A DNA stretch of 64,000 nt from Streptomyces asoensis (GTDB lineage: Bacteria; Actinomycetota; Actinomycetes; Streptomycetales; Streptomycetaceae). The notes beneath the pieces were generated by a model that made no database searches, had not been told where the DNA came from, and saw only the letters and a program-made list of their open reading frames with translations. Position 1 is the first letter of the stretch. Every line of letters starts with the position of its first letter. Of the stretch, positions 1-64,000 are shown piece by piece. The stretch covers positions 4,526,001 to 4,590,000 of the forward strand of contig NZ_CP049838.1 in NCBI RefSeq assembly GCF_013085465.1. Direction: 5' to 3'. A program made the position numbers and the translations under genes.

Positions 1-360
1 TACTCGGTCACACAACAGGGCGCCGGGGGCGGCCTCTTCGGATTCCTGAGCGGGTCCTGGCTGAAACACAAGGGCACCCTGGACATGACCGTGAAGTCGG
101 CCACGGCAGGCGCCACGGAACAGCGGGAGGTGCCGGTCGGCAAGGTTCTCCACATGGAGTTCACGCCGAAGATCCAGCGCATGACCGGCGAATGGCGGGT
201 GCGTATCGACGCCGACCCCGGAAGCTTCGCCGTGAACCCCTCCCCCGAGCAGAACTTCGTGGCTCCGGACGTCGTCGAGGGGCCCGTGATCCTGCCGGGC
301 GCGGCAGGGGCGCCCGGTGTCGCGGACGGCACCTCCAAGGCGGTCCTGGAGGACTGCTGA
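1..360 (+). CDS. C-terminal end of an unknown protein (5' end outside window)
   Basis: The reading frame is open from the first base and ends with TGA at 358-360, giving at least 119 residues of the C-terminal part. No family is recognised. The visible part has a glycine-rich stretch, then alternating polar and hydrophobic residues suggestive of beta structure, and ends in Glu-Asp-Cys. The next gene begins 76 bp downstream on the same strand and encodes a secreted protein, so the two could be co-transcribed. The ATG at 85 lies inside the frame but has no convincing ribosome-binding site, so an upstream start outside the window is more likely. Function is unknown. Confidence 0.6.
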   Translation, partial: YSVTQQGAGGGLFGFLSGSWLKHKGTLDMTVKSATAGATEQREVPVGKVLHMEFTPKIQRMTGEWRVRIDADPGSFAVNPSPEQNFVAPDVVEGPVILPGAAGAPGVADGTSKAVLEDC

Positions 361-436
361 CCCGGAAAGAGCAGCAGAAAGCGCAGCTCGAACCGTATCC
401 CCCACACTCACCCCGCATCCCCCACAGGAGAATCCC

Positions 437-1246
437 ATGACCACCCGCACCCCCCGGGCCAGAAGCCACCGCAGCAAGAAGAAGCGCATCACCCTCGCCC
501 TGGCCCCCGTCGCGGCGCTCGCCGTGGCCGTTCCGCTGATGAACTCGGCGGGCGCCGCCACCCCCTCCGAGGTGACCGCCGACTGCGCGGCCGACTCGGA
601 CAGGCTGGAGAACTGCGAGTTCGTCGACGTCCAGTTCAAGGCGAACAGCCTCGGGCCCAATCAGCGTGTCTCGCCCGTGACCCAGAACTGCGGAACGACG
701 ACCGCGGCGACGAACACCTTCAGCGTGAGCACGTCCGTCACCAGGACCATCCAGCTGGAGGACGGATTCGTCGTCGACGGCGGCACGAAACTCGGCAACT
801 CGTTCTTCGAGATCGGCGGGAAGTTCAACACGTCGGAAATCAACATCACGCGCGACGACAAGACGACCGGCCTGGCGTTCAGCCGCTCCGACACCGTCCA
901 GCCGGACAGCATCGGCTTCTTCATGTGGTCGGCGAAGCGCACCGACGTGAGCGGATTCCTGCGGGCCACCTACAAGGAGGCCCAGGACGGCCAGAAGGTG
1001 TTCTTCGCGCCGAGCGAAGGCGGGAAGACCGTCCATGTCTTCTATCCGCAGATCCTCAAGAACGGCACGCCCGACGGCCGGCTCTGGCTGCGGAACGTGA
1101 AATGCGGGACGCCCGAGGCCAACGGAATCCAGAACTCGCAGAACAGCATCCGGACGGAACCGGGATTCGGCGAGGCCGGCGGCAATGTCACCGACGTGGA
1201 GATCCCGCTCGCGGACATCTCGCTCTCGGAGATCCCGGCGCCCTGA
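437..1246 (+). CDS. Secreted protein of unknown function, beta-rich
   Basis: 269-residue protein. The ATG at 437 is chosen because CAGGAG precedes it by 6 bases and it is followed by a classical signal peptide: a basic start (RSHRSKKKR), a hydrophobic core (ALAPVAALAVAV) and an AGA-A cleavage site near residue 40. The mature part is rich in Ser/Thr with alternating hydrophobic residues, such as TFSVSTSVTRTIQL, and carries several cysteines. This pattern is typical of beta-sheet proteins and is loosely like ETX/MTX2-type pore formers, but I cannot assign it to a family. It lies 76 bp after the partial upstream gene and convergently faces a LuxR-type regulator whose stop is only 6 bp away. Confidence 0.8.
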   Translation: MTTRTPRARSHRSKKKRITLALAPVAALAVAVPLMNSAGAATPSEVTADCAADSDRLENCEFVDVQFKANSLGPNQRVSPVTQNCGTTTAATNTFSVSTSVTRTIQLEDGFVVDGGTKLGNSFFEIGGKFNTSEINITRDDKTTGLAFSRSDTVQPDSIGFFMWSAKRTDVSGFLRATYKEAQDGQKVFFAPSEGGKTVHVFYPQILKNGTPDGRLWLRNVKCGTPEANGIQNSQNSIRTEPGFGEAGGNVTDVEIPLADISLSEIPAP

Positions 1247-1252
1247 CGGTTC

Positions 1253-1912
1253 TCACATGCGAAGCACGGGTGCGGCCGGGGTGGCGCCGAGCCACCGCAG
1301 GACCGCGTCCGTGCTGCCCCGGGCGTCGAGCTTGGCGTAGATGTTGCTGAGGTTGTTGCGGATGGTCTTCTCGCTCAGCCGTAATCGCAGCCCGATCTCC
1401 TGGGCGCCGAGTCCGGTCGACAGCAGCTCCATGACCTGCCGTTCGCGCGGCGAGAGCAGTGCGCGCAGCCGCTCGATCGCGTCGCCGGCCGCCGGCATCC
1501 GCCGGGCCCCCTCCCGCAGGGCGGCGCACGCGGTCGGGGAGAGGTAGGTGTGGCCGACGGTGGCCGCCATCACCGCCGAGGACAGCATGTGGGTGCAGTA
1601 GTCGCCCTCGGCCAGATAGCCCGCCCCGCCCCGGAAGACCCCGACGACCGTCTCGGTGTCCGTGCGGGGGCTGACGACGATCACCGGGACGCCCCGGCCG
1701 CCCAGCGCCCTCAGCAGCCCCGGGAAGGACGTCGCCGGCTCCGCGCAGCGCAGCACGACGACGTCCGGCTCGCCCTCGTGCAGGGCGTCGTAGGGCGGGT
1801 CCACCCGCACCGCCCGGCCCACGTACGGGTCGTCGGGGCCGGGCCAGCCCTCGTGCGGCCAGTCGTCCTCGGCGCAGGCGAGAGCGACGGTGAGTCGCTG
1901 GGAGGATCGCAC
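1253..1912 (-). CDS. LuxR-family transcriptional regulator with degenerate receiver
   Basis: 219 residues. The C-terminal 60 or so residues form a LuxR/NarL helix-turn-helix: LSPRERQVMELLSTG followed by EIGLRLRLSEKTIRNNLSNIY. The N-terminal part has the length and hydrophobic strands of a response-regulator receiver. At the position where the phospho-accepting Asp is expected, after the VVVL strand, the sequence reads RCAEP, so that Asp appears missing. It may be an atypical, phosphorylation-independent regulator. No histidine kinase is adjacent. It is convergent with the secreted-protein gene at 437, which could be a target, but that is only inference from proximity. Confidence 0.85.
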   Translation of the reverse strand: MRSSQRLTVALACAEDDWPHEGWPGPDDPYVGRAVRVDPPYDALHEGEPDVVVLRCAEPATSFPGLLRALGGRGVPVIVVSPRTDTETVVGVFRGGAGYLAEGDYCTHMLSSAVMAATVGHTYLSPTACAALREGARRMPAAGDAIERLRALLSPRERQVMELLSTGLGAQEIGLRLRLSEKTIRNNLSNIYAKLDARGSTDAVLRWLGATPAAPVLRM

Positions 1913-1988
1913 TTACGGGGTCCTTCCGCCGGAACCATCACGTCCGTACGTCCGTACATACGCGGCCCGGCGTGGACATGTTCAAACT

Positions 1989-2912
1989 TCAAGAAGATAC
2001 GTCGAGCAGGGGTCCCACCTCGGCTCCGAACAGGCCGATCTGGTCGGTGAGTTCGGTGCGGCTCCGGCAGCGGAAACGCACCTGGATCTGGTGGACGCCC
2101 ATCTCCCCGTAGGCCCGCAGCGACTCGGCGAGGGCCTCCGGCGGCCCGGTGAGGGTGCGGCGGCCCACCTCCCAGCCGGGGGCGCCGACGTACAGCGGCT
2201 CGGTGATGGCGCCGACGGTGAGCGGTGCGTCGTCCCCCCGCAGCCGCCGCAGCGTCTCGATCTGCGCGGGCAGCCGGTCCCTCGGGTCGCCCTGGGGCAG
2301 CCAGCCGTCGCCCTTGAGGGCGGCCCGGCGGACGGCGGCCGGGGAGGATCCGCCGACCCAGAGCGGCACCCGCGCCTGGGCCGGCCGGGGCCGCTGCCCG
2401 AGCCCCTCGAAGTCGTACGACTTGCCGTGGTGGGAGGGGAACTCGTCCGGCCCGAGCGCGGCGCGCAACGCGTCGATCGTCTCGTCGAGCACGGCGCCCC
2501 GCCGCTCGAAGTCCACCCCCACCGTCTCGAACTCCTCCCGTACGTGACCGGCCCCGACCCCGAGGATCAGCCGGCCGCCGCTGAGGTGGTCGAGGGTCGC
2601 GTACTGCTTGGCGGTGAGCAGGGGGTGGCGCAGGCCGACGACGGCGACATGCGCGAGCAGCCGGACGCGGTCGGTCACGGCGGCGAGGTGGGCGAGGGTG
2701 GCCACGGGGTCGTACCAGACCGTGCTCATGGCCTCGGCCAGCCGGCGCGGGATCGCCACGTGGTCGCAGGCGGCGACGTAGGCGAAGCCGGCGCGGTCGG
2801 CGGCGCGGGCGACCTCGACGAGGTCGGCGGGGCCCGCGTCCGCCTCCCAGGGTTCGGCGTAGAGCGTGGACTGGGACTGGACCGGGAGCTGGATGCCGTA
2901 GTCGAGGCTCAC
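1989..2912 (-). CDS. LLM-class (luciferase-like) F420-dependent oxidoreductase
   Basis: 307 residues, the normal size for the TIGR-type F420-dependent LLM subfamily, a TIM-barrel enzyme using coenzyme F420 (occasionally FMN). Typical segments are seen: DLVEVARAADRAGF near the N-terminus, LAHLAAVTDRVRLL, the LSGGRLILGVGAGH motif, and VPLWVGGSSPAAVRRAA in the second half. The GTG start at 2912 overlaps the TGA of the upstream amidohydrolase (GTGA), so the two are translationally coupled. Substrate is unknown; the context with an amidohydrolase and a CTGAC-N5-GTCAG operator places it in the CoA-ester catabolic regulon described in the summary. Confidence 0.88.
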   Translation of the reverse strand: MSLDYGIQLPVQSQSTLYAEPWEADAGPADLVEVARAADRAGFAYVAACDHVAIPRRLAEAMSTVWYDPVATLAHLAAVTDRVRLLAHVAVVGLRHPLLTAKQYATLDHLSGGRLILGVGAGHVREEFETVGVDFERRGAVLDETIDALRAALGPDEFPSHHGKSYDFEGLGQRPRPAQARVPLWVGGSSPAAVRRAALKGDGWLPQGDPRDRLPAQIETLRRLRGDDAPLTVGAITEPLYVGAPGWEVGRRTLTGPPEALAESLRAYGEMGVHQIQVRFRCRSRTELTDQIGLFGAEVGPLLDVSS

Positions 2913-4168
2913 CGCGGGCTCCAGAGGCCGTCCGGGGTCAGCCCCAGCAGCTCGATCGCGTTGCCCCGGACGATCCGCTCCACCACGTCCGGTGCCAGGT
3001 GCCCCATCTGCGCCTCGCCGACCTCGCGTGACTTCGGCCAGGTGGAGTCGGAGTGCGGGTAGTCGGTCTCGTAGAGGACGTTCCCGACGCCGATGGAGTC
3101 GAGGTTCCTGAGGCCGAAGGCGTCGTCGAAGAAGCAGCCGTAGACGTGGTCGGCGAACAGCTCGGACGGGGGACGGTGGACCTTGTCCGCGACCCCGCCC
3201 CAGCCCCGGTTCTCCTCCCACACCACGTCGGCGCGCTCCAGGATGTAGGGGATCCAGCCGATCTGGCCCTCCGCGTACATCACCTTCAGGTTCGGGAAGC
3301 GCTCGAACTTGCCGCTCATCAGCCAGTCGACCATCGAGAAGCAGCAGTTGGCGAAGGTGATGGTGGAGCCGACGGCGGGCGGGGCGTCGGCGGAGGTGGA
3401 GGGCATCCGGCTCGACGAGCCGATGTGCATGGCCACGACCGTGCCGGTCTCGTCGCAGGCGGCGAGGAAGGGATCCCAGTCGTCGGTGTGGACGGAGGGC
3501 AGGCCGAGGTGCGGGGGTATCTCGGAGAAGGCGACCGCGCGGACCCCGCGGGCGGCGTTGCGCCGGACCTCCGCCGCCGCCAGTTCGGCGTCCCAGAGCG
3601 GGATGAGGGTGAGCGGGATCAGCCGGCCCCGCGCCTGCGGGCCGCACCACTCCTCCACCATCCAGTCGTTGTAGGCGCGCACGCACAGCAGGCCCAGCTC
3701 GTGGTCGGCGGCCTCGGTGAAGGTCTGGCCGCAGAAGCGGGGGAAGGTGGGGAAGCAGACGGCGGACTGGACGTGGTTGACGTCCATGTCGGCGAGGCGG
3801 GACGGGACGTCGAAGGACCCCGGGCGCATCTGCTCGTAGGTGATGACCTCCAGCTTGATCTCGTCCCGGCTGAAGCCGACGGCGGTGTCCAGGCGGGTGA
3901 GGGGGCGGTGCAGGTCCTCGTAGATCCACCAGTCGCCGATCGGGCCGTCGTCGCCGGGCTCGCCCATGACGGGCTTGAAGCGGCCGCCGAGGAAGGTCAT
4001 CTCCTTCAGCGGGGCCCGGACGACGCGGGGTCCGGTGTCGAGGTACTTCTTCGGGAGGCGGTCCTGCCAGACGGTGCTCGGCTCCACGGTGTGGTCGTCG
4101 ACGGAGATGATCAGCGGGAGGTTCTCTGTGGCCTTGGCGGTCTTCGCGGTCTCCAATGCGTTCTCCAT
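2909..4168 (-). CDS. Amidohydrolase-2 family metal-dependent hydrolase/decarboxylase (paralogue 1)
   Basis: 419 residues, TIM-barrel amidohydrolase of the ACMSD-like family, members of which hydrolyse or decarboxylate ring compounds using a divalent metal. The expected metal ligands are visible: D-x-H in SVDDHTVEP near residue 24, a His in MHIGSSS near 247, and an Asp in ETDYPHSDS near 370. ATG at 4168 follows a plausible purine-rich leader; upstream in-frame codons are less plausible and would cover the operator. It is a clear paralogue of the gene at 52620-53816 (shared RAYNDWMVEEWCG and RFCGQTF motifs). First gene of an operon with the LLM oxidoreductase; a 15-bp palindromic operator sits 20 bp upstream. 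Confidence 0.9.
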   Translation of the reverse strand: MENALETAKTAKATENLPLIISVDDHTVEPSTVWQDRLPKKYLDTGPRVVRAPLKEMTFLGGRFKPVMGEPGDDGPIGDWWIYEDLHRPLTRLDTAVGFSRDEIKLEVITYEQMRPGSFDVPSRLADMDVNHVQSAVCFPTFPRFCGQTFTEAADHELGLLCVRAYNDWMVEEWCGPQARGRLIPLTLIPLWDAELAAAEVRRNAARGVRAVAFSEIPPHLGLPSVHTDDWDPFLAACDETGTVVAMHIGSSSRMPSTSADAPPAVGSTITFANCCFSMVDWLMSGKFERFPNLKVMYAEGQIGWIPYILERADVVWEENRGWGGVADKVHRPPSELFADHVYGCFFDDAFGLRNLDSIGVGNVLYETDYPHSDSTWPKSREVGEAQMGHLAPDVVERIVRGNAIELLGLTPDGLWSPR

Positions 4169-4188
4169 GGGGGCACGGTAGCGCCGAT

Positions 4189-4203
4189 CTGACGGATCGT
4201 CAG
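4189..4203. promoter_or_regulatory. CTGAC-N5-GTCAG operator, site 1
   Basis: Perfect 15-bp inverted repeat CTGACGGATCGTCAG centred about 28 bp upstream of the amidohydrolase ATG. Same motif as twelve other sites in the window. A TetR-type repressor site is inferred from size and symmetry. Confidence 0.75.
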
Positions 4204-4332
4204 CTAGTGGGCGGGAGCCGGAGTTGATCGACTCTGTGGGGATGTGTGCACACCGGATGTGAGGGGTGTGTGGACTCCCGTGCAGCTGCCGGGCAAGCTG
4301 ACGCTTCCGGCATGGACAGGGCAAACTGGCCT

Positions 4333-4519
4333 AGGACCTGTCCGGCCGATCACGTCGCAGGAGAGTGACGGTGCCGAAGCAGCGCCGGTGAGTGGGGTCC
4401 GGTGCGTGCGGCTGCAAGGCGGAGGAGGGCGTCGGCGCGGAGCGTCGACAACCGACGACAACGCCGCAGACGTGCGTGCCGGACCCCGCGTCTGCGGCGT
4501 GATCGGCCGGACAGGTCCT
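4333..4519. repeat. MITE-like inverted-repeat element upstream of afsR
   Basis: The 343-bp gap before afsR holds two perfectly complementary 22-bp arms, 4333-4354 and 4498-4519 (core GGACCTGTCCGGCCGATCAC), separated by 143 bp. Inside is a second perfect 12-bp hairpin, 4461-4472 with 4489-4500, plus shorter complementary GGGGTCCGG/CCGGACCCC segments. It contains no gene. The terminal arms and compact size look like a miniature transposable element, but no target duplication is certain. It could equally act as an attenuator or bidirectional terminator in the afsR leader. Confidence 0.65.
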
Positions 4520-4546
4520 TGATTCGGATGCCTAAGGGGAGCCCTG

Positions 4547-7525
4547 ATGGACGACCGGGTAGGACACCGCGACCCGCGTGTGCCGGAGCAGAGACGTCCC
4601 GGCTCCCCCGAGGAGCCGGCGACGCTGCGCTTCGACGTGCTCGGCCCGGTGCGCGCACGTCGCGGCGACGAGCGGCTGGCCACCGGTTCGCCGCAACAAC
4701 GCGCCCTGCTGGCCGCCCTGTTGCTGCGTGAGGGCCGTACGGCGACGGCCGCCGAGCTGATCGACGCGCTGTGGGGCGAGGAGCCTCCGTCGCAGGCGCT
4801 CGCGGCGGTACGGACCTACGCCTCCCGGCTGCGCAAGGTGCTCGACCCGGGCGTCCTGGTGAGCGAGTCGGGCGGCTACGCGGTGCGCGGCCTGGCCGAG
4901 GGCGCGCTGGACCTGGCGGTGGCGCAGGAGTGGGCGGCGGAGGCGGAGAAGGCACGGACCGCCGGGGACCTGTCCCACGCCCGCGAGGTACTGAACCGGA
5001 CGCTGGGGCTGTGGGACGGGGAAGCCCTGGCCGGCGTCCCCGGTCCGTACGCGGAGGCGCAGCGCGTCCGGCTGGAGGAATGGCGGCTGGGACTGCTGGA
5101 GTCCCGGCTGGACATGGACCTGGAGCAGGGCTGCCACGCGGAGGCCGTCTCCGAACTCACCGCGCTCACCGCGGCGTACCCGTTGCGCGAGCGGCTGCGC
5201 GAACTGCTGATGCTGGCGCTGTACCGCAGCGGCCGGCAGGCGGAGGCGCTCGCCGTGTACGCGGACACCCGGCGGCTGCTGGCGGAGGAGCTCGGGGTGG
5301 ATCCGCGGGCCGGACTGCGGCGGTTGCAGCGCCGTATCCTCCAGGCCGACCCGGAGCTGGCGGAGCCGTCGGCGCCGGCGGCCCAACCGGCGGTGGTGCG
5401 GGTGCGGCCCGCGCAACTCCCGGCCACCGTGCCCGACTTCACCGGCCGCTCCGCCTTCGTACGGGAACTGAGCGAGGTGCTCGCGCGAGCCGGGGACGGC
5501 ACGGGCGGGGGCGGCCGGGTGATGGCGGTGTCCGCGCTCGCGGGCATCGGGGGCGTGGGCAAGACGACCCTCGCCGTGCACGTGGCCCACCAGGCCCGTC
5601 CGGCCTTCCCCGACGGGCAGTTGTACGTCGATCTCCAGGGCGCGGGGCCGCGGTCGGCGGAGCCGGAGACGGTCCTCGGGTCGTTCCTGCGGGCCCTGGG
5701 CACGGCGGACTCGGCGATCCCCGACTCCCTGGCGGAGCGGGCGGCGCTGTACCGCTCGGTGCTGGACGGCCGCCGGGTGCTGGTGCTGCTGGACAACGCG
5801 AAGGACGCGGCCCAGATACGCCCGCTGCTGCCGGGCACGGAGGGCTGCGCGGCGCTGGTCACCTCGCGGGTGCGGATGGTGGACCTGGCCGGAGCGCATC
5901 TCGTCGACCTGGACGTGATGTCCCCCGAGGAGGCCCTCGCCCTCTTCACCCGGATCGTCGGCGAGGAGCGGGTGGCGGCGGAGCGGAAGGCCGCGCTGGA
6001 CGTGGTGGCCGCGTGCGGTTTCCTGCCGCTGGCGATCCGTATCGCGGCCTCCCGGCTGGCCGCCCGCCGCACCTGGACGGTCTCCGTCCTCGCCGCCAAG
6101 CTGGCGGACGAACGGCGCCGACTGGACGAGCTCCAGGCGGGCGACCTGGCGGTGAAGGCGACCTTCGAACTCGGCTACGGCGCCCTGGAGCCCGCCCAGG
6201 CCCGCGCGTTCCGGCTGCTCGGCCTGGCGGACGGCCCCGACACCTCCCTGGCGGCGGCCGCGGCGGTCCTGGACCTGCCGGTGGAGGACACCGAGGACCT
6301 GCTGGAGTCCTTGGTGGACACCTCCCTGCTGGAATCGGCGGCCCCCGGCCGCTACCGGTTCCACGACCTGGTACGGCTCTACGCGCGTGCGTGCGCCGAC
6401 CGCGACGAGCCGCCCGGAGAACGCGACGCGGCGCTGTCACGGTTGCTGGACTTCTATCTGGCGACGGCGGCGGGGGTCTACGCCATCGAACGGCCCGGCG
6501 ACCGCACGGTCGTCCACCTGGAGCCCACCTCGTACCGGGGGTTGTCCTTCGGCGAGCGGACGCAGGCCCTCGACTGGCTCTTCGCGGAGGCGCAGTGCCT
6601 GCTGGCGTGCGCACGGCAGCAGCAGACGGGCAGCGGCCTGCGCCGTGCCGTCGATCTGCTCTGGGCCGCCAAGGACCTGGCGGAGTCGGGAGCGAACGCG
6701 AAGCAGTACGAGTGGGCGGCCACGGCCCTGCGGGACGCCGCGCAGGACGCCGCCGACGTCCGCGCGGAGAGCCGCGCCCGCACGGCGCTCTCCAACGTCC
6801 ACCTGGCCGCCGGACGGTACGCCGAGGCGGACGAGGAGGCCCGGCGCGCGATCGAACTCGCCACGGCGGCGGACGACGCGACGCCGGTCAGCTGGGCGGC
6901 GACGGACCGGGGGATCATCGCGCTCAACCAGGGGCGGTACGAGGAGGCGGAGCGGCTCCTGACGACGGCCCGGGACGGGTATCGCGCCGACGGCAACCGC
7001 CCGGGTGAGGCCAGCGCGCTCTGCAACCTCGCTCAGCTGCACCAGCGCATGAACCGTGCCGACAGCGCGGTCTCGCTCGCGCAACAGGGCGTCGACATCT
7101 TCCAGCAGCTCGGTCTCAGCCTGCGCCTCGCGAACGGCCGCTACTCCCTGGGCGTGGCGCTCACCCGCGCCGGGCGCCTGCCGGAAGGTCTGGCCCAGCT
7201 CACGGACGCCATGCTGATCTTCGCCTCCAACCGGCAGCGGCTGTGGGAAGGCACGACGCATCTGCGCATCGCCCAGCTGCACCTGGCCGCCCAACGCCCC
7301 GCCCAGGCCGCTCAGCACGCGGAGCAGTCCCTCGCCATCGGGGTCATCGGGGGTGACCTGATCCGAGGCAGCGTCCTGAACACGCTGGGCAAGAGCCTGC
7401 GCGCGCTGGGTCAGTCGGACCGGGCGCGAGCCTGTTGGCACGAGGCCCTGCTCCTCCTGGAGAATGCGGGGGCGCCCGAGGCCGCCGAGGTGCGTCGACT
7501 GCTGGCCCCTCTGGACGCGTCATGA
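4547..7525 (+). CDS. afsR: AfsR-type SARP regulator (winged helix, BTAD, NB-ARC, TPR)
   Basis: 992 residues, matching the 993 aa known for S. coelicolor AfsR. Domains in order: OmpR-like winged helix (about 28-115), bacterial transcriptional activator domain (about 120-265), NB-ARC ATPase with P-loop GIGGVGKTT at 333-341 and LLDN Walker B near 415, and C-terminal TPR repeats (about 700-985). AfsR is a global activator of antibiotic production that is phosphorylated by AfsK-type kinases and activates afsS. ATG at 4547 is preceded by AAGGGGAG. The small afsS gene lies immediately downstream and an AfsK-like kinase lies 8 kb away on the opposite strand, which supports the assignment over an unrelated SARP. 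Confidence 0.93.
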   Translation: MDDRVGHRDPRVPEQRRPGSPEEPATLRFDVLGPVRARRGDERLATGSPQQRALLAALLLREGRTATAAELIDALWGEEPPSQALAAVRTYASRLRKVLDPGVLVSESGGYAVRGLAEGALDLAVAQEWAAEAEKARTAGDLSHAREVLNRTLGLWDGEALAGVPGPYAEAQRVRLEEWRLGLLESRLDMDLEQGCHAEAVSELTALTAAYPLRERLRELLMLALYRSGRQAEALAVYADTRRLLAEELGVDPRAGLRRLQRRILQADPELAEPSAPAAQPAVVRVRPAQLPATVPDFTGRSAFVRELSEVLARAGDGTGGGGRVMAVSALAGIGGVGKTTLAVHVAHQARPAFPDGQLYVDLQGAGPRSAEPETVLGSFLRALGTADSAIPDSLAERAALYRSVLDGRRVLVLLDNAKDAAQIRPLLPGTEGCAALVTSRVRMVDLAGAHLVDLDVMSPEEALALFTRIVGEERVAAERKAALDVVAACGFLPLAIRIAASRLAARRTWTVSVLAAKLADERRRLDELQAGDLAVKATFELGYGALEPAQARAFRLLGLADGPDTSLAAAAAVLDLPVEDTEDLLESLVDTSLLESAAPGRYRFHDLVRLYARACADRDEPPGERDAALSRLLDFYLATAAGVYAIERPGDRTVVHLEPTSYRGLSFGERTQALDWLFAEAQCLLACARQQQTGSGLRRAVDLLWAAKDLAESGANAKQYEWAATALRDAAQDAADVRAESRARTALSNVHLAAGRYAEADEEARRAIELATAADDATPVSWAATDRGIIALNQGRYEEAERLLTTARDGYRADGNRPGEASALCNLAQLHQRMNRADSAVSLAQQGVDIFQQLGLSLRLANGRYSLGVALTRAGRLPEGLAQLTDAMLIFASNRQRLWEGTTHLRIAQLHLAAQRPAQAAQHAEQSLAIGVIGGDLIRGSVLNTLGKSLRALGQSDRARACWHEALLLLENAGAPEAAEVRRLLAPLDAS

Positions 7526-7540
7526 GCCTGCCGCGGGCGG

Positions 7541-7562
7541 CGTTCATCAAACGTTTATGACC
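7541..7562 (+). promoter_or_regulatory. AfsR/PhoP-type direct-repeat box in the afsS promoter
   Basis: Two 11-bp direct repeats, CGTTCATCAAA and CGTTTATGACC, begin 15 bp after the afsR stop and about 165 bp before the afsS start. In S. coelicolor, AfsR binds direct repeats overlapping the afsS -35 region, and PhoP binds overlapping GTTCATC-like units. The match is by position and sequence pattern; binding itself is inferred. Confidence 0.65.
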
Positions 7563-7726
7563 GGCCGACAGAATCGACCCAACGGTCCGTCGCGTCGGGG
7601 GGCATGCGGGCCGGGGAGTCCATGGGGGTGGGCTCCGGTCCACGCCTCTGTCCGGCGATACTCGGGGGAATCGCCGGTCAGAGGCGTCTCATTCACTTGA
7701 ACACCATTCACAGGGGAAGCGTGAAC

Positions 7727-7927
7727 ATGAGCAGCACCGAGAAGCAGTCGACGGACATCACCACGCTGGAGAACCACTCGCCCGTGCCGCCGGCCCTCAA
7801 GGACACGGTGACGCAGAAGACCACGACGCAGGAGACCACCGCGTCCACCACGTCGACCGACGAAGAGATCACCACGCTCGAGAACCACTCGCCCGTCCCG
7901 CCCGCCCTGGACCTGGACGGCAAGTAG
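7727..7927 (+). CDS. afsS: AfsS-type small regulatory protein
   Basis: 66 residues, ATG at 7727 with AGGGGAAG 7 bases upstream. It carries two near-identical repeats, ITTLENHSPVPPAL, at residues 11-24 and 48-61, separated by a Thr-rich linker. S. coelicolor AfsS (63 aa) is known for repeats of the form T-x-x-D-N-H-M-P-x-P-P-A; here D is E and M is S. AfsS is the AfsR target that raises antibiotic production and is thought to act with RNA polymerase. Its position directly 3' of afsR with an AfsR-type box upstream fits. The two repeat copies are also close at DNA level, so copy number may change by recombination. Confidence 0.88.
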   Translation: MSSTEKQSTDITTLENHSPVPPALKDTVTQKTTTQETTASTTSTDEEITTLENHSPVPPALDLDGK

Positions 7928-7955
7928 GCGCCGACCGTCACCACTCCGACGGGGA

Positions 7956-7993
7956 TCGGCCGCGGCGGCGCGGAGGGGAGCCGCCGCGGCCGA
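7956..7993. terminator. Hairpin terminator between afsS and the CoA ligase gene
   Basis: Perfect 14-bp arms (TCGGCCGCGGCGGC, 7956-7969 with 7980-7993) and a 10-base loop, lying between convergent genes. No T-run follows, as is common in Streptomyces. Likely bidirectional. Confidence 0.7.
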
Positions 7994-8015
7994 GGCGTGT
8001 CCGGGGGCCGCGCGG

Positions 8016-9596
8016 TCAGCGGGACCGCAGCTCGCCCTTCACCACCTTGCCGCTCGCGTTGCGGGGCAGGGCGGTCACGAACTCCACCGCCCTCGGCACC
8101 TTGTAGTTGGCCATCTCCCGCCGGGCCCAGGCGATCAGGTCGTCGGCCGTGGAGACCGCGCCCGGCCGCCGGACCACGTACGCCTTGCCCACCTCGCCCA
8201 GGCGGGGATCCGGGATGCCGATCACGGCCACGTCGGCCACGTCCGGGTGCAGGCCGAGGCGCTGCTCTATCTCCGCCGGGTAGGCGTTGAAGCCGCCGAC
8301 GATGAACATGTCCTTCAGGCGGTCGGTGATCCGGAGGTTGCCGGCCGCGTCCAGGACGCCCACGTCGCCGGTGCGCAGCCAGCCGTCCTCCGTCAGGGCC
8401 TCCGCCGTCGCCGTCTCGTCCTCGTAGTAGCCGCGCATCACGTTGAAGCCCCGGACCAGCACCTCCCCGGGCCGGCCCGGCGCCGCGTCCACCCGCACCT
8501 CGGTGCCGGGGATCGCGCGGCCCGACGTCGAGGCGATGACCGTGGGGTCGTCCCCGCGGCGGCACATGGTGACGACACCGCTCGCCTCCGAGAGGCCGTA
8601 CGCCGTCAGGACCGTCTCCACGCCCAGTTCGCCCCGCAGGCGCTCGACGAGCCGCAGCGGCACCACGGCCGCGCCCGTGACCACCAGCCTCAGCGCCGAC
8701 AGGTCGTGCTTGTCCCGGGACGCGTGGTCCAGGAGCGACTGGTGGAGGGTCGGCGGGCCGGGGAGGACCGACACCCGTTCCGACGCCACGTTCGCGAGGA
8801 CCGTGTCCACGTTGAACACCGGCTGGGGGATCATCGTCGCGCCCCGCATCAGACAGGCGATCACGCCCGCCTTGTAGCCGAAGGTGTGGAAGAAGGGGTT
8901 CACGATCAGGTAGCGGTCGCCCTGTCGCAGCCCCGCCAGGTCGGTCCAGATCTCGTACGCCCGCAGCGTCTGCGCGTGGGTGATCACCGCCCCCTTGGGG
9001 CGGCCCGTCGTGCCCGAGGTGAAGACGATGTCCGACGGCCACTCCCCCGCCACCCGGTCCGCTCGCGCCCGGACCTCCGCCGTCCCGATGCCCTCCCCGC
9101 TCGCCAGGAAGTCCTTCCAGGTCCGGAAGTCCGCCGGGGCGTCGTCCGAGAGCACCACCACCTGCTCCAGCGCGGGGAGCCCCGGCAGCGGGCCGGTCCC
9201 GGCGCCCTCGGCCGCCGCCCGCCGCAGCGACGCCACGTACGACGTGCCCAGGAAGGTGCCCGTCACGAACAGCAGACGCGTCCCGCTGCGGCGCAGCACG
9301 TCCGCCGCCTCCGTGCCCTTGAAGCGGGTGTTCAGCGGCACGAGCACCGCTCCCGCGCTCACCGCGCCGAGCGCCGCCACCATCCAGTCCAGGGAGTTCG
9401 GGGCCCAGACGGCCACGCGGTCGCCCGCCCGCACCCCGTTCGCCAGACAGGCCGCCGCCGACCGTTCGACGCGGGCGCCGAGCTCGGCGTACGAGATCCG
9501 GGTACGGCCCTCCACCACCGCCTCGGTCGTCGCGTACCGCTCGGCGGACCAGCGGACCAGGCCGGGGATCGTCCCCCACTCCATGTCACCACGCAT
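8016..9596 (-). CDS. FadD3-like acyl-CoA ligase (AMP-forming)
   Basis: 526 residues, ANL-superfamily ligase that adenylates a carboxylate and transfers it to CoA. Seen: P-loop FTSGTTGRPKG near 190, the FFHTFGYKAG segment, AYGLSEASG, the hinge DRLKDMFIVGGFN near 428 and the C-terminal catalytic Lys in NASGKVVKGE. Several blocks (NPFFHTFGYKAG, LPGPPTLHQSLLDH) closely resemble actinobacterial FadD3, which activates the HIP propionate of steroid rings, so a ring-containing acid substrate is plausible but not proven. ATG at 9596 is chosen because GGGGAGG lies 6 bases upstream. It is divergent from the thiolase-like operon, with two palindromic operators in between. Confidence 0.9.
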   Translation of the reverse strand: MRGDMEWGTIPGLVRWSAERYATTEAVVEGRTRISYAELGARVERSAAACLANGVRAGDRVAVWAPNSLDWMVAALGAVSAGAVLVPLNTRFKGTEAADVLRRSGTRLLFVTGTFLGTSYVASLRRAAAEGAGTGPLPGLPALEQVVVLSDDAPADFRTWKDFLASGEGIGTAEVRARADRVAGEWPSDIVFTSGTTGRPKGAVITHAQTLRAYEIWTDLAGLRQGDRYLIVNPFFHTFGYKAGVIACLMRGATMIPQPVFNVDTVLANVASERVSVLPGPPTLHQSLLDHASRDKHDLSALRLVVTGAAVVPLRLVERLRGELGVETVLTAYGLSEASGVVTMCRRGDDPTVIASTSGRAIPGTEVRVDAAPGRPGEVLVRGFNVMRGYYEDETATAEALTEDGWLRTGDVGVLDAAGNLRITDRLKDMFIVGGFNAYPAEIEQRLGLHPDVADVAVIGIPDPRLGEVGKAYVVRRPGAVSTADDLIAWARREMANYKVPRAVEFVTALPRNASGKVVKGELRSR

Positions 9597-9622
9597 GACC
9601 AGCCTCCCCACCGGACCACTAG

Positions 9623-9637
9623 CTGACTGACCGTCAG
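9623..9637. promoter_or_regulatory. CTGAC-N5-GTCAG operator, site 2
   Basis: CTGACTGACCGTCAG, perfect outer arms, 26 bp upstream of the CoA ligase start in the divergent promoter region. Centre is 27 bp from site 3. Confidence 0.75.
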
Positions 9638-9649
9638 ATTAGCGGTAAC

Positions 9650-9664
9650 CTGACGGACTGTCAG
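9650..9664. promoter_or_regulatory. CTGAC-N5-GTCAG operator, site 3
   Basis: CTGACGGACTGTCAG, 32 bp upstream of the thiolase-like start at 9697. Together with site 2 it would allow coordinate repression of both directions. Confidence 0.75.
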
Positions 9665-9696
9665 CAGCACTGTCGCCGTGTGGAGGTGCGCGCAGC

Positions 9697-10854
9697 ATGC
9701 CCGCAGTGACCGGAATCAAGGACGCCACGGCCATCGTCGGCATCGGGCAGACGTCCTTCGCCAAGCACCTCCCCGAGGATGAGCGGACCCTCGCCTGCCG
9801 GGCCGTCCTCGCCGCCCTCGACGACGCCGGGATCGCCCCCGGCGAGGTCGACGCGCTCGCCTCCTACACCATGGAGGAGACGGACGAGGTCGAGCTCGCG
9901 AAGGCCGTCGGGTTCGGGGACCTGACCTTCTTCAGCAAGATCGGGTTCGGCGGCGGCGGTTCCTGCGCCACCGTCGCCCACCTCGCCGCCGCCATCGCCG
10001 CCGGGCAGGCCACGGTGGGCGTCGCCTGGCGGTCGCGGAAAAGGGGCTCCGGGCCGCGTCCGTGGACCAACACGGCCGTCCAGCTCCCCACCCCGGCCCA
10101 GTGGACCCGGCCCTTCGGGCTGCTGCGGCCCGCCGACGAGATAGCCATGCTCGCCCGCCGCTATCTGCACGAGTACGGCGCCACCCGCGACCACCTCTTC
10201 AACGTCGCGCTCGCCTGCCGCAACCGCGCCAACCAGAACCCGGCCGCCGTGATGTACGAACGGCCCCTCACCCGCGAGATGTACATGTCGTCCCGGTGGA
10301 TCAGCGAGCCCCTGTGCCTGTACGACAACTGCCTGGAGACGGACGGGGCGTTGGCGTGCGTGATCGTGAGCAGCGAGCGGGCCCGGGACTGCCGCCGGGC
10401 ACCCGTCTACGTCCACTCCGCCGCCCAGGGCCTGCCCGCCCAGCACCACGGCATGGTCAACTACTGGAACGACGATCCGCTCACCGGCCCCGCCTGGGCA
10501 GCCGCCCGGCACCTGTGGAAACACGCCGACATCACCCCGTCCGACGTCGACGTCGCGCAGATCTACGACGCCTTCACGCCCCTCGTCCCGCTCTCCCTGG
10601 AGGGGTACGGGTTCTGCGGCCGGGGAGAGGGCGGGGCGTTCACCGAGGGAGGGGCCCTGGAGACCGGCGGACGGCTGCCCCTCAACACCGGCGGGGGCGG
10701 GCTCAGCGAGGCCTACGTCCACGGCTTCAACCTCATCAACGAGGGCGTCAAGCAGCTGCGCGGGACCAGCACCGCCCAGGTGCCGGGCGCCGCGACCTGC
10801 CTCGTCACCGCCGGCGAGGGCGTCCCGACCTCCGCCCTGCTGCTCAGGAACTGA
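9697..10854 (+). CDS. Thiolase-fold lipid-transfer-type protein (Ltp-like aldolase/thiolase)
   Basis: 385 residues of the thiolase superfamily, SCP-x/Ltp branch. Members such as Ltp2 catalyse retro-aldol cleavage of side-chain CoA esters together with a DUF35 protein. Seen: GGGGSCATVAHL with Cys near residue 90, YDAFTPLVP with Tyr near 290, and GGGGLSEAYVHGFN with Tyr near 340 and His near 342 in place of the usual HPxG thiolase motif. This favours an aldolase-like rather than thiolytic role, but that is inference. ATG at 9697 follows GGAGGT. The next gene, 38 bp downstream, is the DUF35 partner, and a crotonase follows; the three form an operon. Confidence 0.88.
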   Translation: MPAVTGIKDATAIVGIGQTSFAKHLPEDERTLACRAVLAALDDAGIAPGEVDALASYTMEETDEVELAKAVGFGDLTFFSKIGFGGGGSCATVAHLAAAIAAGQATVGVAWRSRKRGSGPRPWTNTAVQLPTPAQWTRPFGLLRPADEIAMLARRYLHEYGATRDHLFNVALACRNRANQNPAAVMYERPLTREMYMSSRWISEPLCLYDNCLETDGALACVIVSSERARDCRRAPVYVHSAAQGLPAQHHGMVNYWNDDPLTGPAWAAARHLWKHADITPSDVDVAQIYDAFTPLVPLSLEGYGFCGRGEGGAFTEGGALETGGRLPLNTGGGGLSEAYVHGFNLINEGVKQLRGTSTAQVPGAATCLVTAGEGVPTSALLLRN

Positions 10855-10892
10855 CCGCACCGAGGAGAACGCACCGAGGAGTTGATCCCGCG

Positions 10893-11309
10893 ATGCTCAC
10901 CCCCGTCACCGACGCCGACGGCGCCCCCTTCTGGCGGTACGCCGCCCAGGGCGAACTCCGCGTCCAGGCCTGTACCGACTGCGGCGAACCCCGCTTCCCG
11001 CCCCGCCCCTGCTGCCCGCACTGCCAGTCCTTCGCGAGCGAGTGGCGGCGGATGTCGGGGCGCGGCCGGATCTGGTCCTACGTCGTCCCGCATCCGCCCC
11101 TGCTGCCCGACTACGCCGCCCAGGCCCCCTACAACGTGATCCTCGTCGAGCTGGCCGAGGCGCCCCGCATCCGGATGGTGGGGAACCTGGTGAGCGGACC
11201 GGGGGCGCCGCTCAACTCCCTCTCCCCCGACCGCGTCCGCATCGGCGCCCGCGTACAGGTCGTCTTCGACGGCGACGGGCTTCCGCAGTGGGTTCTGGAG
11301 CGGCCGTGA
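10893..11309 (+). CDS. DUF35 OB-fold/zinc-ribbon protein, partner of thiolase-like protein
   Basis: 138 residues. The N-terminus holds a rubredoxin-like zinc ribbon, C27-x2-C30 and C41-x2-C44, and the rest is an OB fold with the typical APYNVILVELAEAPRIRMVGNL strand pattern. DUF35 proteins bind acyl-CoA and stabilise or activate thiolase-fold partners (for example ChsH2 with Ltp2). ATG at 10893 is preceded by GAGGAG. It lies between the thiolase-like gene and a crotonase; its TGA overlaps the crotonase GTG start (GTGA). Confidence 0.88.
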   Translation: MLTPVTDADGAPFWRYAAQGELRVQACTDCGEPRFPPRPCCPHCQSFASEWRRMSGRGRIWSYVVPHPPLLPDYAAQAPYNVILVELAEAPRIRMVGNLVSGPGAPLNSLSPDRVRIGARVQVVFDGDGLPQWVLERP

Positions 11310-12079
11310 GTGTGCGACTGGACAGCGACAAGGACACCGGCGTCGCCGTCGTCACCCTCGACCGGCCCGCCCGGCTGAACGCCCTCGACCTCGAGGCCGT
11401 CCGCGAACTGAAGGACGTCTGGCGGGAGTTGCGGTTCGACGACTCGGTACGGGCCGTCGTCCTCACCGGGGCCGGGCAGCGGGCGTTCTGCACCGGCCTC
11501 GACCGGGACGCCGTCGTGCCGCAGCCCAACTCCCCGTACATGCAGGACGATCCGCTGCTCACCGTCGGCCCGAAGGCGAACGACCTGTGGAAGCCGGTCG
11601 TCGCCGCCGTGGAGGGGATGGCCTGCGGGGGCGCCTTCTATCTGCTCGGGGAGTGCGAGTTCGTCGTCGCGGGCGCCAACGCCGTGTTCTTCGACCCGCA
11701 CACCACGTACGGGATGGTCAGCGCGTACGAGTCGGTGCTCCTGGCACAGCGGATGCCGTACGGGGAGGTCGCGCGGATGATGCTGATGGGCACGGCGGAA
11801 CGGATCTCCGCCCGGCGCGCCTTCGACGTCGGGCTGGTGTCCGAACTCACCGACACCGGCGGGGCGTCGGCCGCCGCCGTCGCCTGCGCCGCCGTCGTCG
11901 CCGGGTATCCCGCCGCCGGGGTCCAGGGCACCGTGCGGGCGCTGTGGGCGGCGAAGGAGGCGGCCCGCGCGATGGGCTTCGCCCAGGCGCCGCATCTCAT
12001 CTCGCTGGGGAACCTGCCGAGCGAGGAACAGGCGGAGCTGTTCGCCGCCCGCTCGGCCGCCGAACCCCGGGTCCGCTGA
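11306..12079 (+). CDS. Crotonase-family protein (enoyl-CoA hydratase/isomerase-like)
   Basis: 257 residues from the GTG at 11306 that overlaps the stop of the DUF35 gene. The two oxyanion-hole segments are visible: QRAFCTGLDRDAV near 55-67 and EGMACGGAFYLLGECEFVVAG near 95-115. The stretch where hydratases carry the catalytic second Glu (consensus PE-x-x-x-G) reads DPHTTYGMVSAYE, so this Glu is replaced and simple hydratase activity is doubtful. Isomerase, hydrolase or decarboxylase activity are alternatives. Last gene of the operon starting at 9697. Confidence 0.85.
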   Translation: MSVRLDSDKDTGVAVVTLDRPARLNALDLEAVRELKDVWRELRFDDSVRAVVLTGAGQRAFCTGLDRDAVVPQPNSPYMQDDPLLTVGPKANDLWKPVVAAVEGMACGGAFYLLGECEFVVAGANAVFFDPHTTYGMVSAYESVLLAQRMPYGEVARMMLMGTAERISARRAFDVGLVSELTDTGGASAAAVACAAVVAGYPAAGVQGTVRALWAAKEAARAMGFAQAPHLISLGNLPSEEQAELFAARSAAEPRVR

Positions 12080-12151
12080 GCCCGGCGGGTGCGGATGATC
12101 CCGGCTCCCGTCCTGTCCGTCGTCGCGGAAGACGTCCCGACGAGGAAGAAC

Positions 12152-12808
12152 TCAAGCGGCAAGGCGCACCACTGCCTGGCAGAGGGCGTCCACCTGCTCT
12201 GGCGTCATGGCGTAGTCGTATGCGATGTCCTCGACGCTCTCTCCGGCCTCCCACAGGTCGGTGATCGCCTTGACCGAGACGCGATTGGCCGCCACCACGG
12301 GAAGTCCCTGGCCGAACCTGGGGTCGATCACAACGGGGACGGAATCCGGGTACTGCCTCAGCCGCAGGCTGGAGGGAAAGTCGTCGCCAGCGTCCCAGTT
12401 CAGGTAACGGAGATAGCTGGAGACCACTTCCTGGATAGGGGCCTGGCCGTCCCGGGCTCTGCGGAGATCTCCGAGACCGTGTTCGACGAAGATGTCCACA
12501 CCGTCCGTCGCGATGCGTTTCGACACGAGGCCATAAGGGGTGTCGAAGGCGTCCCGTACGGCGGCGGCGGCTTCCTCGATCTCACTCATGCGGAGCCCTA
12601 GGGAACGCAGGGAGCGGAGCACGTGTGCCTCGGCCACCGCGATGAAAGGCACCGAGGGCTGCCCCTTCCGCACCGGCTCGACCTGGTGGACCAGTGGCGC
12701 TCCGGCGGCCTTGCCCTTGAGCCACGAGGTGAGGGTCGACTGCGGAATCTCAAGGCAGGAGGCCGTTTCGGTGGGCGTCAGGAGCCCGTCCTTGAACCTG
12801 TCGACCAT
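12152..12808 (-). CDS. DUF433-type protein with N-terminal helix-turn-helix
   Basis: 218 residues, ATG at 12808 with a near-perfect AGGAGGTGG ribosome-binding site. The N-terminus (LLTPTETASCLEIPQSTLTSWL) looks like a MerR/DNA-binding helix-turn-helix. The C-terminus, about 150-218, resembles DUF433 (VSVKAITDLWEAGESVEDIA followed by MTPEQVDALCQAV), a family usually found as the antitoxin partner of a DUF5615 nuclease. No such toxin is visible on either side, so it may be an orphan or act simply as a regulator. G+C appears slightly lower than neighbouring genes. Confidence 0.75.
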   Translation of the reverse strand: MVDRFKDGLLTPTETASCLEIPQSTLTSWLKGKAAGAPLVHQVEPVRKGQPSVPFIAVAEAHVLRSLRSLGLRMSEIEEAAAAVRDAFDTPYGLVSKRIATDGVDIFVEHGLGDLRRARDGQAPIQEVVSSYLRYLNWDAGDDFPSSLRLRQYPDSVPVVIDPRFGQGLPVVAANRVSVKAITDLWEAGESVEDIAYDYAMTPEQVDALCQAVVRLAA

Positions 12809-12901
12809 GTCCCACCTCCTCTTGGCGCCGGATTTCGCATCGTGCCACACCAAGCCTCCCACCTGCGGGTGGACCGCACACCGGTCGTCGGGGTCATCGG
12901 C

Positions 12902-13777
12902 TCAGCCGGCCGCGCGGAGTTGGTCCCGGGCCCGGCAGTCCCGGCAGCGGCCGGGTTCCGCCGTACGGAATCCGCGGTCGCAGCCGTCGCAGTTCCGCAT
13001 CCGGACGACCGGGCGTTCGGGGGTCTCCGTGCTGCGGGCCGGTGCGGAGAGAGGCTGGGGCGCCTCCCTGAGCCGGTAGGCGAGGATGCCGGCCGGGCGG
13101 GCCAGCAAGTGGTCCGGGAGCCTTGCGGTGAGGTGGTCCGTGATGTGGGTGGGCAGGAGACCTGCCGCGAGCCACCGGGCGACGGCCGGGGCGAGTTGGG
13201 CGGCTTCCCGCGCGGACAGGACGAGGCGGGGGTCGACCCGGCGCAGGGCGGCGAGTACGGCGACGGCTCGGGGGTCGGCGTCGGCGGACGGGACCGGTGT
13301 CTCCACCTCGGCCGGTGCCACCGGCTGCACGGCCGCCGACGCGGGCGGGACCGCCGCAGCGGCGGCGGGCCGCTTCCGGGGAAGGCGCGGCCTGGGCGGC
13401 TCGGGAGGCCCGCCCGGATGCGGCGCGCCGTCGGGTACGTCGTAGAAGTATGTTCGGGTACGGACCTGCCCGGTGGGCGTTCGCTCGCGGCGGCGCTCCA
13501 GGTATCCGGCCGCCTCCAGCTCCCTCAGCGCTCGCGAGATAAGGATCTCCCCCTCGCTGAAGTGCTCGCACAGGGCGGTGATGGTCACGGAGGAGCCGTC
13601 GGGCAAGGAGGCGATGTACGCCGCGAGCCCGACGGTGACCGCGCTGCCACGCCGTTGGACGAGGGCGTTGGAGATCACGGTGAAGTCGGCGGTGAGCCGG
13701 GTGCGGACATGGATCACGCCGGTGGTCGGAGCTCCGGCATCGGCGCGCAGGAGCGCGTTAGACTGCGAATCAGCCAT
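12902..13777 (-). CDS. Winged-helix protein with C-terminal zinc-binding motif
   Basis: 291 residues. The N-terminal third (ADFTVISNALVQRRGSAVTVGLAAYIASLPDG... RALRELEAAGYLERRRE, in pieces) is a winged helix of the type found in Streptomyces proteins related to replication-initiator or GntR-like HTH proteins. A Pro/Ala-rich linker (about 125-165) leads to a helical domain and a C-terminal CDGC-x9-CRDC pair that probably binds zinc. Start choice is uncertain: ATG at 13777 has only a weak ribosome-binding site. Such genes are frequent and variable in streptomycete genomes and are often found beside DUF397/DUF5753 genes, as here. Function unknown. Confidence 0.75.
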   Translation of the reverse strand: MADSQSNALLRADAGAPTTGVIHVRTRLTADFTVISNALVQRRGSAVTVGLAAYIASLPDGSSVTITALCEHFSEGEILISRALRELEAAGYLERRRERTPTGQVRTRTYFYDVPDGAPHPGGPPEPPRPRLPRKRPAAAAAVPPASAAVQPVAPAEVETPVPSADADPRAVAVLAALRRVDPRLVLSAREAAQLAPAVARWLAAGLLPTHITDHLTARLPDHLLARPAGILAYRLREAPQPLSAPARSTETPERPVVRMRNCDGCDRGFRTAEPGRCRDCRARDQLRAAG

Positions 13778-14057
13778 TGGGAAGGTTGGAGCTTCCTGAT
13801 CGGTCAGGCCCTCGTTCGGGATTGCAGTCCCGGCGGGGGCCGTCTCTGTCTGCGGTTGTCGCGGCGAACGTAACCGCCCGTATCCCGCCCCTGCAAGCCG
13901 GTCACCCGGACGGGTGACGCGGGCTTTCCGGCGGGGAGGGTGGGTGGGCGGGTAGTTCTTTCCCCCGGTTCTTTCAGGAGGTCAGCGGCCCGCCGGACCC
14001 TCGCGGACAAGGGCCCGGTGAGCCCGGAACGCGGACGGCGACCAGGGCCCGGCCGCC

Positions 14058-14293
14058 TCAGGGACGGTGGCGCCCGGCCTGCAACTCGCCTATGAACGCG
14101 GCCCAGGAGGCTGCTCCGAAGCACAGCGCCGGACCGTGCGGGGCCTTGCTGTCACGGACCGGGACGACGGCCTGGAACCCGTCGGCCACCTCCACGCAGT
14201 CGCCCCCCCCGCCTGATTGCTGTAGCTGCTCTTGCGCCAGGCGACGCCGTTCAGATCGGACGGGAGATTCGAGCCACGGTAGTTGCCCTCCAT
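14058..14293 (-). pseudogene. DUF397 protein, frameshifted in a run of eight G
   Basis: The start (SDLNGVAWRKSSYSNQAGG) and the end (DCVEVADGFQAV to GPALCFGAASWAAFIGEL) of a typical DUF397 protein are both present, but in different frames. The break is at a homopolymer of eight G on the coding strand (around 14203-14210); six or nine would restore the frame. DUF397 proteins are small Streptomyces-specific partners of XRE/DUF5753 regulators, one of which, also broken, lies directly upstream. The change could be a real mutation, slippage-based switching or a sequencing error. Confidence 0.75.
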
Positions 14294-14790
14294 CGTGGAC
14301 CGGATCATGTCGAGTGACATGAGCGGGGGCAGGGCTGCCGCCCGCAGCCGATCGTAAATCACCTTGTAGCGGCTGACGTTGGCTGGTTCCTCGATAAGTT
14401 GGCCGTAGTCCGAACCCTCCGTGTAGGCCACCTCTGAGCCGTCCGGCAGGGTCAGGATCGTCAGCGAGCCACCCATGGCCTCGTGTCCGCCTTGGTCGAA
14501 CGGCAGTACCTGCACGGTGATGTGGCGTTCTGCTGCCGCGTCGAGAAGCCGCGCCAACTGCTTACACATCACGGCATCGCCACCGATCGGACGCCTCAGT
14601 ACCGCCTCGTCCAGGATGACCCACGTTCCGGCCGGTCGGGCGAGCTCAGGCGTCCCTGCCGTCCCATTCGGGCTGTGACGCGCTCTTCCAGCTGCTCTTC
14701 GTCGTCCAACAGAGCGTCCAGGCTGAGCACCGCCCGCGCGTAGTCCTCCGTCTGCAACAGACCCGGCACCACATGAGCCGCGTACTGCTG
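14294..14790 (-). pseudogene. DUF5753 (Scr1-family) regulator remnant: 5' truncated and frameshifted
   Basis: From QQYAAHVVPGLLQTEDYARAV (around 14790-14730, split over two segments here) the coding strand matches the DUF5753 ligand-binding domain up to RVTARMGRQG, then the continuing segment TWVILDEAVLRRPIGGDAV is in another frame. The shift falls near 14650-14670. The N-terminal XRE helix-turn-helix expected in a roughly 280-residue regulator is absent; the sequence upstream is unrelated and runs into the secreted-protein gene. The remnant runs without a stop into the DUF397 remnant. A degraded regulator-partner pair is the simplest reading. Confidence 0.7.
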
Positions 14791-14896
14791 TGGACGTCCT
14801 GGCCGTGCGGTGGGGGTCGGCTCCTCGTTCGCCCGTGGGCAAGGCGGTGTGGGCGGAGGTGCCCGTGAAGGCGTCGGCCCGTTGAGGGACGTCCGG

Positions 14897-15448
14897 TCAG
14901 CTCGCCGGTGCGTAAAGGTCCGGGTCGCAGTGGTCGATCTTCGCGGCGACGCCCGGGTTGGACAGGTCGACCTGCACCGTCGCCGTGTCGTTCGCCGCGA
15001 CGTACTCCTCGGCGCTCCGCTGCTCCACCCGCCGGGAACCCGCGTCGAGGAAATCGACCGTGACGGTGAAGTAGCCGCCGGTCGCGTTCGGGTTGGTGAC
15101 CTCGACCGTTGCGTACGCCTCGCTCGGCGTCGCGCAGTCGATCAGCTCCACCGTGGCGTCCCGCAGCGTCGTGGACGTGCTCGAGGAGCCGCCGTCGCCG
15201 TAGGTGTCGTCCGTGTAGTCGTCATCGTCGTCGTAGTCGTGGTACGTGCTGCCGGACGAGCCGCTCGACGTCGAACCCGAGGTCGACGACGAGCTGTCGT
15301 GGTTCTGGCCGGAGCTGCTGCACCCGCCCCCGCCGCCGCTGTGACTGCTGCCGTGACCATGGCCCTTGCTGGTCGAGAAACCGGTCAGCGCCAGTACGAC
15401 GATCGCCGCCACCGCGGTGAACTTGAGTTTCTGCCCCCGTCGATCCAT
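14897..15448 (-). CDS. Secreted or membrane-anchored Ser/Gly/Asp-rich protein
   Basis: 183 residues. A basic start (MDRRGQKLK) and hydrophobic segment (residues 9-25) form a signal peptide or anchor. Residues 28-90 are low complexity: His/Gly/Ser-rich, then Ser-rich, then an acidic DYDDDDDYTDD cluster near 70-80, perhaps metal-binding. The C-terminal half (about 95-183) is a compact domain with two Cys (DCATP and HCDPD) that probably form a disulphide and a fold like extracellular FxLYD/DUF-type beta domains. It sits next to afsK, and a small unknown gene also lies between afsK and afsS in S. coelicolor as I recall; equivalence is not certain. Confidence 0.75.
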   Translation of the reverse strand: MDRRGQKLKFTAVAAIVVLALTGFSTSKGHGHGSSHSGGGGGCSSSGQNHDSSSSTSGSTSSGSSGSTYHDYDDDDDYTDDTYGDGGSSSTSTTLRDATVELIDCATPSEAYATVEVTNPNATGGYFTVTVDFLDAGSRRVEQRSAEEYVAANDTATVQVDLSNPGVAAKIDHCDPDLYAPAS

Positions 15449-15610
15449 GCCGACAGCCTAGGCAATACCTGTCACGACCATGTCACGGCGTGGCGACCGG
15501 CCGGTCCCCGGCGTAGCGTCTGCGGTGGCGGCCGCCGTCCGGGTCCCTTCCGTGCACCCTGCACGACGGCCGTCCCGGTTCGACGGCCGTCCGGGCACCG
15601 AGCGGCCGGC

Positions 15611-17986
15611 TCAGGCCGTTCTCGCCGTGCCCGTGCCCTTCTCCGCGTCCAGCGCGTACACGCAGCGGTCCTTGCTGGACGCGTACACGACGCCGTCGCG
15701 GACCACGGGGGAGCCGGTGATCTCGCCGCCGGTCGCCAGCTTCCAGCGCAGCCGGCCGTCGTCGGCCTTCAGGGTGTACAGCAGGTGGTCCGTGGAGCCG
15801 AAGTGGATACGGCCCTCCGCGACCGCCGGGGCGCCCACGATGTCGCCGCCCGCCTGGAAGCGCCACTTGGGCGTGCCGGTGACCGCGTCCAGGGTGTAGA
15901 GCCCCTTGCCGCTGCCGACGTGGACATGGCCGGCGGCCACCAGCACCGGGTCGACGGACGCCCGGGCCTCGGTGGCGATGCGCCAGCGGTCGCGGCCGTC
16001 GGTGGCGTCGATGGCGTACACGGTGCCGAGGTAGTCGGCGAGGTAGACGCCACCGCCGGTCACCGCCGGGCCGGGCACGAAGGTCGGCGGGGACAGGAAC
16101 ACCGCCGGGGCCTCGAAGTGCCAGCGCACCATGCCGCTCGCGACGTCGACGGCGAGGACCCGGGTGCCGGCGGAGAGGTAGACATAGCCGTCGGGGGCGG
16201 GGGTGACGCGGACCGGGACACCGCCGCAGGAGGCCGTGTCGCCGATGGGGTACGACCAGCGTTCCTCGCCCGTGCGGGCGTCCAGGGCTCTGAGCCGGGC
16301 GTCCTGCCAGACATAGACCGTGCCCTCGTGCAGGACCGGGCCGGCTTCCGGGGACTCGAAGTCGGTCTGGCAGCCGGTGATCTCCCAGAGCTTCTGCCCG
16401 GCCGAGGCCTCCCAGGCCTGGACGCCGCCGCCGCGCGTGCCGGTGACGACCGTGCCCCGGTCGGCCTTGAGCGAGTACACCCAGGCGTCCGTCGACAGCC
16501 GCCACAGGTCGCCGCCCTCGCGGGCGTCCAGGGCGAACAGGGTGGGGCCGTCGGAGGCGTGCACCCTGCCGTCCGCGACCGCCATGGACCAGGCCACGTC
16601 CCGCGTCTTGAAGCGACGCCGACCGGTGGCCACATCCAGGGCGTGCACCTCGAAAGAGGTGACGTAGACGAGGTCCCCGGCGACGGACGGCGTGCCCCAC
16701 ACATCGTTCGACATGCGGAAACGCCAGGGCCGCCAGCCCGCCGGGGTCTCCGAGGGCGCGCTCTGCGGGGCGGGTACGGTCGTGTCGGCGCCGTTGACGC
16801 CGGGGCGCGGGCGGGACCAGTTGGCGACCAGGCCGGGCTCGGCCACCGGCGCCTTCACGGCGGCCGTCGCGCGGACGTCGGCGACGCGCGGACCCGGCCC
16901 GATCGGCACGGCGGCGCCCGCCAGCCGGACGGGACCGACGTCGGGGGCGCCGACGGCCACGGACGCCGGGCGGGAGAGGACCACGGGGGCGTGGGACGGC
17001 GGGGGCGGTACGGCCGGTACGGCGGGCCGCGCCATGCCCACGCCGCCTCCGCCGCCGCTACGGGGGCTCGGGGGCGCCGGTTTCGCCGGACGGCCGCCAC
17101 GGCGCGTCTCGATGAGGGTGACCGCCTTCTCGGGCAGCCACGCCGACGCCGTACCGCTGTCGTCGGAGCCGGAGCCGAAGAGGTGGGGGGCGAGCTGGGC
17201 CTGGAGGTCGGCCGGGTTGGGCCGGGCCGTGGCGTCCATCTGCATACAGGACTCGATGAGCGGGCGCAGCTCGTCCGGCAGACCCTCCAGGTCCGGGCCC
17301 TCACGCAGCAGCATGAAGACCGTCTCGACCGGGTTGGCGCCATGGAAGGGCGGGTGACCGGTGGCGGCGAAGACGAGCATCGAGCCGAGCGAGAAGACAT
17401 CGCTCGCGCCGGTCACGCTGCGCGAGTCCTTCGCCTGCTCGGGGGACATGTAGGCGGGGGTGCCGACGGCCACGTTCGTCATCGTCAAACGCGTGTTCGA
17501 GACGCCGGACGCGATACCGAAGTCGATCACCCGGGGCCCGTCCTCGACGACGAGCACGTTGGACGGCTTGAGGTCACGGTGGACCAGTCCCGCGCCGTGG
17601 ATCGACTGGAGCGCCTCGGCGACGCCCGCCGCCAGCCAGCGCACCGCCTGGGCCGGCATCGGCCCGCAGTCGTTCACTATTTCCTCGAGGGAGGGCGCGG
17701 GAACGTAAGCGGTGGCCAGCCAGGGCACGGCGGCGCGGGGATCGGCGTCGACGACGGCGGCCGTGTAGAACCCGGAGACCGCCCGGGCCGCCTCCACCTC
17801 GCGCGTGAAACGCACCCGGAAGAGCTGGTCCTCGGCGAGCTCGGTCCGGACCGTCTTGATCGCCACGCGCCGGCCCGAGGCCGAACGGGCCAGATAGACC
17901 AGCCCCATGCCGCCGGCCCCCAGCCGTCCCAGCACCTCGAACGGCCCGATCCGCCGCGGATCGTGCTGCGTCAGCTGATCCACCAC
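15611..17986 (-). CDS. afsK: AfsK-type Ser/Thr protein kinase with PQQ beta-propeller
   Basis: 791 residues, close to the 799 of S. coelicolor AfsK. The kinase domain covers about 15-275: glycine loop LGAGGMG (22-28), Lys44 in VAIK, HRDLKPSN with Asp138, DFG at 155-157, and activation-loop Thr168, the same number as the reported AfsK autophosphorylation site. A Pro/Ala-rich linker (about 300-410) leads to a C-terminal domain of repeated PQQ-like strands (for example LYALDA-, VYAIDATDG-, LYTLDAVTG-). There is no membrane segment, consistent with loose membrane association. AfsK phosphorylates AfsR. The GTG at 17986 gives the expected MVDQLTQHD start, with GGAGGT upstream. Confidence 0.95.
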   Translation of the reverse strand: MVDQLTQHDPRRIGPFEVLGRLGAGGMGLVYLARSASGRRVAIKTVRTELAEDQLFRVRFTREVEAARAVSGFYTAAVVDADPRAAVPWLATAYVPAPSLEEIVNDCGPMPAQAVRWLAAGVAEALQSIHGAGLVHRDLKPSNVLVVEDGPRVIDFGIASGVSNTRLTMTNVAVGTPAYMSPEQAKDSRSVTGASDVFSLGSMLVFAATGHPPFHGANPVETVFMLLREGPDLEGLPDELRPLIESCMQMDATARPNPADLQAQLAPHLFGSGSDDSGTASAWLPEKAVTLIETRRGGRPAKPAPPSPRSGGGGGVGMARPAVPAVPPPPSHAPVVLSRPASVAVGAPDVGPVRLAGAAVPIGPGPRVADVRATAAVKAPVAEPGLVANWSRPRPGVNGADTTVPAPQSAPSETPAGWRPWRFRMSNDVWGTPSVAGDLVYVTSFEVHALDVATGRRRFKTRDVAWSMAVADGRVHASDGPTLFALDAREGGDLWRLSTDAWVYSLKADRGTVVTGTRGGGVQAWEASAGQKLWEITGCQTDFESPEAGPVLHEGTVYVWQDARLRALDARTGEERWSYPIGDTASCGGVPVRVTPAPDGYVYLSAGTRVLAVDVASGMVRWHFEAPAVFLSPPTFVPGPAVTGGGVYLADYLGTVYAIDATDGRDRWRIATEARASVDPVLVAAGHVHVGSGKGLYTLDAVTGTPKWRFQAGGDIVGAPAVAEGRIHFGSTDHLLYTLKADDGRLRWKLATGGEITGSPVVRDGVVYASSKDRCVYALDAEKGTGTARTA

Positions 17987-18163
17987 TTGCCTGCCACCTC
18001 CCCGTACGAACCGCGTCACCCACTTGTGTACACGGCCCCGTGCAGCGTCTCACCACCGCACCGCCATGGCGGCACGCACCCTGATTCTTCCTGGCCGGAC
18101 GGCCGGTTGCGAACCCGGGGGCAAACGGGGTGTCTCGTTTCATATATGCGCATACAGCGCGGA

Positions 18164-18886
18164 TCAGCGCTGGAGAAGCGCGAACGACGCCCCTTGATTG
18201 TCCGTGACGACCGCCACAATTCCGTACGAGGCGGTGAACGGACCCGCCTGCACCCGCCCACCGAGCCGGCTCACCGCGCCGAGGGCCGCCTCGCAGTCCC
18301 GCACGCCGAAGTGGACGAGGAAATGCGGCGGCATGACCTCCGGGAAGACATCGCCGACCGGCGCCCGCCCGAAGTCGGGTTCGGCTCCCGGCCCGAACAG
18401 CGCCTCGTGGAAGAGATGACCGTAGAAGGTGTTGGCGGCCTCGGTGTCCCGGGCGTAGAGCTGCGCCCAGGCGAAGGCGCCGGGCCGGTGCCGTACGCCG
18501 AAGCCGGGGTGGCCGTCCGGCTGCCACAGGCCGAAGACCGCGCCCTCGGGGTCGGCGGCGAGCACGGCGGTGCCCGCCGCGCCCACCGGCAGCGGCGCCA
18601 TGATGACCTGCCCGCCGGCGTGCTGGATGCGGCGGGCGGTCTTCTGCGCGTCCGGGGTCGCGAAGTACACCGTCCAGACGGTGGGCATCCGGCCGTCCGT
18701 CTTGTGGGCGAGCGCGGCCACCGGCGCGCCCTCCAGCCGGGCCCACACCGAGGAGCCGTACGCCTCCTCGAAACCCCACCCGAAGAGCTCACCGTAGAAC
18801 CGCTTGCCCGCGTCCACGTCGGGGAGCTGCGCGTCCACCCAGCAGGGGCCGCCCTCTGCGTACACCGATGCCCTGTTTTCGGCCAT
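18164..18886 (-). CDS. VOC-superfamily protein with two glyoxalase-like modules
   Basis: 240 residues. Two vicinal-oxygen-chelate modules are visible, about 10-120 (CWVDAQLPDVDAGKRFYGELFGW, in pieces) and 130-240 (FAWAQLYARDTEAANTFYGHLF). Such proteins act as dioxygenases, glyoxalases or antibiotic-binding resistance proteins; the substrate is unknown. ATG at 18886. It lies 177 bp upstream of afsK on the same strand; the spacer holds the palindrome TATGCGCATA at 18145-18154 in a locally AT-rich stretch, which could be part of the afsK promoter region. It is divergent from the TetR gene at 19009. Confidence 0.85.
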   Translation of the reverse strand: MAENRASVYAEGGPCWVDAQLPDVDAGKRFYGELFGWGFEEAYGSSVWARLEGAPVAALAHKTDGRMPTVWTVYFATPDAQKTARRIQHAGGQVIMAPLPVGAAGTAVLAADPEGAVFGLWQPDGHPGFGVRHRPGAFAWAQLYARDTEAANTFYGHLFHEALFGPGAEPDFGRAPVGDVFPEVMPPHFLVHFGVRDCEAALGAVSRLGGRVQAGPFTASYGIVAVVTDNQGASFALLQR

Positions 18887-19000
18887 ACAGCCAAACTAAC
18901 GGCGCCGCACGCAAGCCGCAGACCAGGCACACCCGCCTCCGCACCCCCGCGCACCCCATTTGCAGTCGGCCGAATAGCGCTCCGATCACCCCTCGGTAAG

Positions 19001-19015
19001 CTGACGGCATGACAG
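19001..19015. promoter_or_regulatory. Degenerate CTGAC-N5-GTCAG operator overlapping the TetR start codon, site 4
   Basis: CTGACGGCATGACAG: the left arm is perfect and the right arm reads GACAG instead of GTCAG. The ATG of the TetR gene (19009) lies inside it. Suggests autoregulation by the TetR protein. Confidence 0.5.
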
Positions 19016-19656
19016 GACAAGTGCGTACCGTCGACGGCCGCGTGGCCGGTCGGCGCGGGCAGGCGACGCGGCAGAAGCTGCTCGACTGCCTCAGCGAGAT
19101 GCTGAGCTCCTCTCCGTACCGCGACGTCAAGGTCATCGACGTCGCCCGGAAGGCGGGCACTTCGCCAGCGACCTTCTACCAGTACTTCCCGGACGTCGAA
19201 GGCGCCGTCCTGGAGATCGCCGAACAAATGGCCGCCGAGGGCGCCGAGTTGACCGGTCTCGTCGAGGGGCGGTCCTGGGTCGGCAAGGCGGGCTGGCAGA
19301 CGGCGCAGGAACTCGTGGACGGCTTCCTGGAGTTCTGGCGGAAGAACGACGCGATCCTCCGGGTCGTCGACCTCGGCGCGGCGGAGGGGGACAAGCGCTT
19401 CTACAAACTCCGCATGAAGATCCTCAACTCGGTGAACAACTCCCTGTCGGACGCGGTCGCCGAGTTGCAGTCCAAGGGCAAGGTCGACAAGGACGTGAAC
19501 CCGGGCGCGGTCGCCGGCGCGCTCGTCGCCATGCTCGCGGCGGTCGCCTCGCACCAGAAGGGCTTCCAGACGTGGGGCGTCAAGCAGGCTGAACTCAAGC
19601 CGAACCTGGCCCTGTTGGTACACCTGGGCATCACCGGCAAGAAGCCGACGAAGTAG
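19009..19656 (+). CDS. TetR-family regulator, candidate repressor of the CoA-catabolic regulon
   Basis: 215 residues. The N-terminal TetR helix-turn-helix is clear at about 15-65 (RQKLLDCLSEMLSSSPY, then VIDVARKAGTSPATFYQYFPD). The remainder is a helical ligand-binding domain with FWRKNDAILRVVDLGAAEG near 110, a pattern shared by TetR regulators of acyl-CoA and ring-catabolic genes. No good Shine-Dalgarno precedes the ATG, so the message may be leaderless. The operator-like palindrome over the start and the presence of the same motif at eight catabolic loci make this the best candidate regulator in the window, but no binding evidence exists. Convergent with the Lrp gene, separated by a strong terminator. 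Confidence 0.88.
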   Translation: MTGQVRTVDGRVAGRRGQATRQKLLDCLSEMLSSSPYRDVKVIDVARKAGTSPATFYQYFPDVEGAVLEIAEQMAAEGAELTGLVEGRSWVGKAGWQTAQELVDGFLEFWRKNDAILRVVDLGAAEGDKRFYKLRMKILNSVNNSLSDAVAELQSKGKVDKDVNPGAVAGALVAMLAAVASHQKGFQTWGVKQAELKPNLALLVHLGITGKKPTK

Positions 19657-19693
19657 CCCGGCCCCACTCGTTTTACGGTCAAGTCCTGTCTGC

Positions 19694-19727
19694 CAGGCGG
19701 CAGCTCACCCGGGTGAGCTGCCGCCTG
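19694..19727. terminator. Strong hairpin terminator between TetR and Lrp genes
   Basis: Perfect 34-bp palindrome with 17-bp arms (CAGGCGGCAGCTCACCC and its complement) between convergent genes. No T-run; probably bidirectional. Confidence 0.8.
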
Positions 19728-19741
19728 CCGCGCTGTCGGCC

Positions 19742-20194
19742 TCAGGCGGGCAGCGGCCGGTCCTTCACCACATGCTTCATCACCAGCGTCGACGTCAGCC
19801 GCTGCACCCCCGGCAGGGTGGCGAGGCGCTCGTCGTACAGCCGCTGGAAGGCCGCGAGGTCGGCGGTGGCCACCCGCAGCAGATAGTCGGGTTCCCCGAA
19901 CAGTCGCTGCGCGTCCAGGACGTGTTCCAGCTCGCCCACCGCCCGCTCGAACTCGGCGACCGTGTCCCGGTCCTCCTGCCGCATCGAGACGAAGACCAGC
20001 GCCTCGAAGGTCAGCCCGACGGCGGCCGGCTCCACCACCGCCCGGTAGCCGCTGATCGCCCCGGACCGCTCCAGCTCCCGCAGCCGCCGGTGACACGGCG
20101 AGACGCTCAGCCGCACCCGCGCGGCCAGCTCGGTCACGGTCAGCCGCCCGTCCTGCTGAAGCTCGGCAAGAATCTTCCGGTCCACGTCATCCAT
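19742..20194 (-). CDS. Lrp/AsnC-family transcriptional regulator
   Basis: 150 residues: N-terminal helix-turn-helix (DDVDRKILAELQQDGRLTV, LAARVRLSVSPCHRRLRELE) and C-terminal RAM/ASNC ligand domain (about 65-145, VGELEHVLDAQRLFGEPDYLL). Lrp proteins sense amino acids. The gene is divergent from a LysE-type exporter with an 82-bp spacer, the classical arrangement in which the Lrp protein controls amino-acid export. ATG at 20194. Confidence 0.93.
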   Translation of the reverse strand: MDDVDRKILAELQQDGRLTVTELAARVRLSVSPCHRRLRELERSGAISGYRAVVEPAAVGLTFEALVFVSMRQEDRDTVAEFERAVGELEHVLDAQRLFGEPDYLLRVATADLAAFQRLYDERLATLPGVQRLTSTLVMKHVVKDRPLPA

Positions 20195-20276
20195 GGGGCA
20201 GATCTTCCCCCATATCGCGGTGATCTGCGAAAACTTCGGGAACACTTTCGGCCGCATCGCGCCTAATGTCCCCGGT

Positions 20277-20891
20277 ATGGACTCGGGAACGCTGATTTCT
20301 TTCCTCGCCGTCGACCTGCTGCTGGTGTGCGTGCCGGGCGCCGACTGGGCGTACGTGATCTCCGCCGGGCTGCGCGGCCGTTCGGTGGGCGCGGCGGTGG
20401 GCGGCCTGGTGAGCGGGTACGCCCTGCACACGGCGCTGGCCGCGGCGGGCCTCGCGGTGCTGGTCGCGGGGTCGCCGACGCTGCTCACCGCACTGACGGT
20501 GGCGGGCGCGGCGTACCTGGTGTGGCTGGGGTGGGCCGTGCTGCGGCGGCCGGGGACACCGGGCGCGGGCGAGGAGATCACGGCGGGCGGCGCCCGGGTG
20601 TTCCTGCGCGGGGCCACGATCAGCGGCCTGAACCCCAAGGGCCTGCTGCTCTACCTCTCGGTCCTGCCCCAGTTCCTCTCCACGGGTGACGGGCACCTGC
20701 CGGTGGCCGCCCAGACGACCGCCCTCGGGCTGCTGCACATGGCGTGCTGCGCCGCCGTCTATCTGACGGTGGGCGTCCTGGCCCGCAGGCTGCTGGGCGC
20801 CCGCCCGGCGGCGGCACGGGCGGTGACCCGCACGTCCGGGGCGGCGATGCTGGGAATCGGCACGTTCCTGCTGATCCAGCACACCTTCTGA
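20277..20891 (+). CDS. LysE/RhtB-family amino-acid exporter
   Basis: 204 residues with about five or six hydrophobic helices. The LysE/RhtB signature is visible: an N-terminal VPGADWAYVISAGLRGRSVGA block (seen in parts) and the NPKGLLLYLSVLPQF segment near 125. These integral membrane proteins export amino acids or similar small molecules. The divergent Lrp gene is its likely regulator. ATG at 20277 with a GG-rich leader (CCCGGT); the start is supported by the protein beginning directly before the first membrane helix. Confidence 0.92.
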   Translation: MDSGTLISFLAVDLLLVCVPGADWAYVISAGLRGRSVGAAVGGLVSGYALHTALAAAGLAVLVAGSPTLLTALTVAGAAYLVWLGWAVLRRPGTPGAGEEITAGGARVFLRGATISGLNPKGLLLYLSVLPQFLSTGDGHLPVAAQTTALGLLHMACCAAVYLTVGVLARRLLGARPAAARAVTRTSGAAMLGIGTFLLIQHTF

Positions 20892-20939
20892 CCCGTCCCG
20901 GCTCCCCTGGCTCCCCCGGCTCCAGCCCCTCTGGGCCCT

Positions 20940-21413
20940 CTACGCCCTCGGAGTGAGCCGGAACAGCCGGATCTCCCGATCCACCCGCGCCTGGTACGTC
21001 GCGTACGGCGGCCAGAACGCCAGCAGCGCCTTCCAGACGGCCGCCCGCTCCTCCCCCGTCAGCAGCACGGCCGTCACCGGGAGGTCCGTGCCCTTCCAGC
21101 TGATCTCGGCGTCGGGGTGGGCCAGGAGGTTGCCGGTCCAGGCGGGGTGGCCGGTGCGGCCGAAGTTGGAACCGATCAGGATCCAGCTCCCGCCGCCCTC
21201 CTCGGGCATGCAGGCCAGCGGCGCACGACGCGGCAGCCCGCTCCTCGCCCCGGTGGACGTCAGGATCACCCCGGGCAGCATCTGGGCGCTGAGCAGCACC
21301 TTTCCCCTGGTGAGGCGATGGACGGCCCGGTCGAGGGCGGGGATGACATGCGGCGCGACCTTCGCGAAGGCCCGCGTCGAGGAGACCTTCTGCACCACCC
21401 GGACGCCGATCAC
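20940..21413 (-). CDS. DUF385 / Ddn-type deazaflavin (F420)-dependent nitroreductase family protein
   Basis: 157 residues of the split-barrel F420-binding family that includes mycobacterial Ddn. Seen: VILTSTGARSGLPRRAPL near 50-67, the GSWILIGSNFGRTGHPAW motif near 74-91, and NLLAHPDAEISW. These enzymes reduce quinones or conjugated double bonds using F420H2. The GTG start at 21413 overlaps the TGA of the acyl-CoA dehydrogenase gene (GTGA), so it is translationally coupled and part of the operon controlled by the operator at 22718. Confidence 0.85.
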   Translation of the reverse strand: MIGVRVVQKVSSTRAFAKVAPHVIPALDRAVHRLTRGKVLLSAQMLPGVILTSTGARSGLPRRAPLACMPEEGGGSWILIGSNFGRTGHPAWTGNLLAHPDAEISWKGTDLPVTAVLLTGEERAAVWKALLAFWPPYATYQARVDREIRLFRLTPRA

Positions 21414-22696
21414 ACCGACACCTCCGTCCGCTCGAAGAGCCGGGCCCCCTCGGCCGCGTGCGCCCGCAGCCGGTGCACGGGCCCGAACAGCAGCTCGTCG
21501 CCGGCGGCCCGCTTGAAGTACAGGTGAGCCTCGTGCTCCCAGGTGAAGCCGATGCCACCGTGCAACTGAATCCCCTCACCGGCGGCCCGACGCAGCGCCT
21601 CCAACGCCTGCGCAAGAGCAAGCCCACCGACCCGCTCGCCCCGACGGTCGGAACCACCCGGGCCGTGGGGGCCGCCTCGGCCGCCCGTAGCGCCTCCGCC
21701 GTCCAGGCCGCCTCCGCCGTCCAGGCCGCCTCGGCCGCCCGGATCGCCCGCCGCCCAGGCGGCGTAATACGCGGCGGACCTGGCCGCCTGGAGCTGTACG
21801 TACACGTCGGCCAGGCGGTGCTGGACCGCCTGGAAGGAGGCGATCACGCGTCCGAACTGCTCCCGTCGGCCGAGGTACTCGACGGTCCGCTCCAGCGTGC
21901 GGTCGGCGGCGCCGACGGCCTCGCAGGCGAGGAAGGCGGCCGCGAAGTCACCGGCGCGGGAGAGGGCATCCGCTACGCCCGCCTCCTCGCTCCCGAGCAA
22001 CTCGGCCCGCACGTCCCGAAGTTGGACCCGGGCCTGCGGACGGGTCGCGTCCAGGGCCGTCTGCCGGGTGCGCACGAGCCCGACGGCGTCCCCCGCCACG
22101 ACGAACAGCAGGGTGCGCGACCGTACGAACCCCCCGGTGTGCGCGGCGACCACCAGCGCCCCGGCACTGTGCCCGTCGAGCACCTGCGCGGCCTCCCCGT
22201 ACAGCCGCCAGACGCCCTGGACCCGCCGGGCCTGGATCCCGCCCGCGCGCCCGCCGCCGGCCCAGTCGCCGTCCTGGGGGCCGGTCAGGGCGAGGGCGGT
22301 GGCCAGGGCGGGCGCGGGCACGGCGAGGGCGGCGGTCAGGGTGCCGTCGGAGATCCGGGGCAGCAGGTCGGCGCGCTGGGCGTCGGTGCCGAGGGCGAGG
22401 ATCAGCGGCGCGGCGAGGACGGAGGTCGCGAGGAGCGGGGAGGGCGCGAGCGCCCGGCCGGTCTCCTCGGCGGCGAGGGCGAGGTCGGTGACCGGGCAGC
22501 CGACACCGCCGTACGCCTCGGGGAGCGCGAGGCCGGGCAGCCCGAGCTGCTCGGCGAGGGCGGTCCAGAGGGCGGGATCGTGGCCGCGGGGCGTGTCCAG
22601 GGCGGCGCGCAGCTCTTCGGGGCCGCAGCGCTTGTGGAGCAGTTCGCGCAATGTGCGGCGGATCCCGTCCTGTTCGGCGGTGAAGCCGGGGTCCAT
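21410..22696 (-). CDS. Acyl-CoA dehydrogenase family protein with glycine-rich insertion
   Basis: 428 residues. N-terminal helical domain (LHKRCGPEELRAAL, LGLPGLALPEAYGGVG), a middle beta domain that is shorter than usual, and a C-terminal helical domain with RREQFGRVIASFQAVQHRLADVYVQ near 285-310 and QLHGGIGFTWEHEAHLYFKRA near 375-395. Between them, about 325-360, lies a Gly-rich insertion with two LDGGGG-like repeats and GGRGGPHGPGG that is not part of the fold. ATG at 22696 is preceded by GAGAGGGG. It resembles the FadE subunits that work as unequal pairs. Operon with the DUF385 gene; operator 22 bp upstream. Confidence 0.87.
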   Translation of the reverse strand: MDPGFTAEQDGIRRTLRELLHKRCGPEELRAALDTPRGHDPALWTALAEQLGLPGLALPEAYGGVGCPVTDLALAAEETGRALAPSPLLATSVLAAPLILALGTDAQRADLLPRISDGTLTAALAVPAPALATALALTGPQDGDWAGGGRAGGIQARRVQGVWRLYGEAAQVLDGHSAGALVVAAHTGGFVRSRTLLFVVAGDAVGLVRTRQTALDATRPQARVQLRDVRAELLGSEEAGVADALSRAGDFAAAFLACEAVGAADRTLERTVEYLGRREQFGRVIASFQAVQHRLADVYVQLQAARSAAYYAAWAAGDPGGRGGLDGGGGLDGGGATGGRGGPHGPGGSDRRGERVGGLALAQALEALRRAAGEGIQLHGGIGFTWEHEAHLYFKRAAGDELLFGPVHRLRAHAAEGARLFERTEVSV

Positions 22697-22717
22697 GGCC
22701 ACCCCTCTCATCCGGAT

Positions 22718-22732
22718 CTGACGGTGCGTCAT
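22718..22732. promoter_or_regulatory. CTGAC-N5-GTCAG operator, site 5
   Basis: CTGACGGTGCGTCAT, one mismatch at the last base, 22 bp upstream of the acyl-CoA dehydrogenase start. Confidence 0.65.
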
Positions 22733-22790
22733 ATTAGGGCGGGGGAACCGGAATGCCCAGAGAGACGGCACCTGTCAGGGCAGCCGTTAT

Positions 22791-22805
22791 CTGATGTACC
22801 GTCAG
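22791..22805. promoter_or_regulatory. CTGAC-N5-GTCAG operator, site 6
   Basis: CTGATGTACCGTCAG, one mismatch in the left arm, ending only 4 bp before the ATG of the thiolase-like gene at 22810. That leaves no room for a Shine-Dalgarno, so a leaderless transcript is likely. Confidence 0.7.
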
Positions 22806-22809
22806 ATTC

Positions 22810-23979
22810 ATGGCATCCGGTATCCGGAAAGTGGCCGTGGTCGGTGTCGCCCTCTCCGACTGCGGCCGAGTGGACGACGCCACCCCCTACGCCCTGCACG
22901 CCCAGGCGGCCCGGCGCGCGCTGGCGGACGCCGGGCTCGACCGGTCCCGGGTGGACGGCTTCGCGTCCGCCGGGCTCGGCACGCTGGCCCCCGTCGAGGT
23001 GGCGGACTATCTGGGCCTGCGGCCCACCTGGGTCGACTCCACCTCCGTCGGCGGTTCGACCTGGGAGGTCATGGCGGCGCACGCGGCCGACGCGATCGCC
23101 GCCGGTCACGCGAACGCGGTCCTGCTGGCGTACGGCTCGACGGCCCGCGCGGACGTGAAGGCGGGCCGCCGCACCGGCACCTTCGCCTTCGGCGGCCGCG
23201 GTCCCCTCCAGTTCGAGGTCCCCTACGGCCACACGCTGATCGCCAAGTACGCGATGGCCGCCCGCCGCCACATGCTCCAGTACGGCACGACGATCGAGCA
23301 GTTGGCGGAGGTGGCGGTGCAGGCGAGAGCGAACGCGGCTCTGAACCCCGACGCGATGTTCCGCGACCCGGTGACGGTGGACGACGTCCTGTCCGGCCCG
23401 ATGATCGCCGACCCCTTCACGAAACTGCACTGCTGTCTGCGCTCGGACGGCGGCGCGGCCGTGCTTCTGGCGGCCGAGGAGTACGTACGCGACTGCCGCA
23501 CGGCCCCGGTGTGGATCCTCGGGACGGGGGAGCACGTGTCGCACGCCTCGATGTCCGAGTGGGACGACTTCACGGTCTCCCCCGCCGCGGTGAGCGGTCG
23601 GCTGGCCTTCGAGCGGGCGGGGCTGCGTCCGCGGGAGATGGACTTCGCCGAGATCTACGACGCGTTCACCTACATGACGCTGGTGACCCTCGAGGACCTG
23701 GGCTTCTGCGCGAAGGGCGAGGGCGGCGCGTTCGTGGAGAAGGGGCGGCTGACCCTGTCCGGCGCCCTGCCGGTGAACACGGACGGGGGCGGGCTCTCGG
23801 CCCAGCATCCGGGCATGCGGGGGCTGTTCCTGCTGGTGGAGGCGGTACGGCAGCTGCGGGGCGAGGGCGGCGAGCGACAGGTGAGGGCGCCGGACGGGGG
23901 CTTGCCCCGGCTGGGCGTCGCCTCCGGGACCGGCGGCTGGTTCTGCTCGTCGGGGACGGTGGTCCTGGGACGGGACTGA
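22810..23979 (+). CDS. Thiolase-fold Ltp-type protein lacking the nucleophilic Cys
   Basis: 389 residues, related to the gene at 9697. At the position of the thiolase nucleophile the sequence reads STSVGGSTWEVMAAHA, with no Cys. The later motifs are FAEIYDAFTYMTL (Tyr near 282) and NTDGGGLSAQHPGMRG with the normal HPxG His near 337. Loss of the Cys argues against thiolysis and for an aldolase-type or non-catalytic subunit role. No DUF35 gene follows; a lone DUF35 gene with the same operator lies at 29669 and could be its partner. The ATG at 22810 is 4 bp from an operator. Confidence 0.85.
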   Translation: MASGIRKVAVVGVALSDCGRVDDATPYALHAQAARRALADAGLDRSRVDGFASAGLGTLAPVEVADYLGLRPTWVDSTSVGGSTWEVMAAHAADAIAAGHANAVLLAYGSTARADVKAGRRTGTFAFGGRGPLQFEVPYGHTLIAKYAMAARRHMLQYGTTIEQLAEVAVQARANAALNPDAMFRDPVTVDDVLSGPMIADPFTKLHCCLRSDGGAAVLLAAEEYVRDCRTAPVWILGTGEHVSHASMSEWDDFTVSPAAVSGRLAFERAGLRPREMDFAEIYDAFTYMTLVTLEDLGFCAKGEGGAFVEKGRLTLSGALPVNTDGGGLSAQHPGMRGLFLLVEAVRQLRGEGGERQVRAPDGGLPRLGVASGTGGWFCSSGTVVLGRD

Positions 23980-24091
23980 GGCCCGCCGCGCCGCCCCTCC
24001 CGGCAGGTCCCGCCCGGCAGCTCGCTCACGTCCCGAGTCGACGAGGGTCGGCGCAGGACCAGCGGGTCACTCGCGGCCCGGCCGATGAGGG

Positions 24092-24895
24092 TCAGCTCAG
24101 CACCAGCAGCACCGCCAGTGCGACGAGCAGTGAGTCGATCCGGTCCAGGAGGCCGCCGGAGCCAGGGAGCCAACGGCCGGCGTCCTTCGTCCCCGCACCC
24201 CTTTTGACCATGGATTCGAGCAGGTCCCCGGCCGGGCCGCCGACCGCGACGGCGATCGCCGTCTGCCAGCTCGACGCGGACAGCACGGCGAGCACCCCGA
24301 GCCCGGCCACGGAGCCCGCCAGGGTCCCGCTCCACCGCTTGGCCGGTGACAGCGGTGACAGCCTCGGCCCGCCCAGCCACCGCCCGGCGAAGTACGCCAC
24401 GATGTCGGCGATCGAGACCGCCACGAACAGCGCGAGCGCGCTCGCCCCGAGCGGCACCAGCGCGGCCAACACGCTCAGCCAGGCCAGCCCGAGCAGTCCG
24501 GCGCCGACCCGGTGCAGGCCGCGTTCGGCGTCGCCGGCCAGCAGCGGCACCGCGGCCACCGCGAGCGCCCCGATCGCCACCACCCGGAGCACCTGCCCGG
24601 GCGCCAGCCAGGCCGCCAGCACCACGCCCGCCACCGCCGCGGCCAGCACCACCCGGTCCGGCCGACCCAGCCGCAGCAGCCCGCCGAACTCGAACACCGC
24701 GATCACCCCGGCCGCGAGGGCGACGAGAGCGGCGCCCGGCCGGCCCCACCAGAACGCACCGGTCACCAGGGGGACTCCGACCGCCCACGCGCACCACCTG
24801 ATCAGCAGCTCACGGCGCCGGGACGCCGCCACCGCGACACCGCCCAGCGCCAGCGCCCCACCGAGGTAGGGCGCCAGCGAGGCCACGGTGATCAC
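24092..24895 (-). CDS. CdsA-family phosphatidate cytidylyltransferase-like membrane protein
   Basis: 267 residues, with roughly seven or eight hydrophobic helices. The C-terminus carries the CdsA signature: SMVKRGAGTKDAGRWLPG then GGLLDRIDS, matching S-x-x-K-R-x4-K-D ... G-G-x-x-D-R-x-D; the usual His before GG is Ser. CdsA enzymes make CDP-diacylglycerol or related CDP-lipids from CTP. The GTG start at 24895 overlaps the TGA of the upstream GNAT-aminotransferase gene, so the two are coupled. Being a probable second CdsA paired with an aminotransferase, it may act on a special lipid or polyprenyl phosphate rather than in housekeeping phospholipid synthesis; that is inference. Confidence 0.85.
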   Translation of the reverse strand: MITVASLAPYLGGALALGGVAVAASRRRELLIRWCAWAVGVPLVTGAFWWGRPGAALVALAAGVIAVFEFGGLLRLGRPDRVVLAAAVAGVVLAAWLAPGQVLRVVAIGALAVAAVPLLAGDAERGLHRVGAGLLGLAWLSVLAALVPLGASALALFVAVSIADIVAYFAGRWLGGPRLSPLSPAKRWSGTLAGSVAGLGVLAVLSASSWQTAIAVAVGGPAGDLLESMVKRGAGTKDAGRWLPGSGGLLDRIDSLLVALAVLLVLS

Positions 24896-26682
24896 CGGGC
24901 GGATCCGGCAGCGGATCCGGCGGCGGAAACACCCGCGGGCATCGCGACACGCGAGGCCGGGCCCGGCCACAGCGCGTCGAGGGCGGTCCGGCACGCGGCC
25001 ACGATGCGGGCGTTCTCGGCGGTGTCCCTGACCGCGACCCGCACCGTGCGTCCCCGGTACTGCGACGACAACGGCGACAGGTCGCGCAGGTACACGTCGT
25101 GGCGGCGGCACTCGTTCACCAGGCGGGCGGCACTCGGCCCGCCGGACGGCAGGGTCAGGTTGAGGAAGTTCGCGACGCCTTCCTCGACCACCACGGTCTC
25201 GTCCAGCCCGGCCAGGTCGGCGGCCAGCCGCCGGCGCAGCGCATGGGTGCGCAGCCAACAGTCGTCGTAGTACTCCGGGTCGCGCAGGGCCGCCACCGCG
25301 GCGAGCTGCGCCGGGAGGCTGACGGGCCACGGCGGTGTCCACCGGCGCAGCCGCGCCGCGGTGGCCGGCTCGGCCACCAGATAGGCGGCCCGCATCCCGG
25401 ACAGCGCGTACATCTTGGACAGCGACGTGCAGACCACCACCCGGGGGTCCGTCGCGGCGAGACCGGCGAGCGACTCGGCCGGGTCGACATAGCCCAGGTA
25501 GGCCTCGTCGATCCACCAGCGGGTCCGGGCCGGCGCGGCGGCGATCAGCGCGCGCAGTTCGGCGGCCGGCGCGTGGCGTCCGGTCGGGTTGTTCGGGTTG
25601 ACCACCACCACGAGGTCGTAGCGGCCGGACCCGACGGCGGCGGACAGCCGGTCCGGGTCGATCCGCCAGCCGTCCTCGCGGCGCAGCCGGAACCGGTCCA
25701 CCCGGCAGCCGATCACCCGCTCCGTGACATGGGCGTACTCGCCGTAGCCCGGGTCCATGAGCAGCACCCTGCTGTCCGGGGTCAGCAGGCGGCCGAACGC
25801 CCTGAAGATCAGGTCGGACGAACCGGCGCCGACGGCGAGGGTCTCCACCGGCAGCGCGCGGGCCGTGGCGATCTCCGCCAGCAGTCCCTCGGCGCCGGTC
25901 GGCGGCGAGGTCCGGGCGGCCCAGGCCGGATCCTCCGTAAGCGCCGCCCGCACCCCCGGGGCGGGCGGGAACCAGGCGTCCAGCACATCGGCCGCGACGA
26001 TCCGATGGCGCCGGTCCAGGCTGCGGAAGTCCGCGCCGATGGCGGTGAACGAGGCTCCGCCGTGTTCGCAGCCGTCCGGCCGGGGGGCGAACGGCATGTC
26101 CAGCCGCCAGTCCACCACGGACTCGAAACGTCTCAGCAAGGCGCGGTAGCGGTCCATCGTGACCTTCGTCAGCTCGGTCACACCGCCGGTCAGCACCTCG
26201 AACGTGACCGCACCGCTGTGGACGGTACGGCCGACCGGGCGCAGCCCGGCGGCCAGGTACATGTCGAGCAGTTCGGTGCGTCCCATCGCCACCACCCGGC
26301 GGCCGCCCCTGGAGGCGATCCAGCGCAGGGCCGCGTACATCAGCAGCGGCGCCGCCGCGGTGGCCCGCCAGCGCGGCTCGACGGTGAGGATGCGCACCTC
26401 GAACGGGTCGCCGTCGTTCAGCAGCGGCAGCTCGTCGCGGGTCAGGTACTTGTCCAGCGCGTACCGCCCCAGCCAGGGCGGGGTCAGGCTGACGAAGCCG
26501 ATCCGGACCGCTCCCCGTGCAGCGACCAGGTAGACGTTGTCGCCGTCCAGCCCGTCACGGAGCCGCCCGGTGGGGTCCGGCGCATGTTGGCCCAACTCCT
26601 GCGCGTACACCCGGTGACGTAGTGCGTGGATCCACTCGAGGTCCTCCGAAGTGGCGGTACGCAGCTGAAGGTCACGGCCCAT
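24892..26682 (-). CDS. Fusion of GNAT acetyltransferase-like domain and HisC-type PLP aminotransferase
   Basis: 596 residues. Residues 1-180 form a GNAT/autoinducer-synthase-like domain (RTATSEDLEWIHALRHRVYAQELG, FEVRILTVEPRWRATAAAPLLM, in pieces). Residues about 235-570 form a class I/II aminotransferase of the histidinol-phosphate type: GAGSSDLIFRAFGRLL, VVNPNNPTGR, WWIDEAYLGYVD, and the PLP lysine in SLSKMYALSG near 423. The domains occur in one uninterrupted frame. ATG at 26682 follows GAGAGG. Overlap with the CdsA-like gene suggests a joint pathway, possibly making an amino-alcohol or amino-acyl head group for a lipid. The substrate is unknown. Confidence 0.87.
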   Translation of the reverse strand: MGRDLQLRTATSEDLEWIHALRHRVYAQELGQHAPDPTGRLRDGLDGDNVYLVAARGAVRIGFVSLTPPWLGRYALDKYLTRDELPLLNDGDPFEVRILTVEPRWRATAAAPLLMYAALRWIASRGGRRVVAMGRTELLDMYLAAGLRPVGRTVHSGAVTFEVLTGGVTELTKVTMDRYRALLRRFESVVDWRLDMPFAPRPDGCEHGGASFTAIGADFRSLDRRHRIVAADVLDAWFPPAPGVRAALTEDPAWAARTSPPTGAEGLLAEIATARALPVETLAVGAGSSDLIFRAFGRLLTPDSRVLLMDPGYGEYAHVTERVIGCRVDRFRLRREDGWRIDPDRLSAAVGSGRYDLVVVVNPNNPTGRHAPAAELRALIAAAPARTRWWIDEAYLGYVDPAESLAGLAATDPRVVVCTSLSKMYALSGMRAAYLVAEPATAARLRRWTPPWPVSLPAQLAAVAALRDPEYYDDCWLRTHALRRRLAADLAGLDETVVVEEGVANFLNLTLPSGGPSAARLVNECRRHDVYLRDLSPLSSQYRGRTVRVAVRDTAENARIVAACRTALDALWPGPASRVAMPAGVSAAGSAAGSAR

Positions 26683-26761
26683 GAGCACCTCTCTCGACGC
26701 AGGGGACACCCATCGTCGGGAGCGCGGGCCGACCACGTCAGGGCCGAGCGACCCAGTCCCG

Positions 26762-26779
26762 CTGAGTACGCGTACTCAG
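26762..26779. promoter_or_regulatory. Perfect 18-bp palindrome between fusion gene and expansin gene
   Basis: CTGAGTACGCGTACTCAG is fully self-complementary, 80 bp upstream of the GNAT-aminotransferase start and 110 bp upstream of the expansin start. Likely a repressor or activator site; it differs from the CTGAC-N5-GTCAG motif. Confidence 0.5.
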
Positions 26780-26888
26780 GCGCGGCCGGGATTTCCGCCG
26801 GGCGCGGCAACCTTTCCGGGACCGGCGGCGACCGACGAGTCGAAAGCTTTCCCGTACGTGCTCCGCCGAACCGCGTAAGGATTCATCC

Positions 26889-27884
26889 GTGGCATCCTCC
26901 TCACACCGCCGGCCCCGCCCCGAGAGACGCACGCGTCGCGTTCCCGTCGTCACGGTGGTCGCCGTGGCGGCCGTCGCGCTCGTCGTGTCCCTGGTCGTGG
27001 CCTTCCGTCCCGACGGCGGGACCGATACCGGGGCCGACGGCGGGGCCCGCACGGTCGAGCCCGCCGCCGGGGCCGGGGTGAGCGGTTCGCCGACGGCGAC
27101 CGGGACCACCGGGTCACCGTCGCCGAAGCCGAAGCCGTCCACGGCGTCCCCGAGCGCGACGGCCGGCCGGACGACCACGCCCGCCGCCACCGCGACCGGC
27201 GCGTCCGGCTCGTCGGGCGGGCGCTCGGCCGCGCCCGCCGCGCGGACCGCGTCCGGCGCGGCACCGTCGGCGGGGCGGATCGCGCCCGGGACCTCCTACC
27301 GGGGCGTCGCCACCTCGTACGACGCCGGAGACGGCAACGGCGCCTGCTCCTACGGCCCGACCTCCGACGTCATGACCGCGGCGATGAACACCGCCGACTA
27401 CGAGACGTCCAAGGCGTGCGGCGCGTACGTCCTCGTCCGGGCCGGGAGCGGAGCGTCGATCACGGTCCGGATCACCAACGAGTGCCCGGCGCCCTGCGAG
27501 GCCGGCCAACTCGACCTCAGCCGACAGGCCTTCGCCAAGCTGGCCCCGCTCTCGGCGGGCCGGATCACGGTCACGTGGAGCCTGCTGAGCCCCGCCACGT
27601 CCGACACGATCTCGATCCGCTACAAGACCGGTTCCACCCAGTACTGGTGCGGCATCCAGGCGATCGGCCACCGCAACCCGCTGGCCCGGCTGGAGGTCCG
27701 CACGAGCGCCGGCTGGACCCGTCTGGCGCGCACCGACTACAACTACTTCCTCTCCGAGCAGGGCACCGGCTGCGGCGGCGCGCTCCGGCTCACCGACATC
27801 TACGGGGAGCAGCTGACGGTCGAGGGCATCGCCGTCCGGGCGGACGTGGTGCAGTCGACGCGGGTCCAGTTCGCCCGGCACTGA
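26889..27884 (+). CDS. Secreted or membrane-anchored bacterial expansin
   Basis: 331 residues from GTG 26889. A basic start (HRRPRPERRTRR) precedes one hydrophobic helix (about 20-38), then a Thr/Ser/Pro/Ala-rich linker (about 45-130). The C-terminal 200 residues match bacterial expansins: a double-psi barrel domain (GVATSYDAGDGNGACSYG near 139, VRITNECPAPCEAGQLDLS near 197, containing the key Asp) and a CBM63-like domain (SIRYKTGSTQYWCGIQ, NYNYFLS-like). Expansins loosen cellulose or peptidoglycan without hydrolysis, and in soil bacteria assist root colonisation. Start and export signal are well supported. Confidence 0.87.
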   Translation: MASSSHRRPRPERRTRRVPVVTVVAVAAVALVVSLVVAFRPDGGTDTGADGGARTVEPAAGAGVSGSPTATGTTGSPSPKPKPSTASPSATAGRTTTPAATATGASGSSGGRSAAPAARTASGAAPSAGRIAPGTSYRGVATSYDAGDGNGACSYGPTSDVMTAAMNTADYETSKACGAYVLVRAGSGASITVRITNECPAPCEAGQLDLSRQAFAKLAPLSAGRITVTWSLLSPATSDTISIRYKTGSTQYWCGIQAIGHRNPLARLEVRTSAGWTRLARTDYNYFLSEQGTGCGGALRLTDIYGEQLTVEGIAVRADVVQSTRVQFARH

Positions 27885-27901
27885 CCGCATACTCTCGCCG
27901 T

Positions 27902-28567
27902 ATGGCCAAGGATCTTCATGAGCTGCTGAGGTCGCTGCGGGTGTGGGAACCGGAGGTGACCGCGCTACCGCCCTTCGCCCCGGAGGCGGCGCCCGCCGAG
28001 CCGCTGTCCCTCTTCACGGACTGGTTCGCCGAGGCGGTGGCGGCGGGCGAGCGGGAGCCGCACACGATGACCCTCGCCACCGTCGGCGAGGACGGCCTTC
28101 CGGACGCCCGCATCGTGATGCTGCACGGCGCCGACGCGGACGGCTGGGCCTTCGCGACACACGCCACCAGCCGGAAGGGCCGCCAGCTCGCCGCCCGCCC
28201 GTACGCGGCCCTCACCTTCTACTGGCCGGTGCTGGGCCGCCAGGTCCGGGTACGCGGCCCGGTCACCTCCGCCCCGTCCGAGGAGGCCCAGGCCGACCTG
28301 CACGCCCGCTCGACAGGCGCCCTGGCCGCCGCCCTCACCGGACGACAGAGCGAGGTCCTGGCCTCGACGGAGGAACTGACGAGCGCGTCGGAGGCGGCCT
28401 GGCAACACGCCCAAGCCCACCCGACAGCCAAGTCCCCGACCTGGACCCTGTACCGACTGCGCCCGGACGAGGTGGAGTTCTTCCAGGGGGACAGCGCCCG
28501 CCGTCATGCCCGGCTGAGATACCACCGGTCGGACGGGTCCTGGTCCAGGGAACAGCTGTGGCCCTGA
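27902..28567 (+). CDS. Pyridoxamine 5'-phosphate oxidase (PdxH)-family flavoprotein
   Basis: 221 residues. The split-barrel FMN-binding fold is clear: TMTLATVGEDGLPDARIVML near 55-75, FATHATSRKGRQLAARPYAALTFYWP (in pieces) near 90-115, then GRQVRVRGPV, and the C-terminal dimerisation block (LYRLRPDEVEFFQGD, ARLRYHRSDGSW). This matches PNPOx enzymes that oxidise pyridoxine or pyridoxamine phosphate to PLP. Whether this is the housekeeping PdxH or a paralogue with different specificity cannot be told. ATG 27902 is 17 bp after the expansin stop. Confidence 0.88.
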   Translation: MAKDLHELLRSLRVWEPEVTALPPFAPEAAPAEPLSLFTDWFAEAVAAGEREPHTMTLATVGEDGLPDARIVMLHGADADGWAFATHATSRKGRQLAARPYAALTFYWPVLGRQVRVRGPVTSAPSEEAQADLHARSTGALAAALTGRQSEVLASTEELTSASEAAWQHAQAHPTAKSPTWTLYRLRPDEVEFFQGDSARRHARLRYHRSDGSWSREQLWP

Positions 28568-28574
28568 GGCCACC

Positions 28575-28694
28575 TCAAGCGCGGTAGGTGTTCTCGCGCG
28601 CCTGCTGCGCCAGGTCTTCCCAACCCTTCGCCGAGGCCGCGACCGCGAACCTCCCATTGGCCCTCCGGTGCCGGCGGTGCGGCGCGGTCTCCAC
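28575..28694 (-). pseudogene. N-terminal fragment of a ParE/RelE-like toxin
   Basis: A 39-codon frame from GTG 28694 to TGA 28575, beginning 9 bp after the stop of the small gene at 28704. The sequence RFAVAASAKGWEDLAQQARENT matches the start of the streptomycete toxin family that begins with a basic segment, FAVAVS and KGWE-LCRQAP. The rest of the normal roughly 90-residue toxin is missing after the early stop. It is therefore read as a truncated toxin gene. A functional very short peptide cannot be excluded. Confidence 0.45.
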
Positions 28695-28703
28695 GGCCCG
28701 CGC

Positions 28704-29009
28704 TCACCCGACCTCCCGCGGATCCGGGGCCGGACCGTAGTCCTCGGTGTGGTCTCTGGTCAGCGCGGCCAGCAGTTCCGGGTCGGAGTGGACCTCGACC
28801 GTGTGCTGCCAGGCGATGAGCAGCTGGGCGACGGACGCGCTGTTGCCGACGGAGTCCGCGGCCCGCATGGTGTCGACCAGTTCGACGGCGAAAGCGTGTA
28901 TGTCGGCCTCGGGCAGGAAGTGGGTCCAAGGGAAGGCGTCCGGCAGTATGCCCAGAAGGAGTCTCGAAAGAGGAGGCGGCTGCCCTGCCCATCGCCTCCC
29001 CCTGATCAC
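28704..29009 (-). CDS. Small acidic protein, probable antitoxin of a decayed toxin-antitoxin pair
   Basis: 101 residues from GTG 29009. Residues about 30-85 (FLPEADIHAFAVELVDTMRAA, VAQLLIAWQHTVEVHSDPEL) resemble the C-terminal part of streptomycete prevent-host-death-type antitoxins. The N-terminal third (MIRGRRWAGQPPPLSR) does not look like an antitoxin DNA-binding domain and may be a wrong or truncated start. The remnant of a toxin-like frame follows 9 bp downstream. Function as a free-standing antitoxin is inference. Confidence 0.5.
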   Translation of the reverse strand: MIRGRRWAGQPPPLSRLLLGILPDAFPWTHFLPEADIHAFAVELVDTMRAADSVGNSASVAQLLIAWQHTVEVHSDPELLAALTRDHTEDYGPAPDPREVG

Positions 29010-29016
29010 GCGCCCC

Positions 29017-29625
29017 TCAAGCCCGAGGCCACTCCGGCTCCGGGTCCGTGGCCAGTCGGCCGTGCAGGTGGACGTCCCGGAAGGCGTCCCGGCGGCCCGA
29101 TTCCCACATCGCCCCGCGCAGGGTCCCCTCGCACCGGAAGCCGCAGCGTTCGGCGATCCGGCAGGAGGCGTCGTGACCGAGCGCGTGGCCCAGCTCCAGC
29201 CGGTGCAGACCGACCTCGGTGAACGCCCACCGGGCCGCGAGCAGCAGGGAGCGGGTGGCGACGTGCCGGCCCCGCGCCTCCGGCAGGATCCAGTAGCCGA
29301 CTCTGGCGAAGCTCAGCACGCGGTCGATCATGTTGACTCCGACCTGCCCGAGGATCGTGCCGTCGGCCGCGTCCGTGACACAGAACGCCATGGCACGCCC
29401 GGCGGCCCCGTCCGCGCTCTTGCCCGCCAGGGAGAGCCGGGCGCCGGCGGTGTCGGTGATCGTCCGCAGCGGGGTGTTCCAGCGCACGAACTCCGGGTCG
29501 ACGTGCCCGCGCAGCCAGGCCTCCACGTCGGTGGCGGACTCCGGGTCCCAGGGCCGCAGGGCCAGGCCATGGCCGTGCAGACCGGGGGCGAGAGGGGCCG
29601 GGTGCGGCTCGCGTATGTCGGTCAT
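29017..29625 (-). CDS. GNAT-family N-acetyltransferase (RimJ/RimL-like)
   Basis: 202 residues. Acetyl-CoA-binding features are visible: LALRPWDPESATDVEAWL at the start, VGYWILPEARGRHVATRSLLLAARWAF (in pieces) around 110-140 forming the Q/R-x-x-G-x-A-like loop, and HRLELGHALGHDASCRIAERCGF near 145-165, typical of RimJ-type enzymes acetylating amino groups. ATG 29625 is preceded by a leader containing two 16-bp direct repeats. It lies downstream of the DUF35 gene on the same strand and may be read from its promoter. Confidence 0.87.
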   Translation of the reverse strand: MTDIREPHPAPLAPGLHGHGLALRPWDPESATDVEAWLRGHVDPEFVRWNTPLRTITDTAGARLSLAGKSADGAAGRAMAFCVTDAADGTILGQVGVNMIDRVLSFARVGYWILPEARGRHVATRSLLLAARWAFTEVGLHRLELGHALGHDASCRIAERCGFRCEGTLRGAMWESGRRDAFRDVHLHGRLATDPEPEWPRA

Positions 29626-29629
29626 CCGG

Positions 29630-29663
29630 TCATTGAACACCGCCGCGTCATTGAACACCGCCG
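29630..29663. repeat. Two 16-bp direct repeats in the GNAT leader
   Basis: TCATTGAACACCGCCG occurs at 29630-29645 and again at 29648-29663. It lies just upstream of the GNAT start and just after the DUF35 stop. Either a small duplication or a binding site for a dimeric regulator. Confidence 0.7.
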
Positions 29664-29668
29664 GTCTT

Positions 29669-30082
29669 TCACGGCGCAGGCCGGAACACCGGCACCCCGT
29701 CCCGGAACACGACCGCCAGCTCCAGTCCCGCCCGCAGCTCCGGCCCCGCCCCCTCCCGCTCTCCCTCCCGCACGATCTCCGTGGACATCCGCGGCCCCTC
29801 CGCCAGGTCGACCACCGCGGCGACGTACGGGGTCCGCCCCCCGAAGGGCGGCAGGTCGTTGCGGTGGACGACGGACCAGGTGTAGAGCGTGGCCCGGCCG
29901 CTCGCGTCCTCCCAGGTCACGTCCTCGCTCCAGCAGTACGGGCAGAACTCCCGGGGGTAGTGGTGGGGCCGTGCGCAGGCCCCGCAGCGCCGGATCAGCA
30001 GCCGGCCCTCGGCGGCCGCGTCCCAGTACGCGCGGGTGAAGGCGTCGGCCTCGGGGACGTCGTGACGGTTGCCCATCTCCAT
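29669..30082 (-). CDS. DUF35 OB-fold/zinc-ribbon protein (second copy)
   Basis: 137 residues. Zinc ribbon C33-x2-C36 and C47-x2-C50 (RCGACARPHHYPREFCPYC) followed by the OB fold (TLYTWSVVHRNDLPPFGGRTPYVAAVVDL in pieces). DUF35 proteins pair with thiolase-fold aldolases or thiolases acting on CoA esters. No thiolase is adjacent, but the gene carries the same operator as the thiolase-like gene at 22810, which lacks its own DUF35 neighbour. The ATG at 30082 is 4 bp from the operator, again suggesting a leaderless message; the internal ATG at 30076 is an alternative. Confidence 0.87.
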   Translation of the reverse strand: MEMGNRHDVPEADAFTRAYWDAAAEGRLLIRRCGACARPHHYPREFCPYCWSEDVTWEDASGRATLYTWSVVHRNDLPPFGGRTPYVAAVVDLAEGPRMSTEIVREGEREGAGPELRAGLELAVVFRDGVPVFRPAP

Positions 30083-30086
30083 GGAT

Positions 30087-30101
30087 CTGACGGTACGTCA
30101 G
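30087..30101. promoter_or_regulatory. CTGAC-N5-GTCAG operator, site 7
   Basis: CTGACGGTACGTCAG, perfect palindrome in both arms, ending 4 bp upstream of the DUF35 ATG. Confidence 0.75.
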
Positions 30102-30328
30102 GTATCCGGATCCGGGAAGGCGGCGCATTTCCCATGACATCCCCACGGCATCCCCGTGGCATCCCCCCGGGAGATCCCATGAGAGATCCCTGTGCGTTCG
30201 CCATGAAACTGTGCGTCGCCCGTGAATGTCCCGAAGATTGTTGACGATTTTGTTGGCTCCGAATTACGTTCACCAACGCAAGCCCGGAGAGCAAGCAGTC
30301 ACCACCCGGTTCATGGAGAGGCAGCATC

Positions 30329-31990
30329 GTGAAGCACAGGGCAGTCAAGCGCAGGTCGGTCGTCTTGGGGCTCGGCGCCACCGCGGGTGTCGCGGCAGTG
30401 GGCGGCATCGCCCTGAGCGCGCAGGCGTCCAGCGGCACCTCGACGTCCTCGTCCTCGGACGCCGGTTCCCTGGCCTTCGACCCGGACGGCTACACGAAGC
30501 TCACGACGACCGTCACGGACACCGCCGGCGACGAGCACTCCGTGACGTACCACTTCTGGAAGGCGATCACCTACGTCGCCAAGCCGGTGGACGCCACCTA
30601 CCAGTCGCTGAACGTGAGCGTGCCGGTCGAGATCGACGGCACCGCGGTCGACGCGAGCAACGCGCCGATCCTGTTCGCGAACTCCGTCGGCGGCTATATG
30701 CCGTCCTCCGTGGCAGACGCCACCGGCGTCGGCGCCGGCGGCATGGGCGGCGGAATGGGCGGCGGGGCGGGCGGCGGCGCGCCCAGCGGAGCACCCTCGG
30801 CCAGTGCCTCGGCCTCCGCTTCGGCCCCCGGCGCCAACGGCAACACCAACGCCACCGGCGGGGCCCTGTCCTCCAACCAGTTGCTGGCCCTGGCCGCCGG
30901 CTACGTCGTCGTCGAGCCCGGCGCCCGCGGCCGTACGCTCAAGAACTCCGCCGGCGAGTACTACGGCGTGGCTCCCGCCGCGATCGTCGACCTCAAGGCC
31001 GCCGTGCGGTACGTGCGGGCCAACAAGGGCGTCATCCCCGGCGACACCGACCGGATCGTGTCCGCCGGCACCAGCGCGGGCGGTGCGCTCTCCTCGCTGC
31101 TCGGCGCGTCCGGCGACAGCCCGCTCTACGACAAGTACCTCGAGGAGCTCGGCGCGGCCGACGCCTCCGACGCGATCTTCGCGACCGGCGCCTGGTGCCC
31201 GATCACCGACCTGGAGCACGCCGACGGCTCCTACGAGTGGAACTGGGGCACCAACGCCCTCAGTACGGGCACGCAGGTCGACCAGACGGTGTCGAAGGCC
31301 CTTCGGTCGCAGTTCGCCGAGTACCAGGCCGGACTGAAGCTCAGGGGACTCGGCGGCTTCGGCGCGCTCAACGCCCGCAACTACGACGAGTACCTGGTCG
31401 AGCAGTACCTGGAGCCGTCGGCCACCACCTACCTCGCGGCCCTCTCCGACACCGCCCGCGAGACGTACCTCGCCGCCAACACCTTCATCACCTGGAAGAA
31501 CGGCAAGGCCACCTTCACCTGGGCGGACTTCCTCACCCACGTCGGCGCCCGCAAGAAGAACACCCCGGCCTTCGACGCCTTCGACCTGTCGGCGGGCGAG
31601 AACAACGAGTTCGGCAAGGGCACGGTCCTCTCCCGTCACTTCACGGCGTACAGCCTGAAGAACGACACCACCGGGCTCACCGCCAAGCGCCTCGACAGCG
31701 ACATCCCCGAGATGCTGCGGCTGATGAACCCGATGTACTTCCTGGCCGACAAGCCCAACGCGGGCCGCAGCAAGCACTGGTGGATCCGTCTCGGCACCAA
31801 GGACTCCGACACCTCGCTGACGGTCTCCGCCAACATCGCCGCCGCCGCGAACGGTCTCGGCGACGACGTCAACCACCTCTACTACTGGGACCAGGGCCAC
31901 GGCGCCAACACCGACCCGGGCGACTTCATCGCGTGGATCGCCAAGGTGACGGGCCACAAGGCCAAGGCCGGCGCCAAGGTCAAGAAGTAG
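30329..31990 (+). CDS. Secreted alpha/beta-hydrolase (esterase/feruloyl-esterase-like)
   Basis: 553 residues from GTG 30329 (GGAGAGG upstream). The signal sequence has twin arginines (KRRSVVLGL) and a hydrophobic core ending near AQASS, so Tat export is possible. The nucleophile elbow GTSAGG lies near residue 253, following a DLKAAVRYVRANKGVIPGDTDRI-type segment typical of BD-FAE/tannase-like esterases; a His in WDQGHGANTDPGDF near 530 is the likely catalytic His. An internal Gly/Met/Ser-rich loop (about 133-165, GGMGGGMGGGAGGG) interrupts the hydrolase domain. Substrate unknown. A strong terminator follows. Confidence 0.88.
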   Translation: MKHRAVKRRSVVLGLGATAGVAAVGGIALSAQASSGTSTSSSSDAGSLAFDPDGYTKLTTTVTDTAGDEHSVTYHFWKAITYVAKPVDATYQSLNVSVPVEIDGTAVDASNAPILFANSVGGYMPSSVADATGVGAGGMGGGMGGGAGGGAPSGAPSASASASASAPGANGNTNATGGALSSNQLLALAAGYVVVEPGARGRTLKNSAGEYYGVAPAAIVDLKAAVRYVRANKGVIPGDTDRIVSAGTSAGGALSSLLGASGDSPLYDKYLEELGAADASDAIFATGAWCPITDLEHADGSYEWNWGTNALSTGTQVDQTVSKALRSQFAEYQAGLKLRGLGGFGALNARNYDEYLVEQYLEPSATTYLAALSDTARETYLAANTFITWKNGKATFTWADFLTHVGARKKNTPAFDAFDLSAGENNEFGKGTVLSRHFTAYSLKNDTTGLTAKRLDSDIPEMLRLMNPMYFLADKPNAGRSKHWWIRLGTKDSDTSLTVSANIAAAANGLGDDVNHLYYWDQGHGANTDPGDFIAWIAKVTGHKAKAGAKVKK

Positions 31991-32078
31991 TAGTTCCGCA
32001 CGCCTCCCGGTCCCTCCGGAAGGCATCCTGGACGCGGCGGCGTCAGTTTCCCGTCATAGTCACCGACGCCGTCCGCAC

Positions 32079-32122
32079 GCGACGCCTGGCCCGAGCGCAC
32101 CTGGGCCAGGCGTCGCACCTTT
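32079..32122 (+). terminator. Rho-independent terminator after the secreted esterase
   Basis: Perfect 14-bp arms GCGACGCCTGGCCC at 32079-32092 and complement at 32103-32116, loop 10 bases, followed by ACCTTTTCCC. The remaining 300-bp gap 31991-32290 holds only this and the promoter of the next gene. Confidence 0.85.
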
Positions 32123-32290
32123 TCCCCACCGACTCCCTCAGCGATTCCCCCACCTATTCGCCCTGTCGCACACAACCAAGTGGTCTACGTCACCGGTCCT
32201 ACCCGCACTTCCCCCACGCGTGATCGATCCGCAACCAATTCCGGTCTTGACCGAGACCCATCAACCGCGCGCGTGATTACGCTCGCGCTC

Positions 32291-33481
32291 ATGGAAGACT
32301 CCGCACCGCGCCCGACCTCCCAGGCGATCACCACCGCGAACCCGGCCGACCGCCCCGTGTACGTCATCGGCGGCGGTCCCGGCGGCCTCGCCACCGCGTA
32401 CGCACTGCGTGCCCAGGGCATACGGGCCGTCGTCGTGGAGAAGGCCGACGGGGTCGGCGCCTCCTGGCGGCGCCATTACGACCGGCTGCATCTGCACACC
32501 ACCCGGCGTCTTTCGGCCCTGCCCGGGCTCGCGATGCCGCGCCGGTTCGGGCGGTGGGTGGCACGCGACGACATGGTGCGCTACCTGGAGAAGTACGCCG
32601 AGGTCCACGAGCTGGAGATCGTCACCGGCGTCGAGGTGTCCCGCGTCGAGCGCACCCCGGACGGCACCGGCTGGCTGCTGCACGCCACCGGCGGACGCGA
32701 GCTCGTCGGCTCGGCGGTGGTCGTCGCCACCGGCTACAACCACACCCCGCACCTGCCGGACTGGCCCGGCCGCGAGGCGTTCACGGGTGAGCTGGCGCAT
32801 GCCGCCGCCTACCGCAGCGGCAAGGAGTACGCCGACCGGGACGTCCTCGTCGTCGGCGTCGGCAACACCGGCGCCGAGATCGCCGTCGACCTGGTGGAGA
32901 GCGGTGCGGCCCGGGTGCGGCTGTCCGTGCGCACCGCCCCGCACATCGTGCGCCGCTCGACGGCCGGCTGGGCCGCGCAGTACACGGCCGTGCTCGTACG
33001 GCGGCTGCCGGTCCGCCTCGTGGACCGGCTCGCGCGGCCGATGGCGAGGCTCAGCGTGCCGGACCTGTCGGCGCACGGTCTGCCCCGCCCCGACAGCGGC
33101 CTCTACTCCCGCGTCAAGGAGGGCGCCATCCCGGTGCAGGACGTCGGCCTGATCGACGCCGTGCGCAAGGGCCGGGTGGAGGTCGTGGCCGCCGTGGCGG
33201 GCTTCGAGGAGGGCGGCGAGATCGTGCTCGCCGACGGTGCCCGGATCGCCCCGGACGCCGTCGTCGCCGCCACCGGGTACGTCCGTGCCCTGGAGGGCCT
33301 GGTCGGCCACCTCGGCGTGCTCGACGACCGCGGCAGACCCGTCGGCCACGGCGCCCGCGCCCCGAAGGACACCCCCGGCCTGTACTTCACCGGCTTCACC
33401 ACCCCCATCAGCGGCACGCTCCGCGAGCTGGCGACCGACGCGGAGAAGATCGCCAAGGCCGTGCGCCGCCACCTCCGGTAG
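32291..33481 (+). CDS. Flavin-containing monooxygenase-like NAD(P)/FAD oxidoreductase
   Basis: 396 residues. Two Rossmann motifs: FAD-binding VIGGGPGGLATAYAL near 22-36 and NADPH-binding VVGVGNTGAEIAVDL near 187-201, with VVVATGYNHTPHLPDWPG near 143-160. This layout matches YUCCA/FMO-type flavoproteins that oxygenate amines, sulphides or aldehydes, or simple putative NAD(P)/FAD oxidoreductases. The ATG at 32291 has no Shine-Dalgarno within 12 bases, so it may be leaderless; an upstream start would add a low-complexity tail. Substrate unknown. Confidence 0.88.
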   Translation: MEDSAPRPTSQAITTANPADRPVYVIGGGPGGLATAYALRAQGIRAVVVEKADGVGASWRRHYDRLHLHTTRRLSALPGLAMPRRFGRWVARDDMVRYLEKYAEVHELEIVTGVEVSRVERTPDGTGWLLHATGGRELVGSAVVVATGYNHTPHLPDWPGREAFTGELAHAAAYRSGKEYADRDVLVVGVGNTGAEIAVDLVESGAARVRLSVRTAPHIVRRSTAGWAAQYTAVLVRRLPVRLVDRLARPMARLSVPDLSAHGLPRPDSGLYSRVKEGAIPVQDVGLIDAVRKGRVEVVAAVAGFEEGGEIVLADGARIAPDAVVAATGYVRALEGLVGHLGVLDDRGRPVGHGARAPKDTPGLYFTGFTTPISGTLRELATDAEKIAKAVRRHLR

Positions 33482-33520
33482 TCCGCCCCACCACCTCCGC
33501 CAGCCCGCCCCGCCACCTCC

Positions 33521-33565
33521 GGCAGGCACCGGCAGGCACCGGCAGGTCGCCCCGGCAGGCACCGG
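33521..33565. repeat. Short 10-bp tandem repeat
   Basis: Two perfect and two imperfect copies of GGCAGGCACC in the intergenic stretch between the FMO-like and amine oxidase genes. Confidence 0.6.
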
Positions 33566-33735
33566 CCGCGACCGCCGGCTCCCGCGGTCAACTCCCCTCA
33601 TCTCGCTGCCCGTTACACCTGTGTCAGATATGACGAGAGCGTTGTCCCGTGCCCTCCCGCGGAGCCAGAATGTGAGCCCTGTTCATGTTTCTGGTTCCAC
33701 CCCCGCTCGCTCTCGAAGCTCGACGGAGGACGCAC

Positions 33736-35241
33736 GTGGCAAGTGAAAGACAGCACTCCCCAGGCATGTCCCGCCGTTCCCTGCTCGGCCGCACCGCCGC
33801 CGTGGCCGCCGGCGCCACCGCCCTGACCGCGACCGCCGCCGGTACGGCCGCCGCGGCCACCACCCGGGACGTGGACGTCGCGATCGTCGGCGGCGGACTC
33901 GCCGGCCTCACCGCGGCCCGCGACCTCGTGGCCGCCGGCCGGACGGTCGCCGTCCTGGAGGCCCGCGACCGCGTGGGCGGCCGGGTCGTCAACCTGCCCC
34001 TGGCCAACGGGGGAGTCACCGAGGGCGGCGGCGAGTTCATCGGCCCCACCCAGGACCGCATCAAGGCGCTCGCCGACTCCCTGGGCGTGGCCACCTTCGC
34101 CACCTACAACACCGGCAAGAACCTCCTCTACAAGGACGGCAAGAAGACCCCGTACGCCACCGACGGCCTGCTCGGCTCGGTCCCGCCGGTCGATGTCGCC
34201 GGCCTCGCCAACGCCGCGATCGTGCAGGCCTCGCTGGACGACATGGCCAAGCAGGTGCCGGTCGACGCGCCCTGGACCGCCGCCAAGGCCGCCGAGTGGG
34301 ACAAGCAGACCTTCGAGAGCTGGCTGAACGCCAACGCGGTGGTCCCGTCGGCGAAGTTCCTCCTCGACGTGGCCTGCACCTCGATCTTCTCGGCCGAGCC
34401 CCGTGAACTCTCGCTCCTCTTCGTCCTCTTCTACATCGCGGCCGCCGGCAACGCCTCGACCCCCGGCACCCTGGAACGCCTCACCGAGACCGCGAACGGC
34501 GCCCAGGAACTGCGCTTCGTCGGCGGCTCCCAGCTGGTGCCGATCAGACTCGCCGCCACCCTCGGCGACCGGGTGGTGCAGAACGCCCCGGTGCGCACGA
34601 TCGCCCGGTCCGGCGCCAAGTACGTCGTCACCGCCGACGGCATCACCGTCACCGCCAAGCGGGTCGTCGTCGCCGTACCCCCGCCGCTCGCCGCCCGTAT
34701 CCAGTACGACCCGCTCCTGCCCGCCGCCCGCGACCAGCTCACCCAGCGCCTGCCGATGGCCTCGGTCGGCAAGGCGATCGCGATCTACGACACCCCCTTC
34801 TGGCGGGCCGACGGCCTCAACGGCCAGGTCGTCAGCGACACCGGAGTGATCAGCTCCACCTTCGACAACTCCCCGCCCGACGCCTCGTACGGCGCGCTGA
34901 TGGGCTTCATCGAGGCCGACGAGGCCCGGAAGCTGGACGCGGCGAGCGAGGCGGAGGTCAGGGCGGCCGTGCTGAAGGACTACGTGACGTACTTCGGCGA
35001 GAAGGCCGCCTCCCCTTCCTCCTTCGTCCTCCAGCGCTGGAACAACGAGGCCTACACCCGCGGCGGCCCCGTCTCGATCGCCGCACCGGGGGTCCTGACG
35101 CAGTACGGCCCGGCCCTGCGCGCGCCGGTCGGCGGGATCCACTGGGCCGGGACGGAGACCTCCCTGTACTGGATGGGCTTCATGGACGGAGCCGTGCGGT
35201 CGGGCGAGCGGGTGGCGAAGGAGGTGCTGGCGGCGCTGTAG
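33736..35241 (+). CDS. Secreted flavin amine oxidase (Tat signal)
   Basis: 501 residues from GTG 33736, which has CGGAGGA 5 bases upstream. A twin-arginine signal (SRRSLLGRTAAVAAGAT) leads to an AxA site near residue 43. The FAD motif VAIVGGGLAGLTAARDL is at about 50-66, followed by GGR-VV and GGGEFIGPTQDRI typical of monoamine/tyramine oxidases, and the C-terminal FAD-binding block GGIHWAGTETSLYWMGFMDGAVRSGERVA (in pieces). It oxidatively deaminates amines outside the cytoplasm, releasing aldehyde and H2O2. Not preceded by the regulon operator; its 3' end abuts the promoter of the next operon. Confidence 0.9.
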   Translation: MASERQHSPGMSRRSLLGRTAAVAAGATALTATAAGTAAAATTRDVDVAIVGGGLAGLTAARDLVAAGRTVAVLEARDRVGGRVVNLPLANGGVTEGGGEFIGPTQDRIKALADSLGVATFATYNTGKNLLYKDGKKTPYATDGLLGSVPPVDVAGLANAAIVQASLDDMAKQVPVDAPWTAAKAAEWDKQTFESWLNANAVVPSAKFLLDVACTSIFSAEPRELSLLFVLFYIAAAGNASTPGTLERLTETANGAQELRFVGGSQLVPIRLAATLGDRVVQNAPVRTIARSGAKYVVTADGITVTAKRVVVAVPPPLAARIQYDPLLPAARDQLTQRLPMASVGKAIAIYDTPFWRADGLNGQVVSDTGVISSTFDNSPPDASYGALMGFIEADEARKLDAASEAEVRAAVLKDYVTYFGEKAASPSSFVLQRWNNEAYTRGGPVSIAAPGVLTQYGPALRAPVGGIHWAGTETSLYWMGFMDGAVRSGERVAKEVLAAL

Positions 35242-35293
35242 TCGCCGCCCGCGTCCGCGCCCCGCCCGCTCCTTTCTGTGTGCACGACCATTC

Positions 35294-35308
35294 CTGACAC
35301 TCCGTCAG
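35294..35308. promoter_or_regulatory. CTGAC-N5-GTCAG operator, site 8
   Basis: CTGACACTCCGTCAG upstream of the NDP-forming acyl-CoA synthetase operon; 24 bp from site 9. Confidence 0.75.
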
Positions 35309-35317
35309 GTATGTAAC

Positions 35318-35332
35318 CTGACAGAGCGTCAG
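35318..35332. promoter_or_regulatory. CTGAC-N5-GTCAG operator, site 9
   Basis: CTGACAGAGCGTCAG, 46 bp upstream of the synthetase start. A further half-site-like TTGACG follows at 35338 and may be the -35 element. Confidence 0.75.
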
Positions 35333-35378
35333 TTACTTGACGGTCACTCATGGCAGTCACACAGGAGCGGGCGGACCG

Positions 35379-37604
35379 ATGCTTGGATCAACCCACGGCA
35401 CCCTCACCACCGACTCCCGCCGGGCCCGGGTCATCGCGTGCGGCGAGCACCCCGGGCCCGCCGTCCACGGCCGGCCGGCCGAGGCGGACGACCTCGACGT
35501 CAGCGGCCGTCCGCTGTACGCGGACGTCCCCGACCTGGACCGGTTCTTCCGGCCGGAGTCGGTCGCGGTCATCGGCGCCTCGGACGCCGAAGGACGCCCG
35601 AACACCGGTGTCACCCGACAACTGGTGGGCTGGGCCGAGCGGGTGGGGGCGCGGCTGCATCCCGTGCACCCCACCCGCGGGAGCGTGTTCGGCCTGCCCT
35701 GCTCGCCGTCCGTGGCCGACCTGCCCGAACAGGTCGACCTGGCCGTCCTGCTGGTCGCCGACCCGCTGCCCGTCATCGAGCAACTCGCCGAGACCAAGGT
35801 GAAGTTCGCCGTCGTCTTCGCCTCCGGCTTCGCGGAGACGGGCGAGGAGGGCGCGGCCGCGCAGGCCCGCCTCGCGGCGGCGGTGGCCCGCTCGGGCATC
35901 CGCCTGCTCGGCCCCAACACCAACCTCAACGCCTTCGAGCGGTTCCGCGACGATCTCCCCGGCCCGTCGATCGCGCTGATCACCCAGTCCGGCCACCAGG
36001 GCCGCCCGGTCTTCGCGCTCCAGGAACTCGGCATCCGCCTCTCCCACTGGGCGCCGACGGGCAACGAGGCCGACCTGGAGACCGCCGACTTCCTGTCCTA
36101 CTTCGCCGAGCGCCCCGAGGTCGGCGCGATCGCCTGTTATGTGGAGGGACTGAAGGACGGCCGGTCCTTCCTCCTCGCCGCCGACCGGGCCGCCCGGCGC
36201 GGGGTACCGGTCGTCGCGGTCAAGGTGGGCCGCACCGAGGCCGGCGCCCGCACCGCCGCCTCCCACACCGGCAAGCTGACCGGCGCGGACGAGGTCGTCG
36301 ACGCGGCGATGCGCCAGTACGGCGTGATCCGGGTGGACGGTCTCGACGAACTCCAGGACACCGCCACCCTGTTGGCCCGCGCGCGGCCGCCGCAGGCCGA
36401 CGGGGTCGTCGTCTACTCGATCTCGGGCGGCACGGGCGCCCACGCGGCCGACCTGGCGACGGCGGCGGGCCTCACCCTGCCGACCCTGTCGGCGGACAGA
36501 CAGGCCGAGCTGCACCAGTGGATCCCCGCGTATCTGAACGTGGCCAACCCGGTCGACAACGGCGGCCACCCGGTGGGCGACGAGCGCGGCCGGAAGATCA
36601 TCGACGCGATCCTCGACGACCCGGCCGTCGGCGTCCTGATCTGCCCGATCACGGGCCCGTTCCCCCCGTTGAGCGACCGCCTGGTCCAGGACCTGGTGGA
36701 CGCGGCGGAACGGACGGACAAGCTGGTGTGCGTGGTCTGGGGCTCGCCGGTGGGCACCGAACCGGCCTACCGCGAAGTCCTGTTGGGTTCCTCCCGGGTG
36801 GCGACCTTCCGCACCCTCGCCAACTGCATCTCGGCCGTCCGCGCCCACCTCGAGCACCACCGTTTCGTGAGCGACTACCACTCCCCCTTCGACGAGGCCC
36901 CGCGCACCCAGTCCCCGTCCCTCCGCAAGGCACAGCTGCTGATGCGGCCGGGGCAGCAGCTGAGCGAGCACGCGGCGAAGCAGCTGCTGCGGGCGTACGG
37001 CATCCGGGTCCCGCGCGAGCAGCTGGTGACCAGCGCCGCGGCTTCGGTGCGGGCGGCCGGACTGGTCGGCTACCCGGTGGTGATGAAGGCGTCCGGCGCG
37101 CAGATCGCCCACAAGACCGAGCTGGGCCTGGTGAAGGTCGGTCTGACCTCGGCCAGCCAGGTCCGGGACGCCTACCGCGAGCTGACCGACATCGCGCGCT
37201 ACGAGGGGGTCTCACTGGACGGCGTCCTGGTGTGCCAGATGGTCGAGCGGGGTGTGGAGATGGTGGTCGGCGTGACCCACGACGACCTGTTCGGCCCGAC
37301 GGTGACGGTGGGCCTCGGCGGGGTCCTGGTGGAGGTCCTGCACGACGCCGCCGTGCGCGTGCCGCCGTTCGGCGAGGACCAGGCCCGCGACATGCTGGCC
37401 GAACTGCGCGGGAGAGCGCTGCTGGACGGCGTACGGGGCCGCCCGCCGGCCGATCTGGACGCGCTCGTCGAGGTGATCCTGCGCGTACAGCGGATGGCCC
37501 TGGAGCTGGGCGACGACCTCGCCGAGCTCGACATCAACCCCCTGGTGGTCCTGCCGTGGGGGCAGGGCGCGGTGGCGTTGGACGCACTGGCGGTGTGCCG
37601 GTGA
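35379..37604 (+). CDS. NDP-forming acyl-CoA synthetase, fused alpha-beta type
   Basis: 741 residues. Order: CoA-binding Rossmann domain with SVAVIGASD near 58-66, succinyl-CoA-ligase-like domain with LLGPNTN and the ALITQSGHQG block, the conserved SHTGKLTGADEVVDAA segment near 304-320 (phospho-His region), then from about 530 an ATP-grasp domain (QLLRAYGIRVP, VVMKASGAQIAHKTELG, ending ELDINPLVVLP). Such enzymes interconvert acyl-CoA and acid with ADP or GDP, conserving or spending energy. ATG 35379 follows AGGAG. First gene of an operon with the crotonase at 37615, under two operators. Could salvage an acyl-CoA end product of the pathway. Confidence 0.9.
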   Translation: MLGSTHGTLTTDSRRARVIACGEHPGPAVHGRPAEADDLDVSGRPLYADVPDLDRFFRPESVAVIGASDAEGRPNTGVTRQLVGWAERVGARLHPVHPTRGSVFGLPCSPSVADLPEQVDLAVLLVADPLPVIEQLAETKVKFAVVFASGFAETGEEGAAAQARLAAAVARSGIRLLGPNTNLNAFERFRDDLPGPSIALITQSGHQGRPVFALQELGIRLSHWAPTGNEADLETADFLSYFAERPEVGAIACYVEGLKDGRSFLLAADRAARRGVPVVAVKVGRTEAGARTAASHTGKLTGADEVVDAAMRQYGVIRVDGLDELQDTATLLARARPPQADGVVVYSISGGTGAHAADLATAAGLTLPTLSADRQAELHQWIPAYLNVANPVDNGGHPVGDERGRKIIDAILDDPAVGVLICPITGPFPPLSDRLVQDLVDAAERTDKLVCVVWGSPVGTEPAYREVLLGSSRVATFRTLANCISAVRAHLEHHRFVSDYHSPFDEAPRTQSPSLRKAQLLMRPGQQLSEHAAKQLLRAYGIRVPREQLVTSAAASVRAAGLVGYPVVMKASGAQIAHKTELGLVKVGLTSASQVRDAYRELTDIARYEGVSLDGVLVCQMVERGVEMVVGVTHDDLFGPTVTVGLGGVLVEVLHDAAVRVPPFGEDQARDMLAELRGRALLDGVRGRPPADLDALVEVILRVQRMALELGDDLAELDINPLVVLPWGQGAVALDALAVCR

Positions 37605-37614
37605 GGACCACCTC

Positions 37615-38436
37615 ATGGACGAGAGCCGAGAGCGGAGCGTGACCGTGCCCGAGCCGTCGATACGCCACCGGACCGACCGCCAGGTCACCCACATCGCCCT
37701 CGACCGCCCCGAGACCCTGAACGCCCTCACCCCCGGCATGCGGGACCACCTGATCGCCCTCCTCGCGCAGGCCTCGGCCGACCCGGACGTCCGGGCGGTG
37801 GTCCTCACCGGCACCGGCCGCGGCTTCTGCGCGGGAGCGGACCTGCGGGGTGGCTCCACGGGCGGTGAGCGGGTGGCCGGCGATGTGAGCCGGACCCTGC
37901 GACTCGGCGCCCAGCGCCTGGTCGGTGCCGTGCTCGACTGCGAGAAGCCGGTGATCGCCGCGGTGAACGGCACGGCGGCCGGCCTGGGCGCGCACCTCGC
38001 GTTCGCCTGCGACCTGGTGCTGGCCGCGGAATCGGCGAGGTTCATCGAGGTGTTCGTCCGCCGGGGCCTGGTCCCGGACGGCGGCGGCGCCTACCTCCTC
38101 CCCCGTCTGATCGGCCCCCTGCGGGCCAAGGAGCTGATGTTCTTCGGCGACGCGCTCACCGCGCCGGACGCCGAACGCCTCGGCCTGGTCAACCGCGTGG
38201 TCCCGGACGGCGAGCTGGACAAGACGGCCCGTGAGTGGGCGGCCCGCCTGGCCGCCGGCCCCACCCGCGCCCTGTCGCTCACCAAGCAGCTCGTCAACGC
38301 CTCCCTGGACGGCGACCGGGCCACCGCCTTCGCCGCCGAGGCCGCCGCGCAGGAGATCAACATGACGACGGCGGACGCGCAGGAGGGCGTGACGAGCTTC
38401 GTGGAGCGACGCGAGCCGAGGTTCCGGGGCCGGTGA
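37615..38436 (+). CDS. Crotonase-family enoyl-CoA hydratase/isomerase (PaaG-like)
   Basis: 273 residues. Oxyanion segments GRGFCAGADLRGG near 64-76 and NGTAAGLGAHLAFACDLVLAAE (seen in parts) near 118-138. The segment FIEVFVRRGLVPDGGGAYLLPRLIG lacks the hydratase Glu but has the Asp of VPDGGG found in PaaG-type ring-epoxide/oxepin isomerases and delta-isomerases. An isomerase role in the breakdown of a ring or unsaturated CoA ester is therefore more likely than simple hydration. ATG 37615 lies 10 bp after the synthetase stop; the in-frame GTG at 37639 with GAGCGGAGC is an alternative start. Confidence 0.87.
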   Translation: MDESRERSVTVPEPSIRHRTDRQVTHIALDRPETLNALTPGMRDHLIALLAQASADPDVRAVVLTGTGRGFCAGADLRGGSTGGERVAGDVSRTLRLGAQRLVGAVLDCEKPVIAAVNGTAAGLGAHLAFACDLVLAAESARFIEVFVRRGLVPDGGGAYLLPRLIGPLRAKELMFFGDALTAPDAERLGLVNRVVPDGELDKTAREWAARLAAGPTRALSLTKQLVNASLDGDRATAFAAEAAAQEINMTTADAQEGVTSFVERREPRFRGR

Positions 38437-38466
38437 CGGGGTCCCGGCTGCCGCGGCCCTTCCTAT

Positions 38467-38481
38467 CTGACATGCCGTCAG
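38467..38481. promoter_or_regulatory. CTGAC-N5-GTCAG operator, site 10
   Basis: CTGACATGCCGTCAG, perfect arms, ending 5 bp before the ATG of the flavin reductase, which again suggests a leaderless transcript. Confidence 0.75.
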
Positions 38482-38486
38482 TTTCA

Positions 38487-39098
38487 ATGGAGCACATGAT
38501 GGGACATGTGGGAATGGCGGCCGCGGCCGTCCGTTACCTCAGGGCGGACCACCCGGTCGAGGTGCTGCCACGCCCGGAGCTGCGCTGTGTCCGCGAGGAC
38601 GAACGCGCACCGGTGGACCAGGGCGAGTTCCGGCGGGTGCTGGGGAGCTTCGCGTCGGGCGTGACGGTCGTGACGGCACCGGCGGTCGAGGGCGAGGACG
38701 GGTGCGCGGGCCCCGCCGGCTTCGCCTGCCAGTCCTTCTCCTCCCTCTCCCTCGATCCGCCCCTGGTCGCCTTCATGGTCGGCCGCACGTCCACGACCTG
38801 GCCGCGTATCGCCCGCGCGGGCGTCTTCTGCGTCAACGTGCTGAGCGCCGACCAGGCCGGGCTGTGCCGCGCCTTCGCGGCGAGCGGCACCGACAAGTTC
38901 GCCGGTGTGGCCCATGACGCGGCCCCGGTGTCGGGGGCGCCCCGCCTCACCGGCACCCTCGCCTGGATCGACTGCGCGATCCACGCCGTCCACACGGGCG
39001 GCGACCACCTCGTCGTCGTGGGCCGGGTGAACGCCCTGGGGGCGGGCGAGGGTGCGGACGAACCACCCCTGCTGTTCCACCGGGGCCGCTTCCTCTGA
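38487..39098 (+). CDS. Flavin reductase (HpaC/HsaB-like), FMN-binding split barrel
   Basis: 203 residues. The core FRRVLGSFASGVTVVTAPA near 50-68, CQSFSSLSLDPPLVAFMVGRTSTTWP (seen in parts) near 85-110, VFCVNVLSADQ and the C-terminal HLVVVGRVNAL identify the flavin reductase family that supplies reduced FMN/FAD to a monooxygenase. HsaB plays this role in steroid-ring breakdown. No matching oxygenase is adjacent; an acyl-CoA-dehydrogenase-like monooxygenase elsewhere in the regulon could be the partner. A 40-residue N-terminal extension before the barrel is unusual; a start at 38496 is an alternative. Confidence 0.87.
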   Translation: MEHMMGHVGMAAAAVRYLRADHPVEVLPRPELRCVREDERAPVDQGEFRRVLGSFASGVTVVTAPAVEGEDGCAGPAGFACQSFSSLSLDPPLVAFMVGRTSTTWPRIARAGVFCVNVLSADQAGLCRAFAASGTDKFAGVAHDAAPVSGAPRLTGTLAWIDCAIHAVHTGGDHLVVVGRVNALGAGEGADEPPLLFHRGRFL

Positions 39099-39120
39099 GC
39101 GTCGGCCGCTACGCCCCGCT

Positions 39121-39160
39121 CAGCGCGCGTGGTCGACGATCAGCGCACGTAGTCGACGAT
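39121..39160. repeat. 20-bp tandem duplication at the 3' end of the multicopper oxidase gene
   Basis: CAGCGCGCGTGGTCGACGAT and CAGCGCACGTAGTCGACGAT lie head to tail. The second copy encodes the last residues (VDYVR and stop) of the oxidase; the first is just beyond the stop and would encode a near copy (VDHAR). Confidence 0.8.
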
Positions 39161-40729
39161 CTGCATCATGCCCTCGTCGCCGTGCTGGAGCTGGTGGCAG
39201 TGCAGCATGGAGCGGCCGGTGAAGTCCTCGGCGCGCAGCCGGAAGGTGACCGAGCCGTTCGGCGGGATGCTGACCGTGTCGTGCCAGACCGGCGTGGCCA
39301 GCCGGCGGTTGTCGACGGCGGTCAGGAGGAAGTGGTTGGTGTGCAGGTGGAACGGGTGATGGCTGTGGGCGTGGGAGTCGTTGACGACCGTCCACTCCTC
39401 GACCTCGCCCAGCCGGACGCGCTGGTTGACGAAGTCGGCCGCGAGGCGGCCCCAGGCGAGGTCGCGGCGGCCGGCCAGCGGGTCGGCGGGCGGAGTCTCG
39501 CCGTCGCCCAGGATCCGGTAGGCGTTCGGGAAGGCTCCTGAGAAGACGTTCTCGTAGCTGCGGAAGGTCAGAGTCCGGGTGCGGGTGGGCTCGGGCAGGC
39601 TGGTGGGTCTGCCGGGCAGGCTGGTCGGCAGCGACATCGGTCGGGCGTCACCGGTGACGACGAGCGTCAGCAGGGTCTGCGAGGGCCCCCCGCCGGACAG
39701 CTTGTAGGTACCGGGCTTGCCCCCGCGGACCAGCAGGTCGACGCGCCCGCCCATCGGCAGCGTCAGTCCGGTGGTGGCGACGGGTTCCATGAGGGTGATG
39801 CCGTCGCAGGCGATCTGGTGCAGCTCGTGCCCGCGCAGGCTCAGGAAGTGCGCGGTGATCGCTCCGGCGTTGACGACCCGCCAGCGCTGGACCTCCCCCG
39901 GGGCGATGGTCAGCACGGGGTTCTTCGCGCCGTTGACCAGGAAGGTCGAGATGATGCCGTCATAGGCGCCGTGCGAGGTCAGGTCCGGCACCCGTCCGCC
40001 GGACAGCTTGAGCTCGTTGATGCAGACGACGACCTCCTTGGCGGCGGCGATCTCGGGCACCTCGTCGATGTCACCCTCGACGACGAGGACGCCCCCCATA
40101 CCGTTCAGCAGCTGGGTCGCGGTGGAGCCGTGATGGTGGGGGTGGTACCAGAACGTGCCGGCCGGATGATCCGCCGGGACGTCGAAACGGCTGCGGTAGG
40201 TGGTGGTGCTCCCCGGCGTGTCGGAGGGCTCGAACGTGCGGTAGATGTTGTCCGCCTCGCCCGTGGGGTCCACGTGCATGCCATGGGTGTGCAGGTTGAA
40301 GGTGTTGAAGTGATGCGGGACGTTCATGTCCTGATCCGTCGCCTCGGCATGCGTCGCCCCGGCATGCGTCGCCCCGGCATGCGTCGTCTCGGCGTTCGTC
40401 GTCTCGGCGTTCGGCGGCAGCGCGTTGACCTGCGTGATCTCCAGCGAGTCCCCCGGACGCACCCGCAGCGTCGGCCCGGGGACCGCCCCTTCGTAGGTGC
40501 GTGTGGTCACCGTGCCGACCCCGGGGATCACCTGCTCGGTGAACCCGACGGTCAGGCGGGTCTCCAGCCGCCCCGTGCGCGGCGATGTCCTGCGGATCTC
40601 CGGCTGCGGGAAGGAGGGGTCGGCCTCCTGCCGCGCCACCGCTTGCGGACTCGCCGCCATGCCGGTCACGACCGCCCCGGCGGCGACCGGCAGGCACTTC
40701 AGCACGCCACGACGGGCCAGAGAAGTCAC
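39140..40729 (-). CDS. Secreted multicopper oxidase (laccase/CueO/phenoxazinone-synthase-like)
   Basis: 529 residues from GTG 40729 with GGAGGCGATAC upstream. Tat-like signal (SLARRGVLKCLPVAAGAVV). All four copper-ligand blocks are present: HTHGMHVDP, WYHPHHHG, HHPFHLHTNHF and HCHQLQHGDEGMM, in three cupredoxin domains. It oxidises phenols or metals with reduction of O2 to water, outside the cell. An unusual insertion between the first strand and first copper block consists of five degenerate 5-residue repeats (NAETT, HAGAT) encoded by a 15-bp minisatellite. The 3' end carries a 20-bp tandem duplication. Confidence 0.92.
   Translation of the reverse strand: MTSLARRGVLKCLPVAAGAVVTGMAASPQAVARQEADPSFPQPEIRRTSPRTGRLETRLTVGFTEQVIPGVGTVTTRTYEGAVPGPTLRVRPGDSLEITQVNALPPNAETTNAETTHAGATHAGATHAEATDQDMNVPHHFNTFNLHTHGMHVDPTGEADNIYRTFEPSDTPGSTTTYRSRFDVPADHPAGTFWYHPHHHGSTATQLLNGMGGVLVVEGDIDEVPEIAAAKEVVVCINELKLSGGRVPDLTSHGAYDGIISTFLVNGAKNPVLTIAPGEVQRWRVVNAGAITAHFLSLRGHELHQIACDGITLMEPVATTGLTLPMGGRVDLLVRGGKPGTYKLSGGGPSQTLLTLVVTGDARPMSLPTSLPGRPTSLPEPTRTRTLTFRSYENVFSGAFPNAYRILGDGETPPADPLAGRRDLAWGRLAADFVNQRVRLGEVEEWTVVNDSHAHSHHPFHLHTNHFLLTAVDNRRLATPVWHDTVSIPPNGSVTFRLRAEDFTGRSMLHCHQLQHGDEGMMQIVDYVR
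40338..40412. repeat. 15-bp minisatellite (5 units) inside the multicopper oxidase gene
   Basis: Units begin with GTCGCCTCGGCATGC or GTCGTCTCGGCGTTC; adjacent copies are identical or nearly so. In frame, it encodes the NAETT/HAGAT repeats. Copy number is likely variable between strains. Confidence 0.85.
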
Positions 40730-40962
40730 GTATCGCCTCCATGGGCAGAGAGCAGCAGAGAGCAGCAGACGGCAACGGACGGGCAGAGCAACGACACGGA
40801 GGCCGCACAACGCAGCCATCCGTGTCGGAATGTGCCCATATGGTACGTAAAGGAGCCCTGAAACCACCTTCGCCTCACCGGCCCGGACAGGCACCGGCTC
40901 CGGCAGCGGTCAGCTCGAGCATCCGTCAGCACAGGCATCCGTCAGCACAGGCAGCCGTCGGC

Positions 40963-42306
40963 TCAGGCGGTCACCGATGCAGGGACAGCCGGTGCGGGGA
41001 CCGTGGGCCGCCGCCGGATCACCAACGCCATCAGCGCCGCCGCGGCGCACAGCGCCCCCGACGCGTACCAGACCATGTCGTACGAGCCGAACGTGTCCCG
41101 CGCCATGCCGCCCAGGAAGGCCACCAGGGCCGCGCCGACCTGGTGGGAGGCCAGGACCCAGCCGAAGACGATGGCGCTGTCGTCGCCGTACTGCTCACGG
41201 CACAGGGCCAGGGTGGGCGGGACGGTGGCGACCCAGTCGAGGCCGTAGAAGACGATGAAGAAGATCATCGGAGGGTGCACGGAAGGGGCCAGCAGCATCG
41301 GCAGGAACAGCAGCGAGATGCCGCGCAGCGCGTAGTACACCGCCAGCAGCCGGCGCGGCTCGAAGCGGTCGGTGAACCAGCCGGACGCGATCGTGCCGAC
41401 CACGTCGAAGACGCCGATGACCGCGAGCAGCGAGGCAGCCGCCGTGATCGGCATGCCGTGGTCGTGCGCGGCCGGCACGAAGTGGGTCTGGATCAGGCCG
41501 TTCGTGGAGGCGCCGCAGATCGCGAAGGTGCCGGCCAGCAGCCAGAACGGGCCCGTGCGGACCGCCGAGAAGAGGACCCGCAGGGTGCGGCGCGCGGCGC
41601 CCTGCACCGGGGCCGGCTTCGGGACGAACTCCGTCGCGCCGTACGGCTTCTGGCCCACGTCCGCCGGATGGTCCCGCAGCAGCAGCCAGACGAAGGGGAC
41701 GACGGCCAGCGCGGCCAGCGCGACCGTCACGGCCGCCGGGCGCCAGTCGTACCGCGTGACCAGCCAGGACAGCAGCGGCAGGAAGATCAGCTGGCCGGAG
41801 GCGGAGGCCGCGGTCAGGATGCCGCTGACCAGACCCCGGCGCTCGGTGAACCAGCGGTTGGTGACCGTCGCGGCGAAGGCGAGCGCCATCGAACCCGAGC
41901 CGAGGCCCACCAGCAGGCCCCAGTACAGCAGCAGCTGCCAGGCCGTCGTCATCCAGACCGTCAGGAGCGAGCCGACCGAGATCACGGTCAGGGCCACCGC
42001 GACCACCCGGCGGATGCCGAAGCGGTCCATCAGAGCCGCCGCGAACGGGGCGGTGAGGCCGTACAGCGCCAGGTTGATCGAGACCGCCGCGCCGATCGTG
42101 CCGCGCGACCAGCCGAACTCCTGGTGCAGCGGGTCGATGAGCAGACCGGGGAGCGAACGGAAGGCAGCCGCGCCGATGATCGTGACGAAGGTGACGGCGG
42201 CGACGAACCAGGCGCGATGGATGCGGCCACGGCGGCGGCCGGGGACGCGGTCGGAGACGGGCTTCTGCTCCTCGGCGGATGCCGGAGTTTCGGTTGTCTG
42301 GGTCAC
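40963..42306 (-). CDS. MFS transporter (oxalate/formate or monocarboxylate-type, 12 TM)
   Basis: 447 residues, twelve predicted membrane helices. The GMVT-type signature AALMDRFGIRRVVAVALTVISVGS between helices 2 and 3 (seen in parts) and WFTERRGLVSGILTAASASGQLIFLPLLSWL (in parts) are typical of the monocarboxylate/oxalate-formate antiporter branch. Likely imports or exports small organic acids. GTG 42306, 71 bp from the divergent GlxA-type regulator gene, which probably controls it. No CTGAC-N5-GTCAG operator is present here. Confidence 0.88.
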   Translation of the reverse strand: MTQTTETPASAEEQKPVSDRVPGRRRGRIHRAWFVAAVTFVTIIGAAAFRSLPGLLIDPLHQEFGWSRGTIGAAVSINLALYGLTAPFAAALMDRFGIRRVVAVALTVISVGSLLTVWMTTAWQLLLYWGLLVGLGSGSMALAFAATVTNRWFTERRGLVSGILTAASASGQLIFLPLLSWLVTRYDWRPAAVTVALAALAVVPFVWLLLRDHPADVGQKPYGATEFVPKPAPVQGAARRTLRVLFSAVRTGPFWLLAGTFAICGASTNGLIQTHFVPAAHDHGMPITAAASLLAVIGVFDVVGTIASGWFTDRFEPRRLLAVYYALRGISLLFLPMLLAPSVHPPMIFFIVFYGLDWVATVPPTLALCREQYGDDSAIVFGWVLASHQVGAALVAFLGGMARDTFGSYDMVWYASGALCAAAALMALVIRRRPTVPAPAVPASVTA

Positions 42307-42377
42307 GTCACAGAGCTTCCGATACCGGAACCTACCGGGCGAGTGGCCCGAGAGACAGCATTCGCTAGGATCGGGCC

Positions 42378-43418
42378 ATGGCCGAACCGTACGCATCCTC
42401 CCGCCATCGCGTCGTCGTCCTCGCCCTCGACGGGCTGATGCCCTTCGAGCTGGGCATTCCGCAGCGCATCTTCGGCAAGGCGCGCGACGCGGCGGGCCGC
42501 CGCCTGTACGACGTCGTCACCTGCTCCGTCCGGCCGCCGGGCCCCGTCGAGACGGACGCCGACTACGCCCTCCTGGTCGGCAACGGCCCCGAGGCGCTGG
42601 CCACCGCCGACACCGTCGTCGTCCCCACCTCCTACGAGCTGGGCCCCGTCTACGAGGAGGGCGTGCTCACCCCCGAACTGGCCGCCGCCCTCGCCCGCCT
42701 GCGTCCCGGCACCCGCCTCGTCTCGATCTGCACCGGCGGATACGTCCTCGCCGCCGCGGGCTACCTGGACGGCCGCCCGGCCACCACGCACTGGATGCAC
42801 GCCGAACACTTCCAGCGGCTCTTCCCGAGGATCCGGGTCGACGCGGACGTGCTCTTCATCGACGACGGCGACGTTCTCACCTCGGCCGGTGTGGCGGCCG
42901 GGATCGACCTCTGCCTCCACCTCCTGCGCCGAGACCACGGCGCCGCCGTCGCCAACGAGGTGGCCCGCCGCACGGTCGTACCGCCGCATCGCGACGGCGG
43001 CCAGGCGCAGTACATCGAGCGCCCCGTGCCCGACCCGCAGCAGGCGACCACGACCGCCGCCCGCGCATGGGCGCTGGGCCGCCTCCACGAGCCGATCCAA
43101 CTGCGCGACATGGCCGAGCAGGAGGCCATGTCGGTACGGACGTTCACGCGCCGCTTCCGCGAGGAGGTGGGCATCAGCCCCGGTCAGTGGCTCACCCAGC
43201 AACGGGTCGAACGGGCCCGGCACCTGCTGGAGTCCAGCGACCGGTCCGTCGACCAGATCGCCCGGGACGCCGGTTTCGGCACCGCCCAGTCGATGCGACA
43301 GCACCTACAGGCGGCCCTCGGGGTCACGCCGACCGCGTATCGCCGCACCTTCCGCACCTTCCGCGCCGGGAGCGGCGAGAGCGGTGGTCGCGGCGTTGCC
43401 GACGCCGCCCTGCGGTGA
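42378..43418 (+). CDS. GlxA-type transcriptional regulator (DJ-1/PfpI domain plus AraC HTH)
   Basis: 346 residues. N-terminal DJ-1/PfpI-like domain (VVVLALDGLMPFELGIPQRIFG in parts; SICTGGYVLAAAGYLDGRPATTHW with the Cys of the nucleophile elbow near 118) and C-terminal AraC double helix-turn-helix (about 230-330: QLRDMAEQEAMSVRTFTRRF, SVDQIARDAGFGTAQSMRQHL). Likely regulator of the divergent MFS gene. Its last 114 bp overlap the 3' end of the convergent MFS gene at 43305 on the opposite strand, and both frames appear real. Confidence 0.92.
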   Translation: MAEPYASSRHRVVVLALDGLMPFELGIPQRIFGKARDAAGRRLYDVVTCSVRPPGPVETDADYALLVGNGPEALATADTVVVPTSYELGPVYEEGVLTPELAAALARLRPGTRLVSICTGGYVLAAAGYLDGRPATTHWMHAEHFQRLFPRIRVDADVLFIDDGDVLTSAGVAAGIDLCLHLLRRDHGAAVANEVARRTVVPPHRDGGQAQYIERPVPDPQQATTTAARAWALGRLHEPIQLRDMAEQEAMSVRTFTRRFREEVGISPGQWLTQQRVERARHLLESSDRSVDQIARDAGFGTAQSMRQHLQAALGVTPTAYRRTFRTFRAGSGESGGRGVADAALR

Positions 43419-44597
43419 CCTTCCGGCAGTGCGCACCTCGCCCCACCAGCCCACCGCCGTGAGGAGCAGGGTCACCCCGACCCCGGCCAGGATCGCCGTC
43501 GACGGGGCGACCACCTCCAGCAGGGCACCGGCGAGGGAGCCCGTCGCCGCGTAACCCGCGCCCGCGGCCGCGTACATGACCGAATAGCCCGCGGCCAGGG
43601 CGTGCGGCGGCAGGGCCTCGCGCAGGGACAGGTTGCGGGTGAGCATCGCGGCGGACTGGAGGACGCCTCCCACGGCCAGCGCCGCCGCGATCCCCACCGC
43701 GTCCGGGGTCAGCGCGGCGAGCGTCACGCAGACCGACGTCCCCGCCATCAGCACCACGCTGCGGGTGCGCAGCCGTCCCGGCCAGGCCCGAAGACCGTAG
43801 GCGAACGCGCCGAGCCCCCCGCCCACCGCCATCCCGGTCAGCAGCGGACCGGACCAGCCGACGCCGACGCCCCGCTGTTCGAGCAGGGCGGGCAGGACGA
43901 GTTCGGCGAGCCCGAGCAGGGTGAGGCTGGCCGCGCCGGTCACGTACACCGGCCAGGCGCCGGCCAGGACGCGCAGCGGCGACGCGCCCGCGCGGTCCTC
44001 GCCACGCGGGTCACCCGTGCCGTCCGCGCCCCAGGCCGCCGGGAGCAGCCACAGGCCCGCGACCGACCAGGCCATCAGGGCGGCCGCGAGGAGCAGCGGG
44101 ACGCGCGGCGCGACGCCGAGGGCCAGACCGGCGACCGCCGCCGGGGAGACGGCCCACACCCCGGCCGTCAGCATCGACTCGACGGACAGCGCCTGTGCCG
44201 CCGCTCGCTCCGGAACCAGCGCGGTGAGCAGCGTGCGCAGCCCACCGGTGGCGGCGGCCGGGGCGGCACCGGCCACGGCCGCGAACCCGCCGAGAACCGC
44301 CGGATGGGCGGCCGGAAACGCCCCGAGCCCCGCGAATCCGGCGGACCCGGCCGCCAGCCCGAGGGCCAGGTGGACGCGGGCGCGCTCGGGGCGCAGCCGC
44401 ATCCCGAGGACGGGGGCGCCCACGATCTCACCGACGACGTAGGCCGCCGCGAGGATCGCGCCCAGCGAGTAGCCGCCGGGGCGCTCGCGCACCAGGAACA
44501 CCAGCGCCAGCGGCGCCATGGCGACCGGCATACGGGCGCCGACTGCGGTGCAGCACCAGATCAGGACCTGTCTGGTGGCGACGTCGCGGTAGGTCAT
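43305..44597 (-). CDS. MFS transporter
   Basis: 430 residues with about twelve Ala/Gly/Leu-rich membrane helices and a short central loop (residues about 195-215, GADGTGDPRGEDRAG). No clear substrate signature; resembles drug-efflux MFS proteins of actinobacteria. The C-terminal tail (residues about 390-430) is hydrophilic and is encoded by DNA that overlaps antisense with the GlxA regulator gene, so convergent transcription may interfere. The start ATG 44597 is supported by a short N-terminus directly before the first helix. Confidence 0.82.
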   Translation of the reverse strand: MTYRDVATRQVLIWCCTAVGARMPVAMAPLALVFLVRERPGGYSLGAILAAAYVVGEIVGAPVLGMRLRPERARVHLALGLAAGSAGFAGLGAFPAAHPAVLGGFAAVAGAAPAAATGGLRTLLTALVPERAAAQALSVESMLTAGVWAVSPAAVAGLALGVAPRVPLLLAAALMAWSVAGLWLLPAAWGADGTGDPRGEDRAGASPLRVLAGAWPVYVTGAASLTLLGLAELVLPALLEQRGVGVGWSGPLLTGMAVGGGLGAFAYGLRAWPGRLRTRSVVLMAGTSVCVTLAALTPDAVGIAAALAVGGVLQSAAMLTRNLSLREALPPHALAAGYSVMYAAAGAGYAATGSLAGALLEVVAPSTAILAGVGVTLLLTAVGWWGEVRTAGRSPQGGVGNAATTALAAPGAEGAEGAAIRGRRDPEGRL

Positions 44598-44651
44598 GCA
44601 AGGACCGTAGGGTGCGGCACCGACACCGCCCCACGGGTTTTCCGGGCAGCC

Positions 44652-44672
44652 GGCCGGGCCTTCGGCTCGGCC
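44652..44672. terminator. Possible hairpin terminator after the ADH operon
   Basis: GGCCGGGCC and GGCTCGGCC form an 8-of-9 stem with a TTC loop, 5 bp beyond the ADH stop. No T-run. Confidence 0.4.
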
Positions 44673-44676
44673 TTGG

Positions 44677-45726
44677 TCAGAACGTGAGCACCGCCCGCGC
44701 CACCCTCCCCGCCTCCGCGTCCGCGGCCGCCTTCGCGAAGTCCTCCACCGGGTAGGTGTCCGTCACCAGTTCGTCGAGGAGCAGACGACCGGCCCGGTAC
44801 AGCTCGGCGTACAGCGCGATGTCCCGCTGCGGGCGCGACGAGCCGTACCGGCAGCCCAGGATCGACTTGTCCAGGTACATCGACGAGACCAGGAAGGACG
44901 CCTCGGCGGTGGCCGGCGGGACCCCGAGGAGCACCGCCTGACCGTGCCGGTCCAGCAGGTCGATCGCCTGCCGGATCAGCTCGACCCGGCCGACGCACTC
45001 GAAGACGTGGTCCGCGCCCGTGGACAGCACGTCCCGTACCGCGTCCGTCGAGGTCAGGAAGTCGGTCGCGCCGAACCGGCGGGCCACCGTCTCCTTCGCC
45101 GGGTTCGCGTCCACCGCGACGATCCGCGACGCGCCCGCGATCCGCGCTCCCTGCACCACGTTCAGCCCGATCCCGCCGGTCCCGATGACGACGACGCTCT
45201 CCCCGTACCCGACCCGCGCGCGGTTGAGCACGGCCCCGACACCGGTCAGCACCCCGCACCCGATCAGCGCGGCGGACGTCAGCGGGATGTCCTTCGGGAT
45301 CCGGACCGCCTGTACGGCCTTCACCACCGTGCGCTCGGCGAAGGCGGAGTTGGACGCGAACTGGTACACCGCGCCTCCCGCGCGCGTGAACGGCTTCCGC
45401 GGGCGCCCGATGGCCTGCCGGCACATCGTCGGCCGGCCGCGGTCGCACTCCGCGCAGGTGCCGCAGTTGGCGAGCGTGGACAGCGCGACATGATCCCCCG
45501 GCACGACATGACCGACCCCCGCGCCGACCGCCTCGACGACCCCCGCGCCCTCATGACCGAGGACGACGGGCGCCGGAAAGGGAATCGTCCCGTCGACGAC
45601 CGAGAGGTCGCTGTGACACAGCCCGGCCGCCGAGATCGCCACGAGCACCTCACCCGGCCCCGGATCGCGAACGGCCAGATCGTCGACGACCTCGGCCCGC
45701 TTCCCGTCGAACACCACGCCTCGCAT
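44677..45726 (-). CDS. Zinc-dependent alcohol dehydrogenase (MDR family, class III-like)
   Basis: 349 residues. Catalytic zinc site C37-x-S/D region (AGLCHSDLSVVDG) and GHEGAGVV near 58-65; structural zinc C-x2-C-x2-C-x7-C (CGTCAECDRGRPTMC) near 88-102; NAD-binding GTGGIGLNVVQGARIAGA near 172-190 with an acidic residue after strand 2 (AVDANPAK), so NAD rather than NADP. Oxidises an alcohol to aldehyde or ketone, possibly CoA-linked hydroxymethyl intermediates. Third gene of the SDR-ACAD-ADH operon, 22 bp after the ACAD stop. Confidence 0.9.
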   Translation of the reverse strand: MRGVVFDGKRAEVVDDLAVRDPGPGEVLVAISAAGLCHSDLSVVDGTIPFPAPVVLGHEGAGVVEAVGAGVGHVVPGDHVALSTLANCGTCAECDRGRPTMCRQAIGRPRKPFTRAGGAVYQFASNSAFAERTVVKAVQAVRIPKDIPLTSAALIGCGVLTGVGAVLNRARVGYGESVVVIGTGGIGLNVVQGARIAGASRIVAVDANPAKETVARRFGATDFLTSTDAVRDVLSTGADHVFECVGRVELIRQAIDLLDRHGQAVLLGVPPATAEASFLVSSMYLDKSILGCRYGSSRPQRDIALYAELYRAGRLLLDELVTDTYPVEDFAKAAADAEAGRVARAVLTF

Positions 45727-45748
45727 CGCGTCCCCTCCGTACCGTCCG

Positions 45749-46897
45749 CTATCCCTTGGGTTGCCTGGGCAGGCCGAGCACCCGCTCGGCGATGATCGTG
45801 CGCTGGATCTGGTCCGAGCCGCCGTAGACGGTGTCGGCCCGGGAGAACAGGAACAGGTGCTGCGCGTCGTCGAGTTCGTACGGCGAGGACGGCGACCAGT
45901 CCGCGGGGCCGACGCTCGCCGCCGCCCCCCGCACCTGCACCGCCACCTCCCCCAGCCGCTGATGCCAGCCGGCCCACAGCAGCTTCGCCACGCTGGGCGC
46001 GCCCGGCCCGCCGGAGCCCCCCAGCGTCCGCAACGCGTTCCACCGCATGGTGCGCAGCTCGGCCCACAGCCGCACCAGCCGCTCGCGTACGACGGGGTCG
46101 TCGGCCGCCCCCGTCCGCACCGCCGTACGCACGACCCGTTCCAGCTCCTGGGCGAAGCCGATCTGCTGGGCGAGGGTCGACACCCCGCGTTCGAAGCCGA
46201 GGAGGCTCATCGCCACCCGCCAGCCGTCGCCCGCCGCGCCGACGACGTGCTCCACGCGCGCGTGCGCCCCGTCGAAGAAGACCTCGTTGAAGTCGCTGGT
46301 GCCGGTCAGCTGCCGGATGGGCCGCACCTCGATCCGTCCCGGCTGGTCCATGGGGACGAGGAGAAAGGTCAGTCCGTGGTGCCGCCTGGACTCCGGATCT
46401 GTGCGGGCGAGCACGAAACACCAGTCGGCCTCATGGGCGAGCGAGGTCCAGATCTTCTGCCCGGTGACGCGGTACGACCGTCCATCGGGGGCGAGTTCGG
46501 CTCTCGTACGGACCCCGGCCAGGTCGGACCCGGCGCCCGGCTCGCTGTACCCCTGGCACCACAGCTCGGCACCGGCGGCGATCGGCGGCAGGAAGCGCGC
46601 CTTCTGCTCCGCCGTGCCGTGCGCGAGCAGGGTCGGCGCGAGCAGGTTCTCCCCGATGTGCCCGGAACGGGCCGGGGCCCCCGCCCGCGCGTACTCCTCG
46701 GCCCAGGCAACCTGCTGGGTGAGACTCCCGCTCCGATTCCCGTACCCGCCCTCCGCCCACCCGAGCCCGATCCACCCGGCCGAGCCGAGGGTGCCTTCCC
46801 AGGCCCGGCGATCGGAGGCGTGCGGGGCGTGCTCGGCGAGCCAGGCCCGAGCCTCGGCCCGGAACTCCTCATCCAGGGAACTTGATCCGAAATCCAC
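45749..46897 (-). CDS. Acyl-CoA dehydrogenase (FadE type)
   Basis: 382 residues, GTG 46897 with GAGGCGG upstream. Family features: WCQGYSEPGAGSDLAGVRTRAE near 113-134, GQKIWTSLAHEADWCF near 146-161, GGSDQIQRTIIAERVLGLPR near the end (TVYGGSDQIQ, the FAD/adenine segment). It resembles the larger subunit of actinobacterial two-subunit acyl-CoA dehydrogenases used for ring or branched CoA esters. A smaller partner is not adjacent; the 428-residue protein at 21410 or the 294-residue one at 50558 might serve. Middle gene of the SDR-ACAD-ADH operon. Confidence 0.9.
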   Translation of the reverse strand: MDFGSSSLDEEFRAEARAWLAEHAPHASDRRAWEGTLGSAGWIGLGWAEGGYGNRSGSLTQQVAWAEEYARAGAPARSGHIGENLLAPTLLAHGTAEQKARFLPPIAAGAELWCQGYSEPGAGSDLAGVRTRAELAPDGRSYRVTGQKIWTSLAHEADWCFVLARTDPESRRHHGLTFLLVPMDQPGRIEVRPIRQLTGTSDFNEVFFDGAHARVEHVVGAAGDGWRVAMSLLGFERGVSTLAQQIGFAQELERVVRTAVRTGAADDPVVRERLVRLWAELRTMRWNALRTLGGSGGPGAPSVAKLLWAGWHQRLGEVAVQVRGAAASVGPADWSPSSPYELDDAQHLFLFSRADTVYGGSDQIQRTIIAERVLGLPRQPKG

Positions 46898-46934
46898 GGC
46901 ACCGCCTCACGTCGGGGGCAAGCTGCCCGACTCG

Positions 46935-46980
46935 AGGGGCGCGGGGAACTGCGCGACCGGCCACAGACGACCCGCACCCG
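46935..46980. repeat. Interspersed streptomycete intergenic repeat
   Basis: The segment starting AGGGGCGCGGGGAACTGCGC and continuing to CCCGCACCCG matches, from memory, a short repeat common between genes in Streptomyces. It fills half of the 103-bp gap between SDR and ACAD genes. Confidence 0.55.
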
Positions 46981-47000
46981 AAAGACCACAGGAAGCACGC

Positions 47001-47915
47001 TCAGGCGTTGGGCCGGCTCCCCTCCCGCGCGGCCCGAGCCATCTCCTCCAACCGCGCGAGCATCGGCATCGGATCCACCCCCACCGCCCCCGGCAACACC
47101 TCCGCGATCCGCTCCGGCGTCCAGGAACCCCCCTCCGCATAAGCCGAACGCAGTTCAGCAGGCTGCGCCCACACCGCGATCTTCGGCCCCGCGACGGTGT
47201 ACACCTGCCCGGTGATCCCCACGTCCCGCGCACGGTCCGACAGCAGATACACCACGAACGCGGCCACGTCCTCGGGTTCGCCGATCTCCGCCAGCTCCAT
47301 GGGCACGCCCGCGGACATCCGCGTACGGGCCACGGGGGCCACCGCGTTGGCGGTCACCCCGTACTTGTGCAGTCCCAGCGCGGCGCTCCGCACGAGCGAG
47401 ATGATCCCGCCCTTGGCGGCGCTGTAGTTGGCCTGCGAGACCGAGCCCTGGTGGTTGCCGCTGGTGAAGCCGATCAGCGTCCCGGAGCGCTGCCCGCGCA
47501 TCACCGCCGACGCGGCCCGGAACACGGTGAACGTGCCCTTGAGATGGGTGGCGACGACGGGGTCCCACTCCTCCTCGGACATGTTGAACAGCATCCGTTC
47601 CCGCAGGATCCCGGCCACGCACACGACCCCGTCGAGCCGTCCGTACGACGCCAGCGCGGTGTCGACGACCCGCTGCCCGCCCGCCATCGTCGAGATGTCG
47701 TCGGCGACGGCGACCGCCTCCCCGCCCGCCGCCTCGATCTCCTTGACGACGGACTCGGCGATCTCGCTGGTGGGTGAGGCGCCGTCCACCGAGACCCCGT
47801 AGTCGTTGACGACGACCCGCGCGCCCTCGGCCGCCGCCGCGAGCGCCACCGCCCGCCCGATGCCTCGTCCCGCACCCGTGACGGCCACGACCTTGCCGGT
47901 CAGGAAGTTCCCCAC
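47001..47915 (-). CDS. Short-chain dehydrogenase, MFE-2-like hydroxyacyl-CoA dehydrogenase type
   Basis: 304 residues, longer than the usual 250. NAD-binding TGAGRGIG at 13-20, NDYG after strand 2, catalytic Ser in GFTSGNHQG and Y-x3-K in YSAAK near 168-172. A C-terminal extension of about 50 residues (SWTPERIAEVLPG) is typical of SDRs related to the (3R)-hydroxyacyl-CoA dehydrogenase of multifunctional enzyme 2, found in actinobacterial lipid and steroid catabolism. GTG 47915. First gene of its operon, divergent from the cyclase gene with an operator 23 bp upstream. Confidence 0.9.
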   Translation of the reverse strand: MGNFLTGKVVAVTGAGRGIGRAVALAAAAEGARVVVNDYGVSVDGASPTSEIAESVVKEIEAAGGEAVAVADDISTMAGGQRVVDTALASYGRLDGVVCVAGILRERMLFNMSEEEWDPVVATHLKGTFTVFRAASAVMRGQRSGTLIGFTSGNHQGSVSQANYSAAKGGIISLVRSAALGLHKYGVTANAVAPVARTRMSAGVPMELAEIGEPEDVAAFVVYLLSDRARDVGITGQVYTVAGPKIAVWAQPAELRSAYAEGGSWTPERIAEVLPGAVGVDPMPMLARLEEMARAAREGSRPNA

Positions 47916-47937
47916 GTCCGGCCCCCTCCCGCAGTTT

Positions 47938-47952
47938 CTGACGGACCGTTAG
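47938..47952. promoter_or_regulatory. CTGAC-N5-GTCAG operator, site 11
   Basis: CTGACGGACCGTTAG, one mismatch in the right arm, in the divergent promoter region of the SDR operon and the cyclase gene. Confidence 0.68.
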
Positions 47953-48017
47953 ATTTGAGATTCGAGGTCTAGATTGACCCGTCCGTCGGTCGGGGACAAG
48001 CCCCGGGGAGGCACGGA

Positions 48018-48944
48018 ATGACACTGCCGGTCGAGTTCCACGACATCGCGAAGCGCGTCAACAACTGGGGGCGCTGGGGGGCCGACGACGAGATCGGCAC
48101 CCTGAACCTCATCACCGACGACGTCGTCCGCGCGGCCGCCGCCGAGGTCCGCACCGGCCGCCGCGTCCCGCTCGCGCTGCCCCTGCGGGAGGACGGCGTG
48201 CAGACCGGGCTGATCCCGGGGCGGGTCAACCCCCTGCACGCCATGGTGCAGATCAACCAGGAGATCTTCGGTCCGGGCACGGTGGCGTGCAGCGACGACG
48301 CCGTGACCATGGGCCTCCAGGCCGGCACCCACTGGGACGCGCTGACCCATGTCTCGCACTCGGGGAAGCTCTACAACGGCCGGCCGGCCGGCACCATCAC
48401 CCCGCACGGCGGCGCCGAGTTCAGCGGCATCGACAAGGCGCGGCACATCGTCTCGCGCGGGGTGCTTCTGGACGTGGCACGCGCGCGTGGCGTCGACCGG
48501 CTGGACGGCGGTCACGCGGTCACCCCGGAGGACCTGACGGCGGCCGAGGAACTGACCGGCACCCGCGTACGGGCCGGCGACATCGTGCTCGTACGGACCG
48601 GGCAGGTGCAGGTCTATCTGGCCGGTGACAAGCAGGGGTACGGCTATCCGTCACCGGGCCTTTCGGTCCGTACGCCGGAGTGGTTCCACGCGCGCGACGT
48701 GGCGGCGGTCGCCAACGACACCCTCACGTTCGAGATCTTCCCGCCCGAGATCGACAACCTGTGGCTGCCGGTGCACGCGCTCGACCTGGTGGAGATGGGG
48801 ATGCTCCAGGGCCAGAACTGGAATCTCGAAGAGTTGTCCACAGCCTGTGGACAAACGGGCCGCTATGCGTTCCTGCTGTCGGCGATGCCCGAGCCGTTCG
48901 TCGGCGGGACGGGAACTCCGGTGGCCCCCGTGGCGGTGCTCTAG
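48018..48944 (+). CDS. Cyclase-family (KynB-like) metal-dependent hydrolase
   Basis: 308 residues. The family motif H-x-G-T-H-x-D appears as GLQAGTHWDALTHVSH near 95-110, with NNWGRWGADDEIGTLNLI at the start, as in Streptomyces cyclase family proteins. Relatives hydrolyse amide, lactone or 1,3-diketone bonds (kynurenine formamidase, isatin hydrolase). In this regulon it could open a ring or cleave a diketone CoA intermediate; that is inference. ATG 48018 with GGGGAGG 7 bases upstream. Divergent from the SDR operon. Confidence 0.88.
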   Translation: MTLPVEFHDIAKRVNNWGRWGADDEIGTLNLITDDVVRAAAAEVRTGRRVPLALPLREDGVQTGLIPGRVNPLHAMVQINQEIFGPGTVACSDDAVTMGLQAGTHWDALTHVSHSGKLYNGRPAGTITPHGGAEFSGIDKARHIVSRGVLLDVARARGVDRLDGGHAVTPEDLTAAEELTGTRVRAGDIVLVRTGQVQVYLAGDKQGYGYPSPGLSVRTPEWFHARDVAAVANDTLTFEIFPPEIDNLWLPVHALDLVEMGMLQGQNWNLEELSTACGQTGRYAFLLSAMPEPFVGGTGTPVAPVAVL

Positions 48945-49430
48945 ATACTGGAATACGAACAGGTGTTCCCCTCACGTCGGCTGGCGGCGCGCGGCTGCCC
49001 GCCCCGAGCACGGCACCGCGCACCGCCATCCGACTCCGGCGCACCCTCCCCCACTCCCGGCTTCGCCCGAGCGGGAGGGGCCCCCACCGACTCCCCTCGG
49101 CCCTGAGGGAACCGGCGCCGAATCACGACCCACACTCGACGAGAGCCTCCGTCACCGAAGCCCTCGCCGTCCCCTCACGGCGAATCGCTGACCACAAGCG
49201 TGATCAAACGGACACGTCGCGTCAACACCTGAACGGAGATTTATTACTTAAGTCCCCTTTGTGGTGGGCGCGCACGGAAGCACAGCCGGGCGCATCGATG
49301 CCGACCCCGACCGTTCGCGACAGCGCTTTCTGCGCCCGTGCACCGCGAGTCGCGGGGCGCTCCACACCCGTGCGCCCTCGCCGACCGCCCGCGTCGCCGG
49401 TCTGCCACCGGCCCCGCTGCCGGCCCTGCT
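48945..49430. other. Intergenic stretch without a recognisable gene
   Basis: No coding region is convincing. The only notable element is an AT-rich patch around 49236-49253 (GGAGATTTATTACTTAAG), strikingly AT-rich for this genome, perhaps a promoter or protein-binding site. Confidence 0.5.
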
Positions 49431-49508
49431 GCCGGTCGCATCGCCGGGCGCCCGCCGCCCGGCCGCGTCGCCGGTCGCGTCGCCGGGCGCCCGCCGCCCG
49501 GTCGCCGC
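49431..49508. repeat. Two tandem 39-bp repeats after the anti-sigma ATPase gene
   Basis: Units at 49431-49469 and 49470-49508 begin GCCGGTCGCATCGCCGGGCG and differ at few positions. They abut the stop codon of the gene at 49509 and can form GC hairpins (GGGCGCCC), possibly terminating it. Confidence 0.75.
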
Positions 49509-50036
49509 TCAGACGACCTCGTACGCGAGGCCTCCGTAAGCCGGCTCGGGCTCCGCCGGGACCGCGCCCCGGCATTCCTCCACACCCCGGCGCTCTTCCG
49601 TGCCCCCATGGTCCGCCTCGGCCTCACCGGGCACCGCACAGCGGTCCAGTTCGCACCAGATGCGCTTGCCCGCACCCTCGACGCTCCAGCCCCAGCGATC
49701 CGCGAGGCCGTCGACCAGGGCCAGACCACGGCCGCCGGTCGCCTCGTCGCCGGCGCACCGGGGCACGGGCGCCCGGTCGCTGGTGTCGGCCACCTCAAGG
49801 CGGACGGTGGACGGCTCGGCCGTCCCGCCCGGCAGGGAGAGCCGCAGCACGGCCGGACAACCGGTGTGCACCACGGCGTTGGTGACCAGTTCGGAGACGA
49901 GCAGGATCAGCGTCTCGGCGAGCGGCTCCTCGTCCCCTATCCCGGACCCGGCGAGGCGCGAACGGGCCCACCTGCGGGCGCGCCCCACCTCAGCGGGGTC
50001 GGGCCGGATCTCCAGCTGCACTTGAAGCACCTGCAC
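49509..50036 (-). CDS. HATPase_c-type anti-sigma regulatory factor (RsbW/SpoIIAB-like)
   Basis: 175 residues. The GHKL ATPase N-box is visible as LVSELVTNAVVHTG with Glu49 and Asn53, and the G-boxes as VADTSDRAP and GGRGLALVDGLADRWG near 100-117. Such proteins bind and inhibit or phosphorylate sigma factors or anti-anti-sigma proteins; dozens occur per Streptomyces genome. The C-terminal 35 residues (HGGTEERRGVEECRG) are an acidic, low-complexity tail. A possible substrate, the STAS protein at 56328, is 6 kb away. ATG 50036. Confidence 0.88.
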   Translation of the reverse strand: MQVLQVQLEIRPDPAEVGRARRWARSRLAGSGIGDEEPLAETLILLVSELVTNAVVHTGCPAVLRLSLPGGTAEPSTVRLEVADTSDRAPVPRCAGDEATGGRGLALVDGLADRWGWSVEGAGKRIWCELDRCAVPGEAEADHGGTEERRGVEECRGAVPAEPEPAYGGLAYEVV

Positions 50037-50262
50037 CGCTCACACCATCCGAACCGGCGGACACATGGCCGTGCGCCACGCAAGCCACGCGAGCCGCGTG
50101 TGCACCATGACGACGGGGGCCACGATCGTAGCCATTTTCTGCATGGCCAGAACAACAGCCAGAGGCAGGGTGACGGAACGTGAATCCCTTACGAGACAGC
50201 TTGGTTGACATACAGTCACCTCAACAAGCGCTTCGGGCATATTCCAGCGCGAAGGAGTACCC

Positions 50263-50439
50263 GTGCGGCATACTGTGCGACGCTCGTTGCGGGGAGTCGA
50301 ACAGGCGGGCTCCAAAAGCCCGTCCGCCCTGCGAGCGGCGGCGCGCACCGCCCCAGGGGCACCGCCGGCATGGCTCATGCTCGGAACCACTCGCATCCCA
50401 CAGAAGGTACCGGAGGAGCCCGCCGACTCCGGGCCGTGA
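50263..50439 (+). CDS. Possible small protein (58 aa), uncertain
   Basis: GTG 50263 is preceded by GAAGGAGTACCC, one of the best ribosome-binding sites in this 520-bp gap. The frame is 58 codons with a basic start (VRHTVRRSLRGVEQAG) and Pro-rich end. No family is recognised. A TTGACA hexamer lies at 50205, but spacing to a -10 is poor. Could be a spurious frame. The rest of the gap 50037-50557 shows nothing else. Confidence 0.3.
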   Translation: MRHTVRRSLRGVEQAGSKSPSALRAAARTAPGAPPAWLMLGTTRIPQKVPEEPADSGP

Positions 50440-50557
50440 CGGGTCACGCATCGGACACAACCCGGTATCAACGCTCCGTGATTCCGGTATGCCACAATCC
50501 GCGACACCCCTGCGGCCGTCCGCTCGTCACCCCCGCCGTCACCGCAGGCAGGCGCCC

Positions 50558-51442
50558 CTAACGGCCCCCTCCGGACAGCAGGTCGGCCGCGAGCAGTTCC
50601 TCACTCTCCGTACCGCCACCTGCACGCCGGGTGCGCAGCCAGGCCCGCTTGAGCAGCAGATGTACGTCCGCCTCCCAGGTGAAGCCCATGCCGCCGTGCA
50701 CCTGGAGGCAGTCGCGCGCGCCGCCTACGGCGGCCTCGTCGGCGAGCAGCCGGGCGGCCGCGATGTCCACCGGGTCGGCGGTGACGGCGGCCGCGTAGAC
50801 CGCCGCGCGGGCCACCTCGACCCGCACCAGCAGTTCCGCGCACAGATGCTTGACCGCCTGGAAGGCGCCGATCGGCTGCCCGAACTGCTCGCGCGCCCGG
50901 GCGTGTTGCACAGCGAGCTCGCACGCGCGCGTGGCCGTGCCGAGCTGCTCGGCCGCGGTGAGGAGCACGGCGACGGGGTCCGCCGCCGCCGAGGCGCCCG
51001 GAACGCGGTGCAGCGGCGTCAGCGGGTCCACCGACCGCAGCGGCACGGCCCCGCCGACCTCCCCGCACACGACGTCCGCCTCCGTCAGCCACTCCACCAG
51101 CCCGCCGGCGTCCACGGCCGCCACGACCGTCTCCCCCTCGGCCGCGCCGGGCACGCGGCCCGCCGCGAGGTGGGTGGCCACGAGCGGCCCCGGCAGCAGG
51201 GCCCGGCCGGCCTCCTCGAACGCCAACACGGTCTCGGGCAGCCCGAGTCCGACCCCGCCGTCCGCCTCGGGCAGCCGCAGCGCGAAGAACCCGGCCGCCC
51301 CCAGCTCCCGCCACAGCGCCCGGTCCAGCCGCCCCGGCCGGTCCACGGCGGCCCGCAGCGCCGCCCGGTCGAAGCGGCGCGCCAGCAGCCCACGCACCCC
51401 GTCCCGCAGCGCCCGCTGGTCCTCCGTCAGTCGAAATCGCAT
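50558..51442 (-). CDS. Short acyl-CoA dehydrogenase subunit (294 aa, beta-type of a heteromeric pair)
   Basis: 294 residues, about 90 shorter than a full acyl-CoA dehydrogenase. The N-terminal helical domain (LTEDQRALRDGVRGLLARRF) and the C-terminal helical domain (ARAREQFGQPIGAFQAVKHL near 190, LQVHGGMGFTWEADVHLLLKRA near 250) are intact, while the middle beta domain is much reduced. Such short proteins form unequal two-subunit dehydrogenases with a full-length partner, as in FadE28-FadE29 of Mycobacterium. The partner is encoded 10 bp upstream. Not a pseudogene: the frame is clean and ends normally. Confidence 0.87.
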   Translation of the reverse strand: MRFRLTEDQRALRDGVRGLLARRFDRAALRAAVDRPGRLDRALWRELGAAGFFALRLPEADGGVGLGLPETVLAFEEAGRALLPGPLVATHLAAGRVPGAAEGETVVAAVDAGGLVEWLTEADVVCGEVGGAVPLRSVDPLTPLHRVPGASAAADPVAVLLTAAEQLGTATRACELAVQHARAREQFGQPIGAFQAVKHLCAELLVRVEVARAAVYAAAVTADPVDIAAARLLADEAAVGGARDCLQVHGGMGFTWEADVHLLLKRAWLRTRRAGGGTESEELLAADLLSGGGR

Positions 51443-51452
51443 GGCGGAGAGT

Positions 51453-52586
51453 TCACCGTCCCTTCGGCAGGCCCAGGATCCGTTCGGCCACGATGTTCCG
51501 CTGAATCTGCGAGGTACCGGCCGCGATGGTGTACGAGAGGGAGGAGAGCCGGTCGTGGACCCACGGGCGGTCGGTGTCCAGGGACTCGTCGCCCAGAACG
51601 TCGGCGGCGGTGTCGTACAGCTCCTGGCGGGCCTGCGAGTACCTCAGTTTGAAAACCGAACCCCCGACGCCCGGCAGGCCGCCCTTGGCCTCCGCCTCGC
51701 TCACGTTCCACTGCGTCAGCCGCCAGAGCGCCCGGAACTCGGCGTTGAGGGCGCCCAGCCGCCGCCGCAGGACGGGATCGTCCCAGCGGCCGTTCCTCCG
51801 TGCCTCCACGGCGAGTTCGCCCAGCACGCGGCGGCAGGCGACGACCTCGCCCACGAAGGCGGTGCCGCGCTCGAACGACAGCGTCACCATCGTCACCCGC
51901 CAGCCGTCGTTCTCCTCCCCCACCCGATGGGTGACCGGCACCCGCACCTCGTCGAGGAACACCTCGGCGAACTCGGCGGATCCGGCGAGGGTGCGCAGCG
52001 GCCGTACGGTGATGCCGGGGGCGTCCATGGGCATGGCCAGCCAGGTGATGCCCTGGTGCTTGGGCGCCGCCGGATCCGTGCGGACCAGCAGTTCGCACCA
52101 GTCGGCGACCTCCGCGTGCGAGGTCCAGATCTTGGACCCGCTCACCACGTAGTCGTCGCCGTCGCGCCACGCGCGCGTGCGCAGCGCCGCGAGGTCCGAC
52201 CCGGCGTCGGGCTCGCTGAAGCCCTGGCACCACACCTCCTCCCCGCGCAGGATGGGCGGCAGCCAGCGTGCCCGCTGTTCGGCCGTCCCCTCGGCGGCGA
52301 TCGTCGGCCCGGCGTGCAGCAGCCCGACGAAGCCGGCCCCCACGTAGGGCGCGCCCGCCTTCTCCGTCTCCTCCAGGAAGATCAGGCGGACACCGGGCGA
52401 GGCCTGCCAGTGCACGTCGGCGTACCCGGCGTCGTACAGCGTCCGCTGCCAGCCGAGGTCGTAGGCGCGGCGGCCGGGCCAGTCGTCCGGGGACGGCTTC
52501 GGCGGGAGCGTGGGCAGCACCTTGCCAAGCCACTCGCGCAGCCGGGCCCGGAACTCCGCGTCCTCGGGACTGTCCGCGAGGTCCAT
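51453..52586 (-). CDS. Acyl-CoA dehydrogenase (377 aa, alpha-type of a heteromeric pair)
   Basis: 377 residues. Features: WCQGFSEPDAGSDLAALRTRAW near 118-139, GSKIWTSHAEVADWCELL near 150-167, and C-terminal IAAGTSQIQRNIVAERILGLPKG, the FAD-contacting segment. Together with the 294-residue protein it would form an alpha2-beta2 enzyme oxidising a ring- or side-chain CoA ester. ATG 52586 is 33 bp after the amidohydrolase stop. Paralogous to the gene at 45749. The operon order amidohydrolase, ACAD alpha, ACAD beta is under operator 12. Confidence 0.9.
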   Translation of the reverse strand: MDLADSPEDAEFRARLREWLGKVLPTLPPKPSPDDWPGRRAYDLGWQRTLYDAGYADVHWQASPGVRLIFLEETEKAGAPYVGAGFVGLLHAGPTIAAEGTAEQRARWLPPILRGEEVWCQGFSEPDAGSDLAALRTRAWRDGDDYVVSGSKIWTSHAEVADWCELLVRTDPAAPKHQGITWLAMPMDAPGITVRPLRTLAGSAEFAEVFLDEVRVPVTHRVGEENDGWRVTMVTLSFERGTAFVGEVVACRRVLGELAVEARRNGRWDDPVLRRRLGALNAEFRALWRLTQWNVSEAEAKGGLPGVGGSVFKLRYSQARQELYDTAADVLGDESLDTDRPWVHDRLSSLSYTIAAGTSQIQRNIVAERILGLPKGR

Positions 52587-52619
52587 GGTCCTGATCCCCC
52601 TGCCCTGATCCCGTCCCGG

Positions 52620-53816
52620 CTACTTGTCGAGGTCCAGGTCCAGCATGCGGATCGCGTTGCCGCGCATGAGCTTGTAGACCGTCTCCTCGTCGAGGCCCTT
52701 GACGTGGTCGAGGGCGACCTCCTTGGTGTGCGGGAAGGTCGAGTCGACGTGCGGGTAGTCGGTCTCGAAGGTCGCGTTGTCGCGCCCCACCACGTCCAGG
52801 GACGCGACCCCGTGCTTGTCGCGGAAGAAGCAGCAGAACATCTGCCGGTAGTAGTACGTGGACGGCGGCTCCGGGACGATGTCCCTGACCCCGCCCCACG
52901 CGCGGTGCTCCTCCCAGACGTCGTCGGCACGCTCCAGGGCGTACGGGATCCAGCCCATCTGACCCTCGGAGTAGGCGAGTTTGAGGCGGGGGAACTTCAC
53001 CAGCACCCCGCTGAAGAGGTAGTCCATCATCGACGCCATCGCATTGTTGAACGAAAGGGACGCCTGGACGGCCGGCGGTGCGTCCGGCGAGGCGGCCGGC
53101 ATCTGCGAGGAGGAACCGATGTGCATGTTGACGACCGTGCCGGTCTCCTCGCACACCGCGAAGAACGGGTCCCAGTAGCCCGAGTGGATCGACGGCAGCC
53201 CGAGGTGGCTGGGGATCTCGGAGAAGGTCACCGCGCGCACCCCGCGGGCCGCGTTGCGCCGGATCTCGGCGACCGCCAGGTCGATGTCCCACAGGGGGAT
53301 CAGACAGAGCGGGATGAGCCGCCCGCCGCTGTCCCCGCACCACTCCTCGACCATCCAGTCGTTGTAGGCGCGCACACAGGCCAGCGCGACCTCCTTGTCG
53401 TGCGCCTCGGCGAAGGTCTGTCCGCAGAAGCGGGGGAAGGAGGGGAAGCAGAGGGAGGCCTCGACATGGTTGAGGTCCATGTCCGCCAGCCGGGCCTTCG
53501 GGTCCCAGCAGCCGCGCCGCATCTCCTCCCGGGTGATGCCCTCCAGCGTCATCTCGTCCCGGTCGAAGCCGACGGCGGCGATGTTGCGCTTGTACGGGAA
53601 CTTCAGGTCCTCGTAGATCCACCAGTCGGTGGGCTGGCCGTCCGGGTCCATCGTGATCTGGTACTTCCCGGCGACGTAGGCGAGCTCGCCGATCCCGGCG
53701 GTGAGGGGCTGCGGCCCCCGGTCCCGGTACTTCTGCGGCAGCCAGGTCGCGAAGAGGTGCGCGGGCTCGATCACATGGTCGTCGACGCTGACGATGCGCG
53801 GCAGTTCGGTGCTCAT
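52620..53816 (-). CDS. Amidohydrolase-2 family metal-dependent hydrolase/decarboxylase (paralogue 2)
   Basis: 398 residues, closely similar to the protein at 2909-4168. Metal ligands: D-x-H in SVDDHVIEP at 10-18, His in NMHIGSSS near 225 and Asp in ETDYPHVDS near 353. The conserved RAYNDWMVEEWCG, CFPSFPRFCGQTF and AFSEIP-like segments are shared with paralogue 1. Two such enzymes in one regulon suggest two successive C-C or C-N cleavage or decarboxylation steps, or two substrates. ATG 53816. First gene of the operon with the dehydrogenase pair. Confidence 0.9.
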   Translation of the reverse strand: MSTELPRIVSVDDHVIEPAHLFATWLPQKYRDRGPQPLTAGIGELAYVAGKYQITMDPDGQPTDWWIYEDLKFPYKRNIAAVGFDRDEMTLEGITREEMRRGCWDPKARLADMDLNHVEASLCFPSFPRFCGQTFAEAHDKEVALACVRAYNDWMVEEWCGDSGGRLIPLCLIPLWDIDLAVAEIRRNAARGVRAVTFSEIPSHLGLPSIHSGYWDPFFAVCEETGTVVNMHIGSSSQMPAASPDAPPAVQASLSFNNAMASMMDYLFSGVLVKFPRLKLAYSEGQMGWIPYALERADDVWEEHRAWGGVRDIVPEPPSTYYYRQMFCCFFRDKHGVASLDVVGRDNATFETDYPHVDSTFPHTKEVALDHVKGLDEETVYKLMRGNAIRMLDLDLDK

Positions 53817-53880
53817 GGCTTCCCCTCCGCCTGGCGGAACGCCAGTTGTCCGATGGACGTGTCCCGGCCGTCCGAGCTAT

Positions 53881-53895
53881 CTGATGGCCCGTCAG
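53881..53895. promoter_or_regulatory. CTGAC-N5-GTCAG operator, site 12
   Basis: CTGATGGCCCGTCAG, one mismatch in the left arm, 65 bp upstream of the amidohydrolase start. Confidence 0.7.
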
Positions 53896-53969
53896 ATTGT
53901 TTCTCCCCAGCAGGCTAGCCCCCACCCCCTGGACCGACAAGGCGACCGGCCCTACGCTCTGCCCAAAAT

Positions 53970-53984
53970 CTGACAGCCCGTCAG
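53970..53984. promoter_or_regulatory. CTGAC-N5-GTCAG operator, site 13
   Basis: CTGACAGCCCGTCAG, perfect arms, 18 bp upstream of the CoA ligase GTG at 54003. Confidence 0.75.
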
Positions 53985-54002
53985 TTTCGTCAGGGGGCCG
54001 AC

Positions 54003-55511
54003 GTGAACGACACCGCCACCGCCCACGAGCTGAGCGCGTCCCGCACCCTCTGGGACCTGCTCGCCCGCCGCGCCGACCTCACCCCCGGCCGCCGGGTCCT
54101 CCTCCAGGACAACCGGGCCCTGACCTTCGGCAAGCTGCGCGAGAGCGCCGAGCGGGTCGCGGCCGGGCTGCACGACATGGGCGTACGCCCCGGCACGGTC
54201 GTCGCCTGGCAGCTGCCCACCCGCCTCGAGACGGCCGTCCTGTCCTTCGCGCTGGCCCGCCTGGGGGCCGTGCAGTCGCCCGTCATCCCCTTCTACCGCG
54301 ACCGCGAGGTCGGCTTCGCGCTGCGCGAGTCGAAGGCGGAGTTCTTCGCGGTGCCGGGCGTCTGGCGCGGCTTCGACCACGCCGAGATGGCACGGCGGCT
54401 AGGCGCGAAGGGCGTCTTCGAGGCGTACGACGAGCTGCCGGACGGGGACCCGGCCGTGCTTCCGCCGCCGCCCGCCGACGGCACCTCCGTGCGCTGGATC
54501 TACTGGACCTCGGGCACCACCTCCGACCCCAAGGGCGTGCTGCACACCGACCGTTCGCTGATCGCGGGCGGCTCCTGCCTCGCCCACGCGCTGCGCCTCA
54601 CCGCGGACGACGTCGGCTCGATGGCGTTCCCGTACGCCCACATCGCCGGCCCCGACTACACCGTCATGCTGCTGCTCTACGGCTTCCCCGCGGTGATGTT
54701 CGAGCACTTCGCGCTGCCGGACGCGCTGGACGGGTACCGGCGGCACGGGGTGACGGTCGCGGGCGGGTCCACGGCGTTCTACTCGATGTTCCTCGCCGAG
54801 CAGCGCAAGCGGCCGGACGCGCCCCTGATCCCCTCGCTGCGGCTGCTCGCGGGCGGCGGAGCGCCCAAGCCGCCCGAGGTGTACCACGCCGTCGTGCGCG
54901 AGATGGGGGTGCAGCTGACGCACGGGTACGGGATGACCGAGGTGCCGATGATCACCATGGGGGCGCCGGACGACACCGCGGAGAACCTCGCGACGACAGA
55001 GGGCCGGCCACCGGAGGGCATGCGGATACGCGTGGTGGACGGCGAGGTGCGGCTGCGCGGCGAGGCCGTGTGCCAGGGGTATCTGGATCCCGCCCAGACG
55101 GCCGAGGCGTTCGACGCGGCGGGGTTCCTGCGCACCGGCGACCTGGGGCATGTGACCGGCAGCGGGCATCTGGTCCTCACCGGGCGGCTGAAGGACGTCA
55201 TCATCCGCAAGGGGGAGAACGTGTCGGCCAAGGAGATCGAGGACCTGCTCGCCGCCCACCCGGCCGTCGGGGACGTGGCGGTGATCGGCCTGCCCGACGC
55301 GGAGCGTGGGGAGCTGGTGTGCGCGGTGGTGGAACGGGCGCCGGGGGCCGGGGAACCGTTGACGCTCGCGGCGATGACCTCGTATCTGCGCGCGGGCGGC
55401 CTGTCGGTCCACAAGCTGCCGGAGCGGCTGGAGGTGGTGGACGCGCTGCCGCGCAACGAGACGCTGCGGAAGGTGCTGAAGTACAAGCTGCGCGAACGCT
55501 TCTCCCGGTGA
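54003..55511 (+). CDS. AMP-forming acyl-CoA ligase (cyclohexanecarboxylate-CoA-ligase-like)
   Basis: 502 residues from GTG 54003 with CAGGGGG upstream. ANL motifs: YWTSGTTSDPKGVLHT near 168-183, LTHGYGMTEVPM near 305-316, RTGDLGHV, and the hinge GRLKDVIIRKGENVSAKEIE near 398-417. The C-terminal catalytic Lys is in LRKVLKYKLRE. The RKGENVSAKEIE form is typical of ligases for cyclohexanecarboxylate, steroid-side-chain and related alicyclic acids. Divergent from the amidohydrolase operon. A 15-bp minisatellite starts in its stop codon. Confidence 0.9.
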   Translation: MNDTATAHELSASRTLWDLLARRADLTPGRRVLLQDNRALTFGKLRESAERVAAGLHDMGVRPGTVVAWQLPTRLETAVLSFALARLGAVQSPVIPFYRDREVGFALRESKAEFFAVPGVWRGFDHAEMARRLGAKGVFEAYDELPDGDPAVLPPPPADGTSVRWIYWTSGTTSDPKGVLHTDRSLIAGGSCLAHALRLTADDVGSMAFPYAHIAGPDYTVMLLLYGFPAVMFEHFALPDALDGYRRHGVTVAGGSTAFYSMFLAEQRKRPDAPLIPSLRLLAGGGAPKPPEVYHAVVREMGVQLTHGYGMTEVPMITMGAPDDTAENLATTEGRPPEGMRIRVVDGEVRLRGEAVCQGYLDPAQTAEAFDAAGFLRTGDLGHVTGSGHLVLTGRLKDVIIRKGENVSAKEIEDLLAAHPAVGDVAVIGLPDAERGELVCAVVERAPGAGEPLTLAAMTSYLRAGGLSVHKLPERLEVVDALPRNETLRKVLKYKLRERFSR

Positions 55512-55598
55512 GCACTGCCCGGCTGAGCACTGCCCGGCTGAGTGCTGCTCGGGTGGGTGCTGCTCGGGTGGGTGCCGCTCGGGTGGGTGCCGCTCGAC
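55509..55598. repeat. 15-bp minisatellite (about 6 units) after the CoA ligase
   Basis: Units TGAGCACTGCCCGGC (two identical copies), then TGAGTGCTGCTCGGG and TGGGTGCCGCTCGGG-type variants. It begins in the ligase stop codon, so the gene end may have been duplicated. Confidence 0.8.
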
Positions 55599-55640
55599 TG
55601 CGTGCTGGTCCTGGTCGGCCGCGTGCTGGTCGGCCGAGGG

Positions 55641-56153
55641 CTACTCGGCGACGGTGAAGTAGCGGGCGAAGGCGGGGACGATCTCCGCCTCGCCGACCTT
55701 GCCGTCCGCGTCGGCGTCGAGGACGGCGGCGGCTCCCCTGGCGACCTCTTCGGGCGCTCCGAGCGCCCTGAGCACCCGGACGGTGTCCGCGACCGTGGCC
55801 CGGCCGTCGCCGTCGCTGTCGGCGATGTCCAGGGCCGCGTGCAGGAAGGGGCGGGCGATCTCGGCGAACCGCTCCGGGTTGTCGCGCAGGCGCTTGACCG
55901 CGCCGTTCACGAACTCGTCCCGGGTGATGCGCTGGTCGCCGTCCCGGTCGGCGATGCCGGCCATGCCCTGCCAGAACGCCTCGGCGCCCGCGTACAGCGC
56001 CTGCCCCTTGTCGGACCGGGCCGCGGTGCCGAACTCGGCCAGCAGCGCCTTGGCCGCCGCGCCGAAGTCCGCCCGGTCGATGTAGCCGTTGCCGTCCTGG
56101 TCGAAGGTGGCGAACCGGGCGGCGATCCTGCGTTCGTACTCGCTGCTGACCAT
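55641..56153 (-). CDS. EF-hand calcium-binding protein (calerythrin-like)
   Basis: 170 residues with four EF-hand loops: DQDGNGYIDRAD at 18-29, DRDGDQRITRDE near 68, DSDGDGRATVAD near 112 and DADADGKVGEAE near 146. Loops 1 and 2 keep all expected ligands including Glu or Asp at position 12; loop 3 ends in Asp and looks weaker. This matches the sarcoplasmic-calcium-binding-type calerythrin proteins of actinomycetes, cytosolic calcium buffers or sensors. ATG 56153. No obvious partner. Confidence 0.92.
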   Translation of the reverse strand: MVSSEYERRIAARFATFDQDGNGYIDRADFGAAAKALLAEFGTAARSDKGQALYAGAEAFWQGMAGIADRDGDQRITRDEFVNGAVKRLRDNPERFAEIARPFLHAALDIADSDGDGRATVADTVRVLRALGAPEEVARGAAAVLDADADGKVGEAEIVPAFARYFTVAE

Positions 56154-56327
56154 GTCTTCTCGGGCCGCCTTACGTGATCGCGTGGGGATGCTGCCGGTAG
56201 TGGTTCCGGCAGGGAGCGTACGACGCCGGCGACTCCCGGGCGGCGGGAAAGCGACGCCTGTGCCAAGACCGGGGAAATTCTGGGACGAGGGTGTAGCGGA
56301 GCGGGCCCCCGTCGGACCCGCGCGGAC

Positions 56328-56702
56328 CTATGCGGAGAGCGGTTCCGTCCCGTCGTCCACGGCGGCCGCGAGGTCCCCGTAGACGTCGAAGAGGCGGCGG
56401 ACGCCCAGCGCGCCCAGCACCCGGTTGACGTGGGAGTCCTCCGCCGCGCCCCGCGCGGGAAGTATCAGACGCAGCCGTCCCCGGCAGGAGCGGATGAGAC
56501 GGCGCGAGGCGATGAGGACGCCGACGCCGCTGGAGTCGCAGAAATACACCTCGGAGAGGTCCAGGACGAGACTGTGGCGGCCCTCGGCCACCTCGTCGTG
56601 CACCTTCTGACGCAGCACAGGCGACGTCACCAGGTCCAGCTCGCCCGACACATGGAGCACGGCCCATCCGCCCTGCTCCCAGCCGGTCACTTTGAAGGCC
56701 AC
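56328..56702 (-). CDS. STAS-domain anti-sigma factor antagonist
   Basis: 124 residues. The phosphorylatable Ser lies in CDSSGVGVL with Ser58, the same number as SpoIIAA. The N-terminal strand (VLHVSGELDLVTSPVL) is typical. Such proteins release sigma factors from anti-sigma kinases. Three consecutive GTG codons occur at the start; the third (56702) has GAAGGG at proper spacing and gives the usual MAFKVTGW start. Divergent, with a 326-bp spacer, from an ECF sigma gene. Confidence 0.9.
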   Translation of the reverse strand: MAFKVTGWEQGGWAVLHVSGELDLVTSPVLRQKVHDEVAEGRHSLVLDLSEVYFCDSSGVGVLIASRRLIRSCRGRLRLILPARGAAEDSHVNRVLGALGVRRLFDVYGDLAAAVDDGTEPLSA

Positions 56703-57028
56703 CACCACGCCCTTCGCTCGCTGTGGCTCGCGGAAAAACGGAAGCTGTCCCTTCGCTTCCTTGCAGCGCGGCTGCCCAGCGGCCGTGCCCCGAAACACCG
56801 AAGGAAAAACAGAAACAGAGAGAAAGAGGCTTGTTCCAGTCACATCCCGTCCGGTTCGATCCTTCTCTGTCGGGTAGGCGCCGCCCATACCACCCTCTCG
56901 CGGACAGGGGGCGCACATTGAAACAAAGGGGCGTGCGTTGTCGGACGTGCCGACTACATTCGAGGTGACGGTGGACGCACGCTGGACACACGCACAGGCA
57001 GAGGTACGCGCACGGGTGAGGGGGCCGC
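56703..57028. other. Divergent promoter region of STAS and sigma-factor genes
   Basis: 326 bp without a convincing gene. It contains a purine-rich, comparatively AT-rich stretch (56800-56835, GAAGGAAAAACAGAAACAGA) unusual for this genome. Possible promoter elements for the sigma gene lie near 56930-56960. Confidence 0.5.
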
Positions 57029-57619
57029 ATGGCGAAGAAGGACGCACCGCCCCGCTGGGACCGCAAGATGCAGCAACGACTCGCGCGCGGTGAGGCGGCC
57101 GCCCTCGGAGAGCTCTATGACCGATTCGCTTCGCTCGTGCACGGTCTCGCCCATCGCGTGCTCGGAGACGAACGGGCGGCCGACGGCATCACCCGCGAGG
57201 TCTTCGCACATGTCTGGGAACACCCCGACGCCTACGACCCGAAGCAGGGCCCGCTGCGCACCTGGGTCGCCGCGTTGACCCATCGCCTGGCCGTGCAGCG
57301 CCTGCGCGCCACCGAGACCGCCGCGCTGGCCGAGGCCGGTCCCGGCTCCGCCGAGGCGACCGAGGAGCTGGAACGCAGGGTGCGGCACGCCTCCGTCGCC
57401 GCCCGCGCCGACTACATCGTCCAGGCCATGCCCGCCCCGCTGCGCGCCGCCCTGGAACTGGCCTACTTCCAGCGGCGCGACTACCGCCAGACCGCGGCCG
57501 ACCTCGGCGTCACCGAGGACGAGGCCCGCCGCCGGCTCCGCCTCGGCCTCCAGCTCCTGTCCACCGCCCACGACTCCGCGGCCCCCGGGGCACCGCCCGG
57601 ATACGGAGGTGCGGCGTGA
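57029..57619 (+). CDS. ECF-type RNA polymerase sigma factor
   Basis: 196 residues. Sigma region 2 is visible at about 20-85 (ALGELYDRFASLVHGLAHRVLGDERAADGITREVFAHVW in parts) and region 4 near 135-190 (YFQRRDYRQTAADLGVTEDEARRRLRLGL in parts). No extra C-terminal domain. ATG 57029 with GTGAGGGGG upstream. The TGA overlaps the GTG of the next gene (GTGA), which encodes a zinc-binding anti-sigma-type protein, so the pair is coupled. Confidence 0.92.
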   Translation: MAKKDAPPRWDRKMQQRLARGEAAALGELYDRFASLVHGLAHRVLGDERAADGITREVFAHVWEHPDAYDPKQGPLRTWVAALTHRLAVQRLRATETAALAEAGPGSAEATEELERRVRHASVAARADYIVQAMPAPLRAALELAYFQRRDYRQTAADLGVTEDEARRRLRLGLQLLSTAHDSAAPGAPPGYGGAA

Positions 57620-59196
57620 GTGGCGAGAAGGTGTTCCCGCCGCCCGAAGACGGCGGAGACGAAGAGGACATGAAGAAGGACCACGAGCAGGACCCGGCGA
57701 GGGATCGGGAAAGGGATCCGGAGAGGGATCCGAAGGAGGGCAGGACCACGGCGTCCAGCGACGACGGCAACGGACCGAGCGTCCCCGGCGGCTCCGGTGA
57801 CGCCGGTTCCGGTGACGGCGGTTCCGGTGACGCCGGCTCCGGTGACGCCGGCTCCGGTGACGCCGGCTCCGGTGACGCCGGCTCCGGTGGCGGGAACGGC
57901 ACGCCTCCGGCCCGCGAATCCGGCCGCCCGCCGCGCATCCCGCTCCCCCGCGCCTCCGTGGAGGACAGCGGGCTGCCGCTGCCGCCGGCGGAGCCGGCCG
58001 GCCCGGGACCGCTCACGCTCGAGCACCCGGTGCTCAAGTCCCTGCTGGGCGCCTGGGCACTGGCGGCCTGCTCGGCCGCGGAGACGGCGGCCGTCGAGGA
58101 GCACCTCGGCGACTGCGGAGCCTGCGCGGACGAGGCACGGCGGCTGCGCGAGGCGGTGGGCCTGCTCCAGCGCCCGGAGAGCCTCGACCTCGACCCGGGC
58201 CTGCGCACCCGCGTCCTCGACGGCTGCCTGGACCGGCGTCCGCCCCGCATCCCGGTGCCCGTCTGGGCGGCGTCGTACGACGCCGAGACCGCGCGGCTCG
58301 ACGCCCTGCTCCAGGACTTCGGGGACGCCGAGTGGCACGCGCCGGTGCGGCTGCGCTGGTTCCGCGGCGAGGGGGCCACGAGCCGCCGGACCACCGTCGC
58401 CGGAGTCATCGCCCACCTGCTCGCCGTGGACGGGCTGGTGGCCGTCGCCCTGGGGCTGGACGACCCACTGACCCCGCTCGCCACCGGCGACCGGCCGGGC
58501 GGGACCGACGAGACGAACGAGGCGGACAGGACCGACGGGCGGGACGGGTCGCGCGGACCGGTGGACACGCCGGCTCGGCGCACCGAGTCGTTCTGGGCGG
58601 CCTCGCACTTCCCGCCCACCCGTTCCGTGCGCGGCCCCTGGCGCGAACAGACCCACGCCCTCGTGCGGACGGTGTCCTTCACCGGCGGGGGCCCCGGCGC
58701 CATGCCGGTGTCGTACGGCGGCTTCGAACTGCCCCTGCGCGACGCGATGCTGGACCGGGCCTTCGAGTGCTGGGTGCACGCCGAGGACATCGCGGAAGCG
58801 GTCGACTACCCCTACGCGCCGCCCGCCCCACGCCACCTGCACGGCATGATCGACCTGGCCGCGCGGATGCTGCCCGAGACCCTCGCGGCCCGCCGCCGCG
58901 CGGGGCTCGCCACTCCCTCGCACAGCCGCCACCTGGTGACCGCGGGCCGCCCCGGCCGCAGCCTGCGGCTGGAGATCGAGGGCTCGGGCGGTGGCCAGTG
59001 GCTGATCCCGCTGGACTCACCGGGCGCGGTGGGCTCCGCCGACCACGAGGTGGCCCATGTCGCCCTGGACGACGTGGAGTTCTGCCGCCTGGCCGCCGGC
59101 CATGTCTCCCCCGAGGAGGCGGCGGCGGGCCAGCTGGGCGACCGTGAGGCGATCAGGGACGTACTGTTCGCGGCGGCGTCGCTGAGCCGGATGTAG
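57616..59196 (+). CDS. Soluble anti-sigma factor fused to a MDMPI (mycothiol maleylpyruvate isomerase-like) domain
   Basis: 526 residues from GTG 57616. N-terminal 60 residues are acidic and charged, followed by a (GSGDA)n repeat region (residues 59-93), an anti-sigma zinc finger with H163-x3-C167-x2-C170 (the ZAS motif), and from about 215 a DinB/MDMPI-like helical domain with the C-terminal MDMPI-C domain. There is no membrane segment. ZAS proteins release their sigma factor on thiol oxidation, and MDMPI-type proteins bind mycothiol, so the fusion may sense the thiol redox state. That link is inference. Confidence 0.88.
   Translation: MSGEKVFPPPEDGGDEEDMKKDHEQDPARDRERDPERDPKEGRTTASSDDGNGPSVPGGSGDAGSGDGGSGDAGSGDAGSGDAGSGDAGSGGGNGTPPARESGRPPRIPLPRASVEDSGLPLPPAEPAGPGPLTLEHPVLKSLLGAWALAACSAAETAAVEEHLGDCGACADEARRLREAVGLLQRPESLDLDPGLRTRVLDGCLDRRPPRIPVPVWAASYDAETARLDALLQDFGDAEWHAPVRLRWFRGEGATSRRTTVAGVIAHLLAVDGLVAVALGLDDPLTPLATGDRPGGTDETNEADRTDGRDGSRGPVDTPARRTESFWAASHFPPTRSVRGPWREQTHALVRTVSFTGGGPGAMPVSYGGFELPLRDAMLDRAFECWVHAEDIAEAVDYPYAPPAPRHLHGMIDLAARMLPETLAARRRAGLATPSHSRHLVTAGRPGRSLRLEIEGSGGGQWLIPLDSPGAVGSADHEVAHVALDDVEFCRLAAGHVSPEEAAAGQLGDREAIRDVLFAAASLSRM
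57790..57894. repeat. 15-bp minisatellite (7 units) inside the anti-sigma gene
   Basis: Units GGCTCCGGTGACGCC in perfect or near-perfect copies encode GSGDA repeats. In-frame length variation would not disrupt the protein. Confidence 0.9.
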
Positions 59197-59278
59197 CCGG
59201 ATACAACCGGACATGGCCGAGGCGGCCTGAGGCAGGGGCAGGAGCGGGAGCAGGAGCGTCGGCGGGACCGCGCGACGG

Positions 59279-60163
59279 CTACGGGAAAACGACCGTACGT
59301 CGCCCGTTGAGCAGGATCCGCCGCTCCGCGTGCCACTTCACGGCCCGCGCCAGCGCCTGGCACTCCACGTCCCGCCCGACGGCGACGAGCTGGTCCGGCG
59401 TGACGCCGTGCCCCACGCGCTCGACCTCCTGCTCGATGATCGGCCCCTCGTCGAGGTCGGCCGTCACATAGTGCGCCGTCGCCCCGATCAGCTTCACGCC
59501 CCGCGCGTGCGCCTGGTGGTACGGCTTGGCGCCCTTGAAGCTCGGCAGGAAGGAGTGGTGGATGTTGATGATCCGGCCACTGAGCTGCTTGCACAGGTCG
59601 TCGGAGAGGACCTGCATGTAGCGGGCGAGGACGACCAGCTCGACGTCCTGCTCCCGCACCAGCTCGAGCAGCTGTGCCTCGGCCTGCGCCTTGTTCTCCC
59701 TCGTCACCGGGATGTGGCGGAAGGGGATGTTGTACGAGCCCACCAGCTCGGCGAAGTCGGTGTGGTTGGACACCACGGCCGCGATCTCCACCGGCAGCGC
59801 GCCGATGCTGGCGCGGAACAGCAGGTCGTTCAGGCAGTGCCCGAACTTGCTGACCATGAGGACGACGCGCATCTTCTCGTCGGCCCGGTTGATCTGCCAG
59901 TCCATGTGGAAGGAGTCGCCGATCGCCGCGAAGCTCGCCCGGAGCTTGTCCACGGTCACCGGAGGCTCGGCCGAGAAGTGGACGCGCAGGAAGAACAGAC
60001 CCGTGTCGTGGTCGCCGAACTGCTGACTGTCCTCGATGTTGCAGCCGGTCATGAAGAGATAGCTCGACACGGCGTGCACGATGCCCTGCTTGTCGGGGCA
60101 GGAAAGGGTGAGGACGTACTGGTCGGCGGCGGTCGCCGCGGCTCGGGTGGGCTGCGCGTTCAT
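59279..60163 (-). CDS. purU: Formyltetrahydrofolate deformylase
   Basis: 294 residues, normal length. N-terminal ACT domain (about 15-95: YVLTLSCPDKQGIVHAVSSYL in parts) and C-terminal formyltransferase-like catalytic domain with NIHHSFLPSFKGAKPYHQA near 208 and GATAHYVTADLDEGPII near 235, which carry the Asn, His and Asp catalytic residues. It hydrolyses 10-formyl-THF to formate and THF, balancing one-carbon pools and supplying formate for purine synthesis. The ATG at 60163 is the first of the frame. Confidence 0.96.
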   Translation of the reverse strand: MNAQPTRAAATAADQYVLTLSCPDKQGIVHAVSSYLFMTGCNIEDSQQFGDHDTGLFFLRVHFSAEPPVTVDKLRASFAAIGDSFHMDWQINRADEKMRVVLMVSKFGHCLNDLLFRASIGALPVEIAAVVSNHTDFAELVGSYNIPFRHIPVTRENKAQAEAQLLELVREQDVELVVLARYMQVLSDDLCKQLSGRIINIHHSFLPSFKGAKPYHQAHARGVKLIGATAHYVTADLDEGPIIEQEVERVGHGVTPDQLVAVGRDVECQALARAVKWHAERRILLNGRRTVVFP

Positions 60164-60256
60164 GCCCGACAGGGTCGCACACCGGCCACCGCCGTGGGCA
60201 ATCGTCCCGCAGGACGGAACACGGCGTCCGCCCGCTCCTCCGGCCCCGCTCGCGGC

Positions 60257-60757
60257 TTACGCGGCCCGCGTCATGATGCGCAGCACCTCGAGGGTGCGCG
60301 GCGGCGCGTCGGCGTCGTCGCCGTCGCTCGCCGCCATCCGCACGTGCGCGTCCCGCGCCGCCCGTACCGCCTCCGGCCACGCCTCGTGATCGACGTACGC
60401 GGAGACCGGGGCGTCCGGCCCGACCTGGTGCATGATCCGCAGCACCCGCAGCACGGCGGTGTCCACGAGGGCCGCCTCCTGCGAGTCGCGGAAGATCGTG
60501 CCGACGTACTTCTCGGCGGACCAGTTGTCGAGCCAGGTGTCCTCGACGAGGCGGTACACGGCGTCGGTGACGTCCCCGTACCCCTCGACGCCGGCCAGCC
60601 AGACGTTCTGCTGGAACACCGGGTCGGAGAGCATGTGCAGCGCGGAGCGCACATTGCTGCGCCAGCGCCACCACGGCATGTCGTTGAGTGGCATGCCGCC
60701 CATGGTGGAGGAGCGACGGCCGCGACGGGAAGAGTTCTCCGAACCTTGCACGGTCAT
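60257..60757 (-). CDS. Conserved actinobacterial protein of unknown function
   Basis: 166 residues from ATG 60757 (AGGGGGAAAC 9-18 bases upstream). The core from MPLNDMPWWRWRSNVRSALHML to the end is strongly helical and, from memory, is highly conserved in streptomycetes next to purU. It contains VWLAGVEGYGDVTDAVYRLVEDTWLDNW (in parts). No enzyme motif is seen. A start at 60703 or 60694 (MGGMPLND) would remove the poorly conserved first 18-21 residues, but lacks a good ribosome-binding site. Confidence 0.8.
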   Translation of the reverse strand: MTVQGSENSSRRGRRSSTMGGMPLNDMPWWRWRSNVRSALHMLSDPVFQQNVWLAGVEGYGDVTDAVYRLVEDTWLDNWSAEKYVGTIFRDSQEAALVDTAVLRVLRIMHQVGPDAPVSAYVDHEAWPEAVRAARDAHVRMAASDGDDADAPPRTLEVLRIMTRAA

Positions 60758-60875
60758 AGATCGTACGTTTCCCCCTGCCACGTACCTCGGGTGCCCCTGT
60801 AATTCACCTTGCCGTCACCACCCGTTGACCGTGGGTCACTCCCAGGTTAGGGATGTGACGGAATCGTGCGTGTCC

Positions 60876-62204
60876 ATGACCGGCAAGCGACGCACATCAA
60901 CGCGAAGCACCTTCCTCCCCAGGTCCTTCCGCTTCACCAGGTCCGTCAGAGCGACCGCCCTCTCGGCGGGTGCCCTGGCCGCCTGTGTGTCACTCGCCGT
61001 CGGCTGCGGGGTCGTCCCCGGTATCACGGGGGGTTCCGGGGACGACCCGATCGTCGTCATGACATGGGCGCCCGAGGGGACGTCCGCCACCAACAAGCCG
61101 GGCATGCCCGCCTTCGCCCTCGCCTACGCCCGCTGGGTCAATGCGAACGGCGGCCTGAACGGCCGCAAGCTCAAGGTCCTGACCTGCAACGACCACAACG
61201 ACACGGTGTCCGCCGCGGCGTGCGCCCGGCGCGCCGTCAAGGAGCACGCGGTCGCCGTGGTCGGCTCCTACAGTCAGCACTCCGACGCCTTCTTCCCGCA
61301 CCTGGAAGGCGCCGGCATCCCCTACATAGGCGGCTACGGCGTCACGAACGCCGAGTTCACCAGCCCGCTGTCCTACCCCGTCAACGGCGGCCAGCCCTCG
61401 CTGCTGGCCGGTCTCGGCAAGGAGCTCGGCGCGACCTGCGGTCCCGTCTCGCTCGTCCGCCCCGACACCATCGCCGGCGACACGCTGCCGCCGATGCTCA
61501 ACGCCGGACTGACCGCCGGCGGGCACGCCAAGGCCAAGGACCAGCGGGCGCCGGAGGACGCCACCGAGTACTCGACGCAGGCCGAGGCCGCCGTGGAGAA
61601 CGTGACCGGCGACTCGGCCGGGGACGGGAAGGGGTGCGTGGTGACCGCGCTCGGGGACCGCACCGCCACCTTCATGGACTCCTTCCGGCGCACCCGCGAG
61701 GACTACCCCGACGTCCGCACCGGCACCGTTCTCGGCAGCGTCGACCAGACGGTGATCAACGCCGCCGGCGCCGCCTCCGGACCTTTCGAGGGGGCTTACG
61801 TCACGGGCTGGTACCCGGTGACGAGCGACCCCGCCTGGGCGCCGATGAAGAAGGTGATCAGCGAGGAGGCGTTCTCCGACACCCGGATCGACCCCACCGA
61901 CACCGGCGTGCAGACCACCTGGATCGCCTACACCGTGTTCCGGCAGGCCGTGGAGTCGCTGGACGGCGGCGAGGTGACCGCCGACTCCGTACGGGGCGCC
62001 CTGGACGACGGGCTGAAGGTCACCACGGGCGGACTCACGCCGACGCTCCGCTGGGAGTTCACCGACCAGCTCGCCTCGATCGGCTTCCCCCGCCTGGTCA
62101 ACGCCGACGTCACCCTCCAGGCCGTGCAGAAGGGCCGGCTGGTGGCCGCGAAGAAGGGCTTCGTGGATGTGACGAAGACCCTGGAGAAGGCCGACGTCGA
62201 CTGA
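60876..62204 (+). CDS. Solute-binding lipoprotein (branched-chain amino-acid type)
   Basis: 442 residues from ATG 60876. Signal with a lipobox ending LAVGC near residue 45 and a preceding twin-arginine-like cluster. The mature part is a periplasmic binding protein type 1 of the LivJ/urea-binding group: AYARWVNANGGLNGRKLKVLTCNDHND (in parts) near 80-105, VGSYSQHSDAF, and later domains GTVLGSVDQTVINAA and TTWIAYTVFRQAVESLDGG. No permease or ATPase genes are adjacent, so it may serve a distant transporter or act as a sensor. The in-frame GTG at 60855 is an alternative start. Confidence 0.88.
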   Translation: MTGKRRTSTRSTFLPRSFRFTRSVRATALSAGALAACVSLAVGCGVVPGITGGSGDDPIVVMTWAPEGTSATNKPGMPAFALAYARWVNANGGLNGRKLKVLTCNDHNDTVSAAACARRAVKEHAVAVVGSYSQHSDAFFPHLEGAGIPYIGGYGVTNAEFTSPLSYPVNGGQPSLLAGLGKELGATCGPVSLVRPDTIAGDTLPPMLNAGLTAGGHAKAKDQRAPEDATEYSTQAEAAVENVTGDSAGDGKGCVVTALGDRTATFMDSFRRTREDYPDVRTGTVLGSVDQTVINAAGAASGPFEGAYVTGWYPVTSDPAWAPMKKVISEEAFSDTRIDPTDTGVQTTWIAYTVFRQAVESLDGGEVTADSVRGALDDGLKVTTGGLTPTLRWEFTDQLASIGFPRLVNADVTLQAVQKGRLVAAKKGFVDVTKTLEKADVD

Positions 62205-62294
62205 CCCGCCCGACCCGGACACCCGGCTGACCGACCGACCCCGCCCGACCGACCCGGCCCGCCCGCCCCCGCGACGGCGCCGGCCGGCCCGCGT

Positions 62295-64000
62295 CTACAA
62301 CTGGGTGGGCTGGCGCTCCGTCAGGCCGTAGGTCCGCGCGATCTTGTTCCACAACTTCGCGGCCTGCGTCTTCTGGGCGCTGGCGGTGCCGCTCGCGCGG
62401 TTGCCGGCCTGGGTCTCGGAGGTGGTGCGGGCCGAGCCCTTCTTGCAGCTCTTGTTCTTGCTGCCGGCAACCTGGTCGGCCCAGGTCGCGTAGTGGTTGT
62501 CGGCGGACGCGGACGCCTGCCACGCCTTGGTGAGGGCGGTGGTCAGCGCGGTGTGGTCCGGCAGCTGGTCGACCTTCAGCGCGGACAGCCTGGTGACCAG
62601 TTCGGAGCGCTGCTTCGCCGCGTCCCGCAGGTCCGTGGCGGCCTGGGCGAGATTGCCGCACGCCTTCACGTCGGCCACCGCGCTGATCACACTGGCCCGG
62701 CTGCTGCCGCTGTCCGCGAGCAGCTTGTCCAGTTCGACGGCCTGCTGCTCGGCCGCGCCGGTGGACGCCGACGCGGACCCCTCGGTCGCGGGGGCCGACG
62801 CGGCGACGGTCTTGTTGTCGTCGCCCTGGCCACCGCCCCCGCCCGCGAGCATCGCGCCCGCGCCGACGCCGACGACCGCGAGAGCCACGCCGACCGCCGC
62901 GAACAACGGCAGCCGCGAGCCGGTACGGCCGCCCCGGCCGCCGCCGTCGTCACGCGCCCCGCGCCGCCCGCCCGCCGCCGGTTCACCGGGCGGGGTGTAG
63001 GCGGGCTGCGGGGAACGGGCGGCGGGCCCGGCGCCGTAGCCCGGTGCGCCAGCGTGCCCGCCGGGACCGCCATGGCCGCCGTGGCCGCGTCCGGGGGTGT
63101 CCGGCTCGGAGAAGCGCGGGAGCTGCTGCGTGGACCCAGCCGGACTGTCGCTGCCCGGCCCGCTGCGGAAGAGGTTCTCGAACTCGGCGGGCGGCTGCCG
63201 GTCGCCGCCGGCCTGCGCGGCGACGGGCGGGATGTACTGCGTGGGCTCGGAGTCGGAGTACGCGCCGGGCTGCGTTCCGGGGGCCGGCATCGGACCCGGG
63301 GCGTTCAGCGGGGCACGGCCCAGGAACTGGGTCGACTCGGCCGGAACCTCGGGCGGCAGGGCGCCCGGTGCGACCGGCGGTATGTACTGCGTCGCGCCCT
63401 CGTCGACGGGGGCGGCGGGGACGGGCGGCAGGTACTGGGTGGCGCCCTCGTCGGCGGCGCCGGGCGCGGCGAACTGCGGCGGGTACTGGCCACGGCCGTC
63501 GGCGGCCGGGTCGGCCGGGACCGGCGGTATGTACTGCGTCGCGGCGTCGTCGAGCGGAGCGGGGGCGGCCGGGGGCAGGGGTGCGCCCGGCGCCGGTGCG
63601 CTCTCCGGTGGGAGCGGGCCCGCGCCCGCCGGGGTGCCGCCGTTCCACGGGGCCGACTGGCCGCTGTTCCACTGCTCCTGCGGCTGGTGCGGGTACTGCT
63701 GCTGGTGCTGCTGGTGTCCCTGGTCCGTCCGGCCCGGCCCGTCCGTCTGGTCCGCCGGGAGCGGCCAGCCCGGGGCGGGCTGCTGCGGGGCGGGCGGCTG
63801 CTGTCCGGACGTCTGCTGGCCGGGACCCCAGGGATCCCCCCAGGTCTGTCCGCCGGCCGGGGCCTGCTGCCCGTACCCGGGCTGCCCCTGGGGCGCGTGC
63901 TGCCCGTGCTGCCCGTAGTCCGGTTGCCCGTACTGCTGCTGCCCGTACTCGTCCTGGCCGTACTGCTGCTGCCCGTACTGCTGATCGCCGTACTGGCCGG
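62295..64000 (-). CDS. TQYIPP-repeat, single-membrane-span protein (5' end outside window)
   Basis: At least 568 residues; the frame is open to the last base, so the start lies beyond 64000. Visible order: a Gln/Gly/Pro/Tyr-rich region (QQYGQPDYGQHGQH-type), then several copies of ATQYIPPV or ATQYLPPV spaced by Ala/Pro linkers and one STQFLGR, a membrane helix (LPLFAAVGVALAVVGVG-type, near 62870-62920), and an extracytoplasmic helical domain with two Cys (KACGN and KSCKKG). T-Q-Y motifs repeated in a cytosolic tail are plausible sites for Ser/Thr kinase phosphorylation and FHA binding. No enzymatic domain is seen. Confidence 0.85.
   Translation of the reverse strand, partial: GQYGDQQYGQQQYGQDEYGQQQYGQPDYGQHGQHAPQGQPGYGQQAPAGGQTWGDPWGPGQQTSGQQPPAPQQPAPGWPLPADQTDGPGRTDQGHQQHQQQYPHQPQEQWNSGQSAPWNGGTPAGAGPLPPESAPAPGAPLPPAAPAPLDDAATQYIPPVPADPAADGRGQYPPQFAAPGAADEGATQYLPPVPAAPVDEGATQYIPPVAPGALPPEVPAESTQFLGRAPLNAPGPMPAPGTQPGAYSDSEPTQYIPPVAAQAGGDRQPPAEFENLFRSGPGSDSPAGSTQQLPRFSEPDTPGRGHGGHGGPGGHAGAPGYGAGPAARSPQPAYTPPGEPAAGGRRGARDDGGGRGGRTGSRLPLFAAVGVALAVVGVGAGAMLAGGGGGQGDDNKTVAASAPATEGSASASTGAAEQQAVELDKLLADSGSSRASVISAVADVKACGNLAQAATDLRDAAKQRSELVTRLSALKVDQLPDHTALTTALTKAWQASASADNHYATWADQVAGSKNKSCKKGSARTTSETQAGNRASGTASAQKTQAAKLWNKIARTYGLTERQPTQL

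Follow-up and report, generated by a model that had tools for sequence, protein, structure and literature searches.

A probable palindromic operator that seems to point to degradation of fatty or steroid-like acids in Streptomyces

Described systems and the present locus

According to the available text of PMC1995591, KstR is an autorepressing TetR protein of mycobacterial cholesterol catabolism. Its palindrome stands in the promoter of the KstR gene and in many promoters for lipid catabolism, among them divergent ones and ones with two copies. The locus studied here is arranged in the same way: the promoter of the TetR gene has a palindrome, which recurs at many promoters of lipid-catabolic genes, some divergent and some with paired sites. 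However, the operator here is CTGACG-N3-CGTCAG, while that of KstR is TnnAACnnGTTnnA in the same text, and DitZ-like hydrolases are among the targets here. The second system for comparison, the igr operon, consists of ChsE1-ChsE2, ChsH1-ChsH2 and Ltp2 (available text of PMC12502768). Relatives of our genome have a similar operon with two acyl-CoA dehydrogenases (ACADs), ChsH2, ChsH1 and Ltp2, whereas our genome groups only the latter three. The ring hydroxylase KshA, not found in our genome, sets it apart from both systems. Both amidohydrolases of the window, by which we mean the whole 64,000-nt stretch of DNA analysed, carry an Amidohydro_2 domain and have DitZ and PtmU3 as their best solved-structure relatives, with DitZ ranking best (E = 3e-58 and 9e-56). 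DitZ and PtmU3 are amidohydrolase-fold enzymes of diterpenoid metabolism, the latter acting as a type III CoA thioesterase.

Palindromes in the window and over the genome

The original prediction held that one repeat, CTGAC-N5-GTCAG, recurs at 13 positions of the window, all in gene starts or divergent promoter gaps, and marks eight enzyme loci. The motif was present at all 13 coordinates (Table 1), exact at eight and with one mismatch among the ten arm bases at five. All 13 sites lie at gene starts, as called for this genome by a simple gene caller of our own, but the pair 35294/35318 and site 38467 are outside divergent gaps. The sites form nine promoter regions, namely the eight enzyme loci and the TetR gene. 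If one mismatch in the arms is allowed, the window has 14 sites: these 13 and 62310, which is deep in a called gene. Exact sites were expected 0.12 times per window and eight were reached in none of 100 shuffles, while in 40 Markov-1 simulations the sites with one mismatch or none averaged 3.1 and never exceeded 8. Scanning 22600-22900 for promoters gave no hit.

Table 1. Predicted operator sites and the genes beside them in the 64,000-nt window (scores from the 31-bp matrix).
Feature	Position	Strand	Site form or match	Bits	Context
Operator	4189..4203		exact	26.7	28 bp from start of gene 2909-4168, before amidohydrolase-LLM operon
Operator	9623..9637		exact	29.6	FadD3/Ltp divergent promoter, first of pair
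Operator	9650..9664		exact	24.4	second of FadD3/Ltp pair, 27 bp on
Operator	19001..19015		mismatch GACAG, degenerate	17.0	overlaps TetR gene start (ATG 19009)
Operator	22718..22732		mismatch GTCAT	24.9	ACAD/thiolase divergent promoter
Operator	22791..22805		mismatch CTGAT	28.2	ACAD/thiolase divergent promoter
Operator	30087..30101		exact	29.2	before DUF35 (ChsH2-type) gene
Operator	35294..35308		exact	28.9	before NDP-forming CoA ligase operon
Operator	35318..35332		exact	31.6	second of pair before NDP-forming CoA ligase operon, 24 bp on
Operator	38467..38481		exact	28.4	inside operon, in the 50 bp that separate ECH from flavin reductase
Operator	47938..47952		mismatch GTTAG	26.4	SDR/cyclase divergent promoter
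Operator	53881..53895		mismatch CTGAT	24.6	amidohydrolase/CoA ligase divergent promoter
Operator	53970..53984		exact	30.0	amidohydrolase/CoA ligase divergent promoter
Amidohydrolase (DitZ-like), LLM (luciferase-like) monooxygenase	1989..4168	-
FadD3-family acyl-CoA ligase	8016..9596	-	NF005801, 793 bits, cut-off 657
Ltp-type thiolase, DUF35 (ChsH2 C-domain) protein, enoyl-CoA hydratase	9697..12079	+
TetR-family regulator	19009..19656 (start also given as 19021)	+	PF19352 C-terminal domain		presumed repressor
Acyl-CoA dehydrogenase, F420H2-dependent quinone-reductase-type protein	20940..22696	-
Thiolase-like protein	22831..23979	+
DUF35 protein	29669..30082	-	ChsH2-type zinc ribbon and OB-fold
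NDP-forming CoA ligase, enoyl-CoA hydratase, HsaB-like flavin reductase	35379..39098	+	reductase below HsaB cut-off
SDR, acyl-CoA dehydrogenase, zinc alcohol dehydrogenase	44677..47915	-
Cyclase-family protein	48018..48944	+	PF04199
Amidohydrolase (DitZ-like), two acyl-CoA dehydrogenases	50558..53816	-
AMP-forming acyl-CoA ligase	54003..55511	+

The whole 10.04-Mb genome contained 54 exact sites versus 4 for the reversed control, and 14 versus 0 when A/T flanks were included. Placement was examined for 50 of the 54 (8 in the window, 42 outside), and two further site lists cover the genome to ~5.97 and ~8.15 Mb. Start zones made up 14.8% of the sampled sequence, yet they housed 21 of the 42 exact off-window sites (P = 8e-8). 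A 31-bp matrix was trained on the 29 exact sites in start zones, the scores of which are thus not independent, and was applied to ~1.5 Mb, comprising 1.15 Mb around candidate sites and 400 kb of background; the regions were selected for pattern matches rather than drawn at random. Matches of at least 22 bits were placed at gene starts in 31 of 33 cases within the 1.15 Mb, and the background had no match of 18 bits or more. The scan that had been proposed as a check therefore came out in favour of the prediction over the part of the genome covered. So did the kind of target expected, CoA-ester genes: of the 18 promoter regions outside the window that reach this threshold, 13 lead into genes for CoA-ligase, thiolase, dehydrogenase, SDR, LLM or ferredoxin-type proteins, and the remaining five into other kinds of gene. 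The regulon extends past the window edges. With a matrix made from the 13 window sites alone, 18 bits returned 21 start, 7 coding and 2 other matches outside the window and none in the background; 16 bits returned 26, 14 and 3, respectively, plus four background matches, of which one fell at a start, two in coding sequence and one elsewhere.

The TetR gene and its probable operator in relatives

The protein encoded at 19009 scored above the cut-offs for PF00440 and PF19352, with a TetR_N helix-turn-helix and, in the structural model, an all-helical C-terminal domain. One copy was matched in each of 61 Streptomyces-type genomes, and 79 of all 100 genomes searched had a match. The operator occupies the same place at the TetR start in all 97 loci scanned (of 110). 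Among 14 more distant loci (45-75% identity), 12 carry a site of more than 14 bits where the TetR gene begins; L194 and L197 gave no site above 14 bits, and the one at the TetR start of L183 is barely palindromic. The recognition-helix segment is invariant across 11 divergent orthologues. Footprinting at the TetR promoter was uninformative, as the stretch is almost invariant. The flanked operator was absent from six TetR-bearing genomes. A self-site together with linked operators at related genes was found in G086, G088 and genus g3 of family f3, while in genus g5 of the same family (L189, L190, L193) a site above 16 bits stands at the TetR start alone. The nearest folds of the model would be EthR (TM about 0.7, ~19% identity in the fold alignment), followed by acyl-CoA-binding FadR repressors (about 0.6); these neighbours are taken as a lead only, since the model is moderate (pLDDT 75, pTM 0.66). 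EthR was also the best match in a PDB sequence search, over the N-terminal part only, and the 120 TetR homologue matches listed bore no functional name beyond automatic ones. Support for the predicted regulator comes from the self-site, from co-occurrence and from other families, where related genes near the TetR gene carry this operator. The regulator acting on the palindromes is, judging from sequence, very probably the TetR at 19009.

The sites, their placement, conservation and linkage to the TetR gene were computed directly. For the two divergent promoter regions FadD3/Ltp and ACAD/thiolase, all 232 gene starts that were matched have kept the site (FadD3 50/50, Ltp 52/52, ACAD 61/61, thiolase 69/69), as against none of 130 starts of control genes (kinase, Lrp, gene 27902). 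The FadD3/Ltp operator was also present in three loci of family f3, where operators were found at relatives of FadD3 (54-56% identity), Ltp (78-79%), SDR (71%) and cyclase (57%); one locus, L198, has two sites between the latter two genes. L192 and L198 have 28.9-bit sites at genes 40-41% identical to the NDP-forming CoA ligase locus. In G088, also of another family, the operator lies at relatives of the amidohydrolase (65%, site of 25.0 bits), LLM (53% and 58%) and ACAD (57%). For the DUF35 gene at site 30087 only 6 of 49 tblastn-matched loci had the site, and a second DUF35 gene was possibly confused with the first.

Among the off-window targets in this genome is the ChsH2-ChsH1-Ltp2 operon, in which Ltp2 matches PDB 6ok1 (E = 7e-166) and ChsH2 matches 4wnb. 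The operator was within 1.5 kb in 8 of 30 Ltp2 loci; when 20 of the 22 misses were extended (all but L270 and L272), it appeared at the operon head in all 20, which gives 28 of 28 loci with enough sequence, this genome included. In the four relatives checked gene by gene, ACAD, ChsH2, ACAD, ChsH1 and Ltp2 make up a single operon headed by the operator, and in this genome ChsH2, ChsH1 and Ltp2 stand together without the two ACADs. Flanked sites numbered 3-14 in the 30 genomes with Ltp2 versus 0-2 in the seven without, a comparison uncorrected for kinship.

Proposed mechanism, substrate and alternatives

Our main reading, to which we give a probability of about 0.78, is that the palindromes are operators of one autoregulated TetR repressor (19009-19656) driving an acyl-CoA catabolic regulon. 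From the above we infer the following course. A TetR dimer would bind AT-flanked CTGACG-N3-CGTCAG where its own gene begins and in some 26 further promoter regions (with 31 sites of at least 22 bits), and transcription from these promoters, often divergent or with paired sites, would be blocked. Release would most likely be caused by an acyl-CoA intermediate or the free acid, whereupon CoA activation, dehydrogenation, hydration and retro-aldol or thiolytic cleavage would be switched on together. The enzymes resemble those for the side chain in steroid catabolism (ChsH1, ChsH2, Ltp2, plus a pair of acyl-CoA dehydrogenases in relatives) and are joined by DitZ/PtmU3-like hydrolases, LLM proteins, ferredoxins and several CoA ligases; therefore the substrate may be a polycyclic or branched isoprenoid acid, an assignment we give a little under even odds. 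With more reserve still, we suggest a widespread unrecognised Streptomyces pathway for such an acid, in which steroid-type side-chain modules and DitZ-like hydrolases would work without a steroid ring hydroxylase and be run by one PF19352 TetR through this operator. The question raised is which compound streptomycetes degrade via steroid-type side-chain enzymes when most of them lack the ring hydroxylase. Literature searches with the motif strings and the Pfam name gave no match, and no description of the operator motif or regulator was seen in titles and abstract openings among the matches listed, subscription papers being outside the scope. The TetR shared by all Streptomyces-type genomes searched becomes a candidate regulator with a sequence-defined operator and a target list, the promoter regions of which are mostly scattered over the chromosome, and the operator could serve as a handle for a biosensor or a search for missing pathway genes.

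It had been proposed that the sites reflect one repressor and one pathway. The first half now has a supported candidate in the TetR, while the second fits the genes, as a broader acyl-CoA-sensing regulon might. The same operator and TetR could govern a FadR-like, acyl-CoA-responsive set for several unrelated substrates, which we regard as rather unlikely. Four AMP-forming and one NDP-forming CoA ligases, several thiolase/DUF35 sets, four LLM proteins, the scatter of loci, targets such as glyoxalase, SRPBCC, PorA, DapB-like and methyltransferase genes and the FadR-type repressors among the modelled fold neighbours would suit such a set, but the most specific enzyme matches are steroid or diterpenoid enzymes, and the number of flanked sites tracks Ltp2, kinship uncorrected.

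We consider it improbable that a different transcription factor binds the palindromes and the TetR gene is one of its targets. The TetR self-site is the weakest of the 13 window sites, TetR co-occurrence also follows phylogeny, and other regulator genes lie near sites: a histidine kinase/response-regulator pair begins 135 bp after 3160350, and an Rv2175c-like DNA-binding protein is encoded in the operon that follows 2926716. Against this stand the self-site with linked operators in G086, G088 and genus g3, the invariant recognition-helix segment and the fact that a short palindrome suits a TetR dimer.

An ordinary actinobacterial steroid (cholesterol) regulon under a KstR-like regulator is more improbable still, even though ChsH2, ChsH1, Ltp2, a FadD3-family ligase and an HsaB-like reductase are present and the size is like that of the KstR regulon, for which two mycobacteria have 16 and 31 instances of the motif (available text of PMC1995591). 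KshA_C was not found in this genome (G000) and reached ~300 bits in only 2 of the 61 Streptomyces-type genomes, HsaA was below the cut-off, 55 of 57 surveyed Streptomyces genomes had no steroid pathway (PMC4810484), and the KstR motif differs. The full steroid pathway was rejected on KshA and HsaA, the two looked for out of a set that also comprises KstD, HsaC and IpdAB.

Terminators, REP-like elements or chance, to which 13 of the 42 exact off-window copies deep in coding sequence and the G087 copies described below could point, are largely refuted by the start-zone placement and AT flanks of the sites and by their conservation where related genes begin, both in this genome and among its relatives. 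Because of these coding copies the bare 15-mer is not specific alone. The bare count was also rejected as a measure of regulon size: G087 has 296 copies, and of 19 examined seven were inside genes, six between convergent genes and six elsewhere, just two of the 19 being within 250 bp before a called start. In G069, 92 bare versus 8 flanked sites were counted.

Palindromes in the window and in the genome

The genome of S. asoensis is a single contig of 10.04 Mb, and the window has a GC of 0.725. Eight exact CTGAC-N5-GTCAG palindromes were found in the window against 0.12 expected, a number reached in none of 100 shuffles. With one arm mismatch allowed there were 14 sites, i.e., the 13 of the original prediction and 62310, while 40 Markov-1 simulations averaged 3.1 and never exceeded 8. 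The 13 palindromes had been placed at gene starts or in divergent promoter gaps, and against the called genes all lie at gene starts. They form nine regions, four with paired sites; seven of the nine are divergent gaps, the exceptions by our gene calls being 35294/35318 and 38467. The fourteenth palindrome, 62310-62324 (CTGGCGCTCCGTCAG), lies within a called gene (62295-63290) and is probably due to chance. Elsewhere in the window, a called 78-aa ORF (7708-7944, minus strand) contains the segment RAGGTGEWFSS twice and is possibly a small repeat rather than a real gene.

Genome-wide, 54 exact sites were counted versus 4 for the backwards-read control pattern. Of the 46 outside the window we examined 42: 21 were in start zones, 13 deep in coding sequence and 8 elsewhere. 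Start zones comprise 14.8% of the background sample (enrichment P = 8e-8). The copies in coding sequence are less often flanked by A/T than those at starts (0.54 vs 1.05, of 2) and look like chance occurrences. A 31-bp weight matrix, built from 29 exact start-zone sites, was run over 1.147 Mb surrounding the candidate sites (the window among them) and over a 400 kb background of 20 spread stretches. Hits of at least 22 bits numbered 33, with 31 at starts, one in coding sequence (6474575) and one other (3020866); the background gave none at 18 bits and one at 16 bits. Called starts lay within 140 bp of 29 of the 31 start sites. Grouped by region, the 31 amount to 26, of which 18 lie outside the window and 8 within it. 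When built from only the 13 window sites, the matrix separates less cleanly, giving 21 start, 7 coding and 2 other hits outside the window at 18 bits, with none in the background.

Predicted target genes and the Ltp2 operon

The predicted targets in the window include two DitZ-like amidohydrolases, a FadD3-family CoA ligase and another AMP-forming CoA ligase, an NDP-forming CoA ligase, Ltp-type thiolases with DUF35 partners, acyl-CoA dehydrogenases (ACADs; that at 51453 matches Tcur3483, 6wy9, best), enoyl-CoA hydratases, an HsaB-like flavin reductase (185 bits, cut-off 230), an SDR, a cyclase, and LLM and F420-type proteins. The expectation that genomic hits would lie upstream of CoA-catabolic genes was supported: 13 of the 18 outside regions head enzymes of the same kinds, and five lead elsewhere. 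Among the latter, PorA is unexpected in an enzyme regulon.

Operator regions outside the window (chromosome positions)
Position	Genes headed	Class	Remark
975140	ECH, ligase	window kinds	
1996173	DUF35, thiolase	window kinds	
2926716	ferredoxin-reductase type	window kinds	
3160350	MaoC, ADH, SDR	window kinds	26.6 bits
3172472, 4524572, 7051315	LLM	window kinds	
3180054	aldehyde dehydrogenase, ferredoxin	window kinds	
3977698	ligase	window kinds	
4502628, 4525465	SDR	window kinds	
4953182	ChsH2, ChsH1, Ltp2	window kinds	
5469090	gene without Pfam match, then ferredoxin	window kinds	
163084	DapB-like	other	
1944283	SRPBCC	other	
2780593	PorA (PF11271)	other	22.8 bits, 198 bp upstream
6186269	glyoxalase	other	
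8059573	methyltransferase	other	
1511827	carboxyl transferase	weaker site	19.0 bits, upstream

The site at 3160350 (locus L034) separates the MaoC-ADH-SDR operon from a histidine kinase/response-regulator pair starting 135 bp past it, so this two-component system may be part of the regulon. Nor is the pair the only regulator besides TetR close to a site: downstream of 2926716, the reductase gene is followed by one for an Rv2175c-like DNA-binding protein.

Ltp2 (PDB 6ok1, E = 7e-166; ChsH2 matches 6ok1 and 4wnb) was present in 30 of the 37 Streptomyces-type genomes searched (G000-G036). These 30 had 3 to 14 A/T-flanked sites versus 0 to 2 in the seven without (Mann-Whitney p = 5e-5, kinship ignored). 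We examined 30 Ltp2 loci, 29 of the same genus (own locus included) and one of another family, f3. In eight, an operator stood no more than 1.5 kb from Ltp2; 20 of the other 22 were extended further, and in all 20 an operator of 26-33 bits heads an uninterrupted gene run. Gene-by-gene BLAST in four of these gave the order ACAD, ChsH2, ACAD, ChsH1, Ltp2, and by N-terminal sequence the first gene is the same ACAD in 14 of the 20. All of these are components of igr, whose role according to PMC12502768 is removal of the propionyl residue from steroid side chains. The S. asoensis operon, in contrast, lacks the ACADs, the best match to the first being 34% identical in the stretches examined.

Plain steroid catabolism is argued against on three grounds. 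KshA_C was not found in S. asoensis, and reached about 300 bits in only two of 61 Streptomyces-type genomes (G012, G023), the weaker hits in others, up to 97 bits, being perhaps other Rieske oxygenases; HsaA fell below its cut-off; and a survey (PMC4810484) detected no steroid pathway in 55 of 57 Streptomyces genomes. The HsaA-like monooxygenase (8305993-8307138, L293; 379 of 450 bits) lies in a background stretch with no operator of at least 18 bits. The TetR system would work like KstR as described in PMC1995591, but it is not KstR, as the operator is different and no KshA was found. No description of the motif or of this TetR family was found in the part of the open-access literature searched, and the pathway may be new.

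The probable TetR regulator and its predicted mode of action

The TetR gene starts at ATG 19009 (GTG 19021 by our gene caller) and encodes PF00440 and PF19352 domains. Matches at E <= 1e-20 occurred in 79 of 100 genomes, exactly one in each of 61 Streptomyces-type genomes, all 14 of f3, and G086, G087, G088 and G096. Flanked operators (ANCTGAC-N5-GTCAGNT) were seen at least once in 73 of the 79, with none in G010, G017, G029, G043, G053 and G096, and 0 to 2 times in the 21 genomes without TetR, a co-occurrence confounded by kinship. G078 is an exception, having Ltp2, a strong KshA and 2 flanked sites with no TetR match. Seven Streptomyces-type genomes (G003, G010, G017, G027, G028, G029, G031) retain TetR but lack an Ltp2 match and have between 0 and 2 flanked operators; here the gene seems to have outlasted most of its own regulon. 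There were 3797 homologues at E <= 1e-10, and all of the 120 listed carried automatic names only (TetR family, AcrR, SlmA, division inhibitor, etc.).

A TetR dimer would occupy operators close to start codons and most likely block initiation, also of its own gene. The -10-like TAAGCT at 18997-19002 partly coincides with the operator and stops six bases short of the ATG, and this sequence arrangement suggests a leaderless TetR start covered by the repressor. Judging from the targets and from FadR-type fold neighbours of the structure model (pLDDT 75), an acyl-CoA may derepress the regulon.

Conservation of the operators

The TetR gene's own site, CTGACGGCATGACAG (17.0 bits), was at the identical place in all 97 loci scanned (13 of 110 were reversed and skipped), within a nearly invariant stretch. 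Among 14 more distant loci (45-75% identity), 12 had a TetR-start site above 14 bits, L194 and L197 did not, and the site of L183 was poor. The TS-x-ATFYQYF segment was invariant across 11 divergent orthologues.

In the 80 closest named TetR-bearing loci (79 titled Streptomyces, one 'Actinobacteria bacterium OV320'), sites of at least 20 bits stood at all matched starts of FadD3 (50/50), Ltp (52/52), ACAD (61/61) and thiolase (69/69). Because FadD3 and Ltp flank one divergent region, and ACAD and thiolase another, these counts are two regions seen from both sides. The TetR start had a site in 79/80 at 16 bits and in none at 20 bits, and the VOC gene across the same gap in 65/76 at 16 bits. The amidohydrolase was matched in a single locus, with a site (1/1). 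Control genes had none: kinase 0/44, Lrp 0/25, gene 27902 0/61, 26955 0/7 and hemG-like 0/3. SARP (4/6) and 30329 (4/4) showed sites because a target lies across the gap from each. A result that counts against the regulon reading is that only 6/49 loci had a site at the DUF35 gene (29669).

Further operators were found no more than about 10 kb from the TetR gene in G086, G088 and the f3 loci L192, L198 and L199, and none in f3 genus g5 (L189, L190, L193). With gene families assigned by Pfam, the three f3 loci had operators at relatives of FadD3 (54-56% identity) and Ltp (78-79%), L198 also at the SDR (71%) and cyclase (57%), and L192 and L198 at the 35379 ligase (40-41%). G088 had them at relatives of the amidohydrolase (65%), LLM proteins (53% and 58%) and ACADs (57%, 39%), as well as at a DUF35 gene and a nitronate monooxygenase. 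In G086 an SDR (31%) and two ACADs (39%, 34%) carried the operator. G087 (L166-L180, L183, L200) contained, in 5.5 Mb, 296 exact copies of CTGAC-N5-GTCAG versus 3 of the control; among 19 examined, 7 fell within genes and 6 in gaps between convergent ones, a placement that probably marks them as a different kind of element from the operator.
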